From Paracoccaceae bacterium (GTDB lineage Bacteria; Pseudomonadota; Alphaproteobacteria; Rhodobacterales; Rhodobacteraceae), in the NCBI GenBank assembly GCA_022843025.1, contig JALHOL010000005.1, positions 248,001 through 312,000 of the forward strand: 64,000 nt of DNA, given 5' to 3'. The notes beneath the pieces were generated by a model. The model saw only the letters and a list, made by a program, of their open reading frames with translations. It was not told the DNA's origin and made no database searches. The first letter of the stretch is position 1. The number at the start of each line of letters is the position of its first letter. Positions 1 to 64,000 of the stretch are shown here, piece by piece. A program made the translations under genes and the position numbers.

Positions 1-117
1 GGCGAAGGGGCCAGCTGCTGGTCGGCCCGCCTGTCGGGCGAAACCGTCACCTGGGTCAAGGATGGCAAGGATGATGGCACCGGCACGTTGATCGCTGGCA
101 ACGTCAACAACTACTGA
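1..117 (+). CDS. C-terminal end of an unidentified protein (truncated by window edge)
   Basis: An open frame enters from the left edge and gives 38 residues before TGA at 115-117. The tail is Gly/Asp-rich and ends in Asn-Asn-Tyr. It contains one Cys and two Trp and no motif I recognise, so no function is assigned. The frame agrees with the codon use of its neighbours, but the piece is too short to judge further. Confidence 0.5.
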   Translation, partial: GEGASCWSARLSGETVTWVKDGKDDGTGTLIAGNVNNY

Positions 118-299
118 CCCCAGATCAGAACCAAGATTTTCTGATCAATCGCGTCCGAAAATTCGTGGTTAACGCGCGCAGCGGATGGTTAACGGGCCAC
201 ACAACCCCCGTTTGCTGCGTGCATACCATGTGCTGCACAGCCGTCTGCACCGGCTGCTGCCAGGGCAATGCCCAAGGTTAATTCAATAATCCGCTTACC

Positions 300-318
300 T
301 TAACGCCGCTGACGTTAA
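300..318. repeat. Short inverted repeat after the DUF1489 gene
   Basis: TTAACG at 300-305 and CGTTAA at 313-318 form a 6-bp inverted repeat with a 7-nt spacer just beyond the stop of the minus-strand gene at 321. It lacks a U tract, so it is a weak terminator candidate at best. It lies in a 210-bp stretch holding six TTAA tetramers. Confidence 0.25.
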
Positions 319-320
319 CC

Positions 321-749
321 TTAACGCAGGCCGATCTCGGCCAGCGCCTGCGCCAGATCAGGCGGCAGCGCATCTTCACGTTCCCGCCCTTTGGGCAGAT
401 CGCGCGGGCTCTCCGCCGGGTCCAGATAGCGCCAGCCCTGAAACGGGCGGCGCTGCGCGCCCTCGGTTCGGATCACCTCGGCATCCAGCACCAAAGCACA
501 GCGCAGAATGCCATCCGCGCCTTCCACTTTCTCAAGCCCCACAATGCGTTGGCGGGCCAGGATCACGCCCTTAATCACCCAGTACAGCGATCCACCCGAC
601 AGGATTTCCGCTTCGCGCTTGGGCCACATCCGCGTCACATGCACGGCCCGCCCCGCGGGCCAGCGATGCCTCTGGCTCTCCTGCCAGTCGGTCAGATCCT
701 CAACGCTGTCCGCGCCGACACAGAGCTTCAAGATGTTAATATGCGCCAC
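321..749 (-). CDS. DUF1489 family protein
   Basis: This 142-residue protein has the form of the DUF1489 family, a small single-domain family of alphaproteobacteria with no established function. The family-typical N-terminus (NILKLCVGADSVEDL) is present, followed by a central Trp-rich part and an Arg-rich segment near residues 100-125. There is no signal peptide or membrane segment, so it should be cytoplasmic. The start is a GTG at 749 preceded by a purine-rich GGGGGAA. It is divergent from nrdJ, and the 126-bp gap between them carries the nrdJ promoter. The family call is from memory of the N-terminal motif. Confidence 0.7.
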   Translation of the reverse strand: MAHINILKLCVGADSVEDLTDWQESQRHRWPAGRAVHVTRMWPKREAEILSGGSLYWVIKGVILARQRIVGLEKVEGADGILRCALVLDAEVIRTEGAQRRPFQGWRYLDPAESPRDLPKGREREDALPPDLAQALAEIGLR

Positions 750-805
750 GATTCCCCCGAACCAACCCGCGTGGACTCTAGTCTTAACAAAGCCACCCGC
801 AAGGT

Positions 806-834
806 TTGACGCACCGCCCCAATAGGCCTATCTT
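806..834 (+). promoter_or_regulatory. Promoter of nrdJ
   Basis: TTGACG at 806-811 and TATCTT at 829-834 are separated by exactly 17 nt, a good sigma70-type promoter for this GC-rich genome. Transcription would begin near 841, leaving a leader of about 35 nt before the ATG at 876. That is too short for a cobalamin riboswitch. An AAGGA ribosome site lies at about 865-869. Confidence 0.6.
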
Positions 835-875
835 GTGCGCTTCTCCGAAAAGACCGCAAAACCAAGGAAAATCGC

Positions 876-3161
876 ATGTCCCGATTCGCTGCACCCATCG
901 CCGAGCAGATCTGGGACATGAAGTACCGTCTTAAGGAAGCGGACGGCACCCCGATCGACGGTTCGGTCGAAGATACGTGGCGCCGCATCGCCCGCGCATT
1001 GGCCGAGGTAGAGGCCGATCCCGCCCATTGGGAACAGGAATTTTTTGCCGCGCTTGAGGATTTCAAGTTCCTCCCCGCAGGCCGCATCACCGCAGGCGCA
1101 GGCACGGGCCGCAGCGTCACGCTCTTCAACTGCTTTGTCATGGGGACCATCCCCGACAACATGGGCGGCATCTTTGACGGGCTGAAAGAAGCGGCCCTGA
1201 CCATGCAGCAGGGCGGCGGAATCGGCTATGATTTCAGCACGATCCGCCCCCGTGGGGCCGAAGTGAAGGGCGTCGCCGCCGATGCCTCCGGTCCCCTGTC
1301 CTTTATGGATGTGTGGGATGCGATGTGCCGCACCATCATGTCGGCGGGCAGCCGCCGGGGCGCGATGATGGCCACCATGCGCTGCGATCACCCCGATATC
1401 GAACAGTTCATCGAGGCGAAGAAAGACCCCGCCCGTTTACGCATGTTCAACCTTTCGGTGCTAATCACCGATCCCTTCATGGCGGCGGTCAAGGCCGATG
1501 GTCCGTGGGAACTTGTCTTTGATGGCAAGGTCTACAAAACACTTCAGGCGCGCGATCTGTGGAACCGGATCATGCGCAACACGTTCGATTTTGCCGAACC
1601 GGGTGTGATCTTCATCGACCGCATCAACGCGATGAACAACCTCGCCTATTGCGAAACCATTGCCGCCACCAACCCCTGCGGCGAACAACCCCTGCCCCCT
1701 TATGGGGCCTGTCTTCTGGGCTCTATCAACCTGGCAAAACTGGTTAACGGCGCGTTTACCAAAGACGCCACGCTGGACCTGCCCGCGCTCGATCACCTCG
1801 TCCGCACCGCCGTGCGGATGATGGACAACGTGGTCGATGCCAGCCGCTTCCCCCTGCCGCAACAGGCACAGGAAGCGCAGGCAAAACGGCGCATCGGTCT
1901 TGGCGTCACCGGTCTGGCGGATGCGCTTTTGATGGTGGGCCTGCGCTATGGCTCTCAAAAAGCGGCAGAAATCACTGATGAATGGATGCAGGCCATCGCC
2001 CGCGCGGCCTATCTCGCCTCGGCCGATCTGGCGGCTGAAAAGGGGGCCTTCCCCCTGTTCGACGCCGACAAATTCCTCTCCTCCGGCGCGCTGGCCCATA
2101 TGCCGGATGACGTAAAAGCCGCGATCCGCAAGAAGGGCATCCGCAACGCACTCCTCACCTCCATCGCGCCGACCGGCACCATAAGCCTTTATGCCGGCAA
2201 CGTTTCTTCCGGCATCGAACCGGTCTTTGCCTATGCCTATACCCGCAAGGTGCTGCAAAAAGACGGTTCGCGCACGGAAGAAGAGGTCGTCGATTACGCC
2301 GTCCGCCTGTGGCGCGAAACCCATGGCGACGCGCCCCTGCCCGACTATTTCGTCAACGCCCAGACCCTGCCCCCGCTGGACCATGTCCGCATGCAGGCGG
2401 CGGCGCAGAAATGGGTGGACAGTTCGATCTCCAAAACCATCAACTGCCCGGAAGATATCAGTTTTGAAGATTTCCAAGAGGTCTACATGGCCGCTTGGGA
2501 CCAAGGCTGCAAAGGCTGCACCACCTATCGCCCCAACGATGTGACAGGCTCGGTCCTGACCGTATCAGAGTCGTCGGAAAAGACCCCGGCCGAAGCCCCC
2601 GCCGCCCTGCACCAGTCCGGCGACGGGGCCGAAGTTGTGTACCTGTCCGAACCGCTCGACCGCCCCGCCGCGCTGGAAGGGGCGACGTACAAGCTGAAAT
2701 GGCCGGGATCGGAGCACGCGCTCTACATCACCATCAACGACATCGTCATCGCAGGCCACCGCCGCCCGTTCGAGGTGTTCATCAACTCGAAGAACATGGA
2801 ACACTTCGCCTGGACCGTGGCCCTGACCCGCATGATCAGCGCCGTCTTCCGGCGCGGCGGCGACATCTCCTTCGTGGTCGAGGAACTCAAGGCCGTGTTC
2901 GACCCCCGCGGCGGCGCCTGGATGGAAGGCCGCTACATCCCGTCGATCCTCGCCGCCATCGGCGGCGTGATCGAACGCCACCTGATCGACATCGGCTTCA
3001 TCGCGGGCGAAGGCCTCGGACTGAAATCCGACCCCAAGGCCGAAGTGGTTGCCCTCGGCACCCCGCGCGGTAAGTCCTGTTCATCCTGCGGCAGCTTTGA
3101 GATGCGGATGGTCGAAGGCTGCATGACCTGCGCCTCCTGCGGCTATTCCAAATGCGGCTGA
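876..3161 (+). CDS. nrdJ: Class II (adenosylcobalamin-dependent) ribonucleotide reductase
   Basis: This enzyme reduces ribonucleotides to deoxyribonucleotides using a cobalamin-derived radical, so it works with or without oxygen. The active-site motif NPCGEQ is at residues 266-271, giving the thiyl-radical Cys268 with Asn266 and Glu270. The redox pair is Cys86 (LFNCF) and Cys279 (GACLLG). The 11-residue gap between Cys268 and Cys279 matches class II rather than class I enzymes. The C-terminal tail carries six cysteines in CxxC-type pairs that would re-reduce the active site. At 761 residues it is the short form common in this group. The start is supported by AAGGA 7 nt upstream and by a promoter at 806-834. 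A hairpin follows the stop. Confidence 0.93.
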   Translation: MSRFAAPIAEQIWDMKYRLKEADGTPIDGSVEDTWRRIARALAEVEADPAHWEQEFFAALEDFKFLPAGRITAGAGTGRSVTLFNCFVMGTIPDNMGGIFDGLKEAALTMQQGGGIGYDFSTIRPRGAEVKGVAADASGPLSFMDVWDAMCRTIMSAGSRRGAMMATMRCDHPDIEQFIEAKKDPARLRMFNLSVLITDPFMAAVKADGPWELVFDGKVYKTLQARDLWNRIMRNTFDFAEPGVIFIDRINAMNNLAYCETIAATNPCGEQPLPPYGACLLGSINLAKLVNGAFTKDATLDLPALDHLVRTAVRMMDNVVDASRFPLPQQAQEAQAKRRIGLGVTGLADALLMVGLRYGSQKAAEITDEWMQAIARAAYLASADLAAEKGAFPLFDADKFLSSGALAHMPDDVKAAIRKKGIRNALLTSIAPTGTISLYAGNVSSGIEPVFAYAYTRKVLQKDGSRTEEEVVDYAVRLWRETHGDAPLPDYFVNAQTLPPLDHVRMQAAAQKWVDSSISKTINCPEDISFEDFQEVYMAAWDQGCKGCTTYRPNDVTGSVLTVSESSEKTPAEAPAALHQSGDGAEVVYLSEPLDRPAALEGATYKLKWPGSEHALYITINDIVIAGHRRPFEVFINSKNMEHFAWTVALTRMISAVFRRGGDISFVVEELKAVFDPRGGAWMEGRYIPSILAAIGGVIERHLIDIGFIAGEGLGLKSDPKAEVVALGTPRGKSCSSCGSFEMRMVEGCMTCASCGYSKCG

Positions 3162-3163
3162 TG

Positions 3164-3214
3164 GGCGGCTGATCGGCAAGCAGAACTTGCCGATTGCCCG
3201 CCGAACTTGGTTTT
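3164..3214 (+). terminator. Probable terminator of nrdJ
   Basis: ATCGGCAAG (3172-3180) and CTTGCCGAT (3186-3194) form a perfect 9-bp stem with a 5-nt loop. It extends outward with G-U pairs, one mismatch and a GGCGG/CCGCC-type segment to about 3164-3202. A TTTT run follows at 3210-3213. The hairpin begins 2 nt after the nrdJ stop and precedes a new operon. Confidence 0.5.
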
Positions 3215-3241
3215 CCTTGGCCCCCAGAGCGGGCATGCTTG

Positions 3242-3265
3242 TCACGACAGACTCACGCGTCGTGA
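3242..3265. promoter_or_regulatory. Inverted repeat before the ThDP/hydantoinase operon (operator candidate)
   Basis: TCACGAC (3242-3248) and GTCGTGA (3259-3265) are perfect 7-bp inverted halves separated by 10 nt. They sit directly upstream of the GAAAGGA ribosome site of the first gene of the operon, where a repressor could act. The regulator is not known. The LysR gene inside the operon is one candidate, although this is not a classic T-N11-A site. Confidence 0.4.
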
Positions 3266-3277
3266 AAGGAATGCCCG

Positions 3278-4942
3278 ATGCAGAACGGTGGCCAGCTTCT
3301 GGTGCAATCGCTTGTCGCGCTTGGCGCGACCCGCGCCTTTGGCGTGCCCGGGGAAAGCTATCTTGCCGTTCTGGATGCCCTGCATGATACGGGCGGCCAG
3401 CTTGATTTCACGCTCTGCCGGAATGAGGGCGGCGCCGCTTTCATGGCCGCTGCCTGGGGCAAGCTGACAGGAAGCCCCGGCATCTGCATGGTCACGCGCG
3501 GGCCGGGGGTGACCAATGCCTCCATCGGCATTCACACCGCGATGCAGGATTCCGCCCCCATGATCATCTTCGTGGGTCAGGTCGGAACTGACATGCAGGG
3601 ACGTGAGGCGTTTCAGGAAATCGACTACCGCGCCGTCTTTGGCACCATGGCGAAATGGGCGACAGAGATCACCCATGTCGACCGGATTCCCGAAGTGCTT
3701 TCAAGGGCATGGATCACCGCCCTGTCCGGCCGCCCCGGCCCTGTGGTGATCGCACTGCCCGAAGATATGCTGACCACCCTCACCAACACCGCACCCTTGA
3801 CCACTGCCGCCACCATCCGTGAACCGGCCCCCGATGCCGCCACGATGGCGGATACGCTGGCCCTGCTGCGCGCCTCGCAACGCCCCCTGATCCTGCTGGG
3901 CGGCTGCAACTGGACCGATACCGGACGCGCCGCCCTCCAATCCTTTGCCGAGGCGTCCGATATCCCCACCATCGCCGCCTTTCGCTTTCAGGACCGGTTC
4001 GACAACCATTCCCCGGTCTATGCGGGCGAGGCGGGGGTGGGCATGCCGCCCCATGTCCGCAAGCTTATCCTTGAGGCCGACACGATCCTCGCCCTGAACA
4101 TCAGGTTCGGTGAGATGACAACCGATGCCTATACCCTTCTGGACGTGCCGGTTCCCAAACAGCGGCTGATCCATGTCCACCCATCAGACCGCGAGATTGG
4201 CAAGATCTATCAACCCATCCTTGGCATTCAGGCCGGGCCCAACGCCTTTGCCGCCGCGCTTTCCCCGGTTTCCGGGTCCTGGGCCGCGTGGCGCGAAACC
4301 GCGCGGGCGGGGTATGAGGCCAGCTTTGACGCCCCCGCACAGCCGTCGCCGGTCGACATGGTCGCCGTTACCGCCCATCTGCGCGCGATCCTGCCCGATG
4401 ACGTGATCCTGACGAATGGCGCGGGCAATTTCACCGTCTGGCCCAACAAATTCTTCAAGTTCGGGCGCAAGGCGCGGCTTCTGGCCCCGCAATCGGGGGC
4501 GATGGGTTATGGCCTGCCTGCCGCCATTGCGGCCAAGGTTGCCTATCCGGGACGGACCGTGGTTTGTTTTGCGGGCGACGGGGATTTTCAGATGAACTGT
4601 CAAGAGCTTGGCACCGCCATGCAGGCGGGCGCGCAGCCCATCGTGTTGATCCTGAACAACGGCACCTATGGCACCATCCGCGCCCATCAGGAACGCAACT
4701 ACCCGGCCCGCGTCTCCGGCACCGATCTGGAAAACCCGGATTTCAGCGCACTCGCCCGCGCCTATGGGTTCCATGCCGAACGGGTGGACACGACCGCCGA
4801 TTTCCCCGCCGCCTTTGCCCGCGCGCTGGCGTCGAAAACCGGGGCGGTGCTGGACCTGAACATTTCGGCTGAGGCAATCACCCCGCGGGTGACCCTGTCG
4901 CAGATGCGCGCCAACGCCCTTGCGGCAAAGGAAAAATCCTGA
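3278..4942 (+). CDS. Thiamine-diphosphate-dependent enzyme of the acetolactate synthase-like family
   Basis: The 554 residues have the three-domain layout of IlvB-like enzymes: an N-terminal PYR domain with the cofactor-activating Glu26 in GVPGES, a middle domain (about 190-330), and a C-terminal PP domain with the ThDP/Mg motif from GDGD at about 433 to Asn-Asn at about 460. Such enzymes decarboxylate or ligate 2-oxo acids. There is no regulatory subunit gene beside it, and the neighbours are catabolic, so true branched-chain acetolactate synthase is unlikely. It opens an operon: a GAAAGGA site is 10 nt before the ATG, and its stop overlaps the next start by one base (TGATG). The substrate is unknown. 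A carboligase, aldehyde lyase or 2-oxo acid decarboxylase role is possible. Confidence 0.8.
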   Translation: MQNGGQLLVQSLVALGATRAFGVPGESYLAVLDALHDTGGQLDFTLCRNEGGAAFMAAAWGKLTGSPGICMVTRGPGVTNASIGIHTAMQDSAPMIIFVGQVGTDMQGREAFQEIDYRAVFGTMAKWATEITHVDRIPEVLSRAWITALSGRPGPVVIALPEDMLTTLTNTAPLTTAATIREPAPDAATMADTLALLRASQRPLILLGGCNWTDTGRAALQSFAEASDIPTIAAFRFQDRFDNHSPVYAGEAGVGMPPHVRKLILEADTILALNIRFGEMTTDAYTLLDVPVPKQRLIHVHPSDREIGKIYQPILGIQAGPNAFAAALSPVSGSWAAWRETARAGYEASFDAPAQPSPVDMVAVTAHLRAILPDDVILTNGAGNFTVWPNKFFKFGRKARLLAPQSGAMGYGLPAAIAAKVAYPGRTVVCFAGDGDFQMNCQELGTAMQAGAQPIVLILNNGTYGTIRAHQERNYPARVSGTDLENPDFSALARAYGFHAERVDTTADFPAAFARALASKTGAVLDLNISAEAITPRVTLSQMRANALAAKEKS

Positions 4943-7038
4943 TGTCCCCCGCTCGCCCCCCCGTCCGGCTTGGTGCCGATATCGGCGGCACCTTCACCGA
5001 TATCGTGCTGGAGGTGGGCGAAACGCTGCATTCCACCAAGATCCTGACCGATTACACCGCCCCCGAACAACCCATCCTTGACGGTATCACCCGGCTATTG
5101 GGCGAGGCCGGGCTTACCCCGGCCGATCTGGAAATCGTGATCCACGGCACCACGCTGGCCACCAACGCCCTGATCGAACGGCGCGGCGCGCGCACAGCCT
5201 TTGTCACGACTGAGGGCTTTCGCGATGTGGTGGAAATGCGGACGGAAAACCGCTTTGACCAATACGATCTGAATATCCGCCTGCCCGCACCGCTTGTCCC
5301 GCGTGAGGATCGCTTCACCGTCGCAGGCCGCATCGGTGCCGAAGGGCAGGAACTGGCCCCGCTGGACGAGGCCGCGCTGGAAGCGCTGGCCGACCGCATC
5401 GCCAAGGGCGGTTATGGGGCGGTGGCCATCGGCTTTATCCATTCCTACATGAACCCCGCCCATGAACGCCGCGCGCGGGATATCAGCGCCGCCAAGGTGG
5501 GGGTGCCGATTTCGATATCCTCCGAAGTATCGCCCCAGATGCGGGAATTCGAACGCTTCAACACCGTCTGCGCCAATGCCTATGTCCGCCCGCAAATGGC
5601 CGATTACCTGAAGCGGTTGCAAATCCGGCTGGCAGACATGGGGGCGGGCTGCCCGGTCTACATGATCCATTCCGGCGGCGGGTTGATCGATGTGGACACC
5701 GCCGCCGAATTTCCGGTGCGTCTGGTGGAAAGCGGCCCCGCCGGCGGGGCCATCTTCGCCGCCGACGTCGCGCGGCGCTTTGGGCTGGACCGGGTGGTCA
5801 GCTACGATATGGGCGGCACCACCGCCAAGATCTGCCTGATCGAAGATTTCGCCCCCAAGACCGCCCGCAGTTTTGAGGTCGCGCGCACCACCCGCTTTGC
5901 CAAGGGATCGGGGATGCCCATTTCCATCCCGGTGATCGAGATGATCGAGATCGGCGCAGGCGGCGGCTCCATCGCCTGGGTCGACAGCATGGGCCGCATC
6001 CAGACAGGCCCGGAATCCGCCGCATCGGAACCCGGCCCTGCCTGTTATCAGCGCGGCGGCGAACGGCCTGCCATCACCGATGCCGATCTGGTGCTGGGCA
6101 AGATCGACCCTGAAAATTTCGCAGGCGGGGCGATCCGCCTGTCGCCCGCCGCAGCCAAGGCCGCCATCGCCCGCGATGTGGGCGACCGCCTGTCCTTGCC
6201 GGTCGAGGCTGCGGCCTTTGGCATTTGCGAGGTGGTGGATGAAAACATGGCCAATGCCGCCCGCGTGCATGCGGTGGAGAACGGCAAGAACATCGCCGAC
6301 AACATGATGATCGCTTTCGGCGGGGCCGCCCCCCTGCACGCCGCGCGGCTGTGCGAAAAGCTGGGCATCGACCGCTGCCTTGTGCCGCCCGGCGCGGGGG
6401 TGGGCTCTGCCATCGGTTTCCTGCGCGCGCCCTTCGGGTATGAGGCGCTGATGTCCAAAGTGACCCGCCTGTCGCGTTTTGATATCGCGGGGGTCAATGC
6501 CATGCTGGCCGACCTCACCGCCACTGCCGAAGGCTTTGTCCGCGCCGGCAGCGCGGGCGTGGTGCATCGCGAGATCACCGCTTTCATGCGCTATGTCGGT
6601 CAGGGCTGGGAAATCCCGGTTCCCCTGCCAGACCGCCCTTTCACCGCCGATGACATCCCCGCCCTGCGAACGGCCTTCCGCGAAAACTATGCCCGCTTCT
6701 TCGGTCGCGCCATCGACGGGCTGGACGGGCTGGAGATCGAGGTCGTCACCTGGTCGGTCAAGGCGCAGGATGAACGCCCCGCGCCGCCGCGCCAGACCCT
6801 GACCATGGGCAACGGCACGGTTGCCCCGTCGCAAACCCGCGCGGTCTTTGACCCGACCGCGGGCCGTGCCCTGCCCTCCGCGATCCATGACCGCGGCGCC
6901 CTTTCACCCGGCGCCCGCATCATTGGCCCCGCCGTGATCGTCGAACGCGAAACCGCCACCGTCGTCACCGCGCCCTTTGATGCGGTGATGCAGGATGACG
7001 GCTCCCTCCTCCTCCTCCGCAAGGAACCGACGCCATGA
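4942..7038 (+). CDS. hyuA: Hydantoinase/5-oxoprolinase family protein, subunit A
   Basis: HyuA-type subunits are ASKHA-fold ATPases that, with HyuB, open cyclic amides (hydantoins, 5-oxoproline) at the cost of ATP; relatives include acetone carboxylase. The N-terminal phosphate loop GADIGGTFTD is at about 11-20, and the second ATPase motif DMGGTTAK lies near residue 290. The length of 698 is normal for a stand-alone A subunit. The start codon overlaps the stop of the ThDP gene, and the stop overlaps hyuB (ATGA), which implies translational coupling. The specific substrate cannot be read from the sequence. No hydantoin racemase or carbamoylase is nearby, which argues against a standard hydantoin-to-amino-acid pathway. 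Confidence 0.85.
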   Translation: MSPARPPVRLGADIGGTFTDIVLEVGETLHSTKILTDYTAPEQPILDGITRLLGEAGLTPADLEIVIHGTTLATNALIERRGARTAFVTTEGFRDVVEMRTENRFDQYDLNIRLPAPLVPREDRFTVAGRIGAEGQELAPLDEAALEALADRIAKGGYGAVAIGFIHSYMNPAHERRARDISAAKVGVPISISSEVSPQMREFERFNTVCANAYVRPQMADYLKRLQIRLADMGAGCPVYMIHSGGGLIDVDTAAEFPVRLVESGPAGGAIFAADVARRFGLDRVVSYDMGGTTAKICLIEDFAPKTARSFEVARTTRFAKGSGMPISIPVIEMIEIGAGGGSIAWVDSMGRIQTGPESAASEPGPACYQRGGERPAITDADLVLGKIDPENFAGGAIRLSPAAAKAAIARDVGDRLSLPVEAAAFGICEVVDENMANAARVHAVENGKNIADNMMIAFGGAAPLHAARLCEKLGIDRCLVPPGAGVGSAIGFLRAPFGYEALMSKVTRLSRFDIAGVNAMLADLTATAEGFVRAGSAGVVHREITAFMRYVGQGWEIPVPLPDRPFTADDIPALRTAFRENYARFFGRAIDGLDGLEIEVVTWSVKAQDERPAPPRQTLTMGNGTVAPSQTRAVFDPTAGRALPSAIHDRGALSPGARIIGPAVIVERETATVVTAPFDAVMQDDGSLLLLRKEPTP

Positions 7039-8669
7039 GCGACTCTACGATGGAAATCCGGATGCAGGTGATGTGGAACCGCCTGATCTCGGTCGTGGAA
7101 GAACAGGCGATGACCCTGCTTCGCACTGCCTTTTCCACCAGCGTGCGCGAGGCGGGCGATCTTTCGGCGGGCGTGTTTGATCCAAAGGGGCGGATGCTGG
7201 CGCAGGCGGTGACCGGCACGCCGGGCCATGTGAACACGATGGCCGAGGCGGTCGGTCATTTCATCGAAGAAATCGGCCGCGCCAACATGTTCCCCGGCGA
7301 TACCTATGTGACCAATGACCCGTGGAAGGGCACCGGCCACCTGCATGACATCACGATGGTCTCACCCTCATTCCTTGGGGAAACGCTGGTGGGGTTCTTT
7401 GCCTGCACCGCCCATGTGGTGGATGTGGGCGGGCGCGGGTTCGGGGCGGATGGCAAGTCGGTCTATGAGGAAGGCATCCAGATCCCCATCATGAAATTCG
7501 CCGAACGGGGCGTCGTGAATGCCGATCTGGTGCGCCTGATCCGCGCCAATGTGCGCGAACCCAATCAGGTGGTGGGGGATTTCTATTCGCTGGCCGCCTG
7601 CAATGATGTGGGCCACCGCCGCCTTACGGGCATGATGCAGGAAATCGGCCTGCCCTCGCTGGATGCGCTGGGAGAATTCATCTTTGCCCGCACGCGCGCC
7701 GCCACGCTGGACCGCATCCGCGCCCTGCCGCAAGGGGCATGGGACAATGTGCTGGATACGGATGGCTATGATGAACCCGTCCGCCTTGTGGCGAGGGTGT
7801 CGGTGGCGGGCGATGCGGTGAATGTCGATTTTACCGGCAGCGCCCCGGTCAGCCGTTGGGGCATCAACGTGCCTGTGATCTATACCAAGGCCTATGCCTC
7901 CTATGCGCTGAAATGCGTGATCGCGCCGGATATTCCCAACAACTGGGCGTCTTTGCAGGCCTTCACCATCTCGTCCCCCGAAAACATCCTGAACGCGCCG
8001 CGCCCTGCGCCCGTGTCCGTGCGCCATGTCATCGGCCATCTGGTGCCCGACCTTGTGCTGGGCGCGCTGGCCAAGGCCCTGCCGGGGCAGGTGCTGGCCG
8101 AAGGGGCGGCGTCGCTGTGGAACATCCACATGTCGGTGCGCCCGGTGGCCGGGCAGGCCGGGCGGCGGGCCGAGATCCTGATGTTCAACTCGGGCGGCAT
8201 GGGCGCGCGGCCTGGGCTGGATGGCCTTTCGGCCACGGCCTTCCCGTCCGGCGTGATGACCATGCCGATCGAGGCGACGGAACATACCGGCCCCATCACC
8301 ATCTGGCGCAAGGAGTTGCGCCCCGACAGCGGCGGCGATGGCGCGCATCGCGGCGGGCTTGGTCAGATCATCGAGATTGAACCCGCACCGGGGCATGAGT
8401 TCGACTTTTCCGCCATGTTCGACCGTGTGAACCATCCCGCCAAGGGCCGCGATGGCGGCGGGCCGGGGGCGGCGGGCTGCGTCGCGCTGGATGACGGGAC
8501 GGTTCTGAACCCCAAGGGCTGGCAGCATGTTCCGGCCGGGCGCAAGCTGATCCTGCATCTGCCGGGCGGCGGCGGCTTTGGCGACCCCGCCCAGCGCAGC
8601 GCGGAGGACCGGCAGGCCGACCGCATCAAGGGCTATGTGACGGCACCCGCCACCGGAGAGACCAAATGA
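7035..8669 (+). CDS. hyuB: Hydantoinase/5-oxoprolinase family protein, subunit B
   Basis: This is the 544-residue partner of the A subunit just upstream. Typical HyuB features are the N-terminal helix with REAGDLSAGVFDPKGRMLAQ (about 41-60), the segment THVTNDPWKGTGHLHD-like around residues 95-110, and the Gly-rich C-terminus with LPGGGGFGDP near 515. The B subunit carries the metal-dependent hydrolytic site in this family. It overlaps hyuA by 4 bp and the following gene by 4 bp. It should be cytoplasmic and form a heteromer with HyuA. The real substrate is unknown, as for the whole operon. Confidence 0.85.
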   Translation: MSDSTMEIRMQVMWNRLISVVEEQAMTLLRTAFSTSVREAGDLSAGVFDPKGRMLAQAVTGTPGHVNTMAEAVGHFIEEIGRANMFPGDTYVTNDPWKGTGHLHDITMVSPSFLGETLVGFFACTAHVVDVGGRGFGADGKSVYEEGIQIPIMKFAERGVVNADLVRLIRANVREPNQVVGDFYSLAACNDVGHRRLTGMMQEIGLPSLDALGEFIFARTRAATLDRIRALPQGAWDNVLDTDGYDEPVRLVARVSVAGDAVNVDFTGSAPVSRWGINVPVIYTKAYASYALKCVIAPDIPNNWASLQAFTISSPENILNAPRPAPVSVRHVIGHLVPDLVLGALAKALPGQVLAEGAASLWNIHMSVRPVAGQAGRRAEILMFNSGGMGARPGLDGLSATAFPSGVMTMPIEATEHTGPITIWRKELRPDSGGDGAHRGGLGQIIEIEPAPGHEFDFSAMFDRVNHPAKGRDGGGPGAAGCVALDDGTVLNPKGWQHVPAGRKLILHLPGGGGFGDPAQRSAEDRQADRIKGYVTAPATGETK

Positions 8670-9487
8670 CCACCCCGCGCTTTGACACGATCCTGATCAC
8701 CGGTGCCGCAGGCCGCCTTGGCACCCAGCTGCGCCGTGGCCTTGCACCCCTTGCCCGCCATCTGCGCCTGACAGACCGGGTCGCCATCAACGATCTGCAA
8801 CCCAACGAATCCGCCTTCCTCGCCGAACTGGCCGATGAGGCTGCGGTTCATGCCATGTGCGAAGGGGTGGATGCCATCGTCCATTTTGGCGGCGCACCGA
8901 TGGAACGCCCTTGGGAAGAGGTTCTGAATTCCAGCATCCGGGGCAGCTATCACATCTATGAAGGCGCGCGGAAGGCTGGGGTGGGGCGCATCGTCTATGC
9001 ATCCTCCGTCCACGCCATCGGGTACCATCGGCTGGAAGATCAGATTGATGCAGAAAGCCCCCATCGCCCGGACAGCCTCTATGGCCTGTCAAAATGCTTT
9101 GTCGAAGATCTGGGCCGCCTTTACTGGGACAAGTTCGGGGTTGAGACTGCGGCCTTGCGCATCTTTTCAAGCTTTCCCGAACCGGCGGATCGGCGAATGC
9201 TGTGGTCGTGGCTATCCTACGAGGATTGCATCCGTCTGGTGACCGCCGCCCTGACCGCGCCACGCGTGGGGTTTACGGTGTCTTTCGGCATGTCGGACAA
9301 CGCGGTGAAACCGGTCGATAACCGGCTGGCGGATCACCTTGGCTATTTCCCGCAAGACAATACCGAACCCTATCGCGCTGGGGTCGAGGCGAAGACGCCA
9401 ATCCCTGATCCCAAAGCCCCCGCCGTGCAACATCTGGGAGGCTGGTTCGTCGATCTGGGCCACCCGGATGATGAGGCCGCAAAATGA
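8666..9487 (+). CDS. NAD-dependent epimerase/dehydratase family protein, uronate dehydrogenase-like
   Basis: This 273-residue extended SDR has the nucleotide-binding GAAGRLG at 13-19 and the catalytic set Ser114, Tyr139 and Lys143 (YGLSK). Its closest remembered relatives are bacterial uronate dehydrogenases (Udh), which oxidise galacturonate or glucuronate to the aldarolactone with NAD. Shared stretches include VHFGG, ASSVHAIGY and YGLSKCF. It is only moderately similar, and uronate activity is an inference. ATGA overlaps on both sides tie it to hyuB and the following oxidoreductase. The presence of a sugar-acid-type dehydrogenase hints that the operon substrate may be polyhydroxylated. Confidence 0.75.
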   Translation: MTTPRFDTILITGAAGRLGTQLRRGLAPLARHLRLTDRVAINDLQPNESAFLAELADEAAVHAMCEGVDAIVHFGGAPMERPWEEVLNSSIRGSYHIYEGARKAGVGRIVYASSVHAIGYHRLEDQIDAESPHRPDSLYGLSKCFVEDLGRLYWDKFGVETAALRIFSSFPEPADRRMLWSWLSYEDCIRLVTAALTAPRVGFTVSFGMSDNAVKPVDNRLADHLGYFPQDNTEPYRAGVEAKTPIPDPKAPAVQHLGGWFVDLGHPDDEAAK

Positions 9488-10692
9488 AGCCGCATTACGA
9501 TGTGGTCATCGTGGGCGGGGCCGTCATCGGATCATCGGTCGCCTATTTCCTGACCGCCAACCCCGATTTCCGCGGCTCCGTTCTGGTGGTGGAGCGCGAT
9601 CCTACCTATCGCTTTGCCTCCACCTCGCTGTCCTCTTCGTCAATTCGCACGCAGTTTTCCAACCCGATCAACGTGAAGATCAGCCAGTTCGGCTCTGCCT
9701 TCATACGTGATTTCGCGCAATCGATGCAGGTGGCAGGCGAGGCACCGCCCGATCTGAACTTTCATCAGGGGGGCTATCTGTTCCTTGCCGCCACGGAAAC
9801 GCAGGAACAGACCCTGCGCGAAAACCACGATGTGCAGATTGCCTGCGGTGCGGATGTGGTGCTGTGGGATCAGGCAGAACTGCACCGCGCCTTTCCGCAT
9901 CTGAACGTGGATGACATCCGCCTCGCGTCCTATGGCCGGTCGGGCGAGGGGTGGTTTTCCAACACCGGACTTATGAACGGCTTCAAAGCCAAGGCCCGCG
10001 CGCAGGGCGCTGAGTACGTGACGGATGAGGTGGTGGGGATCGACCGCATAGGCGACCGGGTGACGGGTGTTCGCCTGAAATCCGGCGCTGTTGTCGGTGC
10101 CAGCACCATCGTCAACGCCTCTGGCCCGCGTGCGGCGCTGACGGCGCGGATGGCGGGGCTGGATGTGCCGGTGGAACCGCGCAAGCGCACGTCTTTCGTG
10201 TTCGACTGCGCACAAACCCCCGAAGGCAGCGCCGCCGTGAACCATGGCCGCCTGCCCCTGATGATTGATCCGACCGGGGTGTTCTGCCGCCCGGAAGGCC
10301 GGTTCTTCCTGACGGGTGCCTCACCCGCACATGACCCAGCGGTGGATTGGGATGATTTCGAACCCCTCTATGAGGAATTCGAGGAAATTATCTGGCCCGC
10401 CCTTGCCGCCCGCTCCCCGGCGTTCGAGGCGATCAAGGTCGTCAACCAATGGGCAGGCCATTACGATTTCAACAGTCTGGACCATAACCTGATCGTGGGC
10501 CGCCACCCCGAGGTGCGAAATTTCATCTTTGCCAACGGCTATTCCGGCCACGGCTTGCAGCAATCCCCCGCCGCCGGGCGGGGCGTGGCGGAACTGATCA
10601 TACATAACGGCTATCGCACGCTGGACCTGTCCGAAGTCGGGTATGAGCGTATTGTCGAAGGCCGCCCCTTCCTTGAAAAGGCTGTCATCTGA
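9484..10692 (+). CDS. FAD-dependent amino acid/amine oxidase (DAO family)
   Basis: The 402-residue protein begins with an FAD-binding Rossmann motif (VIVGGAVIGSSVAYFL, about 8-23) and ends with the DAO-type NGYSGHGLQQSPAAGR motif near 350-365. Such enzymes oxidise primary, secondary or N-methyl amines to imines with release of aldehyde or keto acid. The internal SSSIRTQFSNPIN stretch resembles the FOXRED1/sarcosine-oxidase-like branch. Its start overlaps the previous stop (ATGA). The downstream LysR gene begins 7 nt after its stop. In the operon it could oxidise the amino acid released when HyuAB opens a cyclic amide; this is inference. Confidence 0.8.
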   Translation: MKPHYDVVIVGGAVIGSSVAYFLTANPDFRGSVLVVERDPTYRFASTSLSSSSIRTQFSNPINVKISQFGSAFIRDFAQSMQVAGEAPPDLNFHQGGYLFLAATETQEQTLRENHDVQIACGADVVLWDQAELHRAFPHLNVDDIRLASYGRSGEGWFSNTGLMNGFKAKARAQGAEYVTDEVVGIDRIGDRVTGVRLKSGAVVGASTIVNASGPRAALTARMAGLDVPVEPRKRTSFVFDCAQTPEGSAAVNHGRLPLMIDPTGVFCRPEGRFFLTGASPAHDPAVDWDDFEPLYEEFEEIIWPALAARSPAFEAIKVVNQWAGHYDFNSLDHNLIVGRHPEVRNFIFANGYSGHGLQQSPAAGRGVAELIIHNGYRTLDLSEVGYERIVEGRPFLEKAVI

Positions 10693-10699
10693 ACCCGCC

Positions 10700-11623
10700 A
10701 TGACCGATCGCCCCCTCCGCCTGCCCTCGCTCAACGCGCTGCGCGTCTTTCAGGCGGTGATGCAGCATCGCAGCTTTCGCGCGGCGGCGGATGAATTGCT
10801 GGTCTCACCTCAGGCCGTCAGCCTGCAAATCAGGGGGCTGGAAGTTGCGCTTGGCGTGACCCTGTTCGAACGCAAGGGGCGCAGCATCGAACCGGGGGAG
10901 CAGGCGATCCTACTGGCGCATTTCGTGAATGCGGGGTTTGATGAAATCGGCGAAGGCATTCGCCGCGTCACCCGCAGCACCCAGCGCAACCGCATCAATG
11001 TGAATGCCAGCCCCTATTTCGCCACCCGCCACCTGCTGGATCGTCTGGCACGGTTCCGCGATATCCTTCCTGACGCCGATCTGCGCCTGACCACGATGGT
11101 CGATCTGCCGGATTTCGCCCGGGATGATGTGGATGTGGCCATTCAATGGGGCTTTGGCGGGTGGAAACCGCATGACTCCAGCCTGCTGTTGCGCGACCTG
11201 AAGGTGATCTGCTGCACGCCAGAGATTGCGGGCAGACTGCACCGCCCTGCTGACCTTTTGGCAGAAACGCTGCTGCACCCGATCCTGCATGACGGGCTTT
11301 GGTCCGATGTGCTGGCGCATCTGGGTGTGGCACTGGCGGTGGAAACCCGCGCGATCCGGTTTCAGGATGCCGCCACGATGCGCCGTGCCACGCTGGCGGG
11401 TCTGGGCGTCGGCCTGATCTCCAGCATTGATGCGGGCGAAGACCTTGCCTCAGGCCGCCTTGTCGCGCCTTTTGGCACCGGGGTCATGGCCGGGATGCCC
11501 GCTGAACAGGTGCCGGGCTTCTATCTGGTGGTGCCGAAATCGCACCGCCGCGTGAAACAGATCGCCGCTTTCTGCGACTGGGTCGAAGCCGAGGATTGGG
11601 CGACAGAGGGGGTGACGGCATGA
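10700..11623 (+). CDS. LysR-family transcriptional regulator (GcvA-like)
   Basis: At 307 residues it has the LysR layout: an N-terminal winged helix-turn-helix (about 10-70, LRVFQAVMQHRSFRAAADELLVSP) and a C-terminal effector-binding domain. The start chosen is ATG at 10700, which puts the conserved LPSLNALRVF segment near the N-terminus; an upstream ATG at 10643 would lie inside the preceding gene. It is transcribed with the operon rather than divergent from it, which is less usual for LysR regulators. Its stop overlaps the next start (ATGA). It is probably the pathway-specific regulator responding to the substrate or an intermediate. Confidence 0.85.
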   Translation: MTDRPLRLPSLNALRVFQAVMQHRSFRAAADELLVSPQAVSLQIRGLEVALGVTLFERKGRSIEPGEQAILLAHFVNAGFDEIGEGIRRVTRSTQRNRINVNASPYFATRHLLDRLARFRDILPDADLRLTTMVDLPDFARDDVDVAIQWGFGGWKPHDSSLLLRDLKVICCTPEIAGRLHRPADLLAETLLHPILHDGLWSDVLAHLGVALAVETRAIRFQDAATMRRATLAGLGVGLISSIDAGEDLASGRLVAPFGTGVMAGMPAEQVPGFYLVVPKSHRRVKQIAAFCDWVEAEDWATEGVTA

Positions 11624-12342
11624 AACAGGCGCTTGTCACTGGCGCGACGGGCGGCATTGGCCGCGCCATCACCCTTGCCCTGCGGGACGCGGGCTATCAG
11701 GTGGCTGCCCTTGGCCGCGATCCTGCGGCGCTTCAGGCGCAGTCGCGCGAAGAAGGCGTCACCGCGGTGCAGGTTGATCTGACCGACCGCGCCGCCCTGC
11801 GCGCTGCAGTGCAGGGGCTATGCCCCGATGTGCTGGTGAACAATGCCGGGATGATGCCGCCGCTCGTGCCCTTCCCGGATATGACCGAGGCCGACATCGA
11901 CCGCACCATCGCCACCAACCTGACCGCCGTTCTGGCGCTGACGCGGATGATCACGCCGGGGATGCGCGACCGGGGCCGGGGGCATGTCTTCTTTACCGGG
12001 TCGACTGCCGGACACGCGCCCTTTGCCAACCTCGCCGTCTATTCCGCCACCAAATCCGCCATTGGCGGCTTTGCCGGGTCGTTGCGGCTGGACATGGCCC
12101 CCTCTGGCGTGCGGGTAACGGAAATCGTGGCAGGCCGCGTGGAAACCAGGCTCTACCGCGACATCCTCCCCGAAGGTCAACGCGCGGCGATGTATGCGGG
12201 CGGCGGCGCGGTGCAGCCGCAGGATGTGGCCGCCATGGTCATGGCCGTGCTGGCCCTGCCGCCCCATGTGGATGTTGCCCGGTTCGACATTCTTCCCACC
12301 CACCAGGCCACCGCCACAGGGGCCAAGCCAAAGGACCGCTAG
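11620..12342 (+). CDS. Short-chain dehydrogenase/reductase (first of two)
   Basis: This is a classical SDR of 240 residues with the cofactor motif TGATGGIG at 7-14, NNAG at 74-77, and the catalytic Ser128 with Tyr141 and Lys145 (YSATK). It would oxidise or reduce an alcohol/carbonyl with NAD(P). The ATG at 11620 overlaps the LysR stop (ATGA) and agrees with the fold start; an earlier in-frame ATG at 11596 is inside the LysR gene. The following SDR gene starts one base after its stop. Substrate unknown. Confidence 0.85.
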   Translation: MKQALVTGATGGIGRAITLALRDAGYQVAALGRDPAALQAQSREEGVTAVQVDLTDRAALRAAVQGLCPDVLVNNAGMMPPLVPFPDMTEADIDRTIATNLTAVLALTRMITPGMRDRGRGHVFFTGSTAGHAPFANLAVYSATKSAIGGFAGSLRLDMAPSGVRVTEIVAGRVETRLYRDILPEGQRAAMYAGGGAVQPQDVAAMVMAVLALPPHVDVARFDILPTHQATATGAKPKDR

Positions 12343-12343
12343 C

Positions 12344-13093
12344 ATGAAGGATCTGAGGATTGTCATCGTCGGCGGTGGGGCGGGCCTTGGCGCATTGCTG
12401 GCCGATATGGCCGTGACAGAGGGCGCTGCGGGCATCGGGATCATCGACCTGAACGGCGATGCCGCCGAGGCCGCCCTTGCCCCCGCCCGCGCGGCAGGCA
12501 TCGCCACCGCCTTTGCCACCTGCGACATCCGCACCGCACCCGCCGCCCATGCCGCCTTTGCCGAAGTGGCGGCCAAGCTGGGCCGCGTTGACACGCTGAT
12601 CAATTCCGCCGCGATCTACCCGCGCAAACCGATCCTTGAGATCACGGATGCCGATTGGGATGCCTCCAACGCCATCAACGTGAAAGGCACCTATCACATG
12701 ATGGTCGCCGCGATCCGCCAGATGCGGGGGCAAGACCTGCGCGGTCCGGTGCGCGGGCGGATCGTCAACATCACCTCGGTCGACGCGTTCAAGGCCCACC
12801 CGCAGAACGCCCATTACGCCGCGACCAAGGCCGCCGTCGTCAGCCTCACCCGCAGCATGGCGCAGGAGGTGGCCCCGGATGGCATATTGGTGAACTCTGT
12901 CGCCCCCGCCGGGATGGCCACAGACAAGGCCCGCGCGGCAGGTTTCCTGCCGGAACTGGCCAAGGCCAGCCCGCTTGGCCGTGGGGGCGAACCGCGCGAG
13001 ATGGCGGAATGGGTGCTGATGGCGGGCGGGCCGCGCAACACCTACATGACGGGCGAAAACATCATCGTGTCGGGCGGCTACATTTACGCCTGA
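12344..13093 (+). CDS. Short-chain dehydrogenase/reductase (second of two)
   Basis: At 249 residues it has a slightly unusual cofactor loop GGGAGLG (10-16) instead of TGxxxGxG, then IINSAA-like NSAA at 87-90, Ser145, Tyr158 and Lys162. The acidic Asp35 after the second strand (IIDLNG) favours NAD over NADP. It shares only the fold with the SDR gene before it, so it is not a recent duplicate. It ends the operon, and its TGA directly abuts the reversed stop of dnaE, so no terminator space exists between them. Confidence 0.83.
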   Translation: MKDLRIVIVGGGAGLGALLADMAVTEGAAGIGIIDLNGDAAEAALAPARAAGIATAFATCDIRTAPAAHAAFAEVAAKLGRVDTLINSAAIYPRKPILEITDADWDASNAINVKGTYHMMVAAIRQMRGQDLRGPVRGRIVNITSVDAFKAHPQNAHYAATKAAVVSLTRSMAQEVAPDGILVNSVAPAGMATDKARAAGFLPELAKASPLGRGGEPREMAEWVLMAGGPRNTYMTGENIIVSGGYIYA

Positions 13094-16000
13094 TCAGATT
13101 TCCTCGACCATCAAAACCCCGGGCATGGCCTTGATCGCCCCCTTGATCTGGGGCGTCACGGGATAGGGTTGCGGCAGGATCACGTCGATCTCACAGCCCG
13201 TGTCATCCGGCACGCAGATCGTGATCTGCGCCTTGGCCCGCCCTTCCAGCTTGGACAGCAGCGCCGCCACCGACCCCGCCGCCTCGGCCCGGTTCAGGTG
13301 GATGCGCAGATCCGATGCCCCCGCTTCGGCGGCCACGGAATCGATGGGCTGCACGGCATTGGCCAGCAGCTTGACCGAATCCCCGTCCGGGTCTGCCCGG
13401 ACCGTCAGCACGATGTTGCGGCCCGGTTCCAGATGATCGCGCGATGCCTCCAGCACGTCCGAGAACACCGTCACTTCATAAAGCCCCGTCGGATCGGACA
13501 GGGCGACAAAGGCAAACCGGTTGCCCTTGGCCGATTTGCGTTCCTGCCGGGCCGAGACGGACCCCGCCATCTTGACCACGCAAGTGCCGCGCTGTTCAGC
13601 CATGCGCGTGACCTCGGCCAGCGTCTTCACATCCATACGCCGCAGCGCACCCATGTAATCATCCAGCGGATGGCCTGACAGGTAGAAGCCAATCGCCTGA
13701 TGCTCTTGCGCCAGCCGTTCTGTCGCCAGCCAATCGCCGCGCCCGGCCAGACGGGGCTCGGGTATATCCGCGCCCGCCTCGCCAAACAGCGACACCTGCG
13801 ATGATCCCTTCGCCTCATGGATCGCGGCGGAATAGGCCACCAGCGCATCCAGCGCCTCGAACACCCGCGCGCGGTTGGCATCCAGCGCGTCAAAGGCCCC
13901 GGCCCGCGCCAGCATCTCCAGCGGCCGCTTGCCCACGCGTTTCAGATCGACCCGCCGCGCAAAATCGAACAGGGTGGCAAAGGGGCGTTCGCCTGTATCG
14001 GTTCGCCGCGCCTCGACGATCATCTTCATCGCCTCGACGCCCACATTCTTCAATGCGCCCAAGGCATAGACGATCTGGCCGTTCACCACCGTAAAGGTCG
14101 CCAGCGACCGGTTCACGCAAGGCGGCACCGTGGTCAGGCCAAGCTTGTCCACCTCGCGCTTATACACGGCCAGCTTGTCGGTCAGATGGATATCGCAGTT
14201 CATCACGGCGGCCATGAACTCGACCGGGTAGTTCGCCTTTAGAAAGGCCGTCTGATAGCTGACCACCGCATAGGCGGCGGCGTGGGATTTGTTGAAGCCG
14301 TAGTTGGCGAACTTCTCCAGCAGGTCGAACACCTCGCCCGCCTTCTTGACGTCGATATTGTGGGTGGCCTTCGCGCCTTCGATGAACTTGGGCCGTTCCT
14401 TGGCCATCTCCTCGGCGATCTTCTTGCCCATCGCGCGGCGCAGCAAGTCGGCCCCGCCAAGGCTATAGCCCGCCATGACCTGCGCGATCTGCATCACCTG
14501 TTCCTGATAAACGATGATGCCCTGCGTTTCGGCCAGGATATGGTCGATGGTGGGATGGATGGATTCCAGATCCTTGAGGCCGTTCTTCACCTCACAATAG
14601 GTGGGAATATTCTCCATCGGGCCAGGGCGATACAGCGCCACCAGCGCCACGATATCCTCGATGCAGGTGGGCTTCATGCGCCGCAGCGCATCCATCATCC
14701 CCGAACTTTCCACCTGAAACACCGCAACCGTCTTGGCGGCCGCGTAAAGCTCATAGGTCGGCGTGTCATCCAGTGGGATCAGGCTAATATCCAGCGTCAC
14801 CCCGCGCAGGGCCAGCAGGTCCAGCGCGTTCTGGATCACGGTCAGCGTCTTCAGACCCAGAAAGTCGAACTTCACCAACCCCGCCGCCTCGACCCATTTC
14901 ATGTTGAACTGGGTGGCGGGCATATCCGACCGCGGGTCCTGATAGAGCGGGACCAGCTCATCCAGCGGCCTGTCCCCGATCACCACACCGGCGGCATGGG
15001 TGGATGCGTTACGATAGAGCCCCTCGATCTGTTCGGCATAGGTCAGCAGGCGACCCACCACCTCTTCCTTTGCCGCCTCGCGCAGGCGCGGCTCATCGGC
15101 CAGCGCCTTGGTGATCGAGACGGGCTTAACCCCCTCCAGCGGGATCATCTTCGACAGCCGGTCCACCTGCCCATAAGGCAGTTGCAGAACGCGCCCCACA
15201 TCGCGCACGGCGGCCTTGGAAAGCAGCGCGCCGAAGGTGATGATCTGCCCCACCTTGTCGCGGCCATAGCGATCCTGAACGTAAGAAATCACCTCTTCCC
15301 GGCGGTCCATGCAGAAGTCGATGTCGAAGTCGGGCATCGACACGCGTTCGGGGTTCAGGAACCGCTCGAACAGCAGCGCATAGCGCAGGGGATCAAGGTC
15401 CGTGATGGTCAGCGCATAGGCCACAAGGCTGCCCGCCCCCGACCCCCGGCCCGGCCCCACGGGAATGCCGTGGTCTTTGGCCCATTTGATGAAGTCGGCC
15501 ACGATCAGGAAGTAACCGGGGAACCCCATCTTTTCGATGATGCCCAGCTCGAAATCCAGCCGTGCCTGATACTCTTCCACCGTCGCGGCATGGGGGATGA
15601 TCGCCAGCCGCGCCTGCAACCCCTCATTGGCCTGACGGCGCAATTCCTGCACCTCATCATCGGCAAAGCGCGGCAGGATCGGCGCGCGCTTATGCGCCAT
15701 AAAGGCGCAGCGCCGCGCAATCTCGACCGTGTTTTCCAACGCTTCCGGCAGATCGGCGAACAGCGCGCACATCTCTGCCTCGGTTTTCAGATAATGCTGC
15801 GGCGTCAGGCGGCGGCGAGGGTGCTGCTGATCGACATAGGCCCCTTCGGCGATACAGATCAGCGCGTCATGCGCCTCGTACATCGAAGCCTTGGGGAAAT
15901 AGACATCATTGGTCGCCACCAGCGGCAAGCCCATCGCATAGGCCATTTCCACGAATCCGCGCTCGGTTGCGGCCTCGGCCTCTGTCAGGCGCCCGCCCTC

Positions 16001-16546
16001 ACCCGGATGGCGCTGCAATTCCACATAAAGCCGGTCCCCGAAACAGGCGGCCAGCCGGTCCATCAGCGCCTGCGCCTTGGCGCCCTGCCCCTGTTGAAGG
16101 AACCGCCCCACCGGACCATCCGCCCCGCCCGTCAGGCAGATCAGCCCAGCCGAATACCGCTCCAACTCCTCGACTGTCACCTGATTCAGCTGCCCGCCCT
16201 TGTCCAGATAGAGGCAGGAGTTCAGCTTCATCAGGTTCATATAGCCCGCTTCGGACTGCGCCAGCAGCACCACCGGTGCGGGCATCCGCAGCTTTTCCCC
16301 CGGCTGGGCCGGATCATGGGCCACTGCCACCTGACACCCCACGATAGGCTGCAGCCCGGCATCTTTGGCCAGAACCGAAAACTCCAGCGCGCAGAACATG
16401 TTGTTGGTATCGGTCACCGCCACGGCGGGCATCTCTGCGGCGGCGCAGAGCTTGACCAGTTTCTTGACCGGGATCGCCCCTTCCAGAAGCGAATGTTCGG
16501 TATGGACGCGCAGATGAATGAATCGGGGAATGCTGGACATGGTCAC
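13094..16546 (-). CDS. dnaE: DNA polymerase III subunit alpha
   Basis: This is the replicative polymerase catalytic subunit, 1150 residues from the GTG at 16546 or 1148 from the ATG at 16540. The PHP domain is at the N-terminus (HLRVHTEHSLLEGA at about 12-25). The polymerase core includes GPGRGSGAGSLVAYAL and PDFDIDFCMDRR (the catalytic Asp pair) around 365-415. A helix-hairpin-helix and an OB-fold segment (GTCVKMAGSVSARQERKSAKG) follow toward the C-terminus. It is dnaE1 rather than the shorter mutagenic dnaE2, because it lacks imuA/imuB neighbours and shows the replicative form. Neither start has a clear ribosome site. It is convergent with the SDR operon and divergent from xdhA. Confidence 0.92.
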   Translation of the reverse strand: MTMSSIPRFIHLRVHTEHSLLEGAIPVKKLVKLCAAAEMPAVAVTDTNNMFCALEFSVLAKDAGLQPIVGCQVAVAHDPAQPGEKLRMPAPVVLLAQSEAGYMNLMKLNSCLYLDKGGQLNQVTVEELERYSAGLICLTGGADGPVGRFLQQGQGAKAQALMDRLAACFGDRLYVELQRHPGEGGRLTEAEAATERGFVEMAYAMGLPLVATNDVYFPKASMYEAHDALICIAEGAYVDQQHPRRRLTPQHYLKTEAEMCALFADLPEALENTVEIARRCAFMAHKRAPILPRFADDEVQELRRQANEGLQARLAIIPHAATVEEYQARLDFELGIIEKMGFPGYFLIVADFIKWAKDHGIPVGPGRGSGAGSLVAYALTITDLDPLRYALLFERFLNPERVSMPDFDIDFCMDRREEVISYVQDRYGRDKVGQIITFGALLSKAAVRDVGRVLQLPYGQVDRLSKMIPLEGVKPVSITKALADEPRLREAAKEEVVGRLLTYAEQIEGLYRNASTHAAGVVIGDRPLDELVPLYQDPRSDMPATQFNMKWVEAAGLVKFDFLGLKTLTVIQNALDLLALRGVTLDISLIPLDDTPTYELYAAAKTVAVFQVESSGMMDALRRMKPTCIEDIVALVALYRPGPMENIPTYCEVKNGLKDLESIHPTIDHILAETQGIIVYQEQVMQIAQVMAGYSLGGADLLRRAMGKKIAEEMAKERPKFIEGAKATHNIDVKKAGEVFDLLEKFANYGFNKSHAAAYAVVSYQTAFLKANYPVEFMAAVMNCDIHLTDKLAVYKREVDKLGLTTVPPCVNRSLATFTVVNGQIVYALGALKNVGVEAMKMIVEARRTDTGERPFATLFDFARRVDLKRVGKRPLEMLARAGAFDALDANRARVFEALDALVAYSAAIHEAKGSSQVSLFGEAGADIPEPRLAGRGDWLATERLAQEHQAIGFYLSGHPLDDYMGALRRMDVKTLAEVTRMAEQRGTCVVKMAGSVSARQERKSAKGNRFAFVALSDPTGLYEVTVFSDVLEASRDHLEPGRNIVLTVRADPDGDSVKLLANAVQPIDSVAAEAGASDLRIHLNRAEAAGSVAALLSKLEGRAKAQITICVPDDTGCEIDVILPQPYPVTPQIKGAIKAMPGVLMVEEI

Positions 16547-16634
16547 AGCCTAGCGAAGCGTCAGGCGCAGGGAAAGGCCGCCCCTTCTTTCGGCAAAAGA
16601 CGAAACTGCTTCCGCGATATGCAAAAAGGTTCTT

Positions 16635-16650
16635 CTTGCCATGTGGCAAG
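16635..16650. promoter_or_regulatory. Inverted repeat between dnaE and xdhA
   Basis: CTTGCC (16635-16640), ATGT and GGCAAG (16645-16650) form a perfect 6-bp inverted repeat in the 239-bp gap between the divergent dnaE and xdhA genes. It could be an operator for the purine genes or a chance palindrome. The rest of the gap shows no clear promoter pair. Confidence 0.3.
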
Positions 16651-16785
16651 GCGGCGCGCTTCACTGATAGAAAGGATACAGGCCCGAACCGGATAACGGG
16701 GGGCATGGGGCGCGTGGCCCGCTTTACGCCGCATCGGGCGGCCACGCAAAACGCCTCGAACGGGGAGAAGGCGGCGGGTTGAGAC

Positions 16786-18228
16786 ATGGCCGGGATCGCG
16801 TTTCTGCTGAACGGAACGCCGGTTCGCGTCACGGGGGAACCCCCGACGCGGACACTTCTCGATTGGCTGCGCGACGGGCGCGGCCTGTGCGGCACCAAAG
16901 AGGGCTGCAATGAAGGCGATTGCGGTGCCTGCACCGTGATGGTGACGGATGAGGATGGCAGCCGCGCGCTGAATGCCTGCATTCTGTTCCTGCCGCAACT
17001 GGCGGGCAAGGCCGTCCGCACCGTGGAAGGCATCGCCGCGCCGGATGGCACGCAGCACCCGGTGCAAGCGGCCATGGTCACTCATCACGGGTCACAATGC
17101 GGCTTCTGCACGCCGGGCTTTGTGGTGTCGATGGCGGTGGCCCATCTGAACGGCCAGACCGACCATGACGATGCGCTGGCGGGCAACCTGTGCCGCTGCA
17201 CCGGCTATGCCCCGATCATCCGCGCGGCGCAGGCCGCCGAATCCGCCCCCGTGCCGGATTGGATGAAAGACGACAGCCGCTTCATCTTGGCCCAAATACC
17301 CAAAGACAACGCCTCCGCAGGCTCCACCCTTCAGGAAAAGATGCCCGGGGGGTCCGGGGGGACGGATGTCCCCCCGGCCTTCCAACCCCAATCCTCGGAT
17401 GAACTCGCCGACTGGTACCTCGCCCATCCCGATGCCACGCTCATTGCCGGGGCCACCGATGTTGGCCTGTGGGTCACCAAACAGCTGCGCGACCTGAAAC
17501 CTGTCGCCTTCCTCAACGGGATGCGCGACCTGCAACAGATCGAGGTTCAGGGCGGCATGCTGCATGTCGGCGCAGGCGTGACCATCGCCGCGCTGCGCGC
17601 GGCGGTGGCCGCACGCCTGCCCTCTTTCGCGGAACTGCTGCGCCGCTATGCCAGCGAACAGGTCCGCAATGCCGCCACCATCGGCGGCAATATCGCCAAC
17701 GGCTCGCCTATCGGCGATGGCCCGCCCGCGCTGATCGCGTTGGGGGCGACGCTCCACCTGCGCCGCGGCGATGACATGCGGTCCATCCCGCTGGAGGATT
17801 TCTTCCTCGACTACCGCAAGCAGGACCGCAACCCCGGTGAATTTGTGGCCGGGATCAGCTTCCCCGAAACGGCCCCCGCCCTGCGCTGTTACAAGATCTC
17901 CAAACGCTTTGATCAGGACATCTCGGCCGTCTGTGGCTGCTTCAACATCACCGTCACCGATGGCCGCGTCACCTCTGCCCGCATCGGCTTTGGTGGCATG
18001 GCGGGCATCCCGAAACGCGCCACCCATGTCGAACAGGCCCTGATCGGCCAACCCTGGACAGAGGCGACAGTCACCGCTGCTCTGCCCGCCTTTGCGCAGG
18101 ATTTCACCCCGCTCTCCGATATGCGCGCCAGCGCGGGCTATCGGTTGGAAACGGCGGCGAACCTGCTGGTCCGCTATTTCCACGATCTGAACGGCGCCCC
18201 AGTGTCGGTGCTGGAGGTCGCGCCATGA
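16786..18228 (+). CDS. xdhA: Xanthine dehydrogenase small subunit (2Fe-2S and FAD domains)
   Basis: XdhA carries electrons from the molybdenum site in XdhB to NAD. The first plant-type 2Fe-2S cluster uses Cys41, Cys46, Cys49 and Cys64. The second uses Cys105, Cys108, Cys136 and Cys138 (QCGFC and LCRCTGY). The FAD domain starts near residue 205, with [10 protein letters not shown] and later [14 protein letters not shown]. The 480-residue length is near normal. The linker between the two domains (about 167-198) is odd: its DNA (17286-17378) looks like the genome's intergenic hairpin repeat read in frame. The stop overlaps xdhB (ATGA). Confidence 0.93.
17286..17378 (+). repeat. Copy of the dispersed hairpin repeat inside the xdhA coding sequence
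   Basis: The segment begins with ATCTTGGCCCAAATACCC, which resembles the TTCTCTGC-AAAATATCC lead of the intergenic copies. It ends with GGGGGGTCC followed by the perfect 10-bp stem CCGGGGGGAC (17354-17363), loop GGAT and GTCCCCCCGG (17368-17377). The other copies at 33346, 43675 and 48533 have the same GGGGGTCCGGGGG arm. Here it is translated as the interdomain linker of XdhA without breaking the frame. Confidence 0.6.
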
Positions 18229-20537
18229 CCATGGGAAAATCCCTCCCGCATGACGCGGCCCCGCTGCATGTCACCGGACAGGCGCGCTATGTGGATGACA
18301 TCCCGCTTCCATCCAACGCCCTGCATCTGGCCTTTGGCCTGTCCAGCATTGCGCATGGCGATATCACGGCGATGGACCTTTCCGCCGTGTGCGCCGCGCC
18401 GGGTGTCGTTGCAGTCTGGTCATCGGCGGATTTCGACGAGATGCCGGATTGCAGCCCCTCGGTCCATGACGAACCGCTTCTGGCCACGGGCCGGGTCCAT
18501 TACCTTGGCCAGCCCATCTTCATGGTCGTGGCCGACAGCCACCTTGCCGCCCGCCGCGCGGCCCGTCTGGCCAAGGTCACCTATGCGGAACTCCCTGCCC
18601 TGCTCACGGTCGATGACGCGCTGGCGGCCAACAGCCGGTTCGAACAAGGCCCCGTCGTCTGGACAAAGGGCGATCCCACCGCTGCGCTGGCTTCCGCGCC
18701 CCACATGGTCGAAGGCCAGTTCGAGGTGGGTGGTCAGGAACATTTCTACCTCGAAGGTCAGGTCGCCGCCTGCCTGCCGCTGGAAGGCGGTGATGTGCTG
18801 ATCCATTCCTCCACCCAGCACCCGACCGAGATTCAGCACAAGGTCGCCCACGCCCTGCATATTCCGATGAATGCGGTCCGGGTTGAGGTGCGGCGCATGG
18901 GCGGCGGCTTTGGCGGCAAGGAAAGCCAGGGCAACGCGCTGGCCATTGCCTGCGCCATCGCGGCCACCCGGCTGAACCGCCCGGCCAAAATGCGCTATGA
19001 CCGCGACGATGACATGATGATCACCGGCAAGCGGCACGATCTGCGAATCCTCTACCGCGCCGGGTTTGATGATCAGGGGCGTGTGACGGGGCTGGAATTC
19101 ACCCACCTGTTCCGCTGTGGCTGGGCGCAGGATCTGTCACTGCCCGTGGCCGACCGCGCCATGCTGCATGCCGACAACTGCTATCACCTGCCGGACATCC
19201 GTATCGAAAGCCACCGCCTGAAAACCAACACCCAAAGCGCCACCGCCTTTCGCGGTTTCGGTGGCCCGCAGGGGATGGTGGGCGTGGAACGGGTGATGGA
19301 TCACATCGCCCACGCCCTTGGCCGTGATCCGCTGGCCGTCCGGCGCGCGAATTTCTATCGCCCGATGGGCCAGCCGGGGCCAGAGTCACACCGGGTGCAA
19401 TCCACCCCCTATCACATGCCGGTCGAGGATTTCGCCGGCCATGACCTTGTGGCCGAACTGGAAAAGACCAGCGATTACCAGAAGCGCCGGGCCGATATCG
19501 CCGCATGGAACGCCACCAGCCCGATCCTGAAACGTGGACTGGCGCTGACGCCGGTGAAATTCGGCATCTCCTTCACGCTGACCCATCTCAATCAGGCGGG
19601 GGCCTTGGTGCATGTCTATCAAGACGGGTCGATCCACCTGAACCACGGCGGCACCGAAATGGGGCAGGGCTTGTTCCAAAAGGTTGCGCAGGTGGTGGCG
19701 GCTGTGTTCGGCGTGGGAACGGACCTCGTCAAGATCACTGCCACGGATACGGCCAAGGTGCCCAATACCTCGGCCACTGCCGCCTCGTCAGGGTCTGATC
19801 TCAATGGCATGGCGGCGCAGGCGGCGGCGGAAACGATCCGCACGCGCTTGGCCGATTTCATCGGTGAAAAGCATCAGGTCCCCGCTGCCAAGGTGCGCTT
19901 TGCCGATGGCGCGGTGCATGTGGCGGGGGAAAGCTATGATTTCGCCCGCGTGGTGATGTGGGCCTATCAAGCGCGGGTGTCGCTGTCGGCCACAGGCTTT
20001 TACGCCACGCCCAAGATTGTGTGGGATAGGGTGCGCGGCACAGGCCGCCCTTTCTTTTACTTCGCCTATGGCGCGGCGGTGACCGAAGTGGTGATCGACA
20101 CGCTGACAGGCGAAAACCGCATCCTGCGCGCCGATCTGCTGCATGATACCGGCAACAGCCTGAACCCCGCGCTGGATATCGGGCAGGTCGAAGGCGCCTA
20201 TGTCCAGGGCGCAGGCTGGCTGACGACCGAGGAACTGGTGTGGGACGGCAAAGGCCGCCTCGCGACCCATGCCCCCAGCACCTACAAAATCCCCGCCTGT
20301 TCCGACCGCCCTCGAGTGTTCAACGTGGCCCTCTGGGGCCGCCCCAACCCCGAAAACTCCGTCGGCAAATCCAAGGCCGTGGGAGAGCCGCCCTTCATGC
20401 TGGGCATTTCCGCGCTTTATGCCCTGTCTGATGCCGTGGCCGCCTGTGGGGATGGGTCAGTCTACCCCGCACTCGACGCGCCTGCCACGGCAGAGCGGGT
20501 GCTGGCCGCCGTGAAACGGGTGCGCGGGCATGTTTGA
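18225..20537 (+). CDS. xdhB: Xanthine dehydrogenase large subunit (molybdopterin)
   Basis: This 770-residue subunit hydroxylates hypoxanthine and xanthine to urate at a molybdenum-pterin centre. Visible features are the N-terminal [11 protein letters not shown], the cofactor-binding MGGGFGGKE near 225-233, [11 protein letters not shown] (about 340-350), HGGTEMGQG near 470, and the catalytic Glu721 in VGEPPF. The length matches bacterial XdhB. It sits between xdhA and xdhC with overlaps of 4 and 8 bp, so the three are made together. The following importer genes suggest that purine bases are taken up from outside. Confidence 0.94.
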
Positions 20538-21468
20538 CCTCTCCGCCCTGCAATCCGCCATTGCGGCACATGGGTCTGTCGCCCGCGTGGTGATTGCCGC
20601 CCATGATGGCAGCAGCCCGCGCGAGGTGGGGGCGGCGATGCTGGTCTGGCAGGGCGGGCAATCCGGCACCATCGGTGGCGGCGCGCTGGAATGGGAGGCC
20701 ACGACCCGCGCCCGCGCCATGCTGGCCGCAGGCGGCACGCGGCTGGACCGTGAGGCATTGGGGCCAAAGCTGGGCCAATGTTGCGGCGGCGCGGTTACCG
20801 TGCTGACCGAGGTTTTCGATACCGCCAACCTGCCGCAACCAGAGGCAGGCGTCATCGCCCGCAGCGCCGACGGCCGCGCGATGCCCCTATCCGTCAAGCG
20901 CCTGCTGGCGCGGGCGCGGGGCGAAGGCGTGGCCCCACGGGCGGTGCTGGTCCAGGGCTGGATGGTGGAACCCCTCGCCCGGGCCGAGCGTGAGGTCTGG
21001 ATCTGGGGCGCAGGTCATGTCGGCCGCGCATTGGTGGATGTGCTGGCCCCCCTGCCCGGCGTGGCGATCACCTGGCTGGATATCGCCGCCGAGCGTTTTC
21101 CCAAAACGCTGCCTGTGAATGTGACAGCCCGCTCCGCGCCCGATCCGGCAGCGCTGGTGGCAGATGCCCCAGTGCGGGCGGAACACCTGATCCTTACCTT
21201 TTCACATGCGCTTGACCTGGAACTCTGCCACCGTCTGCTGGGTCACGGTTTCGCCACCTGCGGGTTGATCGGTTCGGCAACAAAATGGGCGCGGTTCCGG
21301 TCGCGACTGGCGGGGCTGGGCCACAGCCCGCAATCCATCGCGCGCATCGATTGCCCCATCGGCGACCCCGGCCTTGGCAAACATCCGCAGGCCATCGCTG
21401 TGGGCGTCGCAATGGCCTTTCTTCGACACGGAAAAAACAACGCGTCACGACAGGAGAACGCGGGATGA
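20530..21468 (+). CDS. xdhC: Xanthine dehydrogenase accessory protein
   Basis: XdhC binds the molybdenum cofactor and inserts the sulfurated form into XdhB; it is not part of the final enzyme. The 312-residue protein has the family's N-terminal domain with SSPREVGAAMLV and GTIGGGALEWE, CCGG near residue 83 (cofactor-binding Cys), and a C-terminal Rossmann domain with WIWGAGHVGRALVDVL around 158-172. It overlaps xdhB by 8 bp and the ABC ATPase gene by 4 bp (ATGA), linking maturation, enzyme and transporter in one transcript. Confidence 0.92.
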   Translation: MFDLSALQSAIAAHGSVARVVIAAHDGSSPREVGAAMLVWQGGQSGTIGGGALEWEATTRARAMLAAGGTRLDREALGPKLGQCCGGAVTVLTEVFDTANLPQPEAGVIARSADGRAMPLSVKRLLARARGEGVAPRAVLVQGWMVEPLARAEREVWIWGAGHVGRALVDVLAPLPGVAITWLDIAAERFPKTLPVNVTARSAPDPAALVADAPVRAEHLILTFSHALDLELCHRLLGHGFATCGLIGSATKWARFRSRLAGLGHSPQSIARIDCPIGDPGLGKHPQAIAVGVAMAFLRHGKNNASRQENAG

Positions 21469-23021
21469 CAGGGACAAATACGGGGACAGAGACGGTTACG
21501 AATAAGGAACTTCTGGCCGTCATCGGCGTGACCAAGGCTTATCCGGGCGTGGTGGCCAACAGCGACGTGTCCTTCAGCATCGCCGAGGGCGAGGTTCACG
21601 CCCTGCTGGGCGAAAACGGCGCGGGCAAATCCACGCTGGTCAAGATGATCTATGGCCTTGTGAAACCCGACAGCGGCCAGATGCGCTTTCGCGGCCAGCC
21701 CTACCAACCGTCGGAGCCAAAGGCCGCAAGGGCCGCCGGCGTGGCGATGGTGTTTCAGCATTTCAGCCTGTTCGAGGCGCTGAGCGTCGCCGAAAACGTG
21801 GCGCTGGGCATGGAAAACCCGCCCCCCATGCGCGAACTTGCCGGCCGCATCAAATCGGTGAGCGAGGCTTATGGCCTGCCGCTCGATCCCGGCCGGATGG
21901 TGGGCGATCTGTCGGCGGGCGAACGCCAGCGCGTGGAAATCATCCGCTGTCTTTTGCAGAACCCCAAGCTGCTGATCATGGACGAACCCACCAGCGTGCT
22001 GACCCCGCAAGAGGTGGACATCCTGTTCACCACCCTGCGCAAGCTGGCATCTGAGGGCACAGCGATCCTTTACATCAGCCACAAGCTGGAAGAGATCCGC
22101 GCGCTCTGTGATGAGGCCACGATCCTGCGGCGCGGCAAGGTGGTGGCAACCTGCACCCCGCGCGACCGGTCGGCGCGCGAAATGGCCGAACTCATGGTCG
22201 GTGCGACGCTGACCCCCCCCGCCCGCGCCGCCCTGCCCAAAGGCGATACCGCGCTGGAGGTGACGGGGCTTTCCGTGAACTCCCCCATCCCCTTTGGCAT
22301 GAGCCTGAAGGACGTCAATTTCCGCGTAGCGCGGGGCGAGGTGCTGGGCATCGCGGGCGTGGCAGGCAACGGGCAGGATGAATTGCTGCTGGCGCTGTCG
22401 GGGGAACTGCGCACCGACCCCGGTGCCGTGAAGATCGACGGCAAACCGATGGGGGCCACGGGGCCAAACGCGCGGCGCGCGGCGGGGCTTGTTGCCGCGC
22501 CCGAAGAACGGCTGGGCCATGCCGCTGCACCCGACATGAGCCTTGTGGAAAATGCGCTGCTGTCGGGCGTGGTGCGCAAGGCGCTGGTGAAGAACGGCTT
22601 CATCGACTGGGCCGCCACCGGGCGCTTTGCCGCCGAAATCGTGAGAGATTTCGACGTCCGCACCCCCGGCACCCATGTCGCGGCGCGCGCGCTGTCGGGG
22701 GGGAACCTGCAAAAGTTCGTGGTCGGGCGGGAACTGTCGCAATCGCCCAGCGTCATCGTCATCAACCAGCCCACCTGGGGCGTCGATGCGGCAGCGGCGG
22801 CGTCGATCCGGCAGGCGATCCTTGACCGCGCAGCCGAAGGCGCGGCCGTGGTGGTGATCAGTCAGGATCTAGATGAACTGCTGGAAATCGCCGACAACTT
22901 CGCCGCCCTGAACACCGGGCGGCTGACCAAGCCGCGCCCGGTAGAGGGGCTGACGATTGATGAGATCGGCCTGATGATGGGCGGCGCGCATGGGATGGAG
23001 GTGGCACATGTGGGCCAGTGA
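21465..23021 (+). CDS. ABC transporter ATP-binding protein of a purine/nucleoside (BMP-type) importer
   Basis: The protein is a duplicated ATPase of 518 residues, the form used by sugar and nucleoside importers of the RbsA/YufO type. The first half has Walker A GENGAGKST, signature LSAGERQRVE and Walker B LLIMDEPTS. The second half has a degenerate Walker A (GVAGNGQDE) and LSGGNLQKF. ATG 21465 is chosen because AGGAG lies 8 nt upstream and it overlaps the xdhC stop. Two permease genes and a BMP-family binding protein follow. The link to xdhABC suggests xanthine, hypoxanthine or a purine nucleoside as substrate. Confidence 0.88.
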   Translation: MTGTNTGTETVTNKELLAVIGVTKAYPGVVANSDVSFSIAEGEVHALLGENGAGKSTLVKMIYGLVKPDSGQMRFRGQPYQPSEPKAARAAGVAMVFQHFSLFEALSVAENVALGMENPPPMRELAGRIKSVSEAYGLPLDPGRMVGDLSAGERQRVEIIRCLLQNPKLLIMDEPTSVLTPQEVDILFTTLRKLASEGTAILYISHKLEEIRALCDEATILRRGKVVATCTPRDRSAREMAELMVGATLTPPARAALPKGDTALEVTGLSVNSPIPFGMSLKDVNFRVARGEVLGIAGVAGNGQDELLLALSGELRTDPGAVKIDGKPMGATGPNARRAAGLVAAPEERLGHAAAPDMSLVENALLSGVVRKALVKNGFIDWAATGRFAAEIVRDFDVRTPGTHVAARALSGGNLQKFVVGRELSQSPSVIVINQPTWGVDAAAAASIRQAILDRAAEGAAVVVISQDLDELLEIADNFAALNTGRLTKPRPVEGLTIDEIGLMMGGAHGMEVAHVGQ

Positions 23022-23105
23022 TCCCCCATCCTTTGCCCGCGCAGGGGGCGGTCGCTGCCTGCGGCAGGTCGACCACCCAAGCCAGAACGTCACCGGGAGA
23101 GTGCA

Positions 23106-24194
23106 ATGGTAAGACTGGAAAAACGTCCCTCTCCCAGCGCCTTCTGGCAATGGGCGACCCCGGTGCTGGCCGTGGTGCTGACGATGATCGCGGGCGGCAT
23201 CATGTTCGCCATTCTGGGCAAAAACCCGTTCGAAGCGATCCGGACCATCTTCTGGGATCCTTTGTTCAACGAACAATTCGCCTCTTATTCGCGGCCGCAA
23301 CTGCTGGTGAAGGCGGGGCCGCTGATCCTGATCGCAGTGGGCCTGTCGCTCGGGTTCCGCGCCGGCATCTGGAACATCGGGGCCGAGGGGCAATACATCA
23401 TGGGCGCCATCTTTGGCGCGGCGGTGGGTCTGGCTCTCTATCCCATTGAAACGCGCTGGGTGTTTCCACTGATGGTCTTGGCGGGCATCTTTGGCGGCTG
23501 GCTTTGGGCCATGATCCCGGCCATCTTGAAGACGCGCTTCAACACCAATGAAATCCTTGTTTCGCTGCTGCTGGTCTATGTGGCGCAGAACATCCTCGCC
23601 TCCATGTCCATCGGCCTGTTGCGCAACCCCGAAGGCGGCGGCTTTCCCGGCAGCCGCAACCTGAGCCAGATCCCTTCCATGGCCAACCCGGAACTGATCC
23701 CCGGCACCGGCCTGCATTGGGGGGTGATCCTGGCCTTCGTCGTGGTGATCGCCGCCTATATCCTACTGCAACGCCACATCCTTGGCTATCACATCAAGCT
23801 GGCCGGTCAGGCCCCCAAGGCCGCGCGCTTTGCCGGGGTCAGCCCGAACCGCCTTGTCGTGCTGTGCATGGGCCTGTCGGGCGCGCTGGCCGGAATGGCG
23901 GGGCTGTTTGAGGTGACGGGGCCGTCCGGCCAGATCAGCATTGATTTCAACGTGGGCTATGGCTTCACCGCCATCATCGTGGCCTTCCTTGGCCGGTTGA
24001 ACCCCATCGGCATCCTGCTGGCAGGCCTTCTAATGGCGCTGACCTATATCGGCGGCGAACTGGCCAGCTTCATGCTTGGCCTGCCCGCCGCCGCAATTCA
24101 GGCCTTTCAGGGGATGCTTCTTTTCTTCCTGCTGGCGGTCGATCTGCTGACGAACTTCCGCATCCGCTTTGGCACGAGAAAGGAGGCGCACTGA
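23106..24194 (+). CDS. ABC transporter permease (BMP-type importer, first subunit)
   Basis: This 362-residue integral membrane protein has about nine to ten hydrophobic segments and the BPD_transp_2 family stretch FRAGIWNIGAEGQYIMGAIFGA near 80-100. NTNEILVSLLLVYVA near 150 is also typical of nucleoside-importer permeases. A CGGGAGAG site precedes the ATG. It is separated from the ATPase gene by 84 bp, which contains a small CCTGCGGCAGG hairpin, and overlaps the next permease by one base (TGATG). It should form the channel with the second permease. Confidence 0.88.
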   Translation: MVRLEKRPSPSAFWQWATPVLAVVLTMIAGGIMFAILGKNPFEAIRTIFWDPLFNEQFASYSRPQLLVKAGPLILIAVGLSLGFRAGIWNIGAEGQYIMGAIFGAAVGLALYPIETRWVFPLMVLAGIFGGWLWAMIPAILKTRFNTNEILVSLLLVYVAQNILASMSIGLLRNPEGGGFPGSRNLSQIPSMANPELIPGTGLHWGVILAFVVVIAAYILLQRHILGYHIKLAGQAPKAARFAGVSPNRLVVLCMGLSGALAGMAGLFEVTGPSGQISIDFNVGYGFTAIIVAFLGRLNPIGILLAGLLMALTYIGGELASFMLGLPAAAIQAFQGMLLFFLLAVDLLTNFRIRFGTRKEAH

Positions 24195-25126
24195 TGGATC
24201 TCGGTGGCATCAATCCGGCAATCCTGATCGCCTCGCTCATGGTGGCGTCCGTCCCGATCATCCTTGCCGCGCTGGGCGAGTTGGTGGTGGAAAAGGCGGG
24301 CGTCCTGAACCTCGGTGTTGAGGGTATGATGATCATGGGCGCGATCTGCGGCTTTGCCACGGCGGTCGCGACCGGCAACCCCTATCTGGGTTTTCTGGGA
24401 GGTGCGCTGGGCGCAGCTTGCCTGAGCCTTGTTTTTGCGGTGCTGACGCAGTTCTTCCTTGCCAATCAGGTGGCGACGGGGCTTGCGCTCACTCTGTTCG
24501 GGCTGGGGCTGTCCAGCCTGATCGGGCAAAGCTATGTGGGCATCAAGCCGCCGCTGACGGGCACCGTTCCCCTTGGCCCGATGGCGGATATCCCCTTCTT
24601 CGGCCCGGTCCTGTTTGACCATGACTGGATGGTCTATCTTTCCATCGCCGCCTGCGGCGCAGTCTGGGCCGTTCTGAAATATAGCCGCATGGGCCTTGTG
24701 CTGCGTGCGGTGGGCGAAAGCCACGATGCCGCCCATGCACTGGGCTACAAGGTGGTGCGTATCCGCGTGCTGGCGATCCTCTTCGGTGGGGCGCTGGCGG
24801 GGCTGGGCGGCGCCTATATCAGCCTGATCCGCGTGCCCCAATGGACCGATGGCATCACCGCCGGTGCCGGCTGGATCGCGCTGGCCATTGTGGTCTTTGC
24901 CAGCTGGAAACCCTGGCGTATCCTGCTTGGTGCCTATCTTTTTGGCGGAATCACCGTGTTACAGCTTAACCTGCAGGCAGCTGGGGCCAGAATCCCGGTC
25001 GAATACTTGTCGATGAGTCCGTATCTGATAACCATCCTCGTGCTGGTCATCATGTCTTCGGGCAAGGGCAAGGCAGCACTGAACGCGCCTGCCGCGCTGG
25101 GACAGAACTTCCACGCCTCACGCTGA
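24194..25126 (+). CDS. ABC transporter permease (BMP-type importer, second subunit)
   Basis: At 310 residues this is the partner permease, with the paired family signature GELVVEKAGVLNLGVEGMM near 30-48 and VATGLALTLFGLGLS near 95. About eight to nine membrane segments are expected. The start overlaps the previous stop by one base. The C-terminus is followed by a 50-bp gap before the binding-protein gene, enough for the higher expression usual for binding proteins. The role is transport of purine-type substrates across the inner membrane, by context. Confidence 0.88.
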   Translation: MDLGGINPAILIASLMVASVPIILAALGELVVEKAGVLNLGVEGMMIMGAICGFATAVATGNPYLGFLGGALGAACLSLVFAVLTQFFLANQVATGLALTLFGLGLSSLIGQSYVGIKPPLTGTVPLGPMADIPFFGPVLFDHDWMVYLSIAACGAVWAVLKYSRMGLVLRAVGESHDAAHALGYKVVRIRVLAILFGGALAGLGGAYISLIRVPQWTDGITAGAGWIALAIVVFASWKPWRILLGAYLFGGITVLQLNLQAAGARIPVEYLSMSPYLITILVLVIMSSGKGKAALNAPAALGQNFHASR

Positions 25127-25176
25127 GGCATAACGAAACACCGGGGCCAGATGCGCCCCGCAACAGGGAGCAAGAA

Positions 25177-26274
25177 ATGCAGAGAAGAACAATCCTCAAG
25201 GGCGGCGCGGCGCTTGGCTTTGCCAGCATGGTCGGCGGCACCGCGGCCTTTGCGCAGGGTCTGGAAAAGGTCAAGGCGGGCTTCGTCTATGTCGGCCCCA
25301 TCGGCGATGGCGGCTGGACGTTCCAGCACCACGAAGGCGCGCTGGCCGTGCAAGAGGCCTTTGGCGACAAGGTTGAAATCGTCTGGCAGGAAAACGTGCC
25401 CGAAGGCGCGGATGCCGAACGTGTGTTGACGCAGATGGCGCTGTCGGGCTGCAACATCATCTTCACCACCTCTTTCGGTTTCATGGACCCGACCAATGCG
25501 GTCGCTGCCAAGTTCCCGGACGTGAAGTTTGAACATGCGACGGGCTACAAGCGCGACCATGCGAACGTGTCCACCTATAACGCGCGCTTCTACGAAGGCC
25601 GCGCGGTGCAAGGCCATATCGCGGGCAAGATGACCAAGTCGAACAAGATCGGCTACATCGCATCCTTCCCGATCCCCGAAGTGATCATGGGCATCAACAG
25701 CTATTACCTGCACGCCAAGAAGGTGAACCCGGCTGTCGAACTGTCCATCGTCTGGGCCTTCACCTGGTTCGATCCGGCGAAAGAGGCCGACGCCGCCAAA
25801 GCCCTGATCGATCAGGGCGTCGACGTGATCGCCTCGCACACCGACTCGACCGCGCCTCTGGCCGAAGCGGCCAAGACGAACGGTGCCGTGATCGGCTTTG
25901 GTCAGGCCTCCGACATGGCCGACTACAAGCCCAGCCCGCGCGTTTCGTCGATCATCGACAACTGGGCGCCCTATTACGTAAAGCGTGTGGGCGCGCTGCT
26001 GGATGGCACCTATGCACAAGCTGACGCATGGGAAGGGATCGCCGGGGGCGAAGTGGAAATCGGCGAAATCACCGACGCCGTTCCCGCCGATGTGAAGGCC
26101 GAAGCCGAAGCGATGCGCGATGCGATTGCCGCTGGCACCTATCACCCCTTCACCGGGCCGATCAACAAGCAGGACGGAACCGCGTGGCTGGCCGAAGGCG
26201 CAACCGCGCCGGATGGCGATCTGCTGGGCATGATGTTCTATGTCGAAGGCATCACGGGCGACATCCCGTCCTGA
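25177..26274 (+). CDS. BMP-family ABC transporter substrate-binding protein
   Basis: This periplasmic binding protein of 365 residues captures the substrate for the permease pair upstream. The N-terminus has a twin-arginine-like signal (RRTILK at 3-8), a hydrophobic stretch and a likely cleavage after AFA26, with no lipobox Cys. The mature part has the BMP fold: VYVGPIGDGGWTFQHHEGA near 37-55, and GHIAGKMTKSNKIGYIASFPIPEV near 145-170. An AGGGAG site sits before the ATG. BMP proteins bind purine nucleosides or bases; xanthine-like ligands fit the xdh context. A strong terminator ends the operon. Confidence 0.9.
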   Translation: MQRRTILKGGAALGFASMVGGTAAFAQGLEKVKAGFVYVGPIGDGGWTFQHHEGALAVQEAFGDKVEIVWQENVPEGADAERVLTQMALSGCNIIFTTSFGFMDPTNAVAAKFPDVKFEHATGYKRDHANVSTYNARFYEGRAVQGHIAGKMTKSNKIGYIASFPIPEVIMGINSYYLHAKKVNPAVELSIVWAFTWFDPAKEADAAKALIDQGVDVIASHTDSTAPLAEAAKTNGAVIGFGQASDMADYKPSPRVSSIIDNWAPYYVKRVGALLDGTYAQADAWEGIAGGEVEIGEITDAVPADVKAEAEAMRDAIAAGTYHPFTGPINKQDGTAWLAEGATAPDGDLLGMMFYVEGITGDIPS

Positions 26275-26295
26275 TCAGGCGCGCCTGAACCAAAC

Positions 26296-26323
26296 AAAAA
26301 GGCCCGCTTCGGCGGGCCTTTTT
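26296..26323 (+). terminator. Strong intrinsic terminator of the xdh/ABC operon
   Basis: AAAAAGGCCCGC (26296-26307), loop TTCG and GCGGGCCTTTTT (26312-26323) form a perfect 12-bp stem with a stable tetraloop and a T tract, 22 nt after the binding-protein stop. Confidence 0.9.
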
Positions 26324-26348
26324 CATGGCTGCGGAATCTGCCGCCCGC

Positions 26349-26389
26349 ATGATCCAGATCAATTATATTTAATTTTTTGAATGTATATT
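26349..26389 (+). promoter_or_regulatory. sqr promoter with FNR-like box, SqrR-like operator and -10
   Basis: ATGATCCAGATCAA at 26349-26362 matches the FNR/FnrL consensus TTGAT-N4-ATCAA at 9 of 10 positions. TATATT at 26384-26389 is a good -10, centred 31 nt downstream of the box, which is the geometry of a class II FNR-activated promoter. Between them, ATTTAATTTTTTGAAT (26367-26382) is one base from the ATTC-N8-GAAT pattern I recall for the sulfide-responsive repressor SqrR/BigR. GGAGG at 26412-26416 is the ribosome site. Confidence 0.6.
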
Positions 26390-26423
26390 TCCTCCAACGC
26401 AACTTCGCACGGGAGGAAACGGC

Positions 26424-27710
26424 ATGGCACATGTCGTCGTACTTGGGGCAGGGCTTGGCGGGGCCATCATGGCCTATGAGCTGAAGGACCAGCTGCGCAA
26501 GGAAGACACGGTCACCGTGGTGACCAAGGATCCGCACTATCACTTTGTGCCGTCCAACCCATGGGTTGCCGTCGGCTGGCGCGAGCGGGAAGAGATCACT
26601 GTCGATCTTGCGCCGACGATGGCGAAAAAGAAGATCAACTTCATCCCCGTCGCCGCCGAAAAGCTGCATGCCGATGAAAACCGCATCGCGCTGGTGAATG
26701 GCGAGTCGGTTTCCTACGATTATCTGGTCATCGCCACCGGGCCGGAACTGGCCTTCGACGAAATCGAAGGCTTCGGCCCGCATGGCGGATTCACCCAATC
26801 GGTCTGTCATATCGACCATGCACTTGCGGCGAAAAAGGTCTTTGAAGAACTGGTCAAGAACCCCGGCCCCGTCATCATCGGCGCGGCGCAAGGGGCAAGC
26901 TGCTTTGGCCCTGCCTATGAATTCCTGTTCATCCTGGAAACCGCCTTGCGCCGGGCCAAGGTGCGCGACCGCGTGCCGATGACCTTTGTCACGCCAGAAC
27001 CCTATATCGGGCATCTGGGGCTGGATGGGGTCGGCGATACGAAGGGGCTTCTGGAATCCGAGATGCGCGCCAAGCACATCAAATGGATCACCTCGGCCAA
27101 GGTGAAAAAGGTCGAGGCCGGCAAGATGACGGTCGAAGAGATCGCCGATGACGGCACCTCCAAAGGCGAAAAGGAACTGCCCTTTGCCTTTTCCATGATG
27201 CTGCCCGCCTTCCGGGGCATCAAACCCGTGGCCGGGATCGAAGGCCTGTCCAACCCACGCGGCTTCACCATCGTCGACAAGCATCAGCAGAACCCGAAAT
27301 ATCCCAACATCTTTGCTGTCGGCGTCTGCGTCGCGATCCCGCCGATGGGGCCAACCCCGGTGCCGGTGGGCGTGCCCAAGACCGGCTTCATGATCGAATC
27401 CATGGTCACCGCCACGGCCCATAACATCGGCAACATCGTGCGCGGCAAAGAGCCGGATCGTGTCGGCACCTGGAACGCTGTCTGTCTGGCGGATTTCGGC
27501 GATGGGGGCATCGCCTTTGTCGCCCAGCCGCAGATTCCGCCGCGCAACGTGAACTGGTCCTCGTCCGGCAAATGGGTCCACATGGCCAAGATCGGGTTCG
27601 AGAAATACTTCCTGCGCAAGCTGCGCAAAGGTGTGTCTGAACCCTTCTATGAAACCCTCGCACTCAAGACGTTGGGGATCGACAAGCTGAAAGAGACACA
27701 GGAAGGCTGA
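26424..27710 (+). CDS. sqr: Sulfide:quinone oxidoreductase (type I)
   Basis: SQR oxidises sulfide to sulfur or polysulfide and passes electrons to the quinone pool from the periplasmic or membrane face. The 428-residue protein has the FAD motif GAGLGG at 8-13 and all three redox cysteines at Cys128, Cys160 and Cys354. This spacing agrees with that of the Rhodobacter capsulatus enzyme (127, 159, 353). An extra Cys302 lies in GVCVAIPP. The C-terminal amphipathic region (WVHMAKIGFEKYFLRKLRKG) is the usual membrane anchor. GGAGG is 7 nt before the ATG. The gene is alone between two terminators, with a promoter suggesting oxygen and sulfide control. Confidence 0.9.
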   Translation: MAHVVVLGAGLGGAIMAYELKDQLRKEDTVTVVTKDPHYHFVPSNPWVAVGWREREEITVDLAPTMAKKKINFIPVAAEKLHADENRIALVNGESVSYDYLVIATGPELAFDEIEGFGPHGGFTQSVCHIDHALAAKKVFEELVKNPGPVIIGAAQGASCFGPAYEFLFILETALRRAKVRDRVPMTFVTPEPYIGHLGLDGVGDTKGLLESEMRAKHIKWITSAKVKKVEAGKMTVEEIADDGTSKGEKELPFAFSMMLPAFRGIKPVAGIEGLSNPRGFTIVDKHQQNPKYPNIFAVGVCVAIPPMGPTPVPVGVPKTGFMIESMVTATAHNIGNIVRGKEPDRVGTWNAVCLADFGDGGIAFVAQPQIPPRNVNWSSSGKWVHMAKIGFEKYFLRKLRKGVSEPFYETLALKTLGIDKLKETQEG

Positions 27711-27730
27711 CGTCCCCCAGCTTTCCTGTC

Positions 27731-27765
27731 GGGGGTCGTCGCAAAAGCGGCGGCCCCCGCCTTTT
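27731..27765 (+). terminator. Intrinsic terminator of sqr
   Basis: GGGGGTCGTCGC (27731-27742), loop AAAA and GCGGCGGCCCCC (27747-27758) pair over 12 bp with two G-U pairs. CTTTTC follows. It lies 20 nt after the sqr stop. Confidence 0.7.
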
Positions 27766-27797
27766 CAACCGCCGCGCGCCGTGGCAGGTTCACGCCC

Positions 27798-28706
27798 ATG
27801 AACGCCCCTTCCCTCCTTGCCTTTGGCTGTATGCAGTTCGGCGGTCGCGCCGATGCACAGGCCGCCCGCGCCATGTTCGATGCCGCCCGCGCGGCCGGGC
27901 TTACCCATTTCGATACGGCACATGTCTATACCGACGGCGCGTCCGAACGCCTGATCGGTGAGTTCGCGCAAGGTGATGGCGAAATCACCATCGCCACCAA
28001 GGTCGGTTATACCGGCGGCGCGGGCCGCGCCAACCTGACCGCCCAGTTCGACGAAAGCCTGCGCCGCCTTGGCACTGATGCCGTGGACCTGCTCTATCTG
28101 CACCGCTTCGACTCCGCGACCTCGCTGGAAGAAACCATCAGCCTGTTTGTGGAATGGCAGCAGTCCGGCCGGATCGCCCGCATCGGCCTGTCCAACTTCG
28201 CCGCCTGGCAGGTGATGAAAGCGCAGGCCGTCGCCGCCCGGTTCGGCAGCCGGATTGATGTGATCCAACCGATGTATAATCTCGTGAAACGGCAGGTGGA
28301 GGTGGAACTTCTGCCCATGTGCGCCGATCAGGGGATTGCGGTTCACGCCTATTCGCCCCTCGGCGGCGGCTTGCTGACCGGGAAATACGCACAGGGTGGC
28401 GCAGGTCGCCTGTCCGAAGACAGCCGCTACGCCGCCCGCTACGCGCCGGAAGCCATGCACAAGGCGGCAACCGGTCTGGCGGCATTGGCCGCTGACCTGG
28501 GCACCCATCCCGCCACGCTGGCCGTGGCCTGGGTCATGTCCTGCCCCCTAACGCCCGTCATCCCGCTGATTTCGGCCCGCGATACGGCGCAGCTTGCGCC
28601 CTCGCTTGCGGCGCTGTCCTTGCCCATGACTGCCGACCTGCGCGCCCGCCTGTCGGCACTGTACCCCGCACCACCCCCGGCGACCGACCGGTTGGAGGAA
28701 GAATGA
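27798..28706 (+). CDS. Aldo/keto reductase
   Basis: This 302-residue protein has the AKR fold: the conserved Asp-Tyr/His position in FDTAHVYTDGASE (about 35-47), the catalytic Lys in IATKVGYTG near 65, and LYLHRFD near 97. SNFAAWQV near 132 and the C-terminal NADPH-site region follow. The family reduces carbonyls with NADPH; the substrate cannot be inferred. Where most AKRs have a Tyr in the FDTAxxY motif there is His-Val-Tyr, so Tyr is present. Its stop overlaps the start of an FAD oxidoreductase (ATGA), so the two probably act in one pathway. Confidence 0.85.
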   Translation: MNAPSLLAFGCMQFGGRADAQAARAMFDAARAAGLTHFDTAHVYTDGASERLIGEFAQGDGEITIATKVGYTGGAGRANLTAQFDESLRRLGTDAVDLLYLHRFDSATSLEETISLFVEWQQSGRIARIGLSNFAAWQVMKAQAVAARFGSRIDVIQPMYNLVKRQVEVELLPMCADQGIAVHAYSPLGGGLLTGKYAQGGAGRLSEDSRYAARYAPEAMHKAATGLAALAADLGTHPATLAVAWVMSCPLTPVIPLISARDTAQLAPSLAALSLPMTADLRARLSALYPAPPPATDRLEEE

Positions 28707-29776
28707 CCGATTTCCTGATCATCGGCGGCGGCATCGCCGGTATCTCTGCCGCTGCCCGCCTGTCCGAACTGGGCTCCGTCACCGTGCTAGAGGCAGAAGC
28801 CGCCCTCGCCCACCATGCCTCGGGCCGGTCTGCCGCGCTTTATGAACCGCGCTATGGCGCGCGCGCGGTGGTGGATTTGTCGCTGGCCTCCGAGGATCAC
28901 TTCCGCGCGGCGGAAAACGTGCTGTCCCCGCGTGGCCTTATGATCTTGGCGAAGGCCGATCAACAGGACGATTTCGATGCCGAGGTTCGCGACATGCAGA
29001 TGACACGCTGCACGGTCGACGAGGCGCGCGCCATCGTTCCGATCCTGAACCCGGAAATCGTGGCCATGGCCGCCATCGCCGATCACGCCTGGGATATCGA
29101 CACCGACCTCTTGCTTCAGGGCTTCGCGCGCGAGGCGAAATCGCGCGGCGCGCAGATCGTAACCGGCGCGCGCGTCACCACCATCGCACGTGGCGGCGAC
29201 GGCTGGACCGTCACCACGGCGGCAGGTGAATTCACCGGCAAACTGCTTATCAACGCCGCCGGGGCATGGGTGGACGAGGTCGCTGCGATGGCCGGGGTTC
29301 GCCCCTTGGGCTTTGTTCCCAACCGCCGCTCCATGGCACGCATCCCGGCGCCGGGCGGCCATGACATCAGCAAATGGCCCATGCTCTTTGGCGCGGGCGA
29401 GACGTGGTATGCCAAGCCCGACGCAGGTGCCCTGATCGTCTCCCCGGCCGAAGAAGACCCGCAATCCCCGCACGATGCCTGGGCCGATGATATGGTGCTG
29501 GCCGAAGGGCTGGCGCGATATGAGGAAATGGTGACCGAACCCGTGACCCGCCTGATTTCCAACTGGGCCGGTCTGCGGACCTTTTCCCCCGACCGGGTTC
29601 TGGTGATCGGGCGCGATCCGCGCGAGTCTGATTTCTTCTGGCTGGCCGGTCAGGGCGGCTATGGCTTTCAGACCTGCCCCGCCGCCAGCAGGCTTGCCGC
29701 TGATCTGATCGGGGGGCGTGCAACGGGCCTTTCCCCCTGCCTTGTCCACGCACTCGATCCGGCGCGCTTTGGCTGA
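28703..29776 (+). CDS. FAD-dependent oxidoreductase (DAO/glycine oxidase-like)
   Basis: The 357-residue protein opens with the dinucleotide-binding IIGGGIAGISAAARL (5-19) and has the DAO C-terminal motif GQGGYGFQTCPAASR near 325-340. ASGRSAALYEPRYG near 35-48 is the FAD-contact loop. It likely oxidises an amino acid or related amine. It is distinct from the DAO protein at 9484, and the shared fold is the only link. It is coupled by a 4-bp overlap to the aldo/keto reductase; both may process the same aldehyde/amine compound. Confidence 0.82.
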   Translation: MTDFLIIGGGIAGISAAARLSELGSVTVLEAEAALAHHASGRSAALYEPRYGARAVVDLSLASEDHFRAAENVLSPRGLMILAKADQQDDFDAEVRDMQMTRCTVDEARAIVPILNPEIVAMAAIADHAWDIDTDLLLQGFAREAKSRGAQIVTGARVTTIARGGDGWTVTTAAGEFTGKLLINAAGAWVDEVAAMAGVRPLGFVPNRRSMARIPAPGGHDISKWPMLFGAGETWYAKPDAGALIVSPAEEDPQSPHDAWADDMVLAEGLARYEEMVTEPVTRLISNWAGLRTFSPDRVLVIGRDPRESDFFWLAGQGGYGFQTCPAASRLAADLIGGRATGLSPCLVHALDPARFG

Positions 29777-29845
29777 AACGCGAAGAACCGCCCGGTCTGG
29801 CAATCAGGCGTGACAGCCGCACGCAGATCGGTCAGCATCCCGCCC

Positions 29846-30661
29846 ATGCTGATACGCCCGCTTCTTGCCGCGCTCGCCCTGTCCCTCGCCGCTTGTGGTG
29901 GGCCATCGGATCGTGAAACCCTGTCCACCGGCGCGGGCGCGATAGCCAACCCGGCGCAATTCCGCGTGGTGCCCCCGAATTTCAGCGATGCCGACCCAGC
30001 CAGCTTTGGCCGCCGCGGGCCCGAGGATCATCAGGTTCACGGCATCGATGTCGCCCGGTTCCAGACATCCATAGATTGGCAACAGGCCCGCGCGAACGGG
30101 GTGAATTTCGCCTTCATCAAGGCCACCGAAGGCGGCGATCTGGTGGATCCGATGTTCCGCGACAATTGGCGTGGCGCGGCGCGTGCGGGTGTGCCGCGCG
30201 GGGCTTATCACTTCTTCTACCATTGCCGCCCCGCCGCCGAACAGGCCGCCTTCTACATCCGCAACGTTCCGCGCAGCCCCGGCGCGCTGCCGCCCGTGCT
30301 GGATATGGAATGGACGCCGTTTTCCCCAACCTGCACCATCCGCCGCGCGCCCGCGGTGCTGCGGTCCGAGGCGAAGATTTTCCTCGATATCGTCGAACGC
30401 CATTACGGCCAGCGCCCGATCATCTATTCCACCGTGGATTTCTACCAAGAGAATGAGATGTGGCGCGTCGGGAACTATCCCTTCTGGCTGCGCGCCGTCG
30501 CCGCCCACCCGGATGAGGTTTACGGCGGCCGTCACTGGACCTTCTGGCAATATACCAGCACCGGCCTGATCCCCGGCATCGCCGGAGAGGTGGATATCAA
30601 CGTCTTTGACGGCAGCGCATCAGACTGGGCGGCATGGCTGGCGGCGAACCGCCACCCCTAG
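29846..30661 (+). CDS. GH25 family lysozyme, predicted lipoprotein
   Basis: This 271-residue protein cleaves the glycan strands of peptidoglycan by homology. The start ATG at 29846 gives a short signal peptide with a lipobox ending in LAAC17, so it is likely anchored to a membrane on the periplasmic side. An upstream in-frame GTG at 29810 would spoil this. The GH25 barrel begins at HGIDVARFQ with catalytic Asp, and the acid pair DMEW follows the FIKATEGG and GAYHFFYHC segments. It could serve cell-wall remodelling. It is followed by a bidirectional terminator. Confidence 0.88.
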   Translation: MLIRPLLAALALSLAACGGPSDRETLSTGAGAIANPAQFRVVPPNFSDADPASFGRRGPEDHQVHGIDVARFQTSIDWQQARANGVNFAFIKATEGGDLVDPMFRDNWRGAARAGVPRGAYHFFYHCRPAAEQAAFYIRNVPRSPGALPPVLDMEWTPFSPTCTIRRAPAVLRSEAKIFLDIVERHYGQRPIIYSTVDFYQENEMWRVGNYPFWLRAVAAHPDEVYGGRHWTFWQYTSTGLIPGIAGEVDINVFDGSASDWAAWLAANRHP

Positions 30662-30670
30662 GTGCCAAAG

Positions 30671-30704
30671 CAAAAGGCACCGAAGTTGCCCCCGGTGCCT
30701 TTTG
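30671..30704. terminator. Bidirectional terminator between the GH25 gene and the dehydrogenase gene
   Basis: CAAAAGGCACCG (30671-30682) and CGGTGCCTTTTG (30693-30704) form a perfect 12-bp stem with a 10-nt loop. T runs appear on both strands, so it can end transcription from both convergent genes, whose stops lie 9 and 14 nt away. Confidence 0.8.
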
Positions 30705-30718
30705 ATCTGATGCTTAGC

Positions 30719-33217
30719 TCAACCGTCGATGCGGATACGTGCATTCTTGGGGTCGAACGGGCTGTCTTCAACCACCGTCACATCCCACAGTTCGCGGTTG
30801 ATACGGACTTTCAGCTTCTGCCCCACGCTTGCCAGATCGGGGCGCACATAGCCCATGCCGATCTGCTTGCCAAAGGCCACCGAATAGCCGCCCGAAGTCA
30901 GACGACCGATCTTTTCGCCATCCAGCAGCAGCGCCTCTTTCCCCCACGGGTCGGTGTCATCCGGCCCGTCGATCAGCACCGTCACGCACATCGACCGGAT
31001 GCCGGTATCCAGCATGGCCTGCTTGCCCTGAAACTCTTTGCTCAGATCAACAAAGCGGTCCAGCCCAGCCTCCAGCGGCGTCGCGTCGCGGCCCAACTCG
31101 TTGCCGAAGGCGCGATAGGATTTCTCCTGCCGCAGCCAGTTCTGCGCGCGCGCACCGACCAGCTTCATCCCGTGCTTTTCGCCCGCCTTCAGCAACTGGT
31201 CGAACAGATAGCGCTGCATCTCGATCGGGTGGTGCAGTTCCCAGCCAAGCTCGCCGGTATAGGCCACGCGGATCGCGTTCACCGGGCACATGCCCAACTC
31301 GATCTTGCGCGCCGACAGCCAGGGGAAGCGCTTGTTGGACAGCGCGGTTTCCGGCTCGGCATCGCGGATCAGTTCGGCCAGAATCTTGCGGCTGTTCGGC
31401 CCGGCAATCGCAAAGACGCCCCATTGCGTGGTAACATCGTGGATGTCGATGTAACCGCCGCCGCCGGCCATGTAATCCTCGGCGCATTTGCGCAGGTAAT
31501 CGGCGTCATAGGCCGTCCATGCGCCCGCCGAGACGAGGTAATAGTCATTCTCACCATTGCGGACGATGGTGTATTCCGTGCGCGTGGTGCCGGTGGGCGT
31601 CAGCGCATAGGTCAGATTGATGCGGCCCACCTTGGGCAGGGCGTTGCAGGTGAACCAGTCAAGGAAGGCCGTCGCACCGGGGCCGCGCACCAGATGCTTG
31701 GTAAAGGCGGTGGCGTCGATCAGACCCGCCGTTTCGCGGATCGCCTTCGCCTCATCCACAGCATATTGCCACCAGCCACCGCGGCGGAAGCTGCGGCTGT
31801 TGTGATCGAAATCTTCCGGCGCATCGACAGGGCCAAAGTAGATCGGCCGTTCCCAGCCGTTCACTTGGCCAAACTGCGCGCCCAGCGCCTTTTGCTTGTC
31901 ATAGACCGGCGCAGTGCGCAGCGGGCGGCAGGCTTCGCGCTCTTCATCCGGGTGGTGCAGGATGAAGACATGCTCATAGCATTCCTCATTCTTGCGCGCC
32001 GCATATTCGGTGGTCATCCAGTTGCCATAGCGGCGTGGATCGAGCGAGGCCATGTCGATCTCGGCCTCGCCTTGGGTCATCATCTGGGCGAGGTAATAGC
32101 CCGTGCCACCGGCGGCGGTGATGCCGAAGCTGAAGCCTTCGGCGATCCACATGTTGCGCAGGCCCGGCACCGGGCCGACCAGCGGGTTGCCATCGGGCGT
32201 ATAGCAGATCGGGCCGTTGTAATCATCCTTCAGACCCACGGTTTCCGATGACGGCAGGCGATGGATCATCGACATGTATTCCGCCTCGATCCGCTCCAGA
32301 TCCAGCGGGAAGAGATCGGCACGGAACGACTGCGGCACGTCATAGAGGAAGCGCGCCGGGGCGTTCCGCTCGTACGGGCCAAGGATCCAGCCGCCGCGTT
32401 CCTCACGCACATACCATTTGGCATCGGCGTCGCGCAGCACGGGATGCTGCGGGTTGGTCTTGCGCCATTCTACCAGCGCCGGATCGGGTTCGGTGACGAT
32501 ATACTGGTGTTCCACCGGGATGGCGGGGATCTTGATCCCCAAAAGCCGCGCCGTGCGCTGGGCATGGTTGCCCGTGGCGGTGACCACATGTTCTGCCGTG
32601 ATCTCGAACTTATCGTCCGAAGCCACAAGGTTGCCCCCGGTTTCCACCATCCGCGTGCAGGACACGATCCATTCCGACCCGGTCCAGCGATAGCCGTCGA
32701 CCTGAATCTTCCGCTCGATCGTGGCACCGAGTTGCCGCGCGCCCTTGGCCATGGCCTGCGTCACGTCGGCGGGGTTAATATAGCCGTCCTGCGGGTGGTA
32801 CAGCGCGCCGACAAGGTCTTCGGTGCGTAGAAGCGGCCAGCGATCCTTCATCTCCTTGGGCGTCAGAAACTCGTGATACACCCCGGCGGTTTCCGCGACC
32901 GAGGAATAGAGCATGTATTCATCCATGCGTTCCTGACGCTGCGCCATGCGCAGGTTGCCCACGATATAGAAGCCGGGGTTCAGGCCGGTTTCCGCCTCCA
33001 GCCCCTTGTAGAAATCCACGCTGTATTTGTGGATATGGGTGGTGGCATAGGACATGTTGAACAGGGGCAGCAGCCCCGCCGCATGCCAGGTGGACCCGGC
33101 GGTCAGCTCATCCCGTTCCACCAGCATCGTATCCCAGCCTGCCTTGGCAAGGTGATAGGCGATGCCGTTGCCGACGGCACCACCGCCGACGACGAGGGCT
33201 TTGACATGGGTCTTCAT
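30719..33217 (-). CDS. FAD-dependent dimethylglycine/sarcosine dehydrogenase-like protein
   Basis: The 832-residue protein combines an N-terminal FAD oxidase domain (VVGGGAVGNGIAYHL, about 9-23) with a C-terminal aminomethyltransferase (GcvT-like) half from about residue 440. His45 in STWHAAGL corresponds to the histidine that carries covalent FAD in dimethylglycine dehydrogenase. Such enzymes demethylate N-methyl amino acids and transfer the one-carbon unit to tetrahydrofolate. The GcvT half has the folate-site motif TGELGWELHHP (about 650-660). The gene stands alone, with a GGGAG ribosome site and its own terminator. The exact N-methyl substrate is not decided by the sequence. Confidence 0.88.
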   Translation of the reverse strand: MKTHVKALVVGGGAVGNGIAYHLAKAGWDTMLVERDELTAGSTWHAAGLLPLFNMSYATTHIHKYSVDFYKGLEAETGLNPGFYIVGNLRMAQRQERMDEYMLYSSVAETAGVYHEFLTPKEMKDRWPLLRTEDLVGALYHPQDGYINPADVTQAMAKGARQLGATIERKIQVDGYRWTGSEWIVSCTRMVETGGNLVASDDKFEITAEHVVTATGNHAQRTARLLGIKIPAIPVEHQYIVTEPDPALVEWRKTNPQHPVLRDADAKWYVREERGGWILGPYERNAPARFLYDVPQSFRADLFPLDLERIEAEYMSMIHRLPSSETVGLKDDYNGPICYTPDGNPLVGPVPGLRNMWIAEGFSFGITAAGGTGYYLAQMMTQGEAEIDMASLDPRRYGNWMTTEYAARKNEECYEHVFILHHPDEEREACRPLRTAPVYDKQKALGAQFGQVNGWERPIYFGPVDAPEDFDHNSRSFRRGGWWQYAVDEAKAIRETAGLIDATAFTKHLVRGPGATAFLDWFTCNALPKVGRINLTYALTPTGTTRTEYTIVRNGENDYYLVSAGAWTAYDADYLRKCAEDYMAGGGGYIDIHDVTTQWGVFAIAGPNSRKILAELIRDAEPETALSNKRFPWLSARKIELGMCPVNAIRVAYTGELGWELHHPIEMQRYLFDQLLKAGEKHGMKLVGARAQNWLRQEKSYRAFGNELGRDATPLEAGLDRFVDLSKEFQGKQAMLDTGIRSMCVTVLIDGPDDTDPWGKEALLLDGEKIGRLTSGGYSVAFGKQIGMGYVRPDLASVGQKLKVRINRELWDVTVVEDSPFDPKNARIRIDG

Positions 33218-33345
33218 GGGGCGACTCCCGGGAATTGGTGTTTGACCCTATCTGCCCGAACGGGCGGGAAAGGGGCAAGACAACCCGACCCTTGGCAGAC
33301 GAAAACGACATGGGTAGCAGATTAGCGACCGCGCCGCCTGTGACC

Positions 33346-33402
33346 ACCCCCGGGGGTTTCACACCCCCGGACCCCCGTGGGATATTTTTCCAGAGAAGAT
33401 GG
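33346..33402 (-). repeat. Dispersed hairpin repeat, copy after znuB
   Basis: Read on the minus strand it begins TTCTCTGG, then AAAAATATCC, and GGGGGTCCGGGGGT leading to the stem CCGGGGGT/ACCCCCGG (33350-33357 with 33363-33370). It lies just after the znuB stop in the direction of transcription, so it may act as a terminator. The rest of the 200-bp gap to the dehydrogenase gene shows nothing distinct. Confidence 0.65.
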
Positions 33403-33418
33403 GGGCGAGTGGACAGGG

Positions 33419-34210
33419 CTACGGGCGGCGCATCCGACCAAAGAGGACGGAAAGGGTGAACAGGATCGCGGCCGCAGCGATGATCGATGGTCCTGCAGGC
33501 GTATCCTGCCAAAGCGACAGTTGCAGCCCGCCGATGCTGGCGGCGGCGCCAATCACTGTGGCCATCATCGCCATGGATTCCGGCGTCCGCGCCAATCCGC
33601 GCGCGGCAGCCGCCGGGATGATCAGCAGCGCCGCGATCAGCAGCGCGCCCACCACCTTGATCGCCACGGCAACCACAACCGCCAGCGCCAGCGTCAGCAC
33701 CAGCCGCTCCCGCGCCGGGTTCAGCCCTGACGCATGGGCCAGATCCTCATTCAGCGTGCTTGTCAAAAGCGCCTGCCAGCGCCAGGCCAGCAGGCCCGCC
33801 ACAAGCACCGCACCAACCCAGATGAAGGCCAGATCGGCCCGCGACACGGCGAGGATGTCGCCAAAGAGATAGGCCGAAAGATCCGTCCGCGCGCCCGGAA
33901 CAAAGCTGACCGCCACCAGACCAAACGCCAGCGCAGAATGGGCCAGCACACCCAGCGTCGTATCCATCGCCCAGCCCCGGGCCGCCAGCACCGACACGGT
34001 CAACGCCATGGCCAGCGCCACCACCAGCGTGCCAAAGGTGACCGGAAGATCAGCCGCCAGCGCCAGCGCCACCCCAAGGATCGCCGCATGGGCGGTGGCA
34101 TCACCGAAATAGGCCATCCTGCGCCAGACGACAAAAGACCCCAGCGGTCCGGTCGCAAGCGAAAGGCCAACCCCGGCCAACGCCGCACGGATCAGGAAAT
34201 CGTCAAGCAT
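33419..34210 (-). CDS. znuB: Zinc ABC transporter permease
   Basis: ZnuB forms the inner-membrane channel for zinc import. From ATG 34210 it is 263 residues with about seven to eight hydrophobic segments and the ABC-3 permease features MAYFGDATAHAAILGVAL (about 33-50) and VVGALLIAALLIIPAAAA near 195-215. A longer in-frame reading extends upstream into znuC, but the chosen start agrees with the family N-terminus (FLIRAALAGVGLSLATGPLG). It overlaps the end of znuC by 8 bp. A dispersed hairpin repeat follows its stop. Confidence 0.9.
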   Translation of the reverse strand: MLDDFLIRAALAGVGLSLATGPLGSFVVWRRMAYFGDATAHAAILGVALALAADLPVTFGTLVVALAMALTVSVLAARGWAMDTTLGVLAHSALAFGLVAVSFVPGARTDLSAYLFGDILAVSRADLAFIWVGAVLVAGLLAWRWQALLTSTLNEDLAHASGLNPARERLVLTLALAVVVAVAIKVVGALLIAALLIIPAAAARGLARTPESMAMMATVIGAAASIGGLQLSLWQDTPAGPSIIAAAAILFTLSVLFGRMRRP

Positions 34211-34994
34211 GGCTGTGATCATGGGCATGGGGGTGGTCGTGGGAGTGGTCATGGCTATGATGGTCATGATCCTGTCCGCCGCCATCATGGCTGTGGTCAT
34301 GCACATGCTGGTACAACGCCAGCGCGCCTTGTGTGCCCAATCCGAACAGCGCCCGGTATTCCGGCGCGGTCGACACCACGCGTGGCGTGCCTTCACAGCA
34401 GATATGCCCGTTCAAGCAGATCACGCGGTCAGAGGCCGCCATGACCACATGCAGATCATGGCTCACCATCAATATCGCCACACCCGTCTCGCGCCGCACC
34501 TCTTCGATCAGCCGGTAGAAGGCCGCCTCGCCGGGCTGGTCCAGCCCCTGCGTCGGTTCATCCAGAATCAGCAGCCCCGGCTTTGCCAGCAAGGCCCGCG
34601 CCAACAGCACGCGCTGGAACTGCCCACCCGACAGATCGGCCATCTGCCGCCCGGCCACATCGGGCACCCCCACCCGCGCCAGTGCAGCGGTGGCCTCGGC
34701 ATCCCCCACCCGCTTGGGCAGCGACAGGAACCGCCGCACCGTCATCGGCAACGTCCGGTCAATGGCCAACCGCTGCGGCACATAGCCGATGACCAGCCCG
34801 TCACGCCGCGCCACCGCACCTCCGGTCGCAGGCACAATCCCCAACAGCGCCCGCAGCAGCGTCGACTTGCCCGATCCGTTGGGGCCAAGGATGGTGACGA
34901 TCTCACCCGGTTGCACGGTCAGGCTGACATCGCTCAGCACCGGATGCCCGTCCAGCGCCACCGACAGGTGGCTGGCGGTGATCAGGCCCGTCAT
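34203..34994 (-). CDS. znuC: Zinc ABC transporter ATP-binding protein
   Basis: The 263-residue ATPase powers zinc uptake. It has Walker A GPNGSGKST, the signature LSGGQFQRV, Walker B LLILDEPTQG and the switch His in MVSHDLHVV. The start ATG at 34994 overlaps the zur stop (ATGA). The C-terminus is unusual: about 34 residues in which His alternates with Asp, Ser and Gly, a likely zinc-binding tail on the cytoplasmic side that might buffer incoming metal or sense it. The gene lies in zur-znuC-znuB order. Confidence 0.92.
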   Translation of the reverse strand: MTGLITASHLSVALDGHPVLSDVSLTVQPGEIVTILGPNGSGKSTLLRALLGIVPATGGAVARRDGLVIGYVPQRLAIDRTLPMTVRRFLSLPKRVGDAEATAALARVGVPDVAGRQMADLSGGQFQRVLLARALLAKPGLLILDEPTQGLDQPGEAAFYRLIEEVRRETGVAILMVSHDLHVVMAASDRVICLNGHICCEGTPRVVSTAPEYRALFGLGTQGALALYQHVHDHSHDGGGQDHDHHSHDHSHDHPHAHDHSHA

Positions 34995-35524
34995 TCCGCG
35001 GCCCCCTTGCAGGCAGGGCACAGCCCCAGCGCCTCGATGTTCGACCGTTCGATCACAAAGCCCAGCGCCGCCGCCGCCGTGTCCAGAGCCGCGCGCACCG
35101 GGGCGGCGGGCGCCTCGGCCACATGGTTGCACTGGCGGCAGATCAAAAAGGCCGGGGCATGCGCCTCGCCCGGATGCATGCAGGCGGCAAAGGCATTCAG
35201 GCGGCGGATGCGATGGGCGAGCCCGTTCTCCACCAGAAAATCCAGCGCGCGATAGGCGACCGGGGGCTGATTGCCGAACCCTTCGGCCGCCAGCCGTTGC
35301 AGCACGTCATAGGCCCCCAGCGCGCGGTGTTCCTCCAGCAGGATTTCCAGCACCCGGCGACGCACCGGCGTCAGCTTCACCCCCTGTGCCAAGGCCAACG
35401 CCTCGCCCCGCGCCAGCACATCATCGGCACAATTGCTGTGGTCATGCCGGGCAAAGGCCACCTCTGGCGTCGCGGCACAACCGGGGCAGGCGTCGGAATG
35501 GGTGTGGGGATGCGACTGCGCCAT
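34991..35524 (-). CDS. zur: Zinc uptake regulator, Fur family
   Basis: Zur represses zinc import genes when zinc is plentiful. The 177-residue protein has the Fur winged helix (VKLTPVRRRVLEILLEEHRALGAYD) and the structural-zinc motifs CRQC and CPAC. The start at 35524 is chosen because AAGAGG lies 4 nt before it and because the in-frame starts at 35539 and 35554 fall inside the Zur operator. The N-terminus is unusual: the first 40 residues hold five His and three Cys (SHPHTHSDACPGC, RHDHSNC) ahead of the DNA-binding domain. It forms an operon with znuC and znuB and is divergent from znuA. Confidence 0.9.
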   Translation of the reverse strand: MAQSHPHTHSDACPGCAATPEVAFARHDHSNCADDVLARGEALALAQGVKLTPVRRRVLEILLEEHRALGAYDVLQRLAAEGFGNQPPVAYRALDFLVENGLAHRIRRLNAFAACMHPGEAHAPAFLICRQCNHVAEAPAAPVRAALDTAAAALGFVIERSNIEALGLCPACKGAAE

Positions 35525-35537
35525 GGGGCCTCTTGAC

Positions 35538-35554
35538 ATGTTATTGTATAACAT
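35538..35554. promoter_or_regulatory. Zur box shared by zur-znuCB and znuA
   Basis: ATGTTAT (35538-35544), TGT and ATAACAT (35548-35554) form a perfect 7-3-7 palindrome. It matches the enterobacterial Zur site (ATGTTATANTATAACAT) at all positions but the centre. It overlaps a TTGACA at 35533-35538 and lies between the divergent zur and znuA genes, so one site can repress both. Confidence 0.85.
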
Positions 35555-35592
35555 ACATAGCCCCCGTGACCAGCACAGGAAGGGCCATCCCG

Positions 35593-36672
35593 ATGCGTTA
35601 TATCATATCCCCCGCCGTTGCCAGCCTCGCCTTCGCCCTGCCCGCCATCGCCGAAGTGCCAAAGGTCGTCACCGACATTCACCCCGTCCACGCGCTTGTG
35701 GCGCAGGTGATGGGCGATCTGGGAACGCCGGAACTGCTGCTGGAACGCGGAGCAAGCGAACATGATTTCCAGTTGCGCCCGTCACAGGCGGCATCCTTGG
35801 CGGATGCGGACCTTGTGGTCTGGATCGGCCCGGAACTGACCCCGTGGCTGGACCGCGCGCTGGATGGCATCGGTGAAAACGGCGCGCGGCTTGGCCTTCT
35901 GGCCGTGCCGGGAACCGAAACCCGCGCCTTCTCCGAAGATGGCGCGCATGCAGGCCATGACCACGGGGCCGAGGAGCAGGCAGCGGCTGAGGAAGTGCAC
36001 GATCACGGCCATGACCATGCCGCCGAAGAAAAGGCAGCGGTCGAAGAGCACGACCACGGTCATGAGGAAACCGCAGAAGCCGCGCATGACCACGGGCACG
36101 AAGAAACTGCCTCGGCAGAAGGCGATGACCACGGCCACAGCCATGAGGGTGCCGATCCCCATGCCTGGCTTGACCCCGCCAATGCGCAGGTCTGGCTGGC
36201 GGCCATCGCAGCGGAACTTGGCCGTCTGGATGCGGAGAACGAGGCGACCTACACCGCCAATGCCGAGGCCGCCATCGCCCGGACCAAGGCCCTCGATGCC
36301 GAGTTGGCGCAGATCCTTGCCCCGGTGCAGGGCAAGCCGGTGGTCGTTTACCATGATGCCTATGGTTATTTCGCCGCCCATTACGGGCTGGAGGTGTTCG
36401 GCTCGGTCGCCCTTGGCGATGCCACCGCCCCCGGCGCCGCGCGGTTGTCCGAACTCCGCGCAGGGGTGGAGGCTGGCACCCCCGTCTGCCTGTTCCCCGA
36501 GGCGCAGCATGATGCCGCGCTGATCACGCAACTGGCCGATGGCACAGGCGCAAAGGTGGGCGCGGCGCTGGATCCGAATGGCTCCACGCAGGAACCCGGA
36601 CCGGGCGCTTATGACGGGCTGATGCGCAGCCTTGCGCAGGCCATGGCCGATTGCATCACGGCCACGCCCTGA
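35593..36672 (+). CDS. znuA: Zinc ABC transporter periplasmic binding protein
   Basis: ZnuA captures zinc in the periplasm. The 359-residue protein has a Sec signal with cleavage after AIA20, and metal ligands within DIHPVHAL, the HAWLDP motif near 195 and YHDAYGYFAAHY near 255. Between about 120 and 190 is a long His/Asp/Glu-rich loop (repeats of DHGH and DHAAEE), typical of zinc-specific members and distinguishing it from manganese binders. AGGAAGGG lies 8 nt before the ATG at 35593. A longer upstream reading is excluded because it crosses zur and znuC. It is controlled by the Zur box at 35538. Confidence 0.93.
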   Translation: MRYIISPAVASLAFALPAIAEVPKVVTDIHPVHALVAQVMGDLGTPELLLERGASEHDFQLRPSQAASLADADLVVWIGPELTPWLDRALDGIGENGARLGLLAVPGTETRAFSEDGAHAGHDHGAEEQAAAEEVHDHGHDHAAEEKAAVEEHDHGHEETAEAAHDHGHEETASAEGDDHGHSHEGADPHAWLDPANAQVWLAAIAAELGRLDAENEATYTANAEAAIARTKALDAELAQILAPVQGKPVVVYHDAYGYFAAHYGLEVFGSVALGDATAPGAARLSELRAGVEAGTPVCLFPEAQHDAALITQLADGTGAKVGAALDPNGSTQEPGPGAYDGLMRSLAQAMADCITATP

Positions 36673-36737
36673 CCAATGCACTTGACCGTTCCCTCGACAA
36701 TCTCCACCACTGGCGCAGGGCGGAGACGAGGGGACGA

Positions 36738-37724
36738 ATGACGGATCGGCAGTTGGGGATTTCCCCGTTCGGCGTGACAGCGAATGGCACGTCCGTTCAA
36801 CGTGTCACCATCGGGCGCGACGGGTTGTGTGTTTCGGTTCTGACCTGGGGCGCGGTCCTTCAGGGTGTCTGGCTCGAAGGGGCAGACCGCAACCTGACGC
36901 TGGGGTCGGACAGGCTGTCCGATTACGAAGGCGCGATGCGCTATCACGGATCGCTGATCGGCCCGGTCGTGAACCGCTTCACCGATGCCCGCGCGCCGCT
37001 TGCCGGGCGCAGCCTGCCGTTCGAGGCCAATCAGGACAACCGCCATTGCCTGCATTCCGGCTCTGCCGGAACCCATCTCAAGGTGTGGCGTCTGGCCGAA
37101 GCGACCGAGGATTCGCTGCGTCTGGAACTGGACCTTCCCGATGGCGAAGGCGGCTTTCCCGGAAATCGCCGCGTCACGGCGGCGTTTCAGGTGGATGGCG
37201 TCAGCCTGCATCTTCGGGTGCATGTCACCACCGACAAGCCCACATTCGTGAACTTCGCCAATCACAGCTACTGGAACCTTGACGGCACGCCAACATGGGC
37301 CGGTCACCGCCTGTGGGTCGATGCCCCCTATTTCCTGCCCACCACGCCGGATTTCACCCCCACCGGCGAAATGCGCCCCGTCGAACAGGACGGCATGGAT
37401 TTCCGCAAGACCCGCCGCATTGACCCCGACATGAACCCCTTCGACAACTGCTTCTGCCTGTCCGATGAACCCGGCCCCCTGCGCGAGGCTTTGCGCCTGA
37501 ACGGCCAGTCCGGCATCGGCATGGTCGTCTCTACGACCGAGCCGGGGATACAGGTCTATGACGGGCGCAACGCCTTTCGCCCCGGCCGGCGCGCCTATGA
37601 AGGGCTGGCGATCGAGGCGCAGGGTTGGCCCGATGCGCCCAACCACGCGGGCTTTCCCTCGATCGTGCTGGAACCCGAAGGGGAATACCGCCAGCACACG
37701 GTCTGGCGGTTCACCCGGGGTTAA
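36738..37724 (+). CDS. galM: Aldose 1-epimerase
   Basis: This mutarotase interconverts alpha and beta anomers of aldoses. The 328-residue protein has the family features: GAVLQGVWLEG near 40, GPVVNRF with the substrate-contact Asn/Arg near 76, HCLHSG, the catalytic His in NFANHSYWNLDG (about 173-184), and a Glu near the C-terminus (VLEPEG). The ATG at 36738 follows GAGGGGA, and an upstream in-frame start at 36651 is less likely. It overlaps the end of puuD by 4 bp on the opposite strand. No sugar operon is next to it, so its sugar is not clear. Confidence 0.85.
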   Translation: MTDRQLGISPFGVTANGTSVQRVTIGRDGLCVSVLTWGAVLQGVWLEGADRNLTLGSDRLSDYEGAMRYHGSLIGPVVNRFTDARAPLAGRSLPFEANQDNRHCLHSGSAGTHLKVWRLAEATEDSLRLELDLPDGEGGFPGNRRVTAAFQVDGVSLHLRVHVTTDKPTFVNFANHSYWNLDGTPTWAGHRLWVDAPYFLPTTPDFTPTGEMRPVEQDGMDFRKTRRIDPDMNPFDNCFCLSDEPGPLREALRLNGQSGIGMVVSTTEPGIQVYDGRNAFRPGRRAYEGLAIEAQGWPDAPNHAGFPSIVLEPEGEYRQHTVWRFTRG

Positions 37725-38974
37725 CCGTCCACCCCACCCTGCCCGGCACTGCGGAACCACTCCACAATTGCCGCCCGTTCGGCGGGTTCCATATAGCTCA
37801 GGTTCGCGGGCGGCATGGCGTGGGACAGGCCCGATTGCAGATAGATCCGCCGCGCCTCTTGCGCGATTTGCGCGGGTGTTTCCAGCACCACCCCTTTGGG
37901 CGGCCAATACATCCCCTCCCACACCGGTTCCGCCGCGTGGCACATGGAACAGCGGCCCTGCACGATGCTGACCACATCGTCAAACCCACTGGCCGAAGCA
38001 TAGGTCAGCGCCGCCCCTGACAGTTGCGCCTGTTCTTCCTCACCCGACCGTAGCGCCATCGGCGCGGTCGACAGCCAGGCGATGATCAGGAACAGCACCG
38101 CAGTGGCCGCCCATGTCCAATGCGGGCTGCCCTTGCGCGCGTGCTGGGTGTTGAACCAATGCCGGATGGTCACCCCCATCAGGAACACCAGCGACGCGAT
38201 CAGCCAGTTCCATTCTGTCGCAAAGACCAGCGGGTAATGGTTCGACAACATCAGAAACAGCACCGGCAGTGTCAGATAGTTGTTATGCGTGCTGCGTTGC
38301 TTGGCGATCTTGCCGTATTTCGGGTCCGGCGTGCGACCTGCCTTAAGATCGGCCACCACGATCTTCTGGTTCGGGATGATCACCATGAACACATTGGCCG
38401 ACATGATGGTCGCCGTGAACGCCCCCAGATGCAGCAGCGCCGCGCGCCCCGTGAACACCTGCGTATAGCCCCAGGCCATCGCCACCAGCACCGCAAACAA
38501 CGCCACCATCAGCACCGTCTGGTTCGCGTTCACGAATACCCGGCACAGCGTGGTATAGATCGCCCAGCCCAGCGCCAGCGATCCCACCGAGATTGCCACC
38601 GCCTGCCAGACCGCCAGATCCATCACATTGGCATCAATCAGATACAGATCCGCGCCCAGATAATAGACCAGCACCAGCATGGCAAAACCCGACAGCCAAG
38701 TCGCATAGCTTTCCCATTTGAACCATGTCAGATGCTCGGGCAGGCGCTCGGGTGCCACCAGATATTTCTGGATGTGATAAAACCCGCCCCCATGCACCTG
38801 CCATTCCTCGCCATGCGCAAGTTCAGGCATACAGGGCGCCTTGCGCAGACCAAGGTCGAGCGCGATGAAATAGAACGACGATCCGATCCAGGCGATGGCC
38901 GTGATCACATGCGTCCAGCGGGCGGCAATCTCGACCCATTCCCACAACACGGCCCAATCATAGATGCCTTCCAT
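37721..38974 (-). CDS. puuD: Urate oxidase, membrane-bound cytochrome c type
   Basis: PuuD oxidises urate to 5-hydroxyisourate and passes electrons to a fused cytochrome c domain instead of oxygen. The 417-residue protein has eight or so membrane segments in residues 1-310 (HVITAIAWIGSSFYFIALD at the start), then a C-terminal haem site CSMCH (342-346) with a likely axial Met387 in HAMPP. The start has AGGGAG 8 nt upstream. It is divergent from a LysR gene, which probably controls it, and convergent with galM with overlapping stops. It opens the urate-degradation set completed at 40901-44221. Confidence 0.93.
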   Translation of the reverse strand: MEGIYDWAVLWEWVEIAARWTHVITAIAWIGSSFYFIALDLGLRKAPCMPELAHGEEWQVHGGGFYHIQKYLVAPERLPEHLTWFKWESYATWLSGFAMLVLVYYLGADLYLIDANVMDLAVWQAVAISVGSLALGWAIYTTLCRVFVNANQTVLMVALFAVLVAMAWGYTQVFTGRAALLHLGAFTATIMSANVFMVIIPNQKIVVADLKAGRTPDPKYGKIAKQRSTHNNYLTLPVLFLMLSNHYPLVFATEWNWLIASLVFLMGVTIRHWFNTQHARKGSPHWTWAATAVLFLIIAWLSTAPMALRSGEEEQAQLSGAALTYASASGFDDVVSIVQGRCSMCHAAEPVWEGMYWPPKGVVLETPAQIAQEARRIYLQSGLSHAMPPANLSYMEPAERAAIVEWFRSAGQGGVDG

Positions 38975-39086
38975 CGGCGCGGCTCCCTTGCTTTTCCTGA
39001 AAGGCTATACCGGGCCGCATTCCCCTGTTAATCCTTCAAATGCCCAATCACTTTCAAACCATGGCAAAGAATGGGGCCTGGCCGCG

Positions 39087-40022
39087 ATGTCCTATGTGAA
39101 CAACATCAGAATGTTCGTGCGTGTCTATGAATTGGGCAGCATGAGTGCGGCAGCGCGCGATCAGCGCTGTTCGCCCGCCGTCGCTTCGGCGCGGATTTCG
39201 GAACTGGAAAAGCATCTCGGTGTGCGCCTGTTCAACCGCACCACCCGGTCGCTGCAACCCACCGAAAACGGCCGCATCTTCTATGACGGCGCGCGCAAGG
39301 TGCTGGAATCGATAGATGAGGCAGAGGCCGCGGTGATGGATGTTACCCAAAACCCGCGCGGCACCATCTTTGTCGCCGCCCCCCTTGGCATCGGGCGGCG
39401 TTTCATCGCGCCCCATGTCCCCGCCTTCAAGGATCAATACCCCCAGATCGACGTCCGCCTGCGCCTGTCCGACCGGGTGATCGACGTCACCGCCGAAGGG
39501 CTGGATATCGCCTTCCACCTTGGCCTGCTGGAGGATTCCACGCTCAAGGTCCGCCTCATCGCCGATTGCCCCCGCATCCTCTGCGCCGCACCCGCCTATA
39601 TCGCGCGGCGTGGGATGCCCACCGATGGCGCAGCGCTGGTCCATGACCGGCATGATTGCCTGAACCTGCGCTTTCCCGGGGCCAAGGAATTTCAGTGGAA
39701 CCTTGCCACCCCTGACGGCCCGCGCCGGTTCGAAATCACCGGGCCTTTTGAATCGGATGATGGCGATGTCCTCACCGGTTGGGCGCTGGATGGCTGGGGC
39801 ATCGTGATGAAACCGATCTTCGAGGTGGCGGAACACCTCAAGGCTGGCCGCCTCGTCCCCGTGGCACAGGCGACCCCGCCGCTGCCCACGCAGCTGTCGG
39901 TCCTGTCCCAGCACCGCCGCCTGAAAGATCCAAAGGTGCGGCTCTTCACCGATTACATCATCGCCCGCATCAAATCCGATATGGCCGAACGCATGGCCGG
40001 GCTGCCCGTCTTTGCGGCATGA
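39087..40022 (+). CDS. LysR-family regulator, probably of urate degradation
   Basis: The 311-residue protein has the winged helix-turn-helix at about 5-65 (FVRVYELGSMSAAARDQRCSPAVASARISELEKHLG) and an effector domain with DVRLRLSDRVIDVTAEGLDIAFH. It belongs to the branch where the HTH is followed by NRTTRSLQPTENG. ATG 39087 is chosen because it places the HTH at the N-terminus; a longer in-frame reading begins inside puuD. Being divergent from puuD across 112 bp, it is the natural candidate regulator for the purine genes. Its stop overlaps the next gene (ATGA). Confidence 0.82.
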   Translation: MSYVNNIRMFVRVYELGSMSAAARDQRCSPAVASARISELEKHLGVRLFNRTTRSLQPTENGRIFYDGARKVLESIDEAEAAVMDVTQNPRGTIFVAAPLGIGRRFIAPHVPAFKDQYPQIDVRLRLSDRVIDVTAEGLDIAFHLGLLEDSTLKVRLIADCPRILCAAPAYIARRGMPTDGAALVHDRHDCLNLRFPGAKEFQWNLATPDGPRRFEITGPFESDDGDVLTGWALDGWGIVMKPIFEVAEHLKAGRLVPVAQATPPLPTQLSVLSQHRRLKDPKVRLFTDYIIARIKSDMAERMAGLPVFAA

Positions 40023-40693
40023 TCCTGCAAACGGTCCATGACGCCCCGCCGTGGCAGGTCGCCCTTGCGCCCGGTACGGGCGATGATCTGATCCTGTCCT
40101 TCGCCAGCATCGGCCACGATCCCACCCGTCCCCCGTCACCCGAATTCGTGGCGTCTGCCACCACGGCGAACAGGCGCGCGCTGTTCTTCACCGATGCAAG
40201 CCGAAGCTGGGGCCTTGATCCCGGCTTCGCCCCCGCCGTTCAGTCAGGCGTGGCCGCCGCAGGCCCCGCAAACCGCAGCATCGCCATCGGCTCCTCCATG
40301 GGGGCAGTCTGCACCCTGCGCGCGGCCCACCTTGCCCCCATTGCCGCCGTCTTGGCCTTTGGCCCGCAATCCACCCTGAACGATCCGCGCTGGCAAAACT
40401 GGACCGCGCGCCTTGGCACCCCCGCCCCGCCCGCCTTTGCCCCCGGCATCTGGCATATCCTGTTCCACGGCCTTGCAGATGATCGCGCGCAGGCCCAAGG
40501 CTTCCCCGAAGCCGCGAATGTCGACCACATCCTCTATCCCGGCGTCCGCCATTCCGACCTTGGCCCGCATCTGAAGTCCAAAGGCGCCCTGACCGGCCTG
40601 ATCGACGCAGCCCTCGCCGGGGATCGCCGCCGCCTTCTGCGGATCACCACATCCACAGGTGGGGTTCAGCGTCGCAAAAGTATGGGTCTCTGA
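40019..40693 (+). CDS. Predicted alpha/beta hydrolase-like protein
   Basis: I do not recognise a named family. The 224-residue protein has a nucleophile-elbow-like GSSMGA (GxSxG) at about residue 97, surrounded by strand/helix segments. A possible acid residue is in FHGLADD (about 150), and a possible catalytic His in VRHSDLGPHLK near 185, in the order Ser-Asp-His expected of an alpha/beta hydrolase. There is no signal peptide. It is coupled to the LysR gene by ATGA and lies between puuD and uraH, so it may hydrolyse a purine-derived amide or ester, but this is context only. Confidence 0.6.
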   Translation: MILQTVHDAPPWQVALAPGTGDDLILSFASIGHDPTRPPSPEFVASATTANRRALFFTDASRSWGLDPGFAPAVQSGVAAAGPANRSIAIGSSMGAVCTLRAAHLAPIAAVLAFGPQSTLNDPRWQNWTARLGTPAPPAFAPGIWHILFHGLADDRAQAQGFPEAANVDHILYPGVRHSDLGPHLKSKGALTGLIDAALAGDRRRLLRITTSTGGVQRRKSMGL

Positions 40694-40747
40694 CACCCGG
40701 CCCGGAACTTGCCGTACTTCCCTGCACAACCGCAAGGAGAACGCGCC

Positions 40748-40900
40748 ATGACCACCCCGGCCCCGCGCAAGACGCGCCCCACCCAAACCGCACCCGCCAC
40801 ACAGCAAGCCAAGGCCCCCCGACCCGCCCTGCGCCAGTTGATCGCCGCCCAATTCGTCGCGCGGACGGTCACCCTGCCGCGGATGCCGCACAGCGCCTGA
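40748..40900 (+). CDS. Small basic protein of 50 residues, unknown
   Basis: The ATG at 40748 has an excellent AAGGAG site 7 nt upstream (40735-40740), which is the main support. The product is rich in Ala, Pro, Thr, Arg and Gln in its first half and has a short amphipathic segment (ALRQLIAAQFVARTV) in the second. It ends at TGA one base before the convergent stop of uraH. No family is recognised. It may be a real small protein, or a chance frame. Confidence 0.45.
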   Translation: MTTPAPRKTRPTQTAPATQQAKAPRPALRQLIAAQFVARTVTLPRMPHSA

Positions 40901-41260
40901 TCAAGACCCGCGATAGGTGGAATAGGCAAAAGGCGAAATCAGCAGCGGCACATGATAGTGCTGCGCCGCATCCGGCACGCCGAACCGTATCGGGATCTCG
41001 TCCAGAAACAACACATCACCTTCTGCCTGACCGGTGGCGCGCAAATAATCCCCTGCGCAGAACACCAACTCATAGCTGCCCGCGGTGAAATCCTTCCCCG
41101 TCAACATCGGCGCATCCGTGCGGCCATCAGCATTGGTCACCGTCTCGGCGATCTTGCGGTGGGAATTCCCGCTCACCCGATACAGCATGATCTTTACACC
41201 CGCCGCGGGCTTGCCCCGCGCCGTATCCAGAACATGGGTCGTCAACCGTCCACCGCTCAT
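40901..41260 (-). CDS. uraH: 5-Hydroxyisourate hydrolase
   Basis: This transthyretin-like enzyme hydrolyses 5-hydroxyisourate from PuuD to OHCU. The 119-residue chain has the family signatures: LTTHVLDTARGKPAAGV near 6-22 with the active-site His, RTDAP near 47, and the C-terminal tetrapeptide YRGS. HYHVPLLISPFAYSTYRGS holds the second active-site His pair. GAGGAGG is 6 nt before the ATG. It is divergent from the PuuE-UraD gene, whose UraD part uses its product. Confidence 0.95.
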   Translation of the reverse strand: MSGGRLTTHVLDTARGKPAAGVKIMLYRVSGNSHRKIAETVTNADGRTDAPMLTGKDFTAGSYELVFCAGDYLRATGQAEGDVLFLDEIPIRFGVPDAAQHYHVPLLISPFAYSTYRGS

Positions 41261-41414
41261 GCCGGCCTCCTCTATTGCCGCCCCATCCTAACCCGATCCG
41301 CGCGCCACAAGCGACGCCACAGCAGCCGATAAGGTCTTTCTGACATTTTTTGATAAAGCCTGCCGGAAAAGCGGCCTAAGCTGCCGCAACCTATGACAAT
41401 CGGGGAAGAGTCTG

Positions 41415-42830
41415 TTGAACCGTTACCCGCGCGATTTCCGAGGCCATGGCCCCAACCCACCCGATGCCAAATGGCCCAATGGTGCCAAGATCGCCATTTC
41501 ACTGGTCCTGAACTATGAAGAAGGGGGCGAGAACAACATCCTCCACGGCGATGCCCAGTCCGAGGCGTTTTTGTCCGACATCGCCGGTGCCGCCCCTTGG
41601 CCGGGTCAACGCCACTGGAACATGGAATCGCTTTACGATTACGGCGCCCGCGCGGGGTTTTGGCGGCTTCACCGCCTGTTCACCGAACGCAACTTGCCCG
41701 TCACCATCTACGGCGTCACCACCGCCCTCGCCCGCAACCCCGAACAGGTGTCGGCGATGAAATCCGCCGGGTGGGAAATTGCCTCGCATGGCCTGAAATG
41801 GGTCGATCACCGCGACATGGACGAAGCAACCGAACGCGCCCAGATCGCCGAATCCTTCCGTCTGCATGAAGAGGTGACAGGCCAACCCCCGCGCGGCTGG
41901 TATACGGGCCGCTGCTCCATGAACACGGTCCGGCTGACCGCTGAAACCGCCCGCCTCGACTGGATTTCCGACACCTACGATGACGACCTTCCCTACTGGA
42001 TGGAAACCGGCGACCGCGACCAGCTTGTCATCCCCTACACGCTCGAAGCCAACGACATGCGCTTCGCCACAGCGCCGGGCTATATCGAGGGCGAGCAGTT
42101 CTTCACCTACCTGCGCGACACGTTCGATACGCTTTATGCCGAAGGGCAGGATGGCCGCGCCAAGATGTTCTCCATCGGCCTGCATTGCCGCCTGATCGGC
42201 CGCCCGGGCAAGATTGCCGGGCTGAAACGCTTCCTCGACCATGCGGCAGCCCATGATGGTGTCTGGTTCGCCCGCCGCATCGACATCGCGCAGCACTGGG
42301 CAGCCACCCACCCGCATCGCCGCCTTGAACGCCCCTCGCAGATGACGCGGGACCGCTTCGTCGAACGCTTCGGCGGCATATTTGAGCACTCCCCGTGGAT
42401 CGCCGAAGGCGCGTGGTCGCTGGAACTCGGCCCCGCGCATGATTGCGCGACCGGGCTGCACAACGCCCTTGCCCGCATCTTCCGCAGTGCGGCGCCGGAT
42501 CAGCGCATGGCGGTGCTGCGCGCCCACCCCGACCTTGCGGGAAAACTCGCCGCTGCCAAGCGCCTGACCCCGGAATCCACCGCCGAACAGGCCAGCGCCG
42601 CGCTGGACGCGCTGACCGATGACGAACGCGCGCGCTTCACGGAACTCAACACCGCTTACGTAGCCAAGCACGGCTTTCCCTTCATCATCGCCGTGCGCGA
42701 CAACACCAAGGCCTCCATCCTCCAGGCCTTTGAAACCCGCATCTCGAATGACACCGCGACCGAATTTTCCACTGCCTGCGCGCAGGTGGAACGCATCGCC
42801 GAACTTCGCCTGAAGGACATCCTGCCATGA
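41415..42830 (+). CDS. puuE: Fused allantoinase (PuuE) and OHCU decarboxylase (UraD)
   Basis: The 471-residue protein joins two steps of urate breakdown. Residues 1-300 are the polysaccharide-deacetylase-type allantoinase PuuE (NYEEGGENNILHGD near 33-46, WEIASHGLKWVDH with metal His). Residues from about 304 are UraD (FVERFGGIFEHSPWIAE, the catalytic AHPDL, and FPFIIAVRDNTKASIL). UraD decarboxylates OHCU to S-allantoin, which PuuE opens to allantoate, so the fusion spans consecutive reactions. The start is TTG at 41415: an in-frame TGA at 41394 leaves no ATG or GTG, and GGGGAAGAG precedes it. The stop overlaps allE (ATGA). Confidence 0.93.
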   Translation: MNRYPRDFRGHGPNPPDAKWPNGAKIAISLVLNYEEGGENNILHGDAQSEAFLSDIAGAAPWPGQRHWNMESLYDYGARAGFWRLHRLFTERNLPVTIYGVTTALARNPEQVSAMKSAGWEIASHGLKWVDHRDMDEATERAQIAESFRLHEEVTGQPPRGWYTGRCSMNTVRLTAETARLDWISDTYDDDLPYWMETGDRDQLVIPYTLEANDMRFATAPGYIEGEQFFTYLRDTFDTLYAEGQDGRAKMFSIGLHCRLIGRPGKIAGLKRFLDHAAAHDGVWFARRIDIAQHWAATHPHRRLERPSQMTRDRFVERFGGIFEHSPWIAEGAWSLELGPAHDCATGLHNALARIFRSAAPDQRMAVLRAHPDLAGKLAAAKRLTPESTAEQASAALDALTDDERARFTELNTAYVAKHGFPFIIAVRDNTKASILQAFETRISNDTATEFSTACAQVERIAELRLKDILP

Positions 42831-43663
42831 CCGGCTACTACGCCCCCCCCGGCGGCCTGCCCCCGCAAACCAGCCTGATGACAGGCCGCGCCGTCTTTAC
42901 CGACGCCTATGCCTTCCTGCCCAAGGGCGTGTTCTCCGACATCGTCACCAGCTACCTGCCGGGCTGGTCCAAGACCCGCCTCTGGCTGATCGCCCGCCCC
43001 ATGACCGGCTTCTCGGAAACCTTCAGCCAATATGTGATGGAGGTCGCCCCCGGCGGCGGCTCTGACGCGCCCGATCCCGATGCCGGGGTGGAACATTGGC
43101 TGTTCTTCACGGGTGGCCTCGCCACCGTCACTGTCGGCGGCCAAGGCCATGATGTCGAGGCGGGCAGTTACCTCTACATCCCCGCCGGAACCCCTTGGAA
43201 ACTGCTGGCCGAAGGCGCGGAACCCACGCGCTTCCACTGGCTGCGCAAGCTCTATGAACCCGCGCCCGGCCTGCCGCATCCGGAACCCATCTTCATCAAC
43301 GAACGCGATGTCGCGCCCATCGCCATGCCCGATACACAGGGCCGCTGGGCCACCACCCGCTTCGCCGATCCCGCCGATCTGCGCCATGACGCGCATGTCA
43401 ACATCGTCACCTTCCAACCCGGCGGCGTGATCCCGTTCGAGGAAACCCACGTCATGGAACACGGGCTGTACGTGCTGGAAGGCAAAGCTGTCTACAAACT
43501 GAACAAAGACTGGGTCGAGGTCGAGGCAGGCGATTTCATGTGGCTCCGCGCCTTCTGCCCGCAGGCCTGCTATGCCGCAGGCCCCGGCCCCTTCCGCTAT
43601 CTCCTTTACAAGGACGTCAACCGCCACGCCAAACTGCGCGGGCCGTTCTCATTCCCGCGCTGA
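42827..43663 (+). CDS. allE: (S)-ureidoglycine aminohydrolase, bicupin
   Basis: AllE converts (S)-ureidoglycine to (S)-ureidoglycolate, a manganese-dependent step that follows allantoate hydrolysis. The 278-residue protein has two cupin domains (about 60-130 and 190-265) with family features GVEHWLFFTGG, YLYIPAGTPW, and metal ligands in PFEETHVMEHGLYVLEG near 203-219. It overlaps the fused allantoinase gene by 4 bp. The expected partner, allantoate amidohydrolase (allC), is not in the window; a bifunctional allantoicase activity has been proposed for some members but cannot be judged here. A dispersed hairpin repeat follows. Confidence 0.9.
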   Translation: MTGYYAPPGGLPPQTSLMTGRAVFTDAYAFLPKGVFSDIVTSYLPGWSKTRLWLIARPMTGFSETFSQYVMEVAPGGGSDAPDPDAGVEHWLFFTGGLATVTVGGQGHDVEAGSYLYIPAGTPWKLLAEGAEPTRFHWLRKLYEPAPGLPHPEPIFINERDVAPIAMPDTQGRWATTRFADPADLRHDAHVNIVTFQPGGVIPFEETHVMEHGLYVLEGKAVYKLNKDWVEVEAGDFMWLRAFCPQACYAAGPGPFRYLLYKDVNRHAKLRGPFSFPR

Positions 43664-43674
43664 CCCATCCCTTT

Positions 43675-43735
43675 CTTCTCTGCTAAAATATCCTGCGGGG
43701 GTCCGGGGGCGCAAAGCCCCCGGTCCTGCGCTCAG
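43675..43735 (+). repeat. Dispersed hairpin repeat between allE and allA
   Basis: TTCTCTGC, AAAATATCC and GGGGGTCCGGGGGC are followed by the stem CCGGGGGC (43703-43710), loop GCAAA and GCCCCCGG (43716-43723). It has the same orientation as the genes. It may reduce or tune read-through from allE to allA. Confidence 0.7.
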
Positions 43736-43747
43736 AAAAGGCGCAGC

Positions 43748-44221
43748 ATGAAACAGATCAGGACCGAACCGCTCACCACCGCCGCCTTCGCCCCCTTCGG
43801 CGATGTGCTGGATGCGACGGGCGATTTCCGCCTGATCAATGCCGGCCTCTGCCAGCGTCACCATGACCGCGCGCAGCTTGATTTCGGGCCCGATGGCCGC
43901 GCAGGTATCTCCATCTTCAAGGCCGAACCGCGCGCGCTGCCCTACAGCTTTGATCTGATCGAACGCCACCCCGATGGCGCGCAGGCCTTTCTGCCGATGT
44001 CGGAACACCCGTTCCTTGTGATCGTATCCGCAGGCCCCGACGCCATGCCTCGCGCTTTCCTCACCAACGGCGCGCAAGGCATCAACCTGCATCGCGGCAC
44101 CTGGCACGGTGTCCTCACGCCACTTTACGCCCCCGGTCTCTTTGCCGTGGTCGACAGGATCGGCCCCACACCGAATATCGAGGAATTCCGTTATCCGCAG
44201 CCTTGGGTCGTGTCCGCTTAA
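43748..44221 (+). CDS. allA: Ureidoglycolate lyase
   Basis: AllA splits ureidoglycolate to glyoxylate and urea. The 157-residue protein is the normal length and has the family N-terminus (PLTTAAFAPFGDVL), INAGLCQRHHDRAQLDF near 30-46, and the C-terminal GTWHGVLTPL with the active-site His near 120. It completes the urate-to-glyoxylate genes. It follows allE after 84 bp containing a hairpin repeat. Its stop is 3 bp from the convergent gap gene. Its product, glyoxylate, is the substrate of the bhc cluster that follows. Confidence 0.93.
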   Translation: MKQIRTEPLTTAAFAPFGDVLDATGDFRLINAGLCQRHHDRAQLDFGPDGRAGISIFKAEPRALPYSFDLIERHPDGAQAFLPMSEHPFLVIVSAGPDAMPRAFLTNGAQGINLHRGTWHGVLTPLYAPGLFAVVDRIGPTPNIEEFRYPQPWVVSA

Positions 44222-44224
44222 GGA

Positions 44225-45199
44225 TCACCCCATCCGCAACGCGACGTCCAGCATCCGGTTGGAAAAACCCCATTCGTTGTCGTACCAACCAAACACGCGC
44301 AGCATCCCACCCGCCGTCACCCGCGTTTCCGGGCAGGCCATGACGATGCTCTCTGGCCGCGCCCGCAAGTCGGTCGATACCAGCGGTTTGTCGGTCGCCC
44401 CGATCACCCCGCCCGCTGCCCGCAAGGCGGCATTCACCGCCGCCACATCGGCGCGCCGCTCCGTCATCACCGCAAGGTCCACGCACGAGACCGAGGCGGT
44501 CGGCACCCGCACCGCCGACCCTTCGATCCGCCCTGCAATCTGCGGCAGGACCCGGTCCAGCAACCGGCTGGCCGAAGTTGTCGTCGGCACCATCGACAGT
44601 GCCGCCGCCCGCGAACGGGGATAATCGGCCGCCGGCGCATCCACCGTGGGCTGACTGCCGGTATAGCAATGGATCGTCGTCATCGACCCGGTCACCACGC
44701 CCCAGTGATCGTCGATCAGCCGCGCCAGCGGTGCCAACGCGTTGGTCGTGCAAGACGCGTTCGACACAATCGCCTGACCCGCAAGCTGATCGTCATTCGC
44801 CCCCAGCACCACGGTCAGATCCGCCGCCTGCGATGGCCCCGACACCAGCACCCGCCGCGCGCCCGCGCGCAGCCCCCGCTCCGCCACCTCGCGCGCATCC
44901 GCCCGCCCGGTGCATTCCATCACCACGTCGATCCCGCGCAGATCAAGCGAAGCGATATCCGGCGTCCGATGCAGCGGAATGGCCCGCCCATCCACCACCA
45001 ACGCCCCCGCCTCAAGCGTGACCGTCCCGCGCCAAGGGCCAAAGACGCTGTCATATTCAAACAGATAGGCGCACATCTCCGGCGCGGCGATGTCGTTGAT
45101 CCCCGCCACCTGCAACCCCGGCCAACGCTCGGGTGATTGCAGAAAGGCCCGCAGCACCGACCGCCCGATCCGCCCGAACCCGTTGATAAAGACACGCAT
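44225..45199 (-). CDS. gap: Glyceraldehyde-3-phosphate dehydrogenase-like protein
   Basis: The 324-residue protein has the NAD site FINGFGRIGRSVLRAF (4-19), the catalytic Cys in NASCTTNALAPLA near 149-161, the His in TTIHCYTG, and the C-terminal WYDNEWGFSNRMLD. It is a type I GAPDH or the closely related erythrose-4-phosphate dehydrogenase; SxGPSQAAD in place of the common SAPAKD at about 120-127 is unusual for GAPDH. No other glycolytic gene is near, so it may be a second, specialised copy. It lies convergent to allA and upstream of nothing obvious on its own strand. Confidence 0.85.
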   Translation of the reverse strand: MRVFINGFGRIGRSVLRAFLQSPERWPGLQVAGINDIAAPEMCAYLFEYDSVFGPWRGTVTLEAGALVVDGRAIPLHRTPDIASLDLRGIDVVMECTGRADAREVAERGLRAGARRVLVSGPSQAADLTVVLGANDDQLAGQAIVSNASCTTNALAPLARLIDDHWGVVTGSMTTIHCYTGSQPTVDAPAADYPRSRAAALSMVPTTTSASRLLDRVLPQIAGRIEGSAVRVPTASVSCVDLAVMTERRADVAAVNAALRAAGGVIGATDKPLVSTDLRARPESIVMACPETRVTAGGMLRVFGWYDNEWGFSNRMLDVALRMG

Positions 45200-45339
45200 C
45201 GCCGCAGCCCCCCGCCCCTTGGCGCACAGTCAGACCACGCCCCGCGCGGGGGTTCAATGCCTGAAACAAGATATGATCAAATGCCGAGGTTCCCCACGCA
45301 AGGCGTCAATGACACCCGCTTCTGATGGGGTCACCGCCG

Positions 45340-46305
45340 CTAAACCTCCGCCTCAACCCCCAGCCCGCGCTCAAGCGCCCGCGCCACGGCCACCGCCGCC
45401 ACGGCCAGATCCTGCAACCCAACACCCGTGCCATCGAACAGCGTGATTTCGTCAGCCGATCCCCGCCCCGGATGCACCCCGGTCAGCACATTGCCCAAAG
45501 GCGTGATGTCGCCCTCGGCCACCAGACCCGCTGCCACGGCATGCTGCGCCTCACCGATGGAAACCGATTGCGCCACCTCATCGGTGAACAGCCGTGCCTT
45601 GGCCACCAGCGCAGGCTCCACCTCCTGCTTGCCCTTGGTATCCGTCCCCATGCAGGCCAGATGCGTGCCCGATGCCACATGCGCCGCCATCAGCGATGCC
45701 GCGGGGGATGAGGTGATGGTGATGATCGCATCCGCCTCGACCATCCGCTCCAGCCCCACCGCCTCGAACGGCAAGCCCAGTTCCGCGGCGACCTCGCCCA
45801 ACTTGGGCAGCATCTCGGGATGCAGGTTCCAGGCGATCACGCGATCCCAGTTCCGCACACGCGCCGCCGCGCGCAACTGGAACCCCGCCTGATGCCCCGC
45901 CCCCACAATGCCCAGCACCCGCGCATCCGCCCGCGCCAGCCGGTCGATCGACAGGGCCGAAGCCGCCGCCGTCCGCAGCGCCGTCAGCAGGTTGCCCCCC
46001 ACCATCGCCGTCGGGCGCCCACTGTCGGGATCGAACAGATAGACCGTCGACTGATGATTGGTGATCCCCCGTGCGGCATTGCCGGGAAAATACCCCCCGG
46101 CCTTCACCCCCAGCATCCCGCCTGCCCGGTCTAGGCCCGACTTGAACCCGTACTGCCGCCCCTCGCCCAACGCCTCGCGCACGACAGGAAAGTTATAGGC
46201 CTCACCCCGCGCCATGGCGGCAAAAGTCGCCTCCACCGCCGCAAAGGCATCGGCAGGCGACACCAGCCCCGCAATCAACGCTTCGGGAACAACCAGCATG
46301 GGCAA
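45340..46305 (-). CDS. bhcD: Iminosuccinate reductase (ornithine cyclodeaminase family)
   Basis: BhcD reduces iminosuccinate to L-aspartate with NADH, closing the beta-hydroxyaspartate cycle by regenerating the amino donor used by BhcA. The 321-residue protein belongs to the ornithine cyclodeaminase/mu-crystallin family, with the dinucleotide site GIVGAGHQAGFQL near 131-143 and conserved LRTAAASALSIDRLA before it. The identification rests on its place after bhcA, B and C in the order known from Paracoccus. A degenerate hairpin repeat fills the 72-bp gap to bhcC. Confidence 0.92.
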   Translation of the reverse strand: MPMLVVPEALIAGLVSPADAFAAVEATFAAMARGEAYNFPVVREALGEGRQYGFKSGLDRAGGMLGVKAGGYFPGNAARGITNHQSTVYLFDPDSGRPTAMVGGNLLTALRTAAASALSIDRLARADARVLGIVGAGHQAGFQLRAAARVRNWDRVIAWNLHPEMLPKLGEVAAELGLPFEAVGLERMVEADAIITITSSPAASLMAAHVASGTHLACMGTDTKGKQEVEPALVAKARLFTDEVAQSVSIGEAQHAVAAGLVAEGDITPLGNVLTGVHPGRGSADEITLFDGTGVGLQDLAVAAVAVARALERGLGVEAEV

Positions 46306-46311
46306 GCCCTT

Positions 46312-46377
46312 TCATCTGTTCAAAAATATCCCCGTCAGAGGCTTGGACCGCATCGCCAAAGCCTCCGGTTGAGGGGA
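46312..46377 (+). repeat. Degenerate dispersed repeat between bhcD and bhcC
   Basis: TTCATCTGTTCAAAAATATCC resembles the conserved lead of the other repeat copies. The GGGGG hairpin is replaced by an imperfect GAGGCTTTGG-like inverted segment (GAGGCTTGG with CCAAAGCCTC). It is a worn copy or an independent hairpin. Confidence 0.4.
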
Positions 46378-47541
46378 TCAATAGGCCTTGCCGCGCGCCG
46401 ATACGGGCCAGACCACCTCGACCTTGCCACCCCGGACGCCCACATACCAATCATGGACGTTGCAGGTCGGGTCGCAATGGCCGGGCACCAGACGCAGCTT
46501 GTCATTCACCTTCAGCACGCCTTGGGGATCGTCGATCACCCCATGCTCATCACTGCACTTGACGTACTTCACATCCGTGCGCCCAAAAATCACCGGCAGC
46601 CCGCTATCCACCGACTGCGCCTTCAGCCCTGCATCGCAGATCGCCTTCTCCGCCTTGGCATGGCTCATAACGCTGGTCAGGATGAACAGCGCATTCTCCC
46701 ATTCCCCCTGATCAATCCGCTTGCCATCCTTGTCCAGAATGCGCCCGTAATCGGCATCCATAAAGGCGTATGACCCGCATTGCAGCTCGTTATACACCCC
46801 CGAATTGCCTTCGAAATAATAGGACCCCGTCCCACCCCCGCCTACGATATCGCAGGCGATCCCCTCAGCCTTCAGCGTATCAACAGCATCCCGCACCATC
46901 GCCACCGCAATGTCGATCTTGGCCTTGCGATCTTCATACTTGTCCATGTGCTGCATTGCGCCCTGATAGGCCTGAAGGCCGCTGAACTTCAGCCCGGGCG
47001 CCGCGTCAATCGCCTTGGCCAAAGCCACCACCGCGGGCGTCGTTGTCACCCCGCAGCGCCCCGCGCCGCAGTCGATCTCCACCAGACATTCGATCGTGGT
47101 GCCATGCTTCACCGCCGCCGCCGACAGGTCCGCCACATTGGCCAAATCATCCACACAGCAGATCGCCCGCGCCCCCAGCTTCGGGATCCGCGCCAGACGG
47201 TCAATCTTGGCCGGATCGCGCACCTGATTGGAAACCAGCACATCCTTGATGCCGCCGCGCGCAAAGACCTCGGCCTCGCTCACCTTCTGGCAGCACACCC
47301 CCACCGATCCGCCCAGCCGCTCCTGCAACAGCGCCACATCCACGGATTTGTGCATCTTGCCATGCACCCGGTGCCGCACGCCCATATCCCGCGCGAACTT
47401 GCCCATCTTCGCAATGTTACGCTCCAGCGCATCCAGATCCAGCACAAGGCAGGGCGTCTGAATATCTGCCTCACTCATCCCCGGCAGGGCCGGAATGTCA
47501 TAGCCCACTTCCAGCCCGTCGAAATCCGTTCTTCCGTCCAT
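46378..47541 (-). CDS. bhcC: erythro-beta-Hydroxyaspartate aldolase
   Basis: BhcC condenses glycine with glyoxylate to (2R,3S)-beta-hydroxyaspartate with PLP and a divalent metal. It belongs to the D-threonine aldolase (DSD1-like) family. The 387-residue protein has the PLP site HRVHGKMHKS (59-68) with Lys62 as likely Schiff base, CGAGRCGV near 165, FVSGGG-like VGGGGTGSYYFEG and the C-terminal metal motif PGHCDPTCNVHDWY. The start ATG at 47541 has AAAGGG 8 nt upstream; ATG 47547 and TTG 47562 are less well placed. It follows bhcB with 5 bp between. Confidence 0.93.
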   Translation of the reverse strand: MDGRTDFDGLEVGYDIPALPGMSEADIQTPCLVLDLDALERNIAKMGKFARDMGVRHRVHGKMHKSVDVALLQERLGGSVGVCCQKVSEAEVFARGGIKDVLVSNQVRDPAKIDRLARIPKLGARAICCVDDLANVADLSAAAVKHGTTIECLVEIDCGAGRCGVTTTPAVVALAKAIDAAPGLKFSGLQAYQGAMQHMDKYEDRKAKIDIAVAMVRDAVDTLKAEGIACDIVGGGGTGSYYFEGNSGVYNELQCGSYAFMDADYGRILDKDGKRIDQGEWENALFILTSVMSHAKAEKAICDAGLKAQSVDSGLPVIFGRTDVKYVKCSDEHGVIDDPQGVLKVNDKLRLVPGHCDPTCNVHDWYVGVRGGKVEVVWPVSARGKAY

Positions 47542-47546
47542 CGTCA

Positions 47547-48518
47547 TCACCCTTTCATCCAAGGCAGCTTGTCCAGATCCACATTCCCGCCGGTCAGGAT
47601 CACCCCCACCCGTTTGCCCCGGAACCGTTCCGGGTTCTTCAGGATCACCGCCAGCGGGACCGAACAGCTGGCCTCAATCACGATCTTCATCCGCTTCCAG
47701 TGCAGCTTCATCGCCTCCACGATCTCATCCTCCGTGGCGGTCAGCACATCGGTCACGTGGTTCTTCACGAAATGCCAGGTCAGGTCCTTCAATGGCACCT
47801 TCAATCCGTCTGCCACCGTATCGGGCGCATCATCGGCGATGATATGGCCTGCCCGGAAACTGCGCGCCGCATCATCGGCATTCACCGGTTCCGCCGCAAA
47901 GATCTCTACCCCCGGCGCGGTCGCAGACAGGGTCAGGCAGGTGCCCGAAATCATCCCGCCCCCGCCAATCGGCGCGACCACGGCCTCCAGCCCCGGCACC
48001 TGCTCCATCAACTCGCGCGAACATGTCCCCTGCCCGGCAATCACGCGCGGGTCGTTATAGGGATGCACGAAATCCGCGCCCGTCCGCGCCTGCACCTCGG
48101 CGAACACCGCCTCACGGCTGCTGGTCGATGGCTCGCATTCCACGATCACCCCGCCATAGCCCCGCACCGCATCCTTCTTGGCATCCGGCGCCGTGCGCGG
48201 CATCACCACCGTGCAAGGAATCCCCCGCCGCCCCGCCGCATAGGACAGGCTCAGCGCATGGTTCCCGCTGCTATGCGTCGCCACCCCCCGCGCGAGTTGA
48301 TCCTCGCGCAGCCCAAAGACGGCATTCGACGCCCCCCGCACCTTGAACGCCCCAGCCTTCTGAAAGTTCTCGCATTTGAAGAACAACTCAGCCCCGGTTA
48401 GCGCGTTCAGATAGCTCGACGTCAAAACCGGAGTCCGGTGGATATACGGCGCAATCCGCCCATGCGCCTCCAGAACATCGTCAAAGGTCGGCACCATCAG
48501 GCCCTGAAAATCCTTCAT
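47547..48518 (-). CDS. bhcB: beta-Hydroxyaspartate dehydratase
   Basis: BhcB dehydrates beta-hydroxyaspartate to iminosuccinate. It is a serine/threonine dehydratase-fold PLP enzyme of 323 residues from ATG 48518. The Schiff-base Lys59 lies in AGAFKVRGA, with SSGNHAL and GGGGMISG binding PLP phosphate. ATG 48518 is chosen because the AAGGAG site stands 10 nt before it and only 1-2 nt before the in-frame ATG at 48527. It lies third to last in the minus-strand bhcA-B-C-D order. Confidence 0.92.
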   Translation of the reverse strand: MKDFQGLMVPTFDDVLEAHGRIAPYIHRTPVLTSSYLNALTGAELFFKCENFQKAGAFKVRGASNAVFGLREDQLARGVATHSSGNHALSLSYAAGRRGIPCTVVMPRTAPDAKKDAVRGYGGVIVECEPSTSSREAVFAEVQARTGADFVHPYNDPRVIAGQGTCSRELMEQVPGLEAVVAPIGGGGMISGTCLTLSATAPGVEIFAAEPVNADDAARSFRAGHIIADDAPDTVADGLKVPLKDLTWHFVKNHVTDVLTATEDEIVEAMKLHWKRMKIVIEASCSVPLAVILKNPERFRGKRVGVILTGGNVDLDKLPWMKG

Positions 48519-48532
48519 CCTGCCCATTCTCC

Positions 48533-48580
48533 TTTGTGCAAGTATCCTCCGGGGGTCCGGGGGTGGAAAACCCCCGGTCC
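48533..48580 (+). repeat. Dispersed hairpin repeat between bhcB and bhcA
   Basis: CTTTGTGCAAGTATCC then GGGGGTCC lead to the stem CCGGGGGT (48557-48564), loop GGAAA and ACCCCCGG (48570-48577). It faces opposite to the bhc genes, unlike the copies at 33346 and 43675. It occupies most of the 73-bp gap. Confidence 0.65.
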
Positions 48581-48591
48581 CGCACCCACCG

Positions 48592-49782
48592 CTACTCCGC
48601 CGCCAAGGCCATCGGCACCGCCGACCCGCGATAGAACTCCGCTGCCGCCGCCACCCCGGACCCCAGCTTCACCGGCCAGCCCAGATCGGCCATGCACATC
48701 TCGGCTGTGGCCAGACCCGCCAGCACCATCACATCGGTCAGCATCCCCAGATGCCCGATGCGGAACACCTTGCCCGCCACCTCGCCCAGCCCCACACCAA
48801 AGGCCACGCCGTATTTGTCAGCCGCCAGCTTCACCAGATCGGTCCCGTTGCACCCGTCCGGGACCACCACCGCCGTCACCGTGTCGGAATACAGATCCGG
48901 CGACACCGCACAGGGTCGCATCCCCCAGGCGGCCACCGCACGGCGCACCCCTTCGGCCAGCCTTGCATGGCGGGCATAGACGGCCTCCAGCCCCTCATCC
49001 TCCAGCATCTCCACCGCCTTCGCGAGGCCAGAGATCAACCCCACCGCCGGGGTGTAAGGATACCCCCCCGCCGCATAGCTTTTCAGCATGTCTCGGAAAT
49101 CGAAAAAGGTGCGCGGCAGCCCCGCCCCTTCCATCGCCGCCAGCGCCTTGTCGGAAACCCCAAGGATCGCCAACCCCGCTGGCAGCATGAAACCCTTCTG
49201 GCTGCCGGCCACGGCGATATCCACGCCCCAACCCGCCATCTCAAACGGCATCGACCCGATGGAAGAAACGCCGTCCACAAACAACAGCGCGCCATGCCCC
49301 GCCGCATCCATCGCGCGGCGTATCCCCGCGATGTCCGACTTCACCCCTGTCGCCGTCTCATTATGCGTGGCCAGCACCGCCTTGATCCGCCCCGCCCCAT
49401 CGGCCCGCAATGCCGCCTCGATGGCGGCCACCGGCGCACCCTGCCCCCAAGGCGTCTCGATGATCTGCACGTTCAACCCGTGCCGCTGGCACAAGTCGAT
49501 CCAGCGATGGCTGAACATCCCGAACCGCGCCGCCAGCACCGTATCCCCCGCCGACAGCGTGTTGCTGATCGCGGCTTCCCAACCGCCCGTCCCGGTGGAC
49601 GGCAGGATGATCACCTCACCCCCACCCATCCGCAGCACGCGCCGCACGCCATCCACCGCAGGCTTGAACAGCCGCGCAAAGGCGGGTGACCGATGGTCGA
49701 TCGTCGGCATGTCACAGGCCTTGCGGATCGCTTCAGGAATATTGGTGGGGCCGGGAATGAACAGCGGATTCTGGAACGACAT
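48592..49782 (-). CDS. bhcA: L-aspartate:glyoxylate aminotransferase
   Basis: BhcA transfers the amino group from aspartate to glyoxylate, making glycine and oxaloacetate. The 396-residue protein is in the alanine-glyoxylate/serine-pyruvate aminotransferase family (fold type I). It has the N-terminal FIPGPTNIPEAIRKA, STGTGGWEAA for PLP phosphate near 62-71, FVDGVSSIGS and the Schiff-base Lys196 in GSQKGF. It leads the bhc operon. Its start faces the divergent regulator bhcR across 164 bp that contain an AT-rich repeated operator candidate. Confidence 0.93.
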   Translation of the reverse strand: MSFQNPLFIPGPTNIPEAIRKACDMPTIDHRSPAFARLFKPAVDGVRRVLRMGGGEVIILPSTGTGGWEAAISNTLSAGDTVLAARFGMFSHRWIDLCQRHGLNVQIIETPWGQGAPVAAIEAALRADGAGRIKAVLATHNETATGVKSDIAGIRRAMDAAGHGALLFVDGVSSIGSMPFEMAGWGVDIAVAGSQKGFMLPAGLAILGVSDKALAAMEGAGLPRTFFDFRDMLKSYAAGGYPYTPAVGLISGLAKAVEMLEDEGLEAVYARHARLAEGVRRAVAAWGMRPCAVSPDLYSDTVTAVVVPDGCNGTDLVKLAADKYGVAFGVGLGEVAGKVFRIGHLGMLTDVMVLAGLATAEMCMADLGWPVKLGSGVAAAAEFYRGSAVPMALAAE

Positions 49783-49840
49783 CGGCGCTTCCTCTGAAAT
49801 CTATGCTGCGACATTAGGCGCAGCATCCCCACTGCACAAT

Positions 49841-49866
49841 TTTTTCGAAAAGATTTTTCAAAAAGC
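49841..49866. promoter_or_regulatory. Tandem 13-bp repeats between bhcA and bhcR (BhcR operator candidate)
   Basis: TTTTTCGAAAAGA (49841-49853) is followed directly by TTTTTCAAAAAGC (49854-49866), identical at 11 of 13 positions. Each contains a near-palindrome (TTTTCGAAAA). They form the AT-rich core of the intergenic region between the divergent bhcA and bhcR genes, where IclR-type regulators usually bind. Confidence 0.5.
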
Positions 49867-49946
49867 GGAAAATGTCCTATTCTCTATATAAATCAGACAC
49901 TCCCGCTTTTTCACCCGCCGCCACCCCATCGCAGTTAGGCCCGAAC

Positions 49947-50762
49947 ATGCCCACAACCCCCCGCCCCCGTGGCCGCCCCAAGGCCTTCAACGACAAGACC
50001 GATCAGAACACCGTACAGGCGCTTGACCGCGCGCTTGGCCTGCTGACCACACTCGCCGCCGCACCCGGCCTGACGCTCTCGGAACTGGCCGAAACCTCCG
50101 GTCAGGCCGTCGCCACCGTCTACCGCGCCCTCGTCACGCTTCAGGGCCATGGCATGGTCGAACTCGAAGAACCGGGCCAAATCTGGCATATCGGCCCCGG
50201 TGCGTTTCGCGTCGGCTCCGCCTTCCTGCGCCGGACAAAAGTCGTCGAACGCTCCCGCGCCCCGATGGATCAGTTGATGCGCGACAGCGGCGAAACCGCC
50301 AATCTGGGGGTGGAGGTGGGCGATCAGGTCCTGTTCCTGTCACAGGTCGAAACCCATCAGGCCATCCGCGCCTTCTTCCCGCCCGGCACCATGGCCCCAA
50401 TGCATGTCTCCGGCATCGGCAAGGCCCTACTGGCCTGGTATCCCGAAGAGAAAACCCGCGGCATCCTTGCCCGCCGGGGGCTCGAACGCTTCACCACCCT
50501 CACCCACACCTCCGAAACCGCCCTCCTGCGCGACCTCGCCCGCGCCCGCGAACGCGGCTTCGCGATTGATGATCAGGAACGCGCCGAAGGCATGCGCTGC
50601 GTCGCCGCTCCCATTTTCAACAGCCATGGCGAACCCATCGCAGGCCTTTCCGTCAGCGGCCCCGCCTTCCGCATGGGCCTGTCCGACGCCACCCGCATCG
50701 GCACCCTGGTCCGCACCGCCGCCGACAAGGTGACAGAGGCGACAGGCGGCACCCGTCCCTGA
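49947..50762 (+). CDS. bhcR: IclR-family regulator of the beta-hydroxyaspartate cycle
   Basis: BhcR controls the bhc operon in response to glyoxylate. The 271-residue protein has an N-terminal basic arm (PTTPRPRGRPKAF), the IclR winged helix (LDRALGLLTTLAAAPGLTLSELAETSGQAVATVYRALVTL, about 29-68) and the C-terminal effector domain (MHVSGIGKALLAW, near 153). The start ATG at 49947 is chosen because the protein then begins at the conserved RGRPK arm. An in-frame ATG at 49872 would add a 25-residue leader that overlaps the operator region. It is divergent from bhcA. Confidence 0.9.
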   Translation: MPTTPRPRGRPKAFNDKTDQNTVQALDRALGLLTTLAAAPGLTLSELAETSGQAVATVYRALVTLQGHGMVELEEPGQIWHIGPGAFRVGSAFLRRTKVVERSRAPMDQLMRDSGETANLGVEVGDQVLFLSQVETHQAIRAFFPPGTMAPMHVSGIGKALLAWYPEEKTRGILARRGLERFTTLTHTSETALLRDLARARERGFAIDDQERAEGMRCVAAPIFNSHGEPIAGLSVSGPAFRMGLSDATRIGTLVRTAADKVTEATGGTRP

Positions 50763-50771
50763 CCCCTGCAA

Positions 50772-50948
50772 TTCTTCTCTGCTTAAATATCCGCGGGGGT
50801 GAAGCGCGCCCGGACGGCCTTTCTGTGAAAGGCCGTCAGCGCCGAACGCACGATGGCCATGCCATCGGGCCGGGTTGGGCGCGCGAACGCGCGACCGGGG
50901 GCGGCAGCCCCCACCCCCTTCTGACGGGGCGAAGTCCCCGGCAGAAGG
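50772..50948. repeat. Repeat lead followed by an array of five hairpins between bhcR and the MalY gene
   Basis: TTCTCTGCTTAAATATCC at the start matches the lead of the dispersed repeat. Five inverted repeats follow: GACGGCCTTTC/GAAAGGCCGTC (50813-50837), CGATGGC/GCCATCG (50851-50867), CGCGCG/CGCGCG (50880-50893), GGGGGC/GCCCCC (50897-50912), and CCTTCTG/CAGAAGG (50917-50948) enclosing an inner GGGG/CCCC. All stems are perfect. It lies between convergent genes and fills the gap. Confidence 0.75.
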
Positions 50949-50989
50949 TCAAGAAAAATGCCGCGGCACGCGGCGCCGCTCAACAGCCG

Positions 50990-52162
50990 CTATTGCAGGT
51001 CGCGAAACGCCGCCTGCATCCGCGCCACTGCCTCAACCACCTGCGCGCGGGGCGCGGCGATGTTGAAGCGCAGGAAATGCTCCCCGCCCAGACCAAAGCT
51101 CACCCCGTGATTGGTGGCGATCCGCGCCTCCTTCTCCACCCGCGCGATGAACTCGGCCGGCGCCATTCCGGTGCCGGAAAAATCCAGCCAGGCCAGATAG
51201 GTCGCCTCCAGCTTCATCGACCGCAGCCCGGGAATGGCCGCCATGCCCTCATCAAACACCTGCCGGTTGCCATCCAGATAGCCCATCAAGCCATCCACCC
51301 ATTCTGCCCCCTCGGGCGAATAGGCCGCCGTCGCCATATGCATGCCAAAGCTGTTGCCCGAAATGCCCAGCGCCGCCATCCGCCCCGCAAACTTCGCCTT
51401 CAGCACCGGATCGGTGATGATCACATTCCCCGTATGGCTGCCCGCGATGTTGAAGGTCTTGGTCGTCGCCGTCATCATCACCAATCGGTCCGCAATCTCC
51501 GGCGCGGCCAAGGGCATCGGCACATGCTTTTGCCCCGGAAAGACCAGATCATGGTGAATCTCGTCCGACACCAATATCAGGTCATGCCGCACACAGAACT
51601 CCGCCACCCCGCGCAATTCCGCCGCCGTCCAGACCCGCCCCCCCGGATTGTGCGGCGAGCAGAGGAGGAACATCCGCTCCCGCCCCGTCATCATCGCGTC
51701 CCAGGCGTCAAAATCCATCTCGTAGCGGCCATCAACCATCGCCAGCGGGCATTCCACCACTACCCGCCCCGCCGCTTTGATCGTGCGGGCAAAGGCGTGG
51801 TAAACGGGCGTGGTCAGCACCACCCCATCCCCCGGCGCGGTGAATGCGTCCAGACACAGGCCCGTGCCGTTCACCAACCCATGGGTGGTGAAAATTTCCT
51901 CGCGCGCCACGGCCCAGCCATGCCGCGCCTGCATCCACCACTGGATCGCCTCCAGATAGGCGCTGTCATCGCCGAAATAGCCGTAAACCCCATGCTCGGC
52001 CATCCGCTCCACCGCGCGCTGCACGCAGGCCGGCGGGCGAAACTCCATGTCGGCCACCCACATGGCCAACCCGCCCTCGGCAGGCACACCATAGAGTTTC
52101 TCCATCATGTCCCATTTCACGCAATGCGTGCCACGCCGGTCAATCGGGGTATCAAAGCTCAT
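50990..52162 (-). CDS. MalY/PatB-family PLP aminotransferase (cystathionine beta-lyase-like)
   Basis: The 390-residue protein is a fold type I PLP enzyme of the MalY/PatB group, which cleave C-S bonds of cystathionine or cysteine and can transaminate. The N-terminus DTPIDRRGTHCVKWD is family-typical. SPHNPGG near 190, the Asp-Tyr pair SDEIHHDL near 220 and the Schiff-base Lys in TATTKTFNIAGSHTGN near 247 are present. ATG 52162 is chosen since the family starts here; an in-frame ATG at 52282 would add 40 non-matching residues. It stands alone, convergent to bhcR. Confidence 0.85.
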   Translation of the reverse strand: MSFDTPIDRRGTHCVKWDMMEKLYGVPAEGGLAMWVADMEFRPPACVQRAVERMAEHGVYGYFGDDSAYLEAIQWWMQARHGWAVAREEIFTTHGLVNGTGLCLDAFTAPGDGVVLTTPVYHAFARTIKAAGRVVVECPLAMVDGRYEMDFDAWDAMMTGRERMFLLCSPHNPGGRVWTAAELRGVAEFCVRHDLILVSDEIHHDLVFPGQKHVPMPLAAPEIADRLVMMTATTKTFNIAGSHTGNVIITDPVLKAKFAGRMAALGISGNSFGMHMATAAYSPEGAEWVDGLMGYLDGNRQVFDEGMAAIPGLRSMKLEATYLAWLDFSGTGMAPAEFIARVEKEARIATNHGVSFGLGGEHFLRFNIAAPRAQVVEAVARMQAAFRDLQ

Positions 52163-52383
52163 CTCGGCCCTCTGTTCTGTGGTCCCGGACAGGAATAGCA
52201 ACGCCGGACGCTTGTTCCAACCCAGTTTTTTAAACGTGAAAAATTTCCTTCCATACTCAGCTTTAGAGAGAAGTTTTTCCAATAACTCCAGAAAAGTCGG
52301 AACTTACTTCCCAACAAATCACCCTCTGCGCCCCTCACGCCCCGCCATTGCGCGAAAGGCCGGTTTTCCGTAAATCATGCGAC

Positions 52384-52908
52384 ATGATCCGCCCCATCCT
52401 GCTCCATCCCGACCCGCGCCTCAAGAAGCTCTGCGATCCCGTCGCCGAGATCACGCCCGAACTTGGCCAACTCGCCGAAGACATGCTGCAAACTATGTAT
52501 GCAGCACCGGGTATCGGCCTTGCCGCGCCGCAGATCGGGGTGATGAAACGGCTGGTCGTGATGGATTGCGTCAAGGGCGACACCGATCCCCCCCGCCCCA
52601 TCGCCCTGTTCAACCCGGAAATCACCTGGGTTTCCGAAGAACTCTCCAGCTATGAGGAAGGCTGCCTTTCCATCCCCGACCAATATGCCGATGTGCAGCG
52701 CCCCGCCGAGGTGCGCGTCCGCTGGCTGGGTCTTGATGGGAAACAGCAGGAAGAACAGTTCGCCGGCCTCTGGGCCACCTGCGTGCAGCATGAAATCGAC
52801 CATCTCAATGGCAAGCTGTTCATCGACTATCTCGGCCCCCTGAAACGCCAGATGATCACCCGCAAGATGGAAAAGCTGAAACGCGAACGTGCGCGGTTCG
52901 GGGAATGA
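52384..52908 (+). CDS. def: Peptide deformylase (first of three)
   Basis: This enzyme removes the formyl group from new proteins. The 174-residue chain has all three motifs: GIGLAAPQ (about 42-49), EGCLS with the metal Cys near 97, and QHEIDHLNG with two His ligands and the catalytic Glu near 138-146. It is the housekeeping copy by length and intact motifs. ATG 52384 places the family start (IRPILLHPDPRLK) at the N-terminus; an in-frame ATG at 52348 is possible but less likely. The next paralogue overlaps it by 4 bp. Confidence 0.95.
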   Translation: MIRPILLHPDPRLKKLCDPVAEITPELGQLAEDMLQTMYAAPGIGLAAPQIGVMKRLVVMDCVKGDTDPPRPIALFNPEITWVSEELSSYEEGCLSIPDQYADVQRPAEVRVRWLGLDGKQQEEQFAGLWATCVQHEIDHLNGKLFIDYLGPLKRQMITRKMEKLKRERARFGE

Positions 52909-53411
52909 CCGTTCTGCCCATCCTGCACTGGCCCGATCCGTGCCTGTCCACCCCCTGCGCACCCGCCTCGGTCACCGACGCGGTCCGCAAAGTCGCCGCC
53001 GACATGCTGGAAACCATGTATGCCGCCCCCGGCCGTGGCCTTGCCGCACCGCAGGTGGGCCATCCGATCCGGCTCTTCGTGATGGATGTCACATGGAAGG
53101 AAGGCACCCCCGCCCCGCGCATCTGCCTGAACCCTGAAATCCTCTGGCGGTCTGACACCACTGCAACCGGGATCGAAGGTTGCCTCTCCATCCCCGGCAT
53201 CACCACCGATATCACCCGCGCCACCGACGTTCGCCTGCGCTGGACCGATCTTGATGGCACCACCCAAGACGAAACGCTCTCCGGTTTCGCCGCGATCTGC
53301 GCCCAGCACGAATATGACCATCTCGATGGGATCGTGACCTTCGACCGCCTTTCCCCAGCCGCCCGCGCAACCGCGCTTGCTACCTATACCGCCACGCAGG
53401 CCCTGGCATGA
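52905..53411 (+). CDS. def: Peptide deformylase paralogue (second of three)
   Basis: At 168 residues it keeps GRGLAAPQ (about 43-50), EGCLS with the metal Cys, and QHEYDHLDG with both His ligands and the catalytic Glu, so it should be active. It differs from the first copy by a Tyr for Ile in motif III and a shorter C-terminus. The family is usually one gene per genome; tandem duplication in this class of bacteria has been seen. It is coupled by ATGA to its neighbours. Confidence 0.9.
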   Translation: MTVLPILHWPDPCLSTPCAPASVTDAVRKVAADMLETMYAAPGRGLAAPQVGHPIRLFVMDVTWKEGTPAPRICLNPEILWRSDTTATGIEGCLSIPGITTDITRATDVRLRWTDLDGTTQDETLSGFAAICAQHEYDHLDGIVTFDRLSPAARATALATYTATQALA

Positions 53412-53911
53412 CCGCGCGCCCCTGCCTGCCCTGGCCCCACCCGATCCTGAAAACCCCCGCCGCCACCGTGGCCGCCATCACCGATGACATCCGCGCCATC
53501 TGGGCCGACATGATCGACACGATGGAGGCCATGCCCGGCTACGGACTCGCCGCCGTGCAGATCGGTATCCCCCTGCGTCTTGCCGTCGTGGATTGCTCCA
53601 CCGAACGCGGGCAGGCCATCCGCATGGCGAACCCCGAAATCCTGCATGCCAGCGTGCAACCCCGCGACCACGAGGAAGCCTCGCCCAACCTTCCCGGCGT
53701 GTCGGCCCTCATCACCCGCCCCCGAGCCGTCACCGTCCGCTACCTGAACGAAAAGGGCGAAATCGAAGATCGCGATTTCGTCCATCTCTGGGCCACCTCG
53801 GCGCAGCATCAGATCGACCATCTGGCCGGCAAGATGTATTTCGACCATCTCTCGCCGCTCAAACGCAAGATGCTGCTGGCCAAGGCGGAAAAGCTGCGGA
53901 GGCGGGGATGA
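53408..53911 (+). CDS. Degenerate peptide deformylase paralogue (third of three)
   Basis: The 167-residue chain has the deformylase fold with motif I altered to GYGLAAVQ. Motif II EGCLS is replaced by SPNLP, which removes the metal-binding Cys, and motif III is QHQIDHLAG, where the catalytic Glu is Gln. Both His ligands remain. It is therefore unlikely to deformylate by the normal mechanism; it may bind nascent chains or another substrate, or act with the other copies. The frame is intact and it overlaps its neighbours by ATGA, so it is retained rather than decaying. Confidence 0.9.
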
Positions 53912-54804
53912 AGATCGTTTTCATGGGCACGCCGGATTTTTCGGTCCCCATCCTCAACGCCCTCACCGCAAAGCATGATATCCTCGCCGTCTATACCCAA
54001 CCCCCTCGCCCCGCGGGCCGGGGAAAGGAGCTTCGCCCCACCCCGGTCCACGCCCGCGCCACCCAGCTCGGCCTGCCCGTCCGCCACCCCATCAGCCTGA
54101 AATCCCCCGAAGACCAAGCCGCCTTCGCGGCCCTTGGCGCGGATATCGCGGTCGTCGTCGCCTATGGCCTGATCCTGCCCCAAGCAGTGCTGGATGCCCC
54201 GCGCTTAGGTTGCCTGAACATCCACGCCTCGCTCCTGCCCCGCTGGCGCGGCGCGGCCCCAATCCACCGCGCCATCATGGCGGGCGACGCGGAAACCGGC
54301 ATCTGCATCATGCAGATGGAGGCGGGCCTTGATACCGGCCCCGTCCTGCTGCGGGAATCCACCGCCATAGGCATCGAAGAAACCACGCAAGACCTGCACG
54401 ATCGCCTGTCCCAGATGGGCGCGCGCCTGATCCTCGACGCGCTCGACGCCCTTCCCACCCTCACCCCCGCGCCACAACCGGACGAGGGCATCACCTACGC
54501 CACCAAGATCGACAAGCTTGAGGCCCGCATCGACTGGACCCGCCCCGCCACCGAAATCGACCGCCAGATCCGCGCCTTGTCGCCCTTTCCCGGCGCATGG
54601 TGCATGGCGGGGGGTGAGCGGCTGAAACTCCTACGCTCCCGCCTCGCCCCCGGCAGCGGTGCCCCCGGCACCGTCCTGAACGGCCTGACCATCGCCTGCG
54701 GCACGGGCGCGGTGCAGATCACCCTCGCCCAGCGCGAAGGCAAGAAACCGCAAGACCCCACCGAATTCCTGCGCGGCTTCGCCCTTCCCGAACTGCTGGA
54801 CTGA
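53908..54804 (+). CDS. fmt: Methionyl-tRNA formyltransferase
   Basis: Fmt formylates the initiator methionyl-tRNA; deformylases later remove the group, so the def-fmt pairing is functional. The 298-residue protein starts at ATG 53908, which overlaps the preceding stop (ATGA). It begins [13 protein letters not shown], has the folate/catalytic region [20 protein letters not shown] near 106-125 with catalytic Asn/His, and the C-terminal domain ([18 protein letters not shown]). A longer in-frame reading upstream lies inside the preceding gene. Confidence 0.95.
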
Positions 54805-54859
54805 ACCGCCCACCCGCGCCATGATCTGCGCAGCACACGCGTTCACAGCAAAGGTCGCC

Positions 54860-55096
54860 ATGCCCATCCTCATCCTGATCGTCATCGGTGCCGCAGCAGG
54901 CTTTCTCGCCACCCGCTTCATGCGGGTTCAGACGGATGTACCCACCACCATCGCCATCGGCATCGGCGGCGCGCTTGTCGGCTGGGGCATCCTGCGCTTC
55001 TTGGTTTCAGTCACCGGCTGGGTTGCGGCCTTTGTCGGCGCAATCATCGGGGCCATGGCGCTGATCTGGCTCTGGCAGAAATACGTCTCGAAATAG
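54860..55096 (+). CDS. Small membrane protein, GlsB/YeaQ/YmgE-like
   Basis: The 78-residue protein has three hydrophobic segments (about 2-18, 28-46 and 52-70) with Gly-rich character (IGIGGALVGWG, FVGAIIGAMALIW), resembling the transglycosylase-associated/stress membrane family. AAAGG lies 7 nt before the ATG at 54860; an in-frame ATG at 54821 would add 13 residues. It follows fmt after 55 bp. Its role is unknown. Confidence 0.65.
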   Translation: MPILILIVIGAAAGFLATRFMRVQTDVPTTIAIGIGGALVGWGILRFLVSVTGWVAAFVGAIIGAMALIWLWQKYVSK

Positions 55097-55111
55097 GGCA
55101 GCGCAGATTGC

Positions 55112-55600
55112 CTAACCCAGCCGCCGCGCGGCATCCTTCAGCTTGAACCCCGCCCCGCCCGCCGGTTCCCAGATCAACCGCCCCTGCCAGGCTGCAAACA
55201 TCATCGCCGCCGCCTCGTCGCGACAGCCCAGCTTTGCCGCCAGCACACGCTCCACCGCGTGCCGCCACTCTGCCGCACGCGCGGCCGCCACCGGATCGGA
55301 CAGGCTCGCCAGCACCAACGCGGGCGGCAAAACGCCCGCCAGCGCCTTCAGAAATCCCTGCGCGCTTTCCTCTGCGGCGGCAAAGCGCTCGCCCGCCTCC
55401 ATCACGCGATCCCAGCCCTGCGCCAAAGCCGCACGCAGCATCCCGGCCCGGTCACCATAGCGCTGCACCAATGTCGGCGGAGCCAATCCGCAAACCTTCG
55501 ACACGGTGCCAAAGGACACAGCGCCCTCTCCCCCCTCGGCCAAAAGGCCAAGGATGGCTGAAAACACCTCATCATCCGGAACACTGCGCGGTCTACCCAT
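55112..55600 (-). CDS. TetR-family transcriptional regulator
   Basis: The 162-residue protein has an N-terminal HTH (SVPDDEVFSAILGLLAEGGEGAVSFGTVSKVCGLAPPTLVQRYGDRAGML, about 5-55) with the TetR recognition helix region, and an Ala-rich ligand domain. The start ATG at 55600 gives the common MGRPR head; a longer in-frame reading from 55621 is less likely as it enters the operator. A 22-bp inverted repeat lies directly upstream, suggesting self-regulation. Target genes are unknown; TRIC and rnhA are divergent or co-directional neighbours. Confidence 0.82.
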   Translation of the reverse strand: MGRPRSVPDDEVFSAILGLLAEGGEGAVSFGTVSKVCGLAPPTLVQRYGDRAGMLRAALAQGWDRVMEAGERFAAAEESAQGFLKALAGVLPPALVLASLSDPVAAARAAEWRHAVERVLAAKLGCRDEAAAMMFAAWQGRLIWEPAGGAGFKLKDAARRLG

Positions 55601-55622
55601 GGTAAACGAATAACCGTTCACC
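55601..55622. promoter_or_regulatory. Inverted repeat at the TetR gene start (operator candidate)
   Basis: GGTAAACG (55601-55608) and CGTTCACC (55615-55622) are 8-bp inverted halves with one mismatch and a 6-nt spacer. It directly precedes the TetR start codon, a common site for autoregulation. TTATTCG within it may be part of a promoter. Confidence 0.5.
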
Positions 55623-55638
55623 TAAAGCCTGACAAGTC

Positions 55639-56304
55639 TCACCGTTTGGGCGATCCCGGCCGCGGCGGCCGCGCCTTGTACACCGGCAACCGCCAGCCAA
55701 AGCGCAAACTCCCCGCTCGCAGGATCAGCGTCACCACCGCACAGCCCAGCAGCGCCTGCCACCCCTCGGCCCCGGCCCCACCCAGCAGAACCGCCACCCC
55801 GGCCCCGCAAAAAGCGCAGGTCACGTAAAGCTCGCCCTGCTTCAACACCAGCGGCACCTCATTGCACACCACATCGCGCATCAGCCCGCCCATGCAGCCT
55901 GTCACCATCCCCATCACCAGAACCACAGGCCAACCCAACCCTTCGGCCAGCGCCACCCCCACCCCCGCCGGCACCGCCACGGCCAGCGCAAAGGCATCCA
56001 GCCATTCCAACGCGCGATAGCGGCTTTCGAGCCGATGCGCGCCAAAGAACACCAGCACCGCCGCCACCGTCGCCACCAAAAGCAGCAGCGGATCCGAGGT
56101 CCACAGCGGCGCGCGATCCAGCAGCACATCTCGCAGCGTGCCACCCCCCACCGCGGTCAGGCAGGCCACAAAGATGAACCCCACGATATCCAGCTGCGAC
56201 CGGCTCGCCACCAGCGCACCCGTCAGCGCGAATATCGCGACCGATGCGTAATCCAGCGTCGACAGCAGCGCCTCGGCAGGCAGGGCAAGGCCCGGCGCAA
56301 TCAT
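55639..56304 (-). CDS. TRIC-family (UPF0126/YadS-like) membrane protein
   Basis: The 221-residue protein has six to seven hydrophobic segments and the duplicated family motif: [38 protein letters not shown] (about 24-62) and [22 protein letters not shown] (about 128-150). This family includes trimeric intracellular cation channel-like proteins; bacterial members are thought to conduct cations, but the function here is inferred. It overlaps the rnhA start by 4 bp (ATGA) on the same strand. Confidence 0.88.
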
Positions 56305-56762
56305 GCGCTCTTCGCCTTGAACGGGGCCATCCCCGCCCGCGCCAGCGCATCGGCCCGCTCGTTTTCCTCATGCCCGGCATGGCCCTTGATCCAGCGCCAA
56401 TCCACCTTGTGGCGCGCCTGCGCCGCATCCAGCCGCTGCCACAGATCGGCATTCTTCACCGGATCACGCCCCGCTGTGCGCCATCCATTGCGCTTCCAGC
56501 CGTGGATCCACTCCGTCACGCCATTCTTCACATAGGCGCTGTCGGTCACGATGATGATCTCCGACGGACGCGCCAGCGTCTCCAGCGCCGAAATCGCCGC
56601 CAGCAACTCCATCCGGTTGTTGGTGGTCATCGCCTCGCCGCCCTGCAGCGTGCGCTCCTTCACCACCGCCCCCGCCTCACGCGCCAGCAACAGCACGCCC
56701 CATCCTCCGGGGCCTGGATTGCCCGAACAGGCACCATCGGTATAGGCGTAAAGTTCTGGCAT
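56301..56762 (-). CDS. rnhA: Ribonuclease HI
   Basis: RNase HI cuts RNA in RNA-DNA hybrids. The 153-residue protein has the acidic active site: Asp9 in [16 protein letters not shown], Glu52 in NNRMELLA and Asp74 in [10 protein letters not shown], with [18 protein letters not shown] near 120-137 carrying the last His/Asp. The length is normal. It overlaps the TRIC gene and probably is transcribed with it. Confidence 0.95.
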
Positions 56763-56819
56763 GGCGGCTCCTTTTGACCCCGTTTAGGCAGCCGTCCCCC
56801 AACCGTCAACCAAGCCCCC

Positions 56820-56880
56820 TCTTCTCTGCCAAAATATCCTCAGGGGGTGAGGCCGCAGGCCGAGGGGGCGGAACGCCCCC
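56820..56880 (+). repeat. Dispersed hairpin repeat between rnhA and the DUF3429 gene
   Basis: CTTCTCTGCCAAAATATCC and AGGGGG are followed by GGCC-gca-GGCC and the stem GGGGGCG (56864-56870), GAA, CGCCCCC (56874-56880). It is the fullest match to the TTCTCTGC-AAAATATCC lead, on the opposite strand to the flanking minus-strand genes. Confidence 0.65.
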
Positions 56881-56881
56881 T

Positions 56882-56900
56882 GATTTTTCGCAGAAAAATC
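56882..56900 (-). terminator. Hairpin after the DUF3429 gene
   Basis: GATTTTTC (56882-56889), GCA and GAAAAATC (56893-56900) form a perfect 8-bp stem only 2 nt beyond the DUF3429 stop. The A/T runs inside the stem could help termination. Confidence 0.45.
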
Positions 56901-56902
56901 GT

Positions 56903-57358
56903 TCACTCAAACAGAATGGGCACCGCCAGACAGCACAGCACCACGGCCGTCAGCAGCCCGCGCAGCCGCATCCACCATGGCGGCGTCAGCCCCTGCCGCG
57001 CAAAGAACCCGTCCAGCATCAACAGCCCGGCAAAGCCTGCGAACAGGTTCACCGCCGCATCGCCCGGATCGCCATTCACCATGAAAAAGGCCCACAGCGC
57101 CGGGATCACCGACAGCCCATATCCCACCGCCGCCGCCTGCCCCTCGGCCCGCGTTGCAAAGCCCCACAGCACGCCCGACATGAAAGACAGGATCACCGTG
57201 CCATAGGTCAGGCTGACATAGGTGCCCATGAACAACGGGCTCATCCACTGCCCGCCCCAGCCCACCGTTGCGGGAAACAGCACATTCGCCGCCCCCCAGA
57301 GGAACGGGATCAACCCGGCAAGACCCAGCATCAGCGCAGAACGGGGAATGGATGTCAT
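56903..57358 (-). CDS. DUF3429 family membrane protein
   Basis: The 151-residue protein has five hydrophobic segments (about 10-28, 42-65, 80-95, 105-118 and 128-146) and the family features LGLAGLIPFLWGA and SFMSGVLWG. DUF3429 proteins are small inner-membrane proteins of unknown function. The start overlaps the next gene upstream by 4 bp (57355-57358). No enzymatic motif is visible. Confidence 0.8.
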   Translation of the reverse strand: MTSIPRSALMLGLAGLIPFLWGAANVLFPATVGWGGQWMSPLFMGTYVSLTYGTVILSFMSGVLWGFATRAEGQAAAVGYGLSVIPALWAFFMVNGDPGDAAVNLFAGFAGLLMLDGFFARQGLTPPWWMRLRGLLTAVVLCCLAVPILFE

Positions 57359-57810
57359 GTCAGGCTCTTGATCAGGGCATCAATGCGCTTGGCGCGCGTG
57401 GGGGCGGTCTTGGCCGTGCCGATCTGATACAGCAATCCGCGTCGCTTGCCAGCCGTCAGCCCCTCCCAGACCGCGGTCAGGTCAGCATGCCGCAGGGCCA
57501 GCGCCACATCCTCAGGCGTGTCCACCTGATCATCCGGCGCAGGCCGCAGCCGCACCTCCAGCACCTCGCCGGGGCTGATCCCCAACCGATCCAGCAGCGA
57601 TGCCCCCGCCCAGAGGAACACCCCCTCCCCCACCGGCGCGCGCGACAGGGCAAGGTTCACTGGATGCTCGTTGATCTCGCCCTCCACCCGCTTGGCGCCC
57701 TGTGCCAGCAGGGCCTCGGCGGCGTCCTCAGGCAGGCGCAGCAGGGTATAGGTCGCGCGGCCCCACTCCACCGGCTCAACGGTGGCCTCAAAGACCACCC
57801 AGTCGCTCAT
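57355..57810 (-). CDS. DUF1905/YdeI-like domain protein
   Basis: The 151-residue protein has an N-terminal DUF1905-like beta-rich domain ([28 protein letters not shown], then [19 protein letters not shown]) and a C-terminal helical tail resembling the YdeI/OmpD-associated family ([37 protein letters not shown]). Such proteins have been linked to bacteriocin or peptide tolerance, but no function is set here. It overlaps both neighbours (DUF3429 and ispH) by 4 bp. Confidence 0.7.
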
Positions 57811-58757
57811 GCAGGCTCGCGCAGGATGCGGGGCACCTTGAACTCCACCGTCTCCACCGCCGTCTCCACCGGCTCGACCACCGTGTCGAACCGCGCACGG
57901 AAGGCGTCGATCACCTCATTCACCAACACTTCGGGCGCGCTCGCCCCCGCCGTGATCCCGACGCTGCGAATACCCTCCAGCGCCCGCCAGTCGATATCCG
58001 TGGCCCGCTGGATCAGCTGCGCATAGGCGCAGCCTGCATTGGCCCCCACCTCCACCAGCCGCTTGGAGTTGGATGAATTCGGCGCCCCGATCACCAGTAG
58101 CGCGTCGATCTTGCCCGCCATCGCCTTCACCGCCATCTGGCGGTTGGTGGTGGCATAGCAGATGTCGTCATGCGCCGGCGCCACGATGGCCGGGAACCGC
58201 GCCGTCAGCGCCGCCGCGATATCCGCCGTGTCATCCACCGACAGCGTGGTCTGGGTGATATAGGCCAGCTTGCCCGGGTCGCGCACCACCAGCCCCGCCA
58301 CATCCTCGACCGTCTCGACCAGCAGCACCTCGCCCTCCGGCAACTGCCCCATGGTCCCCACCGTTTCGGGATGCCCCGCATGACCGATCATGATCATCTG
58401 CAACCCGTTCTCGTTGTGCCGCGCCGCCTCGTTATGCACCTTGGTCACCAGCGGGCAGGTCGCATCCACCGCGATCATCTCGCGCCGCGCCGCCTCGGCC
58501 GGCACGGCCTTCGGCACGCCATGGGCGGAAAACACCACCGGCCGGTCCAGCGGGCAGTCATCCAGCTCCTCGACGAACACAGCCCCCTTGGCGCGCAGCC
58601 CGTCGACCACGTATTTGTTGTGCACGATTTCGTGCCGCACAAAGACAGGCGCACCCCATTTCTCGATCGCCATCTCGACGATCTTGATCGCGCGGTCCAC
58701 TCCGGCGCAAAACCCGCGCGGCGCGGCCAGATACAGGGTCAGGGGCGGAAGGGTCAT
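57807..58757 (-). CDS. ispH: 4-Hydroxy-3-methylbut-2-enyl diphosphate reductase
   Basis: IspH makes IPP and DMAPP in the last step of the methylerythritol phosphate pathway with a 4Fe-4S cluster. The three cluster Cys are Cys17 ([11 protein letters not shown]), Cys101 ([11 protein letters not shown]) and Cys200 ([11 protein letters not shown]). Conserved His ([23 protein letters not shown]) and Glu131 are present. At 316 residues it is standard. It lies at the head of a minus-strand run with 4-bp overlaps downstream. Confidence 0.95.
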
Positions 58758-58833
58758 CAGGCGGCCTCGTGCTCGGTTATCCCTGATTTAGGGCCAAACT
58801 CCGCCTTGGTAAACCGCAACCTGCCGCCTCGCC

Positions 58834-59271
58834 TTACCCCACGAACCCCAGCGTGATCAGCCCCAGCACCAGATACCGCCCCGTCTTGGCGATGCTCACC
58901 AACAGCGCAAACAGCCAGAACGGCGTGCGCAAGGTGCCTGCCACCACCGTCAGCACATCGCCCAGCGGCAACCATGACAGCAGCAGCGACCACACCCCCC
59001 AGCGGCGAAACCACGCCTCGGCCCGGCGCAGCGCCTCCTCCGGGATGCGGAACCGCTCCATCACGCGCAGCTGCATCAGCCCGCGCCCCAGCGCATAGTT
59101 CAGGCAGGACCCCAGCACATTGCCCACCGACGCCACCAGCAGGATCACGCCAAAGCGTTCCGGCTCGGCCACGATCATGCCCGCAAAGATGATCTCGGAT
59201 TGAAAGGGAATCAACGTCGCCGCGACAAAGGCGGCAAGGAACAGGCCAAACAGGGCGGAGCCAAGGATCAT
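58834..59271 (-). CDS. YqaA/DedA-like membrane protein
   Basis: The 145-residue protein has four hydrophobic segments and the YqaA-family motifs FQSEIIFAGMIVAEP (about 24-38), NVLGSCLNYALGRG near 51-64 and WLPLGDVLTVVAGTLR near 100-115. These SNARE-associated/DedA-like proteins act in membrane homeostasis; some are lipid scramblases or flippases. A longer in-frame extension from further upstream is not supported. It is separated from ispH by 76 bp. Confidence 0.8.
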   Translation of the reverse strand: MILGSALFGLFLAAFVAATLIPFQSEIIFAGMIVAEPERFGVILLVASVGNVLGSCLNYALGRGLMQLRVMERFRIPEEALRRAEAWFRRWGVWSLLLSWLPLGDVLTVVAGTLRTPFWLFALLVSIAKTGRYLVLGLITLGFVG

Positions 59272-59310
59272 GCGCCCCAGATGGACCGCCGCGCCCCGCG
59301 CGACAAGGCG

Positions 59311-59838
59311 TCAGCCGATCTTTGCGCGCCAATGCGTGACAAAATCCGCTTTCGCCGCAGGCGTTGCAAAGGCGCGGGCGGGCAGGATCACCACATCTTC
59401 ACGCCCAAAAGTCAGGAACACATGATCCCGCGTCTCGCGCAGCGCGCGCAGCGACCGCCCGCCCAGAACCAGCGGCTCGCGCCGGTCTGTGCGATGCTCG
59501 ATCATCCGGTCGGGCCAAACCTCCAGCCGCATCTCACCGCCCGCCCGCGCCTTCGCACGCTGCCGCCGGTCGCGGTATTGGAACAGCCCCACCATCACCA
59601 ATGGCAGTGCCATAAGGATGAAAGCCGCAGGCAGGCTGTGCAGACCCGGCACATCCTCCAGCTTACCCGACAGCATCTTCAGCAGACCAAACCCCGCGAA
59701 CAGGCTCGCCGCCAGCGCCAGCCTGTCCCGCTTGCGATAGGCGGGCGACACCCTTTCCCATGCCAGCGCATCCCCCGCCTCCAGCGTGTAGTCAAACACG
59801 TCGGGCGCGGGGTCCGCGCCTTTGGATGCCGCAATCAC
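59311..59838 (-). CDS. Hypothetical membrane protein coupled to the NYN gene
   Basis: The 175-residue protein is not assigned to a family with confidence. It has an N-terminal soluble part (1-38), two adjacent hydrophobic segments (about 40-58 and 66-84), a basic linker (YRDRRQRAKARAGG) and a soluble C-terminal domain that resembles the YcxB/PH-like fold (MRLEVWPDRMIEHRTDRREPLVLGGRSLRALRETRDHVFL). The layout is typical of such small membrane sensors. It overlaps the NYN gene by 4 bp (59835-59838), so the two are made together. Confidence 0.65.
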   Translation of the reverse strand: MIAASKGADPAPDVFDYTLEAGDALAWERVSPAYRKRDRLALAASLFAGFGLLKMLSGKLEDVPGLHSLPAAFILMALPLVMVGLFQYRDRRQRAKARAGGEMRLEVWPDRMIEHRTDRREPLVLGGRSLRALRETRDHVFLTFGREDVVILPARAFATPAAKADFVTHWRAKIG

Positions 59839-60410
59839 TTCACGTCTACCGCAACCTCTTCCCGCTCACCCGGGCGCGGCTCACGCGGCGGGCGACCGAT
59901 CACGTCACGCAATTCGTCCAACTCGATGAAGTTGTCCGCCTGCCGCCGCAATTCATCTGCGATCATCGGCGGCTGGCTGCGGATCGTGGATACGACCGAC
60001 ACCCGAACCCCCTGCCGTTGCAGGCTTTCCACCAGCGGGCGAAAATCCCCATCGCCCGAAAACAGCACGATATGATCCACCCGCGGCGCAAGTTCCATGG
60101 CATCGACAGTCAGTTCGATATCCATGTTCCCCTTCACCTTCCGCCGCCCCTGGCTGTCGGTGTATTCCTTGGCGGGCTTGGTCACCATGGTAAAGCCGTT
60201 GTAATTCAGCCAGTCCACAAGCGGGCGGATGGGTGAATAATCGTCATTCTCCAGCAGCGCGGTATAGTAGAAGGCCCTCAGCAGCTTCCCCCGCCGCATG
60301 AATTCCTGCCGCAACAGCTTGTAGTCGATGTCAAACCCAAGCGCCTTGGCCGCGGCGTAAAGATTTGAACCGTCGATGAACAGCGCAAGCCGTTCGTCCT
60401 TGTAAAACAT
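59835..60410 (-). CDS. NYN domain (LabA/DUF88-like) protein
   Basis: The 191-residue protein has the PIN-like NYN nuclease fold: ALFIDGSNLY (9-18) with Asp13, KGNMDIELTVDAM near 93-105, and VLFSGDGDFRPLVESL near 114-129, which give the acidic metal site. LabA-type proteins of this family are thought to act on RNA. The ATG at 60410 is followed by a TATGAG-containing leader. It is divergent from folK and coupled by overlap to a membrane protein. Confidence 0.88.
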   Translation of the reverse strand: MFYKDERLALFIDGSNLYAAAKALGFDIDYKLLRQEFMRRGKLLRAFYYTALLENDDYSPIRPLVDWLNYNGFTMVTKPAKEYTDSQGRRKVKGNMDIELTVDAMELAPRVDHIVLFSGDGDFRPLVESLQRQGVRVSVVSTIRSQPPMIADELRRQADNFIELDELRDVIGRPPREPRPGEREEVAVDVK

Positions 60411-60551
60411 TATGAGTTCCCCTCAAAACAAATCCCCGAACACTTTCCATGAGTGGACTGCGACAAAGCAGGGAAATATCCGAGAAACATTGCCAAGTTA
60501 TCAGCGCTCCTAGAAATCATTCAAGTTCCGCTATACGAAAGTGTATCCAAG

Positions 60552-61148
60552 GTGACGAACAGCAGCCAAAGATTGCTCATCGCGCTCGGGGCAAACCTGC
60601 CGCAGAACGGGCATCCGCCCGAAATCACCCTGCGCAGCGCCTGCGATGACCTTGCCGCATCCCTCGGCCCTCTCATCTCCAGCCTTATATATGCAACCCC
60701 TTGCTTCCCTGCAGGGGCCGGTCCCGATTATGTGAATGCCGCAATCTCGGCACCCCTTCCCGCCGACCTTGGCCCGCAGCAGGTGCTGGCCCTGCTGCAC
60801 CGCATCGAAGACCGGTATGGCCGCCACCGCGAAACCCGCTGGGGGATGCGCACGCTGGACCTTGACCTGATCGCCTTTGGTGAAACCGTGCTGCCCGACC
60901 CGGCCACCCACCGCCAGTGGCGCGACCTGCCCGTTGACGACCAGCGCACCCTTGCACCAGACCGGCTGATCCTGCCTCATCCACGCCTGCAAGACCGTGC
61001 CTTCGTTCTCGTCCCGCTCTGCGACGTGGCCCCCGACTGGCCCCACCCGATCACCGGCCTGACCGTGGCGCAAATGGCCGCCGCCCTGCCCGCCGCCGAC
61101 CGCGCCGAGGTTCGCCCCACCCTGCACCGATTCAACGCTTGTCAATAA
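60552..61148 (+). CDS. folK: HPPK, 2-amino-4-hydroxy-6-hydroxymethyldihydropteridine diphosphokinase
   Basis: FolK transfers diphosphate from ATP to the pterin in folate synthesis. The 198-residue protein from GTG 60552 has ALGANLPQNG (about 9-18), YATPCFPAGAGPDYVNAA near 41-58, RWGMRTLDLDLIAFG near 96-110 (metal Asp pair) and LPHPRLQDRAFVLVPL near 142-157. The start is uncertain: the GTG has a poor ribosome site, and an in-frame ATG at 60453 would add 33 residues that do not resemble the family. It is followed by rpoZ after 56 bp. Confidence 0.85.
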   Translation: MTNSSQRLLIALGANLPQNGHPPEITLRSACDDLAASLGPLISSLIYATPCFPAGAGPDYVNAAISAPLPADLGPQQVLALLHRIEDRYGRHRETRWGMRTLDLDLIAFGETVLPDPATHRQWRDLPVDDQRTLAPDRLILPHPRLQDRAFVLVPLCDVAPDWPHPITGLTVAQMAAALPAADRAEVRPTLHRFNACQ

Positions 61149-61167
61149 TGGATGATGCGACTAAGTA
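61139..61167 (+). promoter_or_regulatory. Possible rpoZ promoter
   Basis: TTGTCA (61139-61144) matches five of six -35 bases. It is 17 nt from TAAGTA (61162-61167), a weak -10. It overlaps the folK stop, so it is a tentative call. Confidence 0.3.
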
Positions 61168-61204
61168 AGCCACTCCATGCCCCCCATCCGAACTGGAGCA
61201 GCCC

Positions 61205-61558
61205 ATGGCCCGCGTGACGGTCGAAGATTGCGTTGACAAGGTGCCCAACCGTTTTGAACTGGTGATGCTCGCCGCCCATCGGGCACGCGAAATTCAGGCC
61301 GGTTCTCCGATTGGCATCGACCGCGACAATGACAAGAACCCGGTGGTCGCCCTGCGCGAAATCGCCGAGGAAACCCAGTCGGCCGAAGTTCTGCGCGAGC
61401 GGATGATCGAATCGCACCAGACCCAGATCGAAGTTGACGAACCCGAAGACGACCAGATGGCGCTTCTGATGTCGGGCGAGATTGACCGCCCGATGCAGGA
61501 CGACATGTCCGAAGAGAAACTCCTGCGCGCGCTGATGGAAGCGCAGGGCGACAACTGA
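61205..61558 (+). CDS. rpoZ: RNA polymerase omega subunit
   Basis: Omega helps assemble RNA polymerase and forms part of a ppGpp-binding site in many bacteria. The 117-residue protein has the family N-terminus [30 protein letters not shown], then an acidic C-terminal extension ([27 protein letters not shown]) typical of alphaproteobacteria. GGAG is 6-7 nt before the ATG. It lies just before the RelA/SpoT homologue, a conserved pairing. Confidence 0.95.
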
Positions 61559-61559
61559 T

Positions 61560-61575
61560 CCGGGCGAAAGCCCGG
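61560..61575 (+). repeat. Hairpin with GAAA tetraloop between rpoZ and rsh
   Basis: CCGGGC (61560-61565), GAAA and GCCCGG (61570-61575) form a perfect 6-bp stem with a GNRA loop one base after the rpoZ stop. There is no T run, so it may stabilise the rpoZ 3' end or tune expression rather than terminate. Confidence 0.4.
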
Positions 61576-61602
61576 CCCCCCGCCGGATAAACACTCAGGG
61601 CG

Positions 61603-63723
61603 ATGATGATCGACGTCGAAGACCTCATCGCCCTTGTCCGAAACTACAATCCGCGCACGAATGCCGATCTGATCCGCAAGGCCTATGCCTACGGGTATCA
61701 GATGCATGATGGCCAGATGCGCAAATCGGGCGAACCCTATTTCACCCACCCCGTCGCCGTCGCGGCCATCCTGACGGAACAGCGGCTTGATGATGCCACC
61801 ATCATCACCGCCCTTCTGCATGACACGATCGAAGACACCCGCTCCACCTATACCGAAATCGCCCAACTGTTCGGCACCGAAGTGGCCGAACTTGTCGATG
61901 GCGTGACCAAACTCACCAATATCGAACTGTCCTCGGCACAAAGCCAGCAGGCGGAAAACTTCCGCAAGCTGTTCATGGCCATGTCCAAAGACCTGCGCGT
62001 CATCTTGGTCAAGCTGGCCGACCGGCTGCACAACATGCGCACGATCAAAAGCATGAAGCCGGAAAAGCAGGCGCAAAAAGCCCGCGAAACCATGGAAATC
62101 TTCGCCCCCCTCGCCGGCCGCATGGGGATGCAGTGGATGCGCGAAGAACTGGAAGATCTCGGCTTCCGCGTCCTGAACCCCGAGGCGCGCAATTCCATCA
62201 TCCGCCGCTTCATCACCTTGCAACGCGAAGCGGGCGACGTCGTCCACAAGATCACCGCCGACATCCGCAATGAGCTGGAAAAGGTCCAGATCGAGGCCGA
62301 TGTCTATGGCCGCGCCAAGAAACCCTATTCCATCTGGCGCAAGATGCAGGAGAAGGACCTCGCCTTCTCGCGTCTGTCCGATATCTACGGCTTCCGCGTC
62401 ATCTGCGGATCAGTCGCCGATTGCTACCGCATCCTTGGCGTGATCCACCAACGCTGGCGCGCCGTGCCGGGCCGGTTCAAGGATTACATCAGCCAGCCCA
62501 AATCCAACGGCTATCGCTCCATCCACACCACCGTCTCCGGCCGCGATGGCAAACGGGTCGAGGTGCAGATCAGAACCAGCGAAATGCACGAAGTGGCCGA
62601 GGCCGGCGTCGCCGCGCATTGGTTCTATCGCGAAGGCGTCCGCGCGCGGAACCCCTTCGCCGTCGATCCCGCGAAATGGATCGCAACGCTGACCGAACGC
62701 TTCGACGAAGGCGATCACGACGAATTCCTCGAACACGTGAAGATGGAGATGTACTCCGATCAGGTGTTCTGCTTCACGCCCAAGGGCGATGTGGTGCAAC
62801 TGCCACGCGGCGCGACGCCCCTTGATTACGCCTATGCCATCCACACCCGCATCGGCAATTCCTGCGTCTCGGCCAAGGTCGACGGCATCCGCGTGCCGCT
62901 CTGGACCCGGCTCAAGAACGGCCAGTCGGTCGAAATCATCACTGCCGAAGGCCAGCGCCCGCAGGCGTCTTGGATCGACATCGTGACGACAGGCCGCGCC
63001 AAGGCCGCGATCCGCAAATCCCTGCGCGAAGAAGACAAGGGCCGCTTCGTCAAGCTCGGTCAGGAACTCGCCCGCGCCGCCTTTGACCATGTCGGCAAGA
63101 AGGCCACCGACAAGGCCCTGCGTACCGCGGCCAAGATGCTGGGACTGGCCGATGAAACCGATCTGCTCGCCCGTCTGGGCAGCGCCGAAATCACCGCCCG
63201 CCGGGTGGTGGAAACGCTCTACCCCGAACTTGCCCGCGCCCAGGCGGATGAGGTGGATGCCTCCCGCCCTGTCGTCGGCCTGTCCGATGACCAATCCTTC
63301 CGCCGCGCCCCCTGCTGCCAGCCGGTACCGGGCGAACGCATCGTCGGCATCACCTATCGCGGGCAGGGCGTGGTGGTCCACGCCATCGACTGCCCCGCGC
63401 TTGAGGAATTTGAAGAACAGCCCGGCCGCTGGGTCGATCTGCATTGGCATTCCGGCCGCCACGCCGCTGTCCACACCGTCAGCCTTGAAATAACCATTTC
63501 CAACGATGCCGGGGTGCTTGGTCGCATCTGCACCTTGATCGGCGAGCAGAAGGCCAATATCTCCGACCTCAGGTTCACAGACCGCAAACCGGATTACTAC
63601 CGGCTCATCATCGACGTGGACCTGCGCGATGTCGAACATCTGCACATGGTCATGACCGCACTCGAGGCCGAGACCGATGTCGCCCAGATTTCACGACACC
63701 GCGATATGACGCGTAAGCCCTGA
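61603..63723 (+). CDS. rsh: RelA/SpoT homologue, bifunctional (p)ppGpp synthetase/hydrolase
   Basis: The single long RSH of alphaproteobacteria makes and degrades the stringent-response alarmone. The 706-residue protein has an N-terminal HD hydrolase domain with His49 (FTHPVAVAA) and His73-Asp74 (LLHDTIEDT). The synthetase domain follows (YGFRVI near 262, then DYISQPKSNGYRSIHTTV), then a TGS domain (FCFTPKGDVVQLPRGATPLDYAYAIH near 387) and a C-terminal ACT domain (620-700). Both catalytic halves look intact. The start is one of two adjacent ATGs (61603/61606); the second has better spacing from CAGGG. Confidence 0.95.
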   Translation: MMIDVEDLIALVRNYNPRTNADLIRKAYAYGYQMHDGQMRKSGEPYFTHPVAVAAILTEQRLDDATIITALLHDTIEDTRSTYTEIAQLFGTEVAELVDGVTKLTNIELSSAQSQQAENFRKLFMAMSKDLRVILVKLADRLHNMRTIKSMKPEKQAQKARETMEIFAPLAGRMGMQWMREELEDLGFRVLNPEARNSIIRRFITLQREAGDVVHKITADIRNELEKVQIEADVYGRAKKPYSIWRKMQEKDLAFSRLSDIYGFRVICGSVADCYRILGVIHQRWRAVPGRFKDYISQPKSNGYRSIHTTVSGRDGKRVEVQIRTSEMHEVAEAGVAAHWFYREGVRARNPFAVDPAKWIATLTERFDEGDHDEFLEHVKMEMYSDQVFCFTPKGDVVQLPRGATPLDYAYAIHTRIGNSCVSAKVDGIRVPLWTRLKNGQSVEIITAEGQRPQASWIDIVTTGRAKAAIRKSLREEDKGRFVKLGQELARAAFDHVGKKATDKALRTAAKMLGLADETDLLARLGSAEITARRVVETLYPELARAQADEVDASRPVVGLSDDQSFRRAPCCQPVPGERIVGITYRGQGVVVHAIDCPALEEFEEQPGRWVDLHWHSGRHAAVHTVSLEITISNDAGVLGRICTLIGEQKANISDLRFTDRKPDYYRLIIDVDLRDVEHLHMVMTALEAETDVAQISRHRDMTRKP

Positions 63724-63744
63724 TCGGGCGCGGGGGGCTAGGTT

Positions 63745-64000
63745 TTGGTTTTCAAGCGGCGCAACCCACGGACCCTTTGGGGATGGACCCGCGAAATGGT
63801 CTACCCCCAGGGCGGATTCCGGCGTGCCACCCAATATGTCCTGCACCGCATGCGCCGCCTGCCCGACAGCCCGCACCGCATCGCACGCGGCGTCTTTGCC
63901 GGGTCCATGGTGGGCTTCCTGCCGCTGCCGGGGATGCAGTTCGTGGCGGCTTGGCTGGCGTCACGGGCCGTGAAGGGCAACCTGCTGGCCGCGCTTCTGG
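63745..64000 (+). CDS. DUF2062 family protein (N-terminal part, cut by window edge)
   Basis: The frame opens with TTG at 63745; an in-frame TAG at 63739 leaves no other start. The residues MVFKRRNPRTLWGWTREMVY, PQGGFRRATQYVLHRMRRLPDSPHRIARGVFAGS, and then a hydrophobic GFLPLPGMQFVAAWLASRA match the DUF2062 membrane family, which is of unknown function. The gene continues past the right edge. It follows rsh by 21 bp. Confidence 0.85.
   Translation, partial: MVFKRRNPRTLWGWTREMVYPQGGFRRATQYVLHRMRRLPDSPHRIARGVFAGSMVGFLPLPGMQFVAAWLASRAVKGNLLAALL

Follow-up and report, generated by a model that had tools for sequence, protein, structure and literature searches.

The question raised by this locus is whether glyoxylate released from purines is assimilated through the beta-hydroxyaspartate cycle. 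The window, i.e., the whole stretch of 64,000 nucleotides that was analysed, had been read in an initial annotation as holding, in one region, a near-complete route from imported purines to oxaloacetate. All of the purine and bhc genes named there were found in their places. The claim of a single region held for gene content but not for layout: other, unrelated genes occupy 26424–37724, between the xdh/importer half and the puuD half, so the purine-bhc region consists of two blocks about 11 kb apart. The first block, at 16786–26274, contains xdhABC and a BMP-type importer (paired values here and below are score/cut-off):

16786–18228, plus strand: xdhA, xanthine dehydrogenase small subunit (TIGR02963, 593.6/467 bits, above the equivalog cut-off)
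18225–20537, plus strand: xdhB, molybdopterin-binding subunit (TIGR02965, 1234.7/849.5 bits, above the equivalog cut-off)
20530–21468, plus strand: xdhC, accessory protein (TIGR02964, 265.9/161.6 bits, above the equivalog cut-off)
21285–23021, plus strand: ABC importer ATPase, as an open reading frame (two ABC_tran stretches; best NCBI equivalog 433/670, under the cut-off)
23106–24194, plus strand: ABC importer permease 1 (BPD_transp_2)
24194–25126, plus strand: ABC importer permease 2 (BPD_transp_2)
25177–26274, plus strand: Bmp/PnrA-type substrate-binding protein (PF02608, 159.8 bits)

Because the ATPase reading frame overlaps xdhC, its start probably lies further in. The second block, at 37721–50762, runs from puuD to bhcR:

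37721–38974, minus strand: puuD, membrane urate oxidase (PF06181, Urate_ox_N, 453.8 bits)
38964–40022, plus strand: LysR-type regulator adjoining puuD (PF03466, PF00126)
40901–41260, minus strand: uraH, hydroxyisourate hydrolase (TIGR02962, 132.9/87.45)
41415–42830, plus strand: puuE-uraD fusion, allantoinase and OHCU decarboxylase (TIGR03212, 512.4/424.6; TIGR03164, 203.8/96.25)
42827–43663, plus strand: allE, ureidoglycine aminohydrolase (NF008373, 500.6/445; NF040771, 464.7/350)
43748–44221, plus strand: allA, ureidoglycolate lyase, yielding glyoxylate and urea (PF04115, 174 bits against a cut-off of 23)
44225–45199, minus strand: GAPDH-like gene between allA and bhcD (Gp_dh_N, Gp_dh_C; SCTTN motif)
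45340–46305, minus strand: bhcD, iminosuccinate reductase (NF045643, 527.2/500)
46378–47562, minus strand: bhcC, 3-hydroxyaspartate aldolase (NF045642, 763.4/690)
47547–48527, minus strand: bhcB, beta-hydroxyaspartate dehydratase (NF045641, 597.2/550)
48592–49782, minus strand: bhcA, aspartate-glyoxylate aminotransferase (NF045640, 708.2/650)
49839–49865, no strand assigned: putative BhcR box, a TTTTTTTGAAA-to-TTTTTCA dyad between bhcA and bhcR, conserved as a motif in bhcA-bhcR gaps
49872–50762, plus strand: bhcR, IclR-type regulator, divergent from bhcA (NF045644, 403/350), with a second in-frame ATG at 49947

The gene set for xanthine to allantoate (XdhAB, PuuD, UraH, UraD and PuuE) is complete in the window. 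PuuD matched no NCBI model; its C-terminal cytochrome c domain scored under the Pfam cut-off (19.9/27), and the C-terminus carries one CxxCH haem motif, CSMCH. The best NCBI equivalog for AllA, NF002952, fell just short of its cut-off (245.4/260). The allantoate step had been left unnamed in the initial annotation. AllE scores over the cut-off as a bifunctional allantoicase (NF040771, a model presumably based on Puggioni et al. 2014), but higher as a plain ureidoglycine aminohydrolase; AllE is probably the allantoate-cleaving enzyme too. No allantoicase match was found in the source genome, and no locus with puuE carried allE together with a true allantoicase. Since the allantoicase model PF03561 was silent in all controls as well as in the source genome, it was re-tested family-wide, where it was found in 9 of 199 genomes. 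The sole protein of the AllC family (hydantoinase/carbamoylase) over cut-off in the genome, C7:289330, scored 680.8/452 as "allantoate amidohydrolase" at the subfamily level and 215.4/597.75 as AllC. Its neighbours are a dihydropyrimidinase, PreA and RutR-like regulators, for which reason it was rejected as the allantoate enzyme and read as a pyrimidine enzyme; it may have a backup activity on allantoate.

The four bhc genes are adjacent (45340–49782, minus strand), all four above NCBI equivalog cut-offs, and their products are predicted to convert glyoxylate to oxaloacetate. BhcC is identical to the solved enzyme 6qkb at 301 of 387 residues (78%), and the best solved structure for BhcD is 6rqa. 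The GAPDH-like gene between allA and bhcD, which the initial annotation had left out, is tied to bhc in relatives: 24 of the 80 complete bhc loci have it nearby. As established elsewhere, the net reaction of the Bhc enzymes turns two glyoxylate into one oxaloacetate with no CO2 lost. In the route that we infer, with its enzyme activities, importer specificity, flux and growth on purine carbon, xanthine or a precursor would enter, probably via the BMP importer, whose specificity would be for a purine or nucleoside. XdhAB would oxidize xanthine to urate, PuuD, UraH and UraD would take urate to S-allantoin, and PuuE would yield allantoate. AllE would then convert allantoate to ureidoglycolate, which AllA would split to urea and glyoxylate. 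BhcC would condense glyoxylate with glycine, BhcB would dehydrate the product, BhcD would reduce iminosuccinate to aspartate, and BhcA would transfer the amino group of aspartate to a second glyoxylate, giving glycine and oxaloacetate. The parts would thereby act as one pathway.

To ask if the two modules share a regulator, a box matrix was built from bhcA-bhcR gaps (147 aligned, 140 used). The putative box at 49839 scored 46.9, and the next best site elsewhere in the window 17.2. The matrix scan found no BhcR-type box at the purine promoters of the window, the best score in the uraH-puuE gap being 0.7. In 56 other loci, matches above 20 occurred only in bhcA-bhcR gaps and, in 4 loci, in the uraH-puuE gap. 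The median score for uraH-puuE gaps was 3.2 in 55 with bhcC nearby versus -5.3 in 15 without (Mann-Whitney p 0.03, uncorrected for relatedness and repeats), and the signal is not clearly specific to bhc genomes. Because the uraH-puuE look-alikes are weak and some of them occur where bhc is absent, we do not claim one BhcR regulon over the purine and bhc modules. BhcR is described as a glyoxylate-responsive activator with a palindromic site (mBio 2024, PMC11323563). Rising glyoxylate would turn on bhc through BhcR, and no shared operator would then be needed.

The initial annotation had named co-location in relatives as one test of its reading, and the survey favours that reading. The sample comprised 80 loci with complete bhcABCD from 79 genomes of one family, and a locus counted as linked when at least three of five ureide genes lay no more than about 10 kb from bhc. 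There were 24 linked loci among the 80 versus about 0.5 expected by chance if the rate is taken as 0.006 (20-odd kb out of roughly 4 Mb). Seven control genes occurred near the same 80 loci 0, 0, 0, 0, 2, 0 and 0 times. A partly overlapping named set gave co-location at 25 of 71 bhc loci; the gene arrangement was not always the same, and control genes hardly ever occurred. On the other side, 52 of the 80 loci had no ureide gene of the five inside the stretch of about 10 kb, as did 41 of the 66 among them that no contig end cuts. Linked loci spread beyond one part of the BhcC tree. Other orders also occur, with bhc between allA and allE or beyond puuD (L176, L190), and L162 has bhc with NCS1 beside puuE. 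A relative of the puuD-side LysR regulator is present in 19 of the 80 loci, and an NCS2 nucleobase permease follows allA in 19. In relatives a nucleobase permease often stands between the ureide and bhc modules, and in L041, L074 and a Pseudosulfitobacter plasmid bhcC and bhcD are separated by NCS1; the window lacks the permease of the relatives. A Leisingera plasmid carries modABC, allE, bhcR, bhcABCD, a urea channel, NCS2, allA, puuE, uraH, puuD and xdhABC in one run, interrupted only by two lysR genes and one hypothetical gene. On a Methylobacterium plasmid, bhc adjoins an 8-oxoguanine deaminase, a nucleobase symporter and a molybdopterin enzyme. As annotated, Aminobacter and Paracoccus marcusii plasmids have no purine genes within 9 kb of bhc. 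A plasmid search with solo BhcC returned nothing at E 1e-90. The genes, their family membership, the conserved neighbourhood, the lack of glyoxylate carboligase over cut-off (below) and the conserved box beside bhcR are direct observations.

Purine genes might instead serve nitrogen supply, bhc mainly removing toxic glyoxylate and any carbon gain being incidental, since purines offer four N per two usable C. A urease is encoded elsewhere in the genome, and one relative, with the Leisingera plasmid above, has a urea channel in its linked run. Many purine clusters also lack bhc: 17 purine loci, taken from genomes selected because they lack a BhcC match, keep much the same order with the bhc block absent, and PuuE is over cut-off in 188 of 199 genomes versus 84 for BhcC, so PuuE without the cycle is common. 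(Among the matches listed in one PuuE search, 23 of the 84 BhcC genomes had no PuuE entry.) However, a glyoxylate sink needs no four-gene carbon-conserving cycle. Malate synthase G, encoded elsewhere in the source genome, would suffice; as another possible outlet for glyoxylate it also weighs against the purine-carbon reading. We regard the nitrogen explanation as possible but doubtful.

It is unlikely that bhc is here a general glyoxylate module with glycolate as its main substrate and purine neighbours that are incidental. The published physiology is that of glycolate (PMC11323563), and in Sinorhizobium meliloti Rm41 bhc adjoins glcDEF (glycolate oxidase). The source genome has a glcDEF-like locus on contig C1, its proteins 67, 49 and 73% identical to those of Rm41, with GlcD (425.5/567.9) and GlcE (264.3/284) both under cut-off. 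Yet queries with two glcD, two glcE and one glcF placed glycolate oxidase beside 0 of the 80 complete bhc loci, versus 24 with at least three ureide genes. Shared ancestry or plasmid hitch-hiking of one linked block with no selected function as a unit is more improbable still: linked blocks are found on plasmids and the commonest gene order hardly varies, but on the BhcC tree (a quick tree, 17 of 104 branches starred) the linked label has to change 18 times, nine or more of these changes being forced by starred branches, and linkage persists in other gene orders.

Known systems resemble the locus in part. As in Paracoccus denitrificans bhcABCD-bhcR, all four enzymes and the IclR-type regulator are above equivalog cut-offs, and the conserved dyad stands between bhcA and bhcR, where a palindromic BhcR site is reported in print (PMC11323563). 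The P. denitrificans genes were studied as a glycolate route, the role in which the cycle is discussed in the literature consulted, whereas here bhc adjoins ureide genes and the GAPDH-like gene, not glcDEF. The PuuD-type urate/ureide clusters of the family keep the order puuD, lysR, uraH, puuE-uraD, allE, allA, but with bhcDCBA-bhcR coming after allA, and after NCS2 where that permease is present. In E. coli the enzyme coupled to allantoin breakdown is glyoxylate carboligase. There too, in the AllR regulon (allA, gcl and neighbours), the breakdown of ureides is tied to the assimilation of glyoxylate, and control lies with an IclR-family regulator that senses glyoxylate (PMC11323563). No glyoxylate carboligase was over cut-off here (the best of all 9 candidates scored 337.2 of 711.2 bits) or in 199 family genomes (0 of 199 at E 1e-190, with at most 6 candidates scored in each genome and a positive E. 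coli control). The scan of the window gave one strong BhcR-type box and no operator common to both modules, although other sites may exist. Among the literature matches listed, judged by titles and abstract openings, no work on purine clusters joined to bhc was recognisable; purines and allantoin are named as glyoxylate sources (mBio 2024, PMC11323563).

In sum, the interpretation that purine glyoxylate is assimilated through the beta-hydroxyaspartate cycle is supported, and the locus is very probably a two-module catabolic region carrying purine carbon to oxaloacetate. Predicted entry of purine carbon through the cycle is well supported by genomics, which suggests that the source bacterium and many relatives draw on purines for both carbon and nitrogen. 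Tentatively, in many genera of the Rhodobacterales the cycle might be chiefly an outlet for purine carbon and not for that of glycolate. Growth on purine carbon in the family would then depend on the cycle because no glyoxylate carboligase was shown there, and its lack over cut-off in 199 genomes sharpens this prediction. Some genomes with no BhcB over cut-off keep a single BhcC aldolase inside a purine cluster, which may represent a pared-down version of this outlet. Should the cycle be paired with purine breakdown as a rule in the family where it is at home, these bacteria would obtain carbon, and not nitrogen alone, from dissolved purines, and purine carbon would be gained without CO2 loss in the glyoxylate-assimilating steps.

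Reading frames in the window (G000:C5:248001-312000, in a 3.9-Mb host genome) were chosen by codon-use scoring and named with Pfam and NCBIfam. All of the purine and bhc enzymes claimed in the initial annotation were found, and the proteins of the bhc block scored over their NCBI equivalog cut-offs:

bhcA, 708.2 bits (cut-off 650)
bhcB, 597.2 bits (cut-off 550)
bhcC, 763.4 bits (cut-off 690)
bhcD, 527.2 bits (cut-off 500)
bhcR, 403 bits (cut-off 350)

BhcC and the solved D-3-hydroxyaspartate aldolase 6qkb share 301 of 387 residues, and the closest named kin of BhcC are in an uncultured Rhodobacteraceae genome (97%), Rhodobacter ruber (93%) and Tabrizicola aquatica (90%). The best solved relative of BhcD is iminosuccinate reductase 6rqa. 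PuuD combines a urate oxidase domain with a CSMCH motif; its cytochrome domain fell below the Pfam cut-off. The genes had been described as lying in one region. Both blocks are indeed in the window, but the stretch from the importer's far edge (26274) to puuD's near edge (37721) holds other genes, which code for an oxidoreductase, an aldo-keto reductase, DAO proteins, a GH25 protein, the permease of a metal ABC transporter, a regulator of the Fur type and an aldose epimerase. Other features were:

40244-40891 (-), between lysR and uraH: reading frame without a family match, 49% identical in locus L016, with counterparts also in L115-L117
44225-45199: GAPDH-like gene, best NCBI model GAPDH type I, below cut-off (335.8/367.2 bits); erythrose-4-phosphate dehydrogenase lower (279.7/539)
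52348-53911: three consecutive peptide deformylase genes, then a formyltransferase gene
G000:C8:142210-143367 (L002, L208): second BhcA-like aminotransferase, 55% identical to BhcA (601/650 bits), adjoined by a RamB-like regulator (349.6/700)

Of the 80 complete bhc loci, 24 also have the GAPDH-like gene, and 13 of these 24 hold at least three ureide genes; our guess is a gluconeogenic GAPDH.

To look at linkage in the family, 199 genomes from 198 genera were searched for BhcC, which was over cut-off in 84 and matched at any level in 134. PuuE was present in 193 of the 199 (over cut-off in 188), and because it is near-universal, co-occurrence with BhcC is little informative and only position can tell. 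For 107 BhcC places, spread over 103 genomes, the surrounding stretches of up to 20 kb were taken (scores of at least about 500 bits, excluding the window's own place and a partial match of 362.5 bits in G026). Eighty of these places, in 79 genomes, had complete bhcA, B, C and D. Co-location in relatives, the check proposed with the initial annotation, was thus examined: at least three of the five ureide genes puuD, uraH, puuE-uraD, allA and allE were present at 24 of the 80 complete loci, at least one at 28, and none at 52. When loci truncated by a contig end were set aside, 66 remained, 21 with at least three and 41 with none. An assumed chance rate of 0.006 predicts 0.5 of 80 loci (binomial 5.6e-34, kinship ignored). 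As controls, dihydropyrimidinase, PreA, carbamoylase, urease, GlcD and GlcE were each near none of the 80, and malate synthase G was near two; S. meliloti GlcD, E and F used as queries were also nearby in 0/80. A named set, the best 80 loci from genomes partly overlapping the family sample, had all four bhc genes in 71, of which 25 had at least three ureide genes and 40 had none.

Distances were taken in 61 genomes, the window's own included, with BhcC over cut-off and PuuE among the matches listed; this sample also includes two genomes with BhcC alone, and 23 of the 84 BhcC genomes had no PuuE among the matches listed. The two genes shared a contig in 29 of the 61, within 15 kb in 22 and at least 53 kb apart in the other seven, and were on different contigs in 32 (PuuE among the matches listed).

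The commonest order was puuD, lysR, uraH, puuE-uraD, (allE), allA, (NCS2 permease), (GAPDH-like), bhcD-C-B-A, bhcR, (allE). Seventeen purine loci from genomes picked for having no BhcC match had the same purine genes and no bhcA-D; in three (L211, L218, L223) allA, NCS2 and allE are contiguous where the bhc block sits in other loci, and L220 has this order too, but with about 4 kb intervening. The bhc genes are on the far side of puuD in L176 and L190, adjoin puuE together with NCS1 in L162, and are reshuffled with the purine genes in L151. An NCS1 nucleobase symporter gene lies between bhcC and bhcD in L041, L074 and a Pseudosulfitobacter plasmid. A Leisingera plasmid carries in one run molybdate import, allE, bhcR, bhcABCD, a urea channel, NCS2, allA, puuE, uraH, puuD and xdhABC, and Marinovum and Alloyangia plasmids are similarly arranged. 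In Methylobacterium radiotolerans, which belongs to another taxonomic order, 8-oxoguanine deaminase, NCS2 and a molybdopterin enzyme adjoin bhc. There are counter-examples: glcDEF adjoins bhc in S. meliloti Rm41, and a Phaeobacter plasmid (L234) has bhcB and bhcC alone; next to them lie genes for an FAD oxidoreductase, RidA proteins and a TRAP transporter, a set that may act on an imported amino acid. Aminobacter and Paracoccus marcusii bhc plasmids have no purine genes annotated within 9 kb of bhc. On a Defluviimonas plasmid (L197), malate synthase G, pyruvate dehydrogenase and malic enzyme share an island with ureide genes and bhc, a possible second glyoxylate route. A lone BhcC-like aldolase lies in or beside the purine clusters of five genomes (L091, L092, L105, L108, L113), with no bhcA, B or D nearby; the lone-BhcC genomes have no BhcB over cut-off. 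At L099, allE is the only purine gene nearby.

A tree was built from 107 BhcC rows, leaving out one partial row, by a quick method that gave low support overall (17 of 104 branches starred as well supported). The linked state was assigned to 26 rows, namely the 24 loci, the window and the cut-short L043. It required 18 changes, at least nine of them forced by well-supported branches; shuffled labels required a mean of 23.3, and one of 500 shuffles was as low as 18. Linked loci therefore cluster on the BhcC tree without making up a single clade. Either an ancestral linkage that broke repeatedly or joining on several occasions could have given this pattern.

The series of enzymes in the initial annotation omitted the allantoate step. 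The window's own genome has no allantoicase match (PF03561), a family matched in 9 of the 199 genomes, and the single AllC-family protein that passed the cut-off there is located in a pyrimidine cluster. Window AllE best fits the ureidoglycine aminohydrolase model (500.6/445 bits) and is also over cut-off as 'bifunctional allantoicase/ureidoglycine aminohydrolase' (464.7/350). Among family loci with puuE, 40 had allE only, six allantoicase only, none both and seven neither (Fisher 7e-5, a test of exclusion only, because all six allantoicase loci came from regions chosen for allantoicase). Three of the seven are cut short, and two (in G058 and G133) have allantoicase elsewhere. The corresponding counts in the named set were 21, 1, 0 and 5 (p 0.22). 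At L235, L236, L237, L240 and L241, allantoicase lies between puuE-uraD and allA, which is allE's place in the window. Given the bifunctional-model score, the mutual exclusion and the positional swap with allantoicase, AllE probably performs the allantoate step.

The bhcA-bhcR gap contains a conserved dyad (window copy 49839-49865, score 46.9; next best site elsewhere in the window, 17.2). According to the mBio paper on BhcR, the regulator responds to glyoxylate and has a palindromic site upstream of bhcA (PMC11323563). A sequence scan found no such dyad at the purine promoters within the window, and the uraH-puuE gap of some relatives has weak look-alike sites not clearly tied to bhc. In our reading, glyoxylate itself would couple the purine and bhc modules, and this would be enough without a common site. 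A BhcR-like regulator (349.6/350 bits) adjoins purine genes at L219 (6028-7008); its genome, G046, is not one of the 134 that matched BhcC.

Other uses and sources of glyoxylate were also surveyed. Glyoxylate carboligase was found in 0/199 family genomes at E 1e-190 (at most six candidates scored per genome; E. coli control positive), and in the window's own genome, with every one of nine candidates scored, the best reached 337 of 711 bits. This genome has urease, a glcDEF-like locus on another contig, and malate synthase G, which by itself yields no net C4 when glyoxylate is the only input.

Among the papers listed in our literature search, none recognisably states the ureide-bhc link; the mBio paper names purines as a glyoxylate source in its introduction (PMC11323563). 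In sum, gene content and position support a reading in which purine breakdown would feed the beta-hydroxyaspartate cycle. In E. coli, according to the same paper, ureides are joined to glyoxylate use via Gcl (PMC11323563), whereas in the window's family, where no Gcl scored over cut-off, the beta-hydroxyaspartate cycle seems to take this role.
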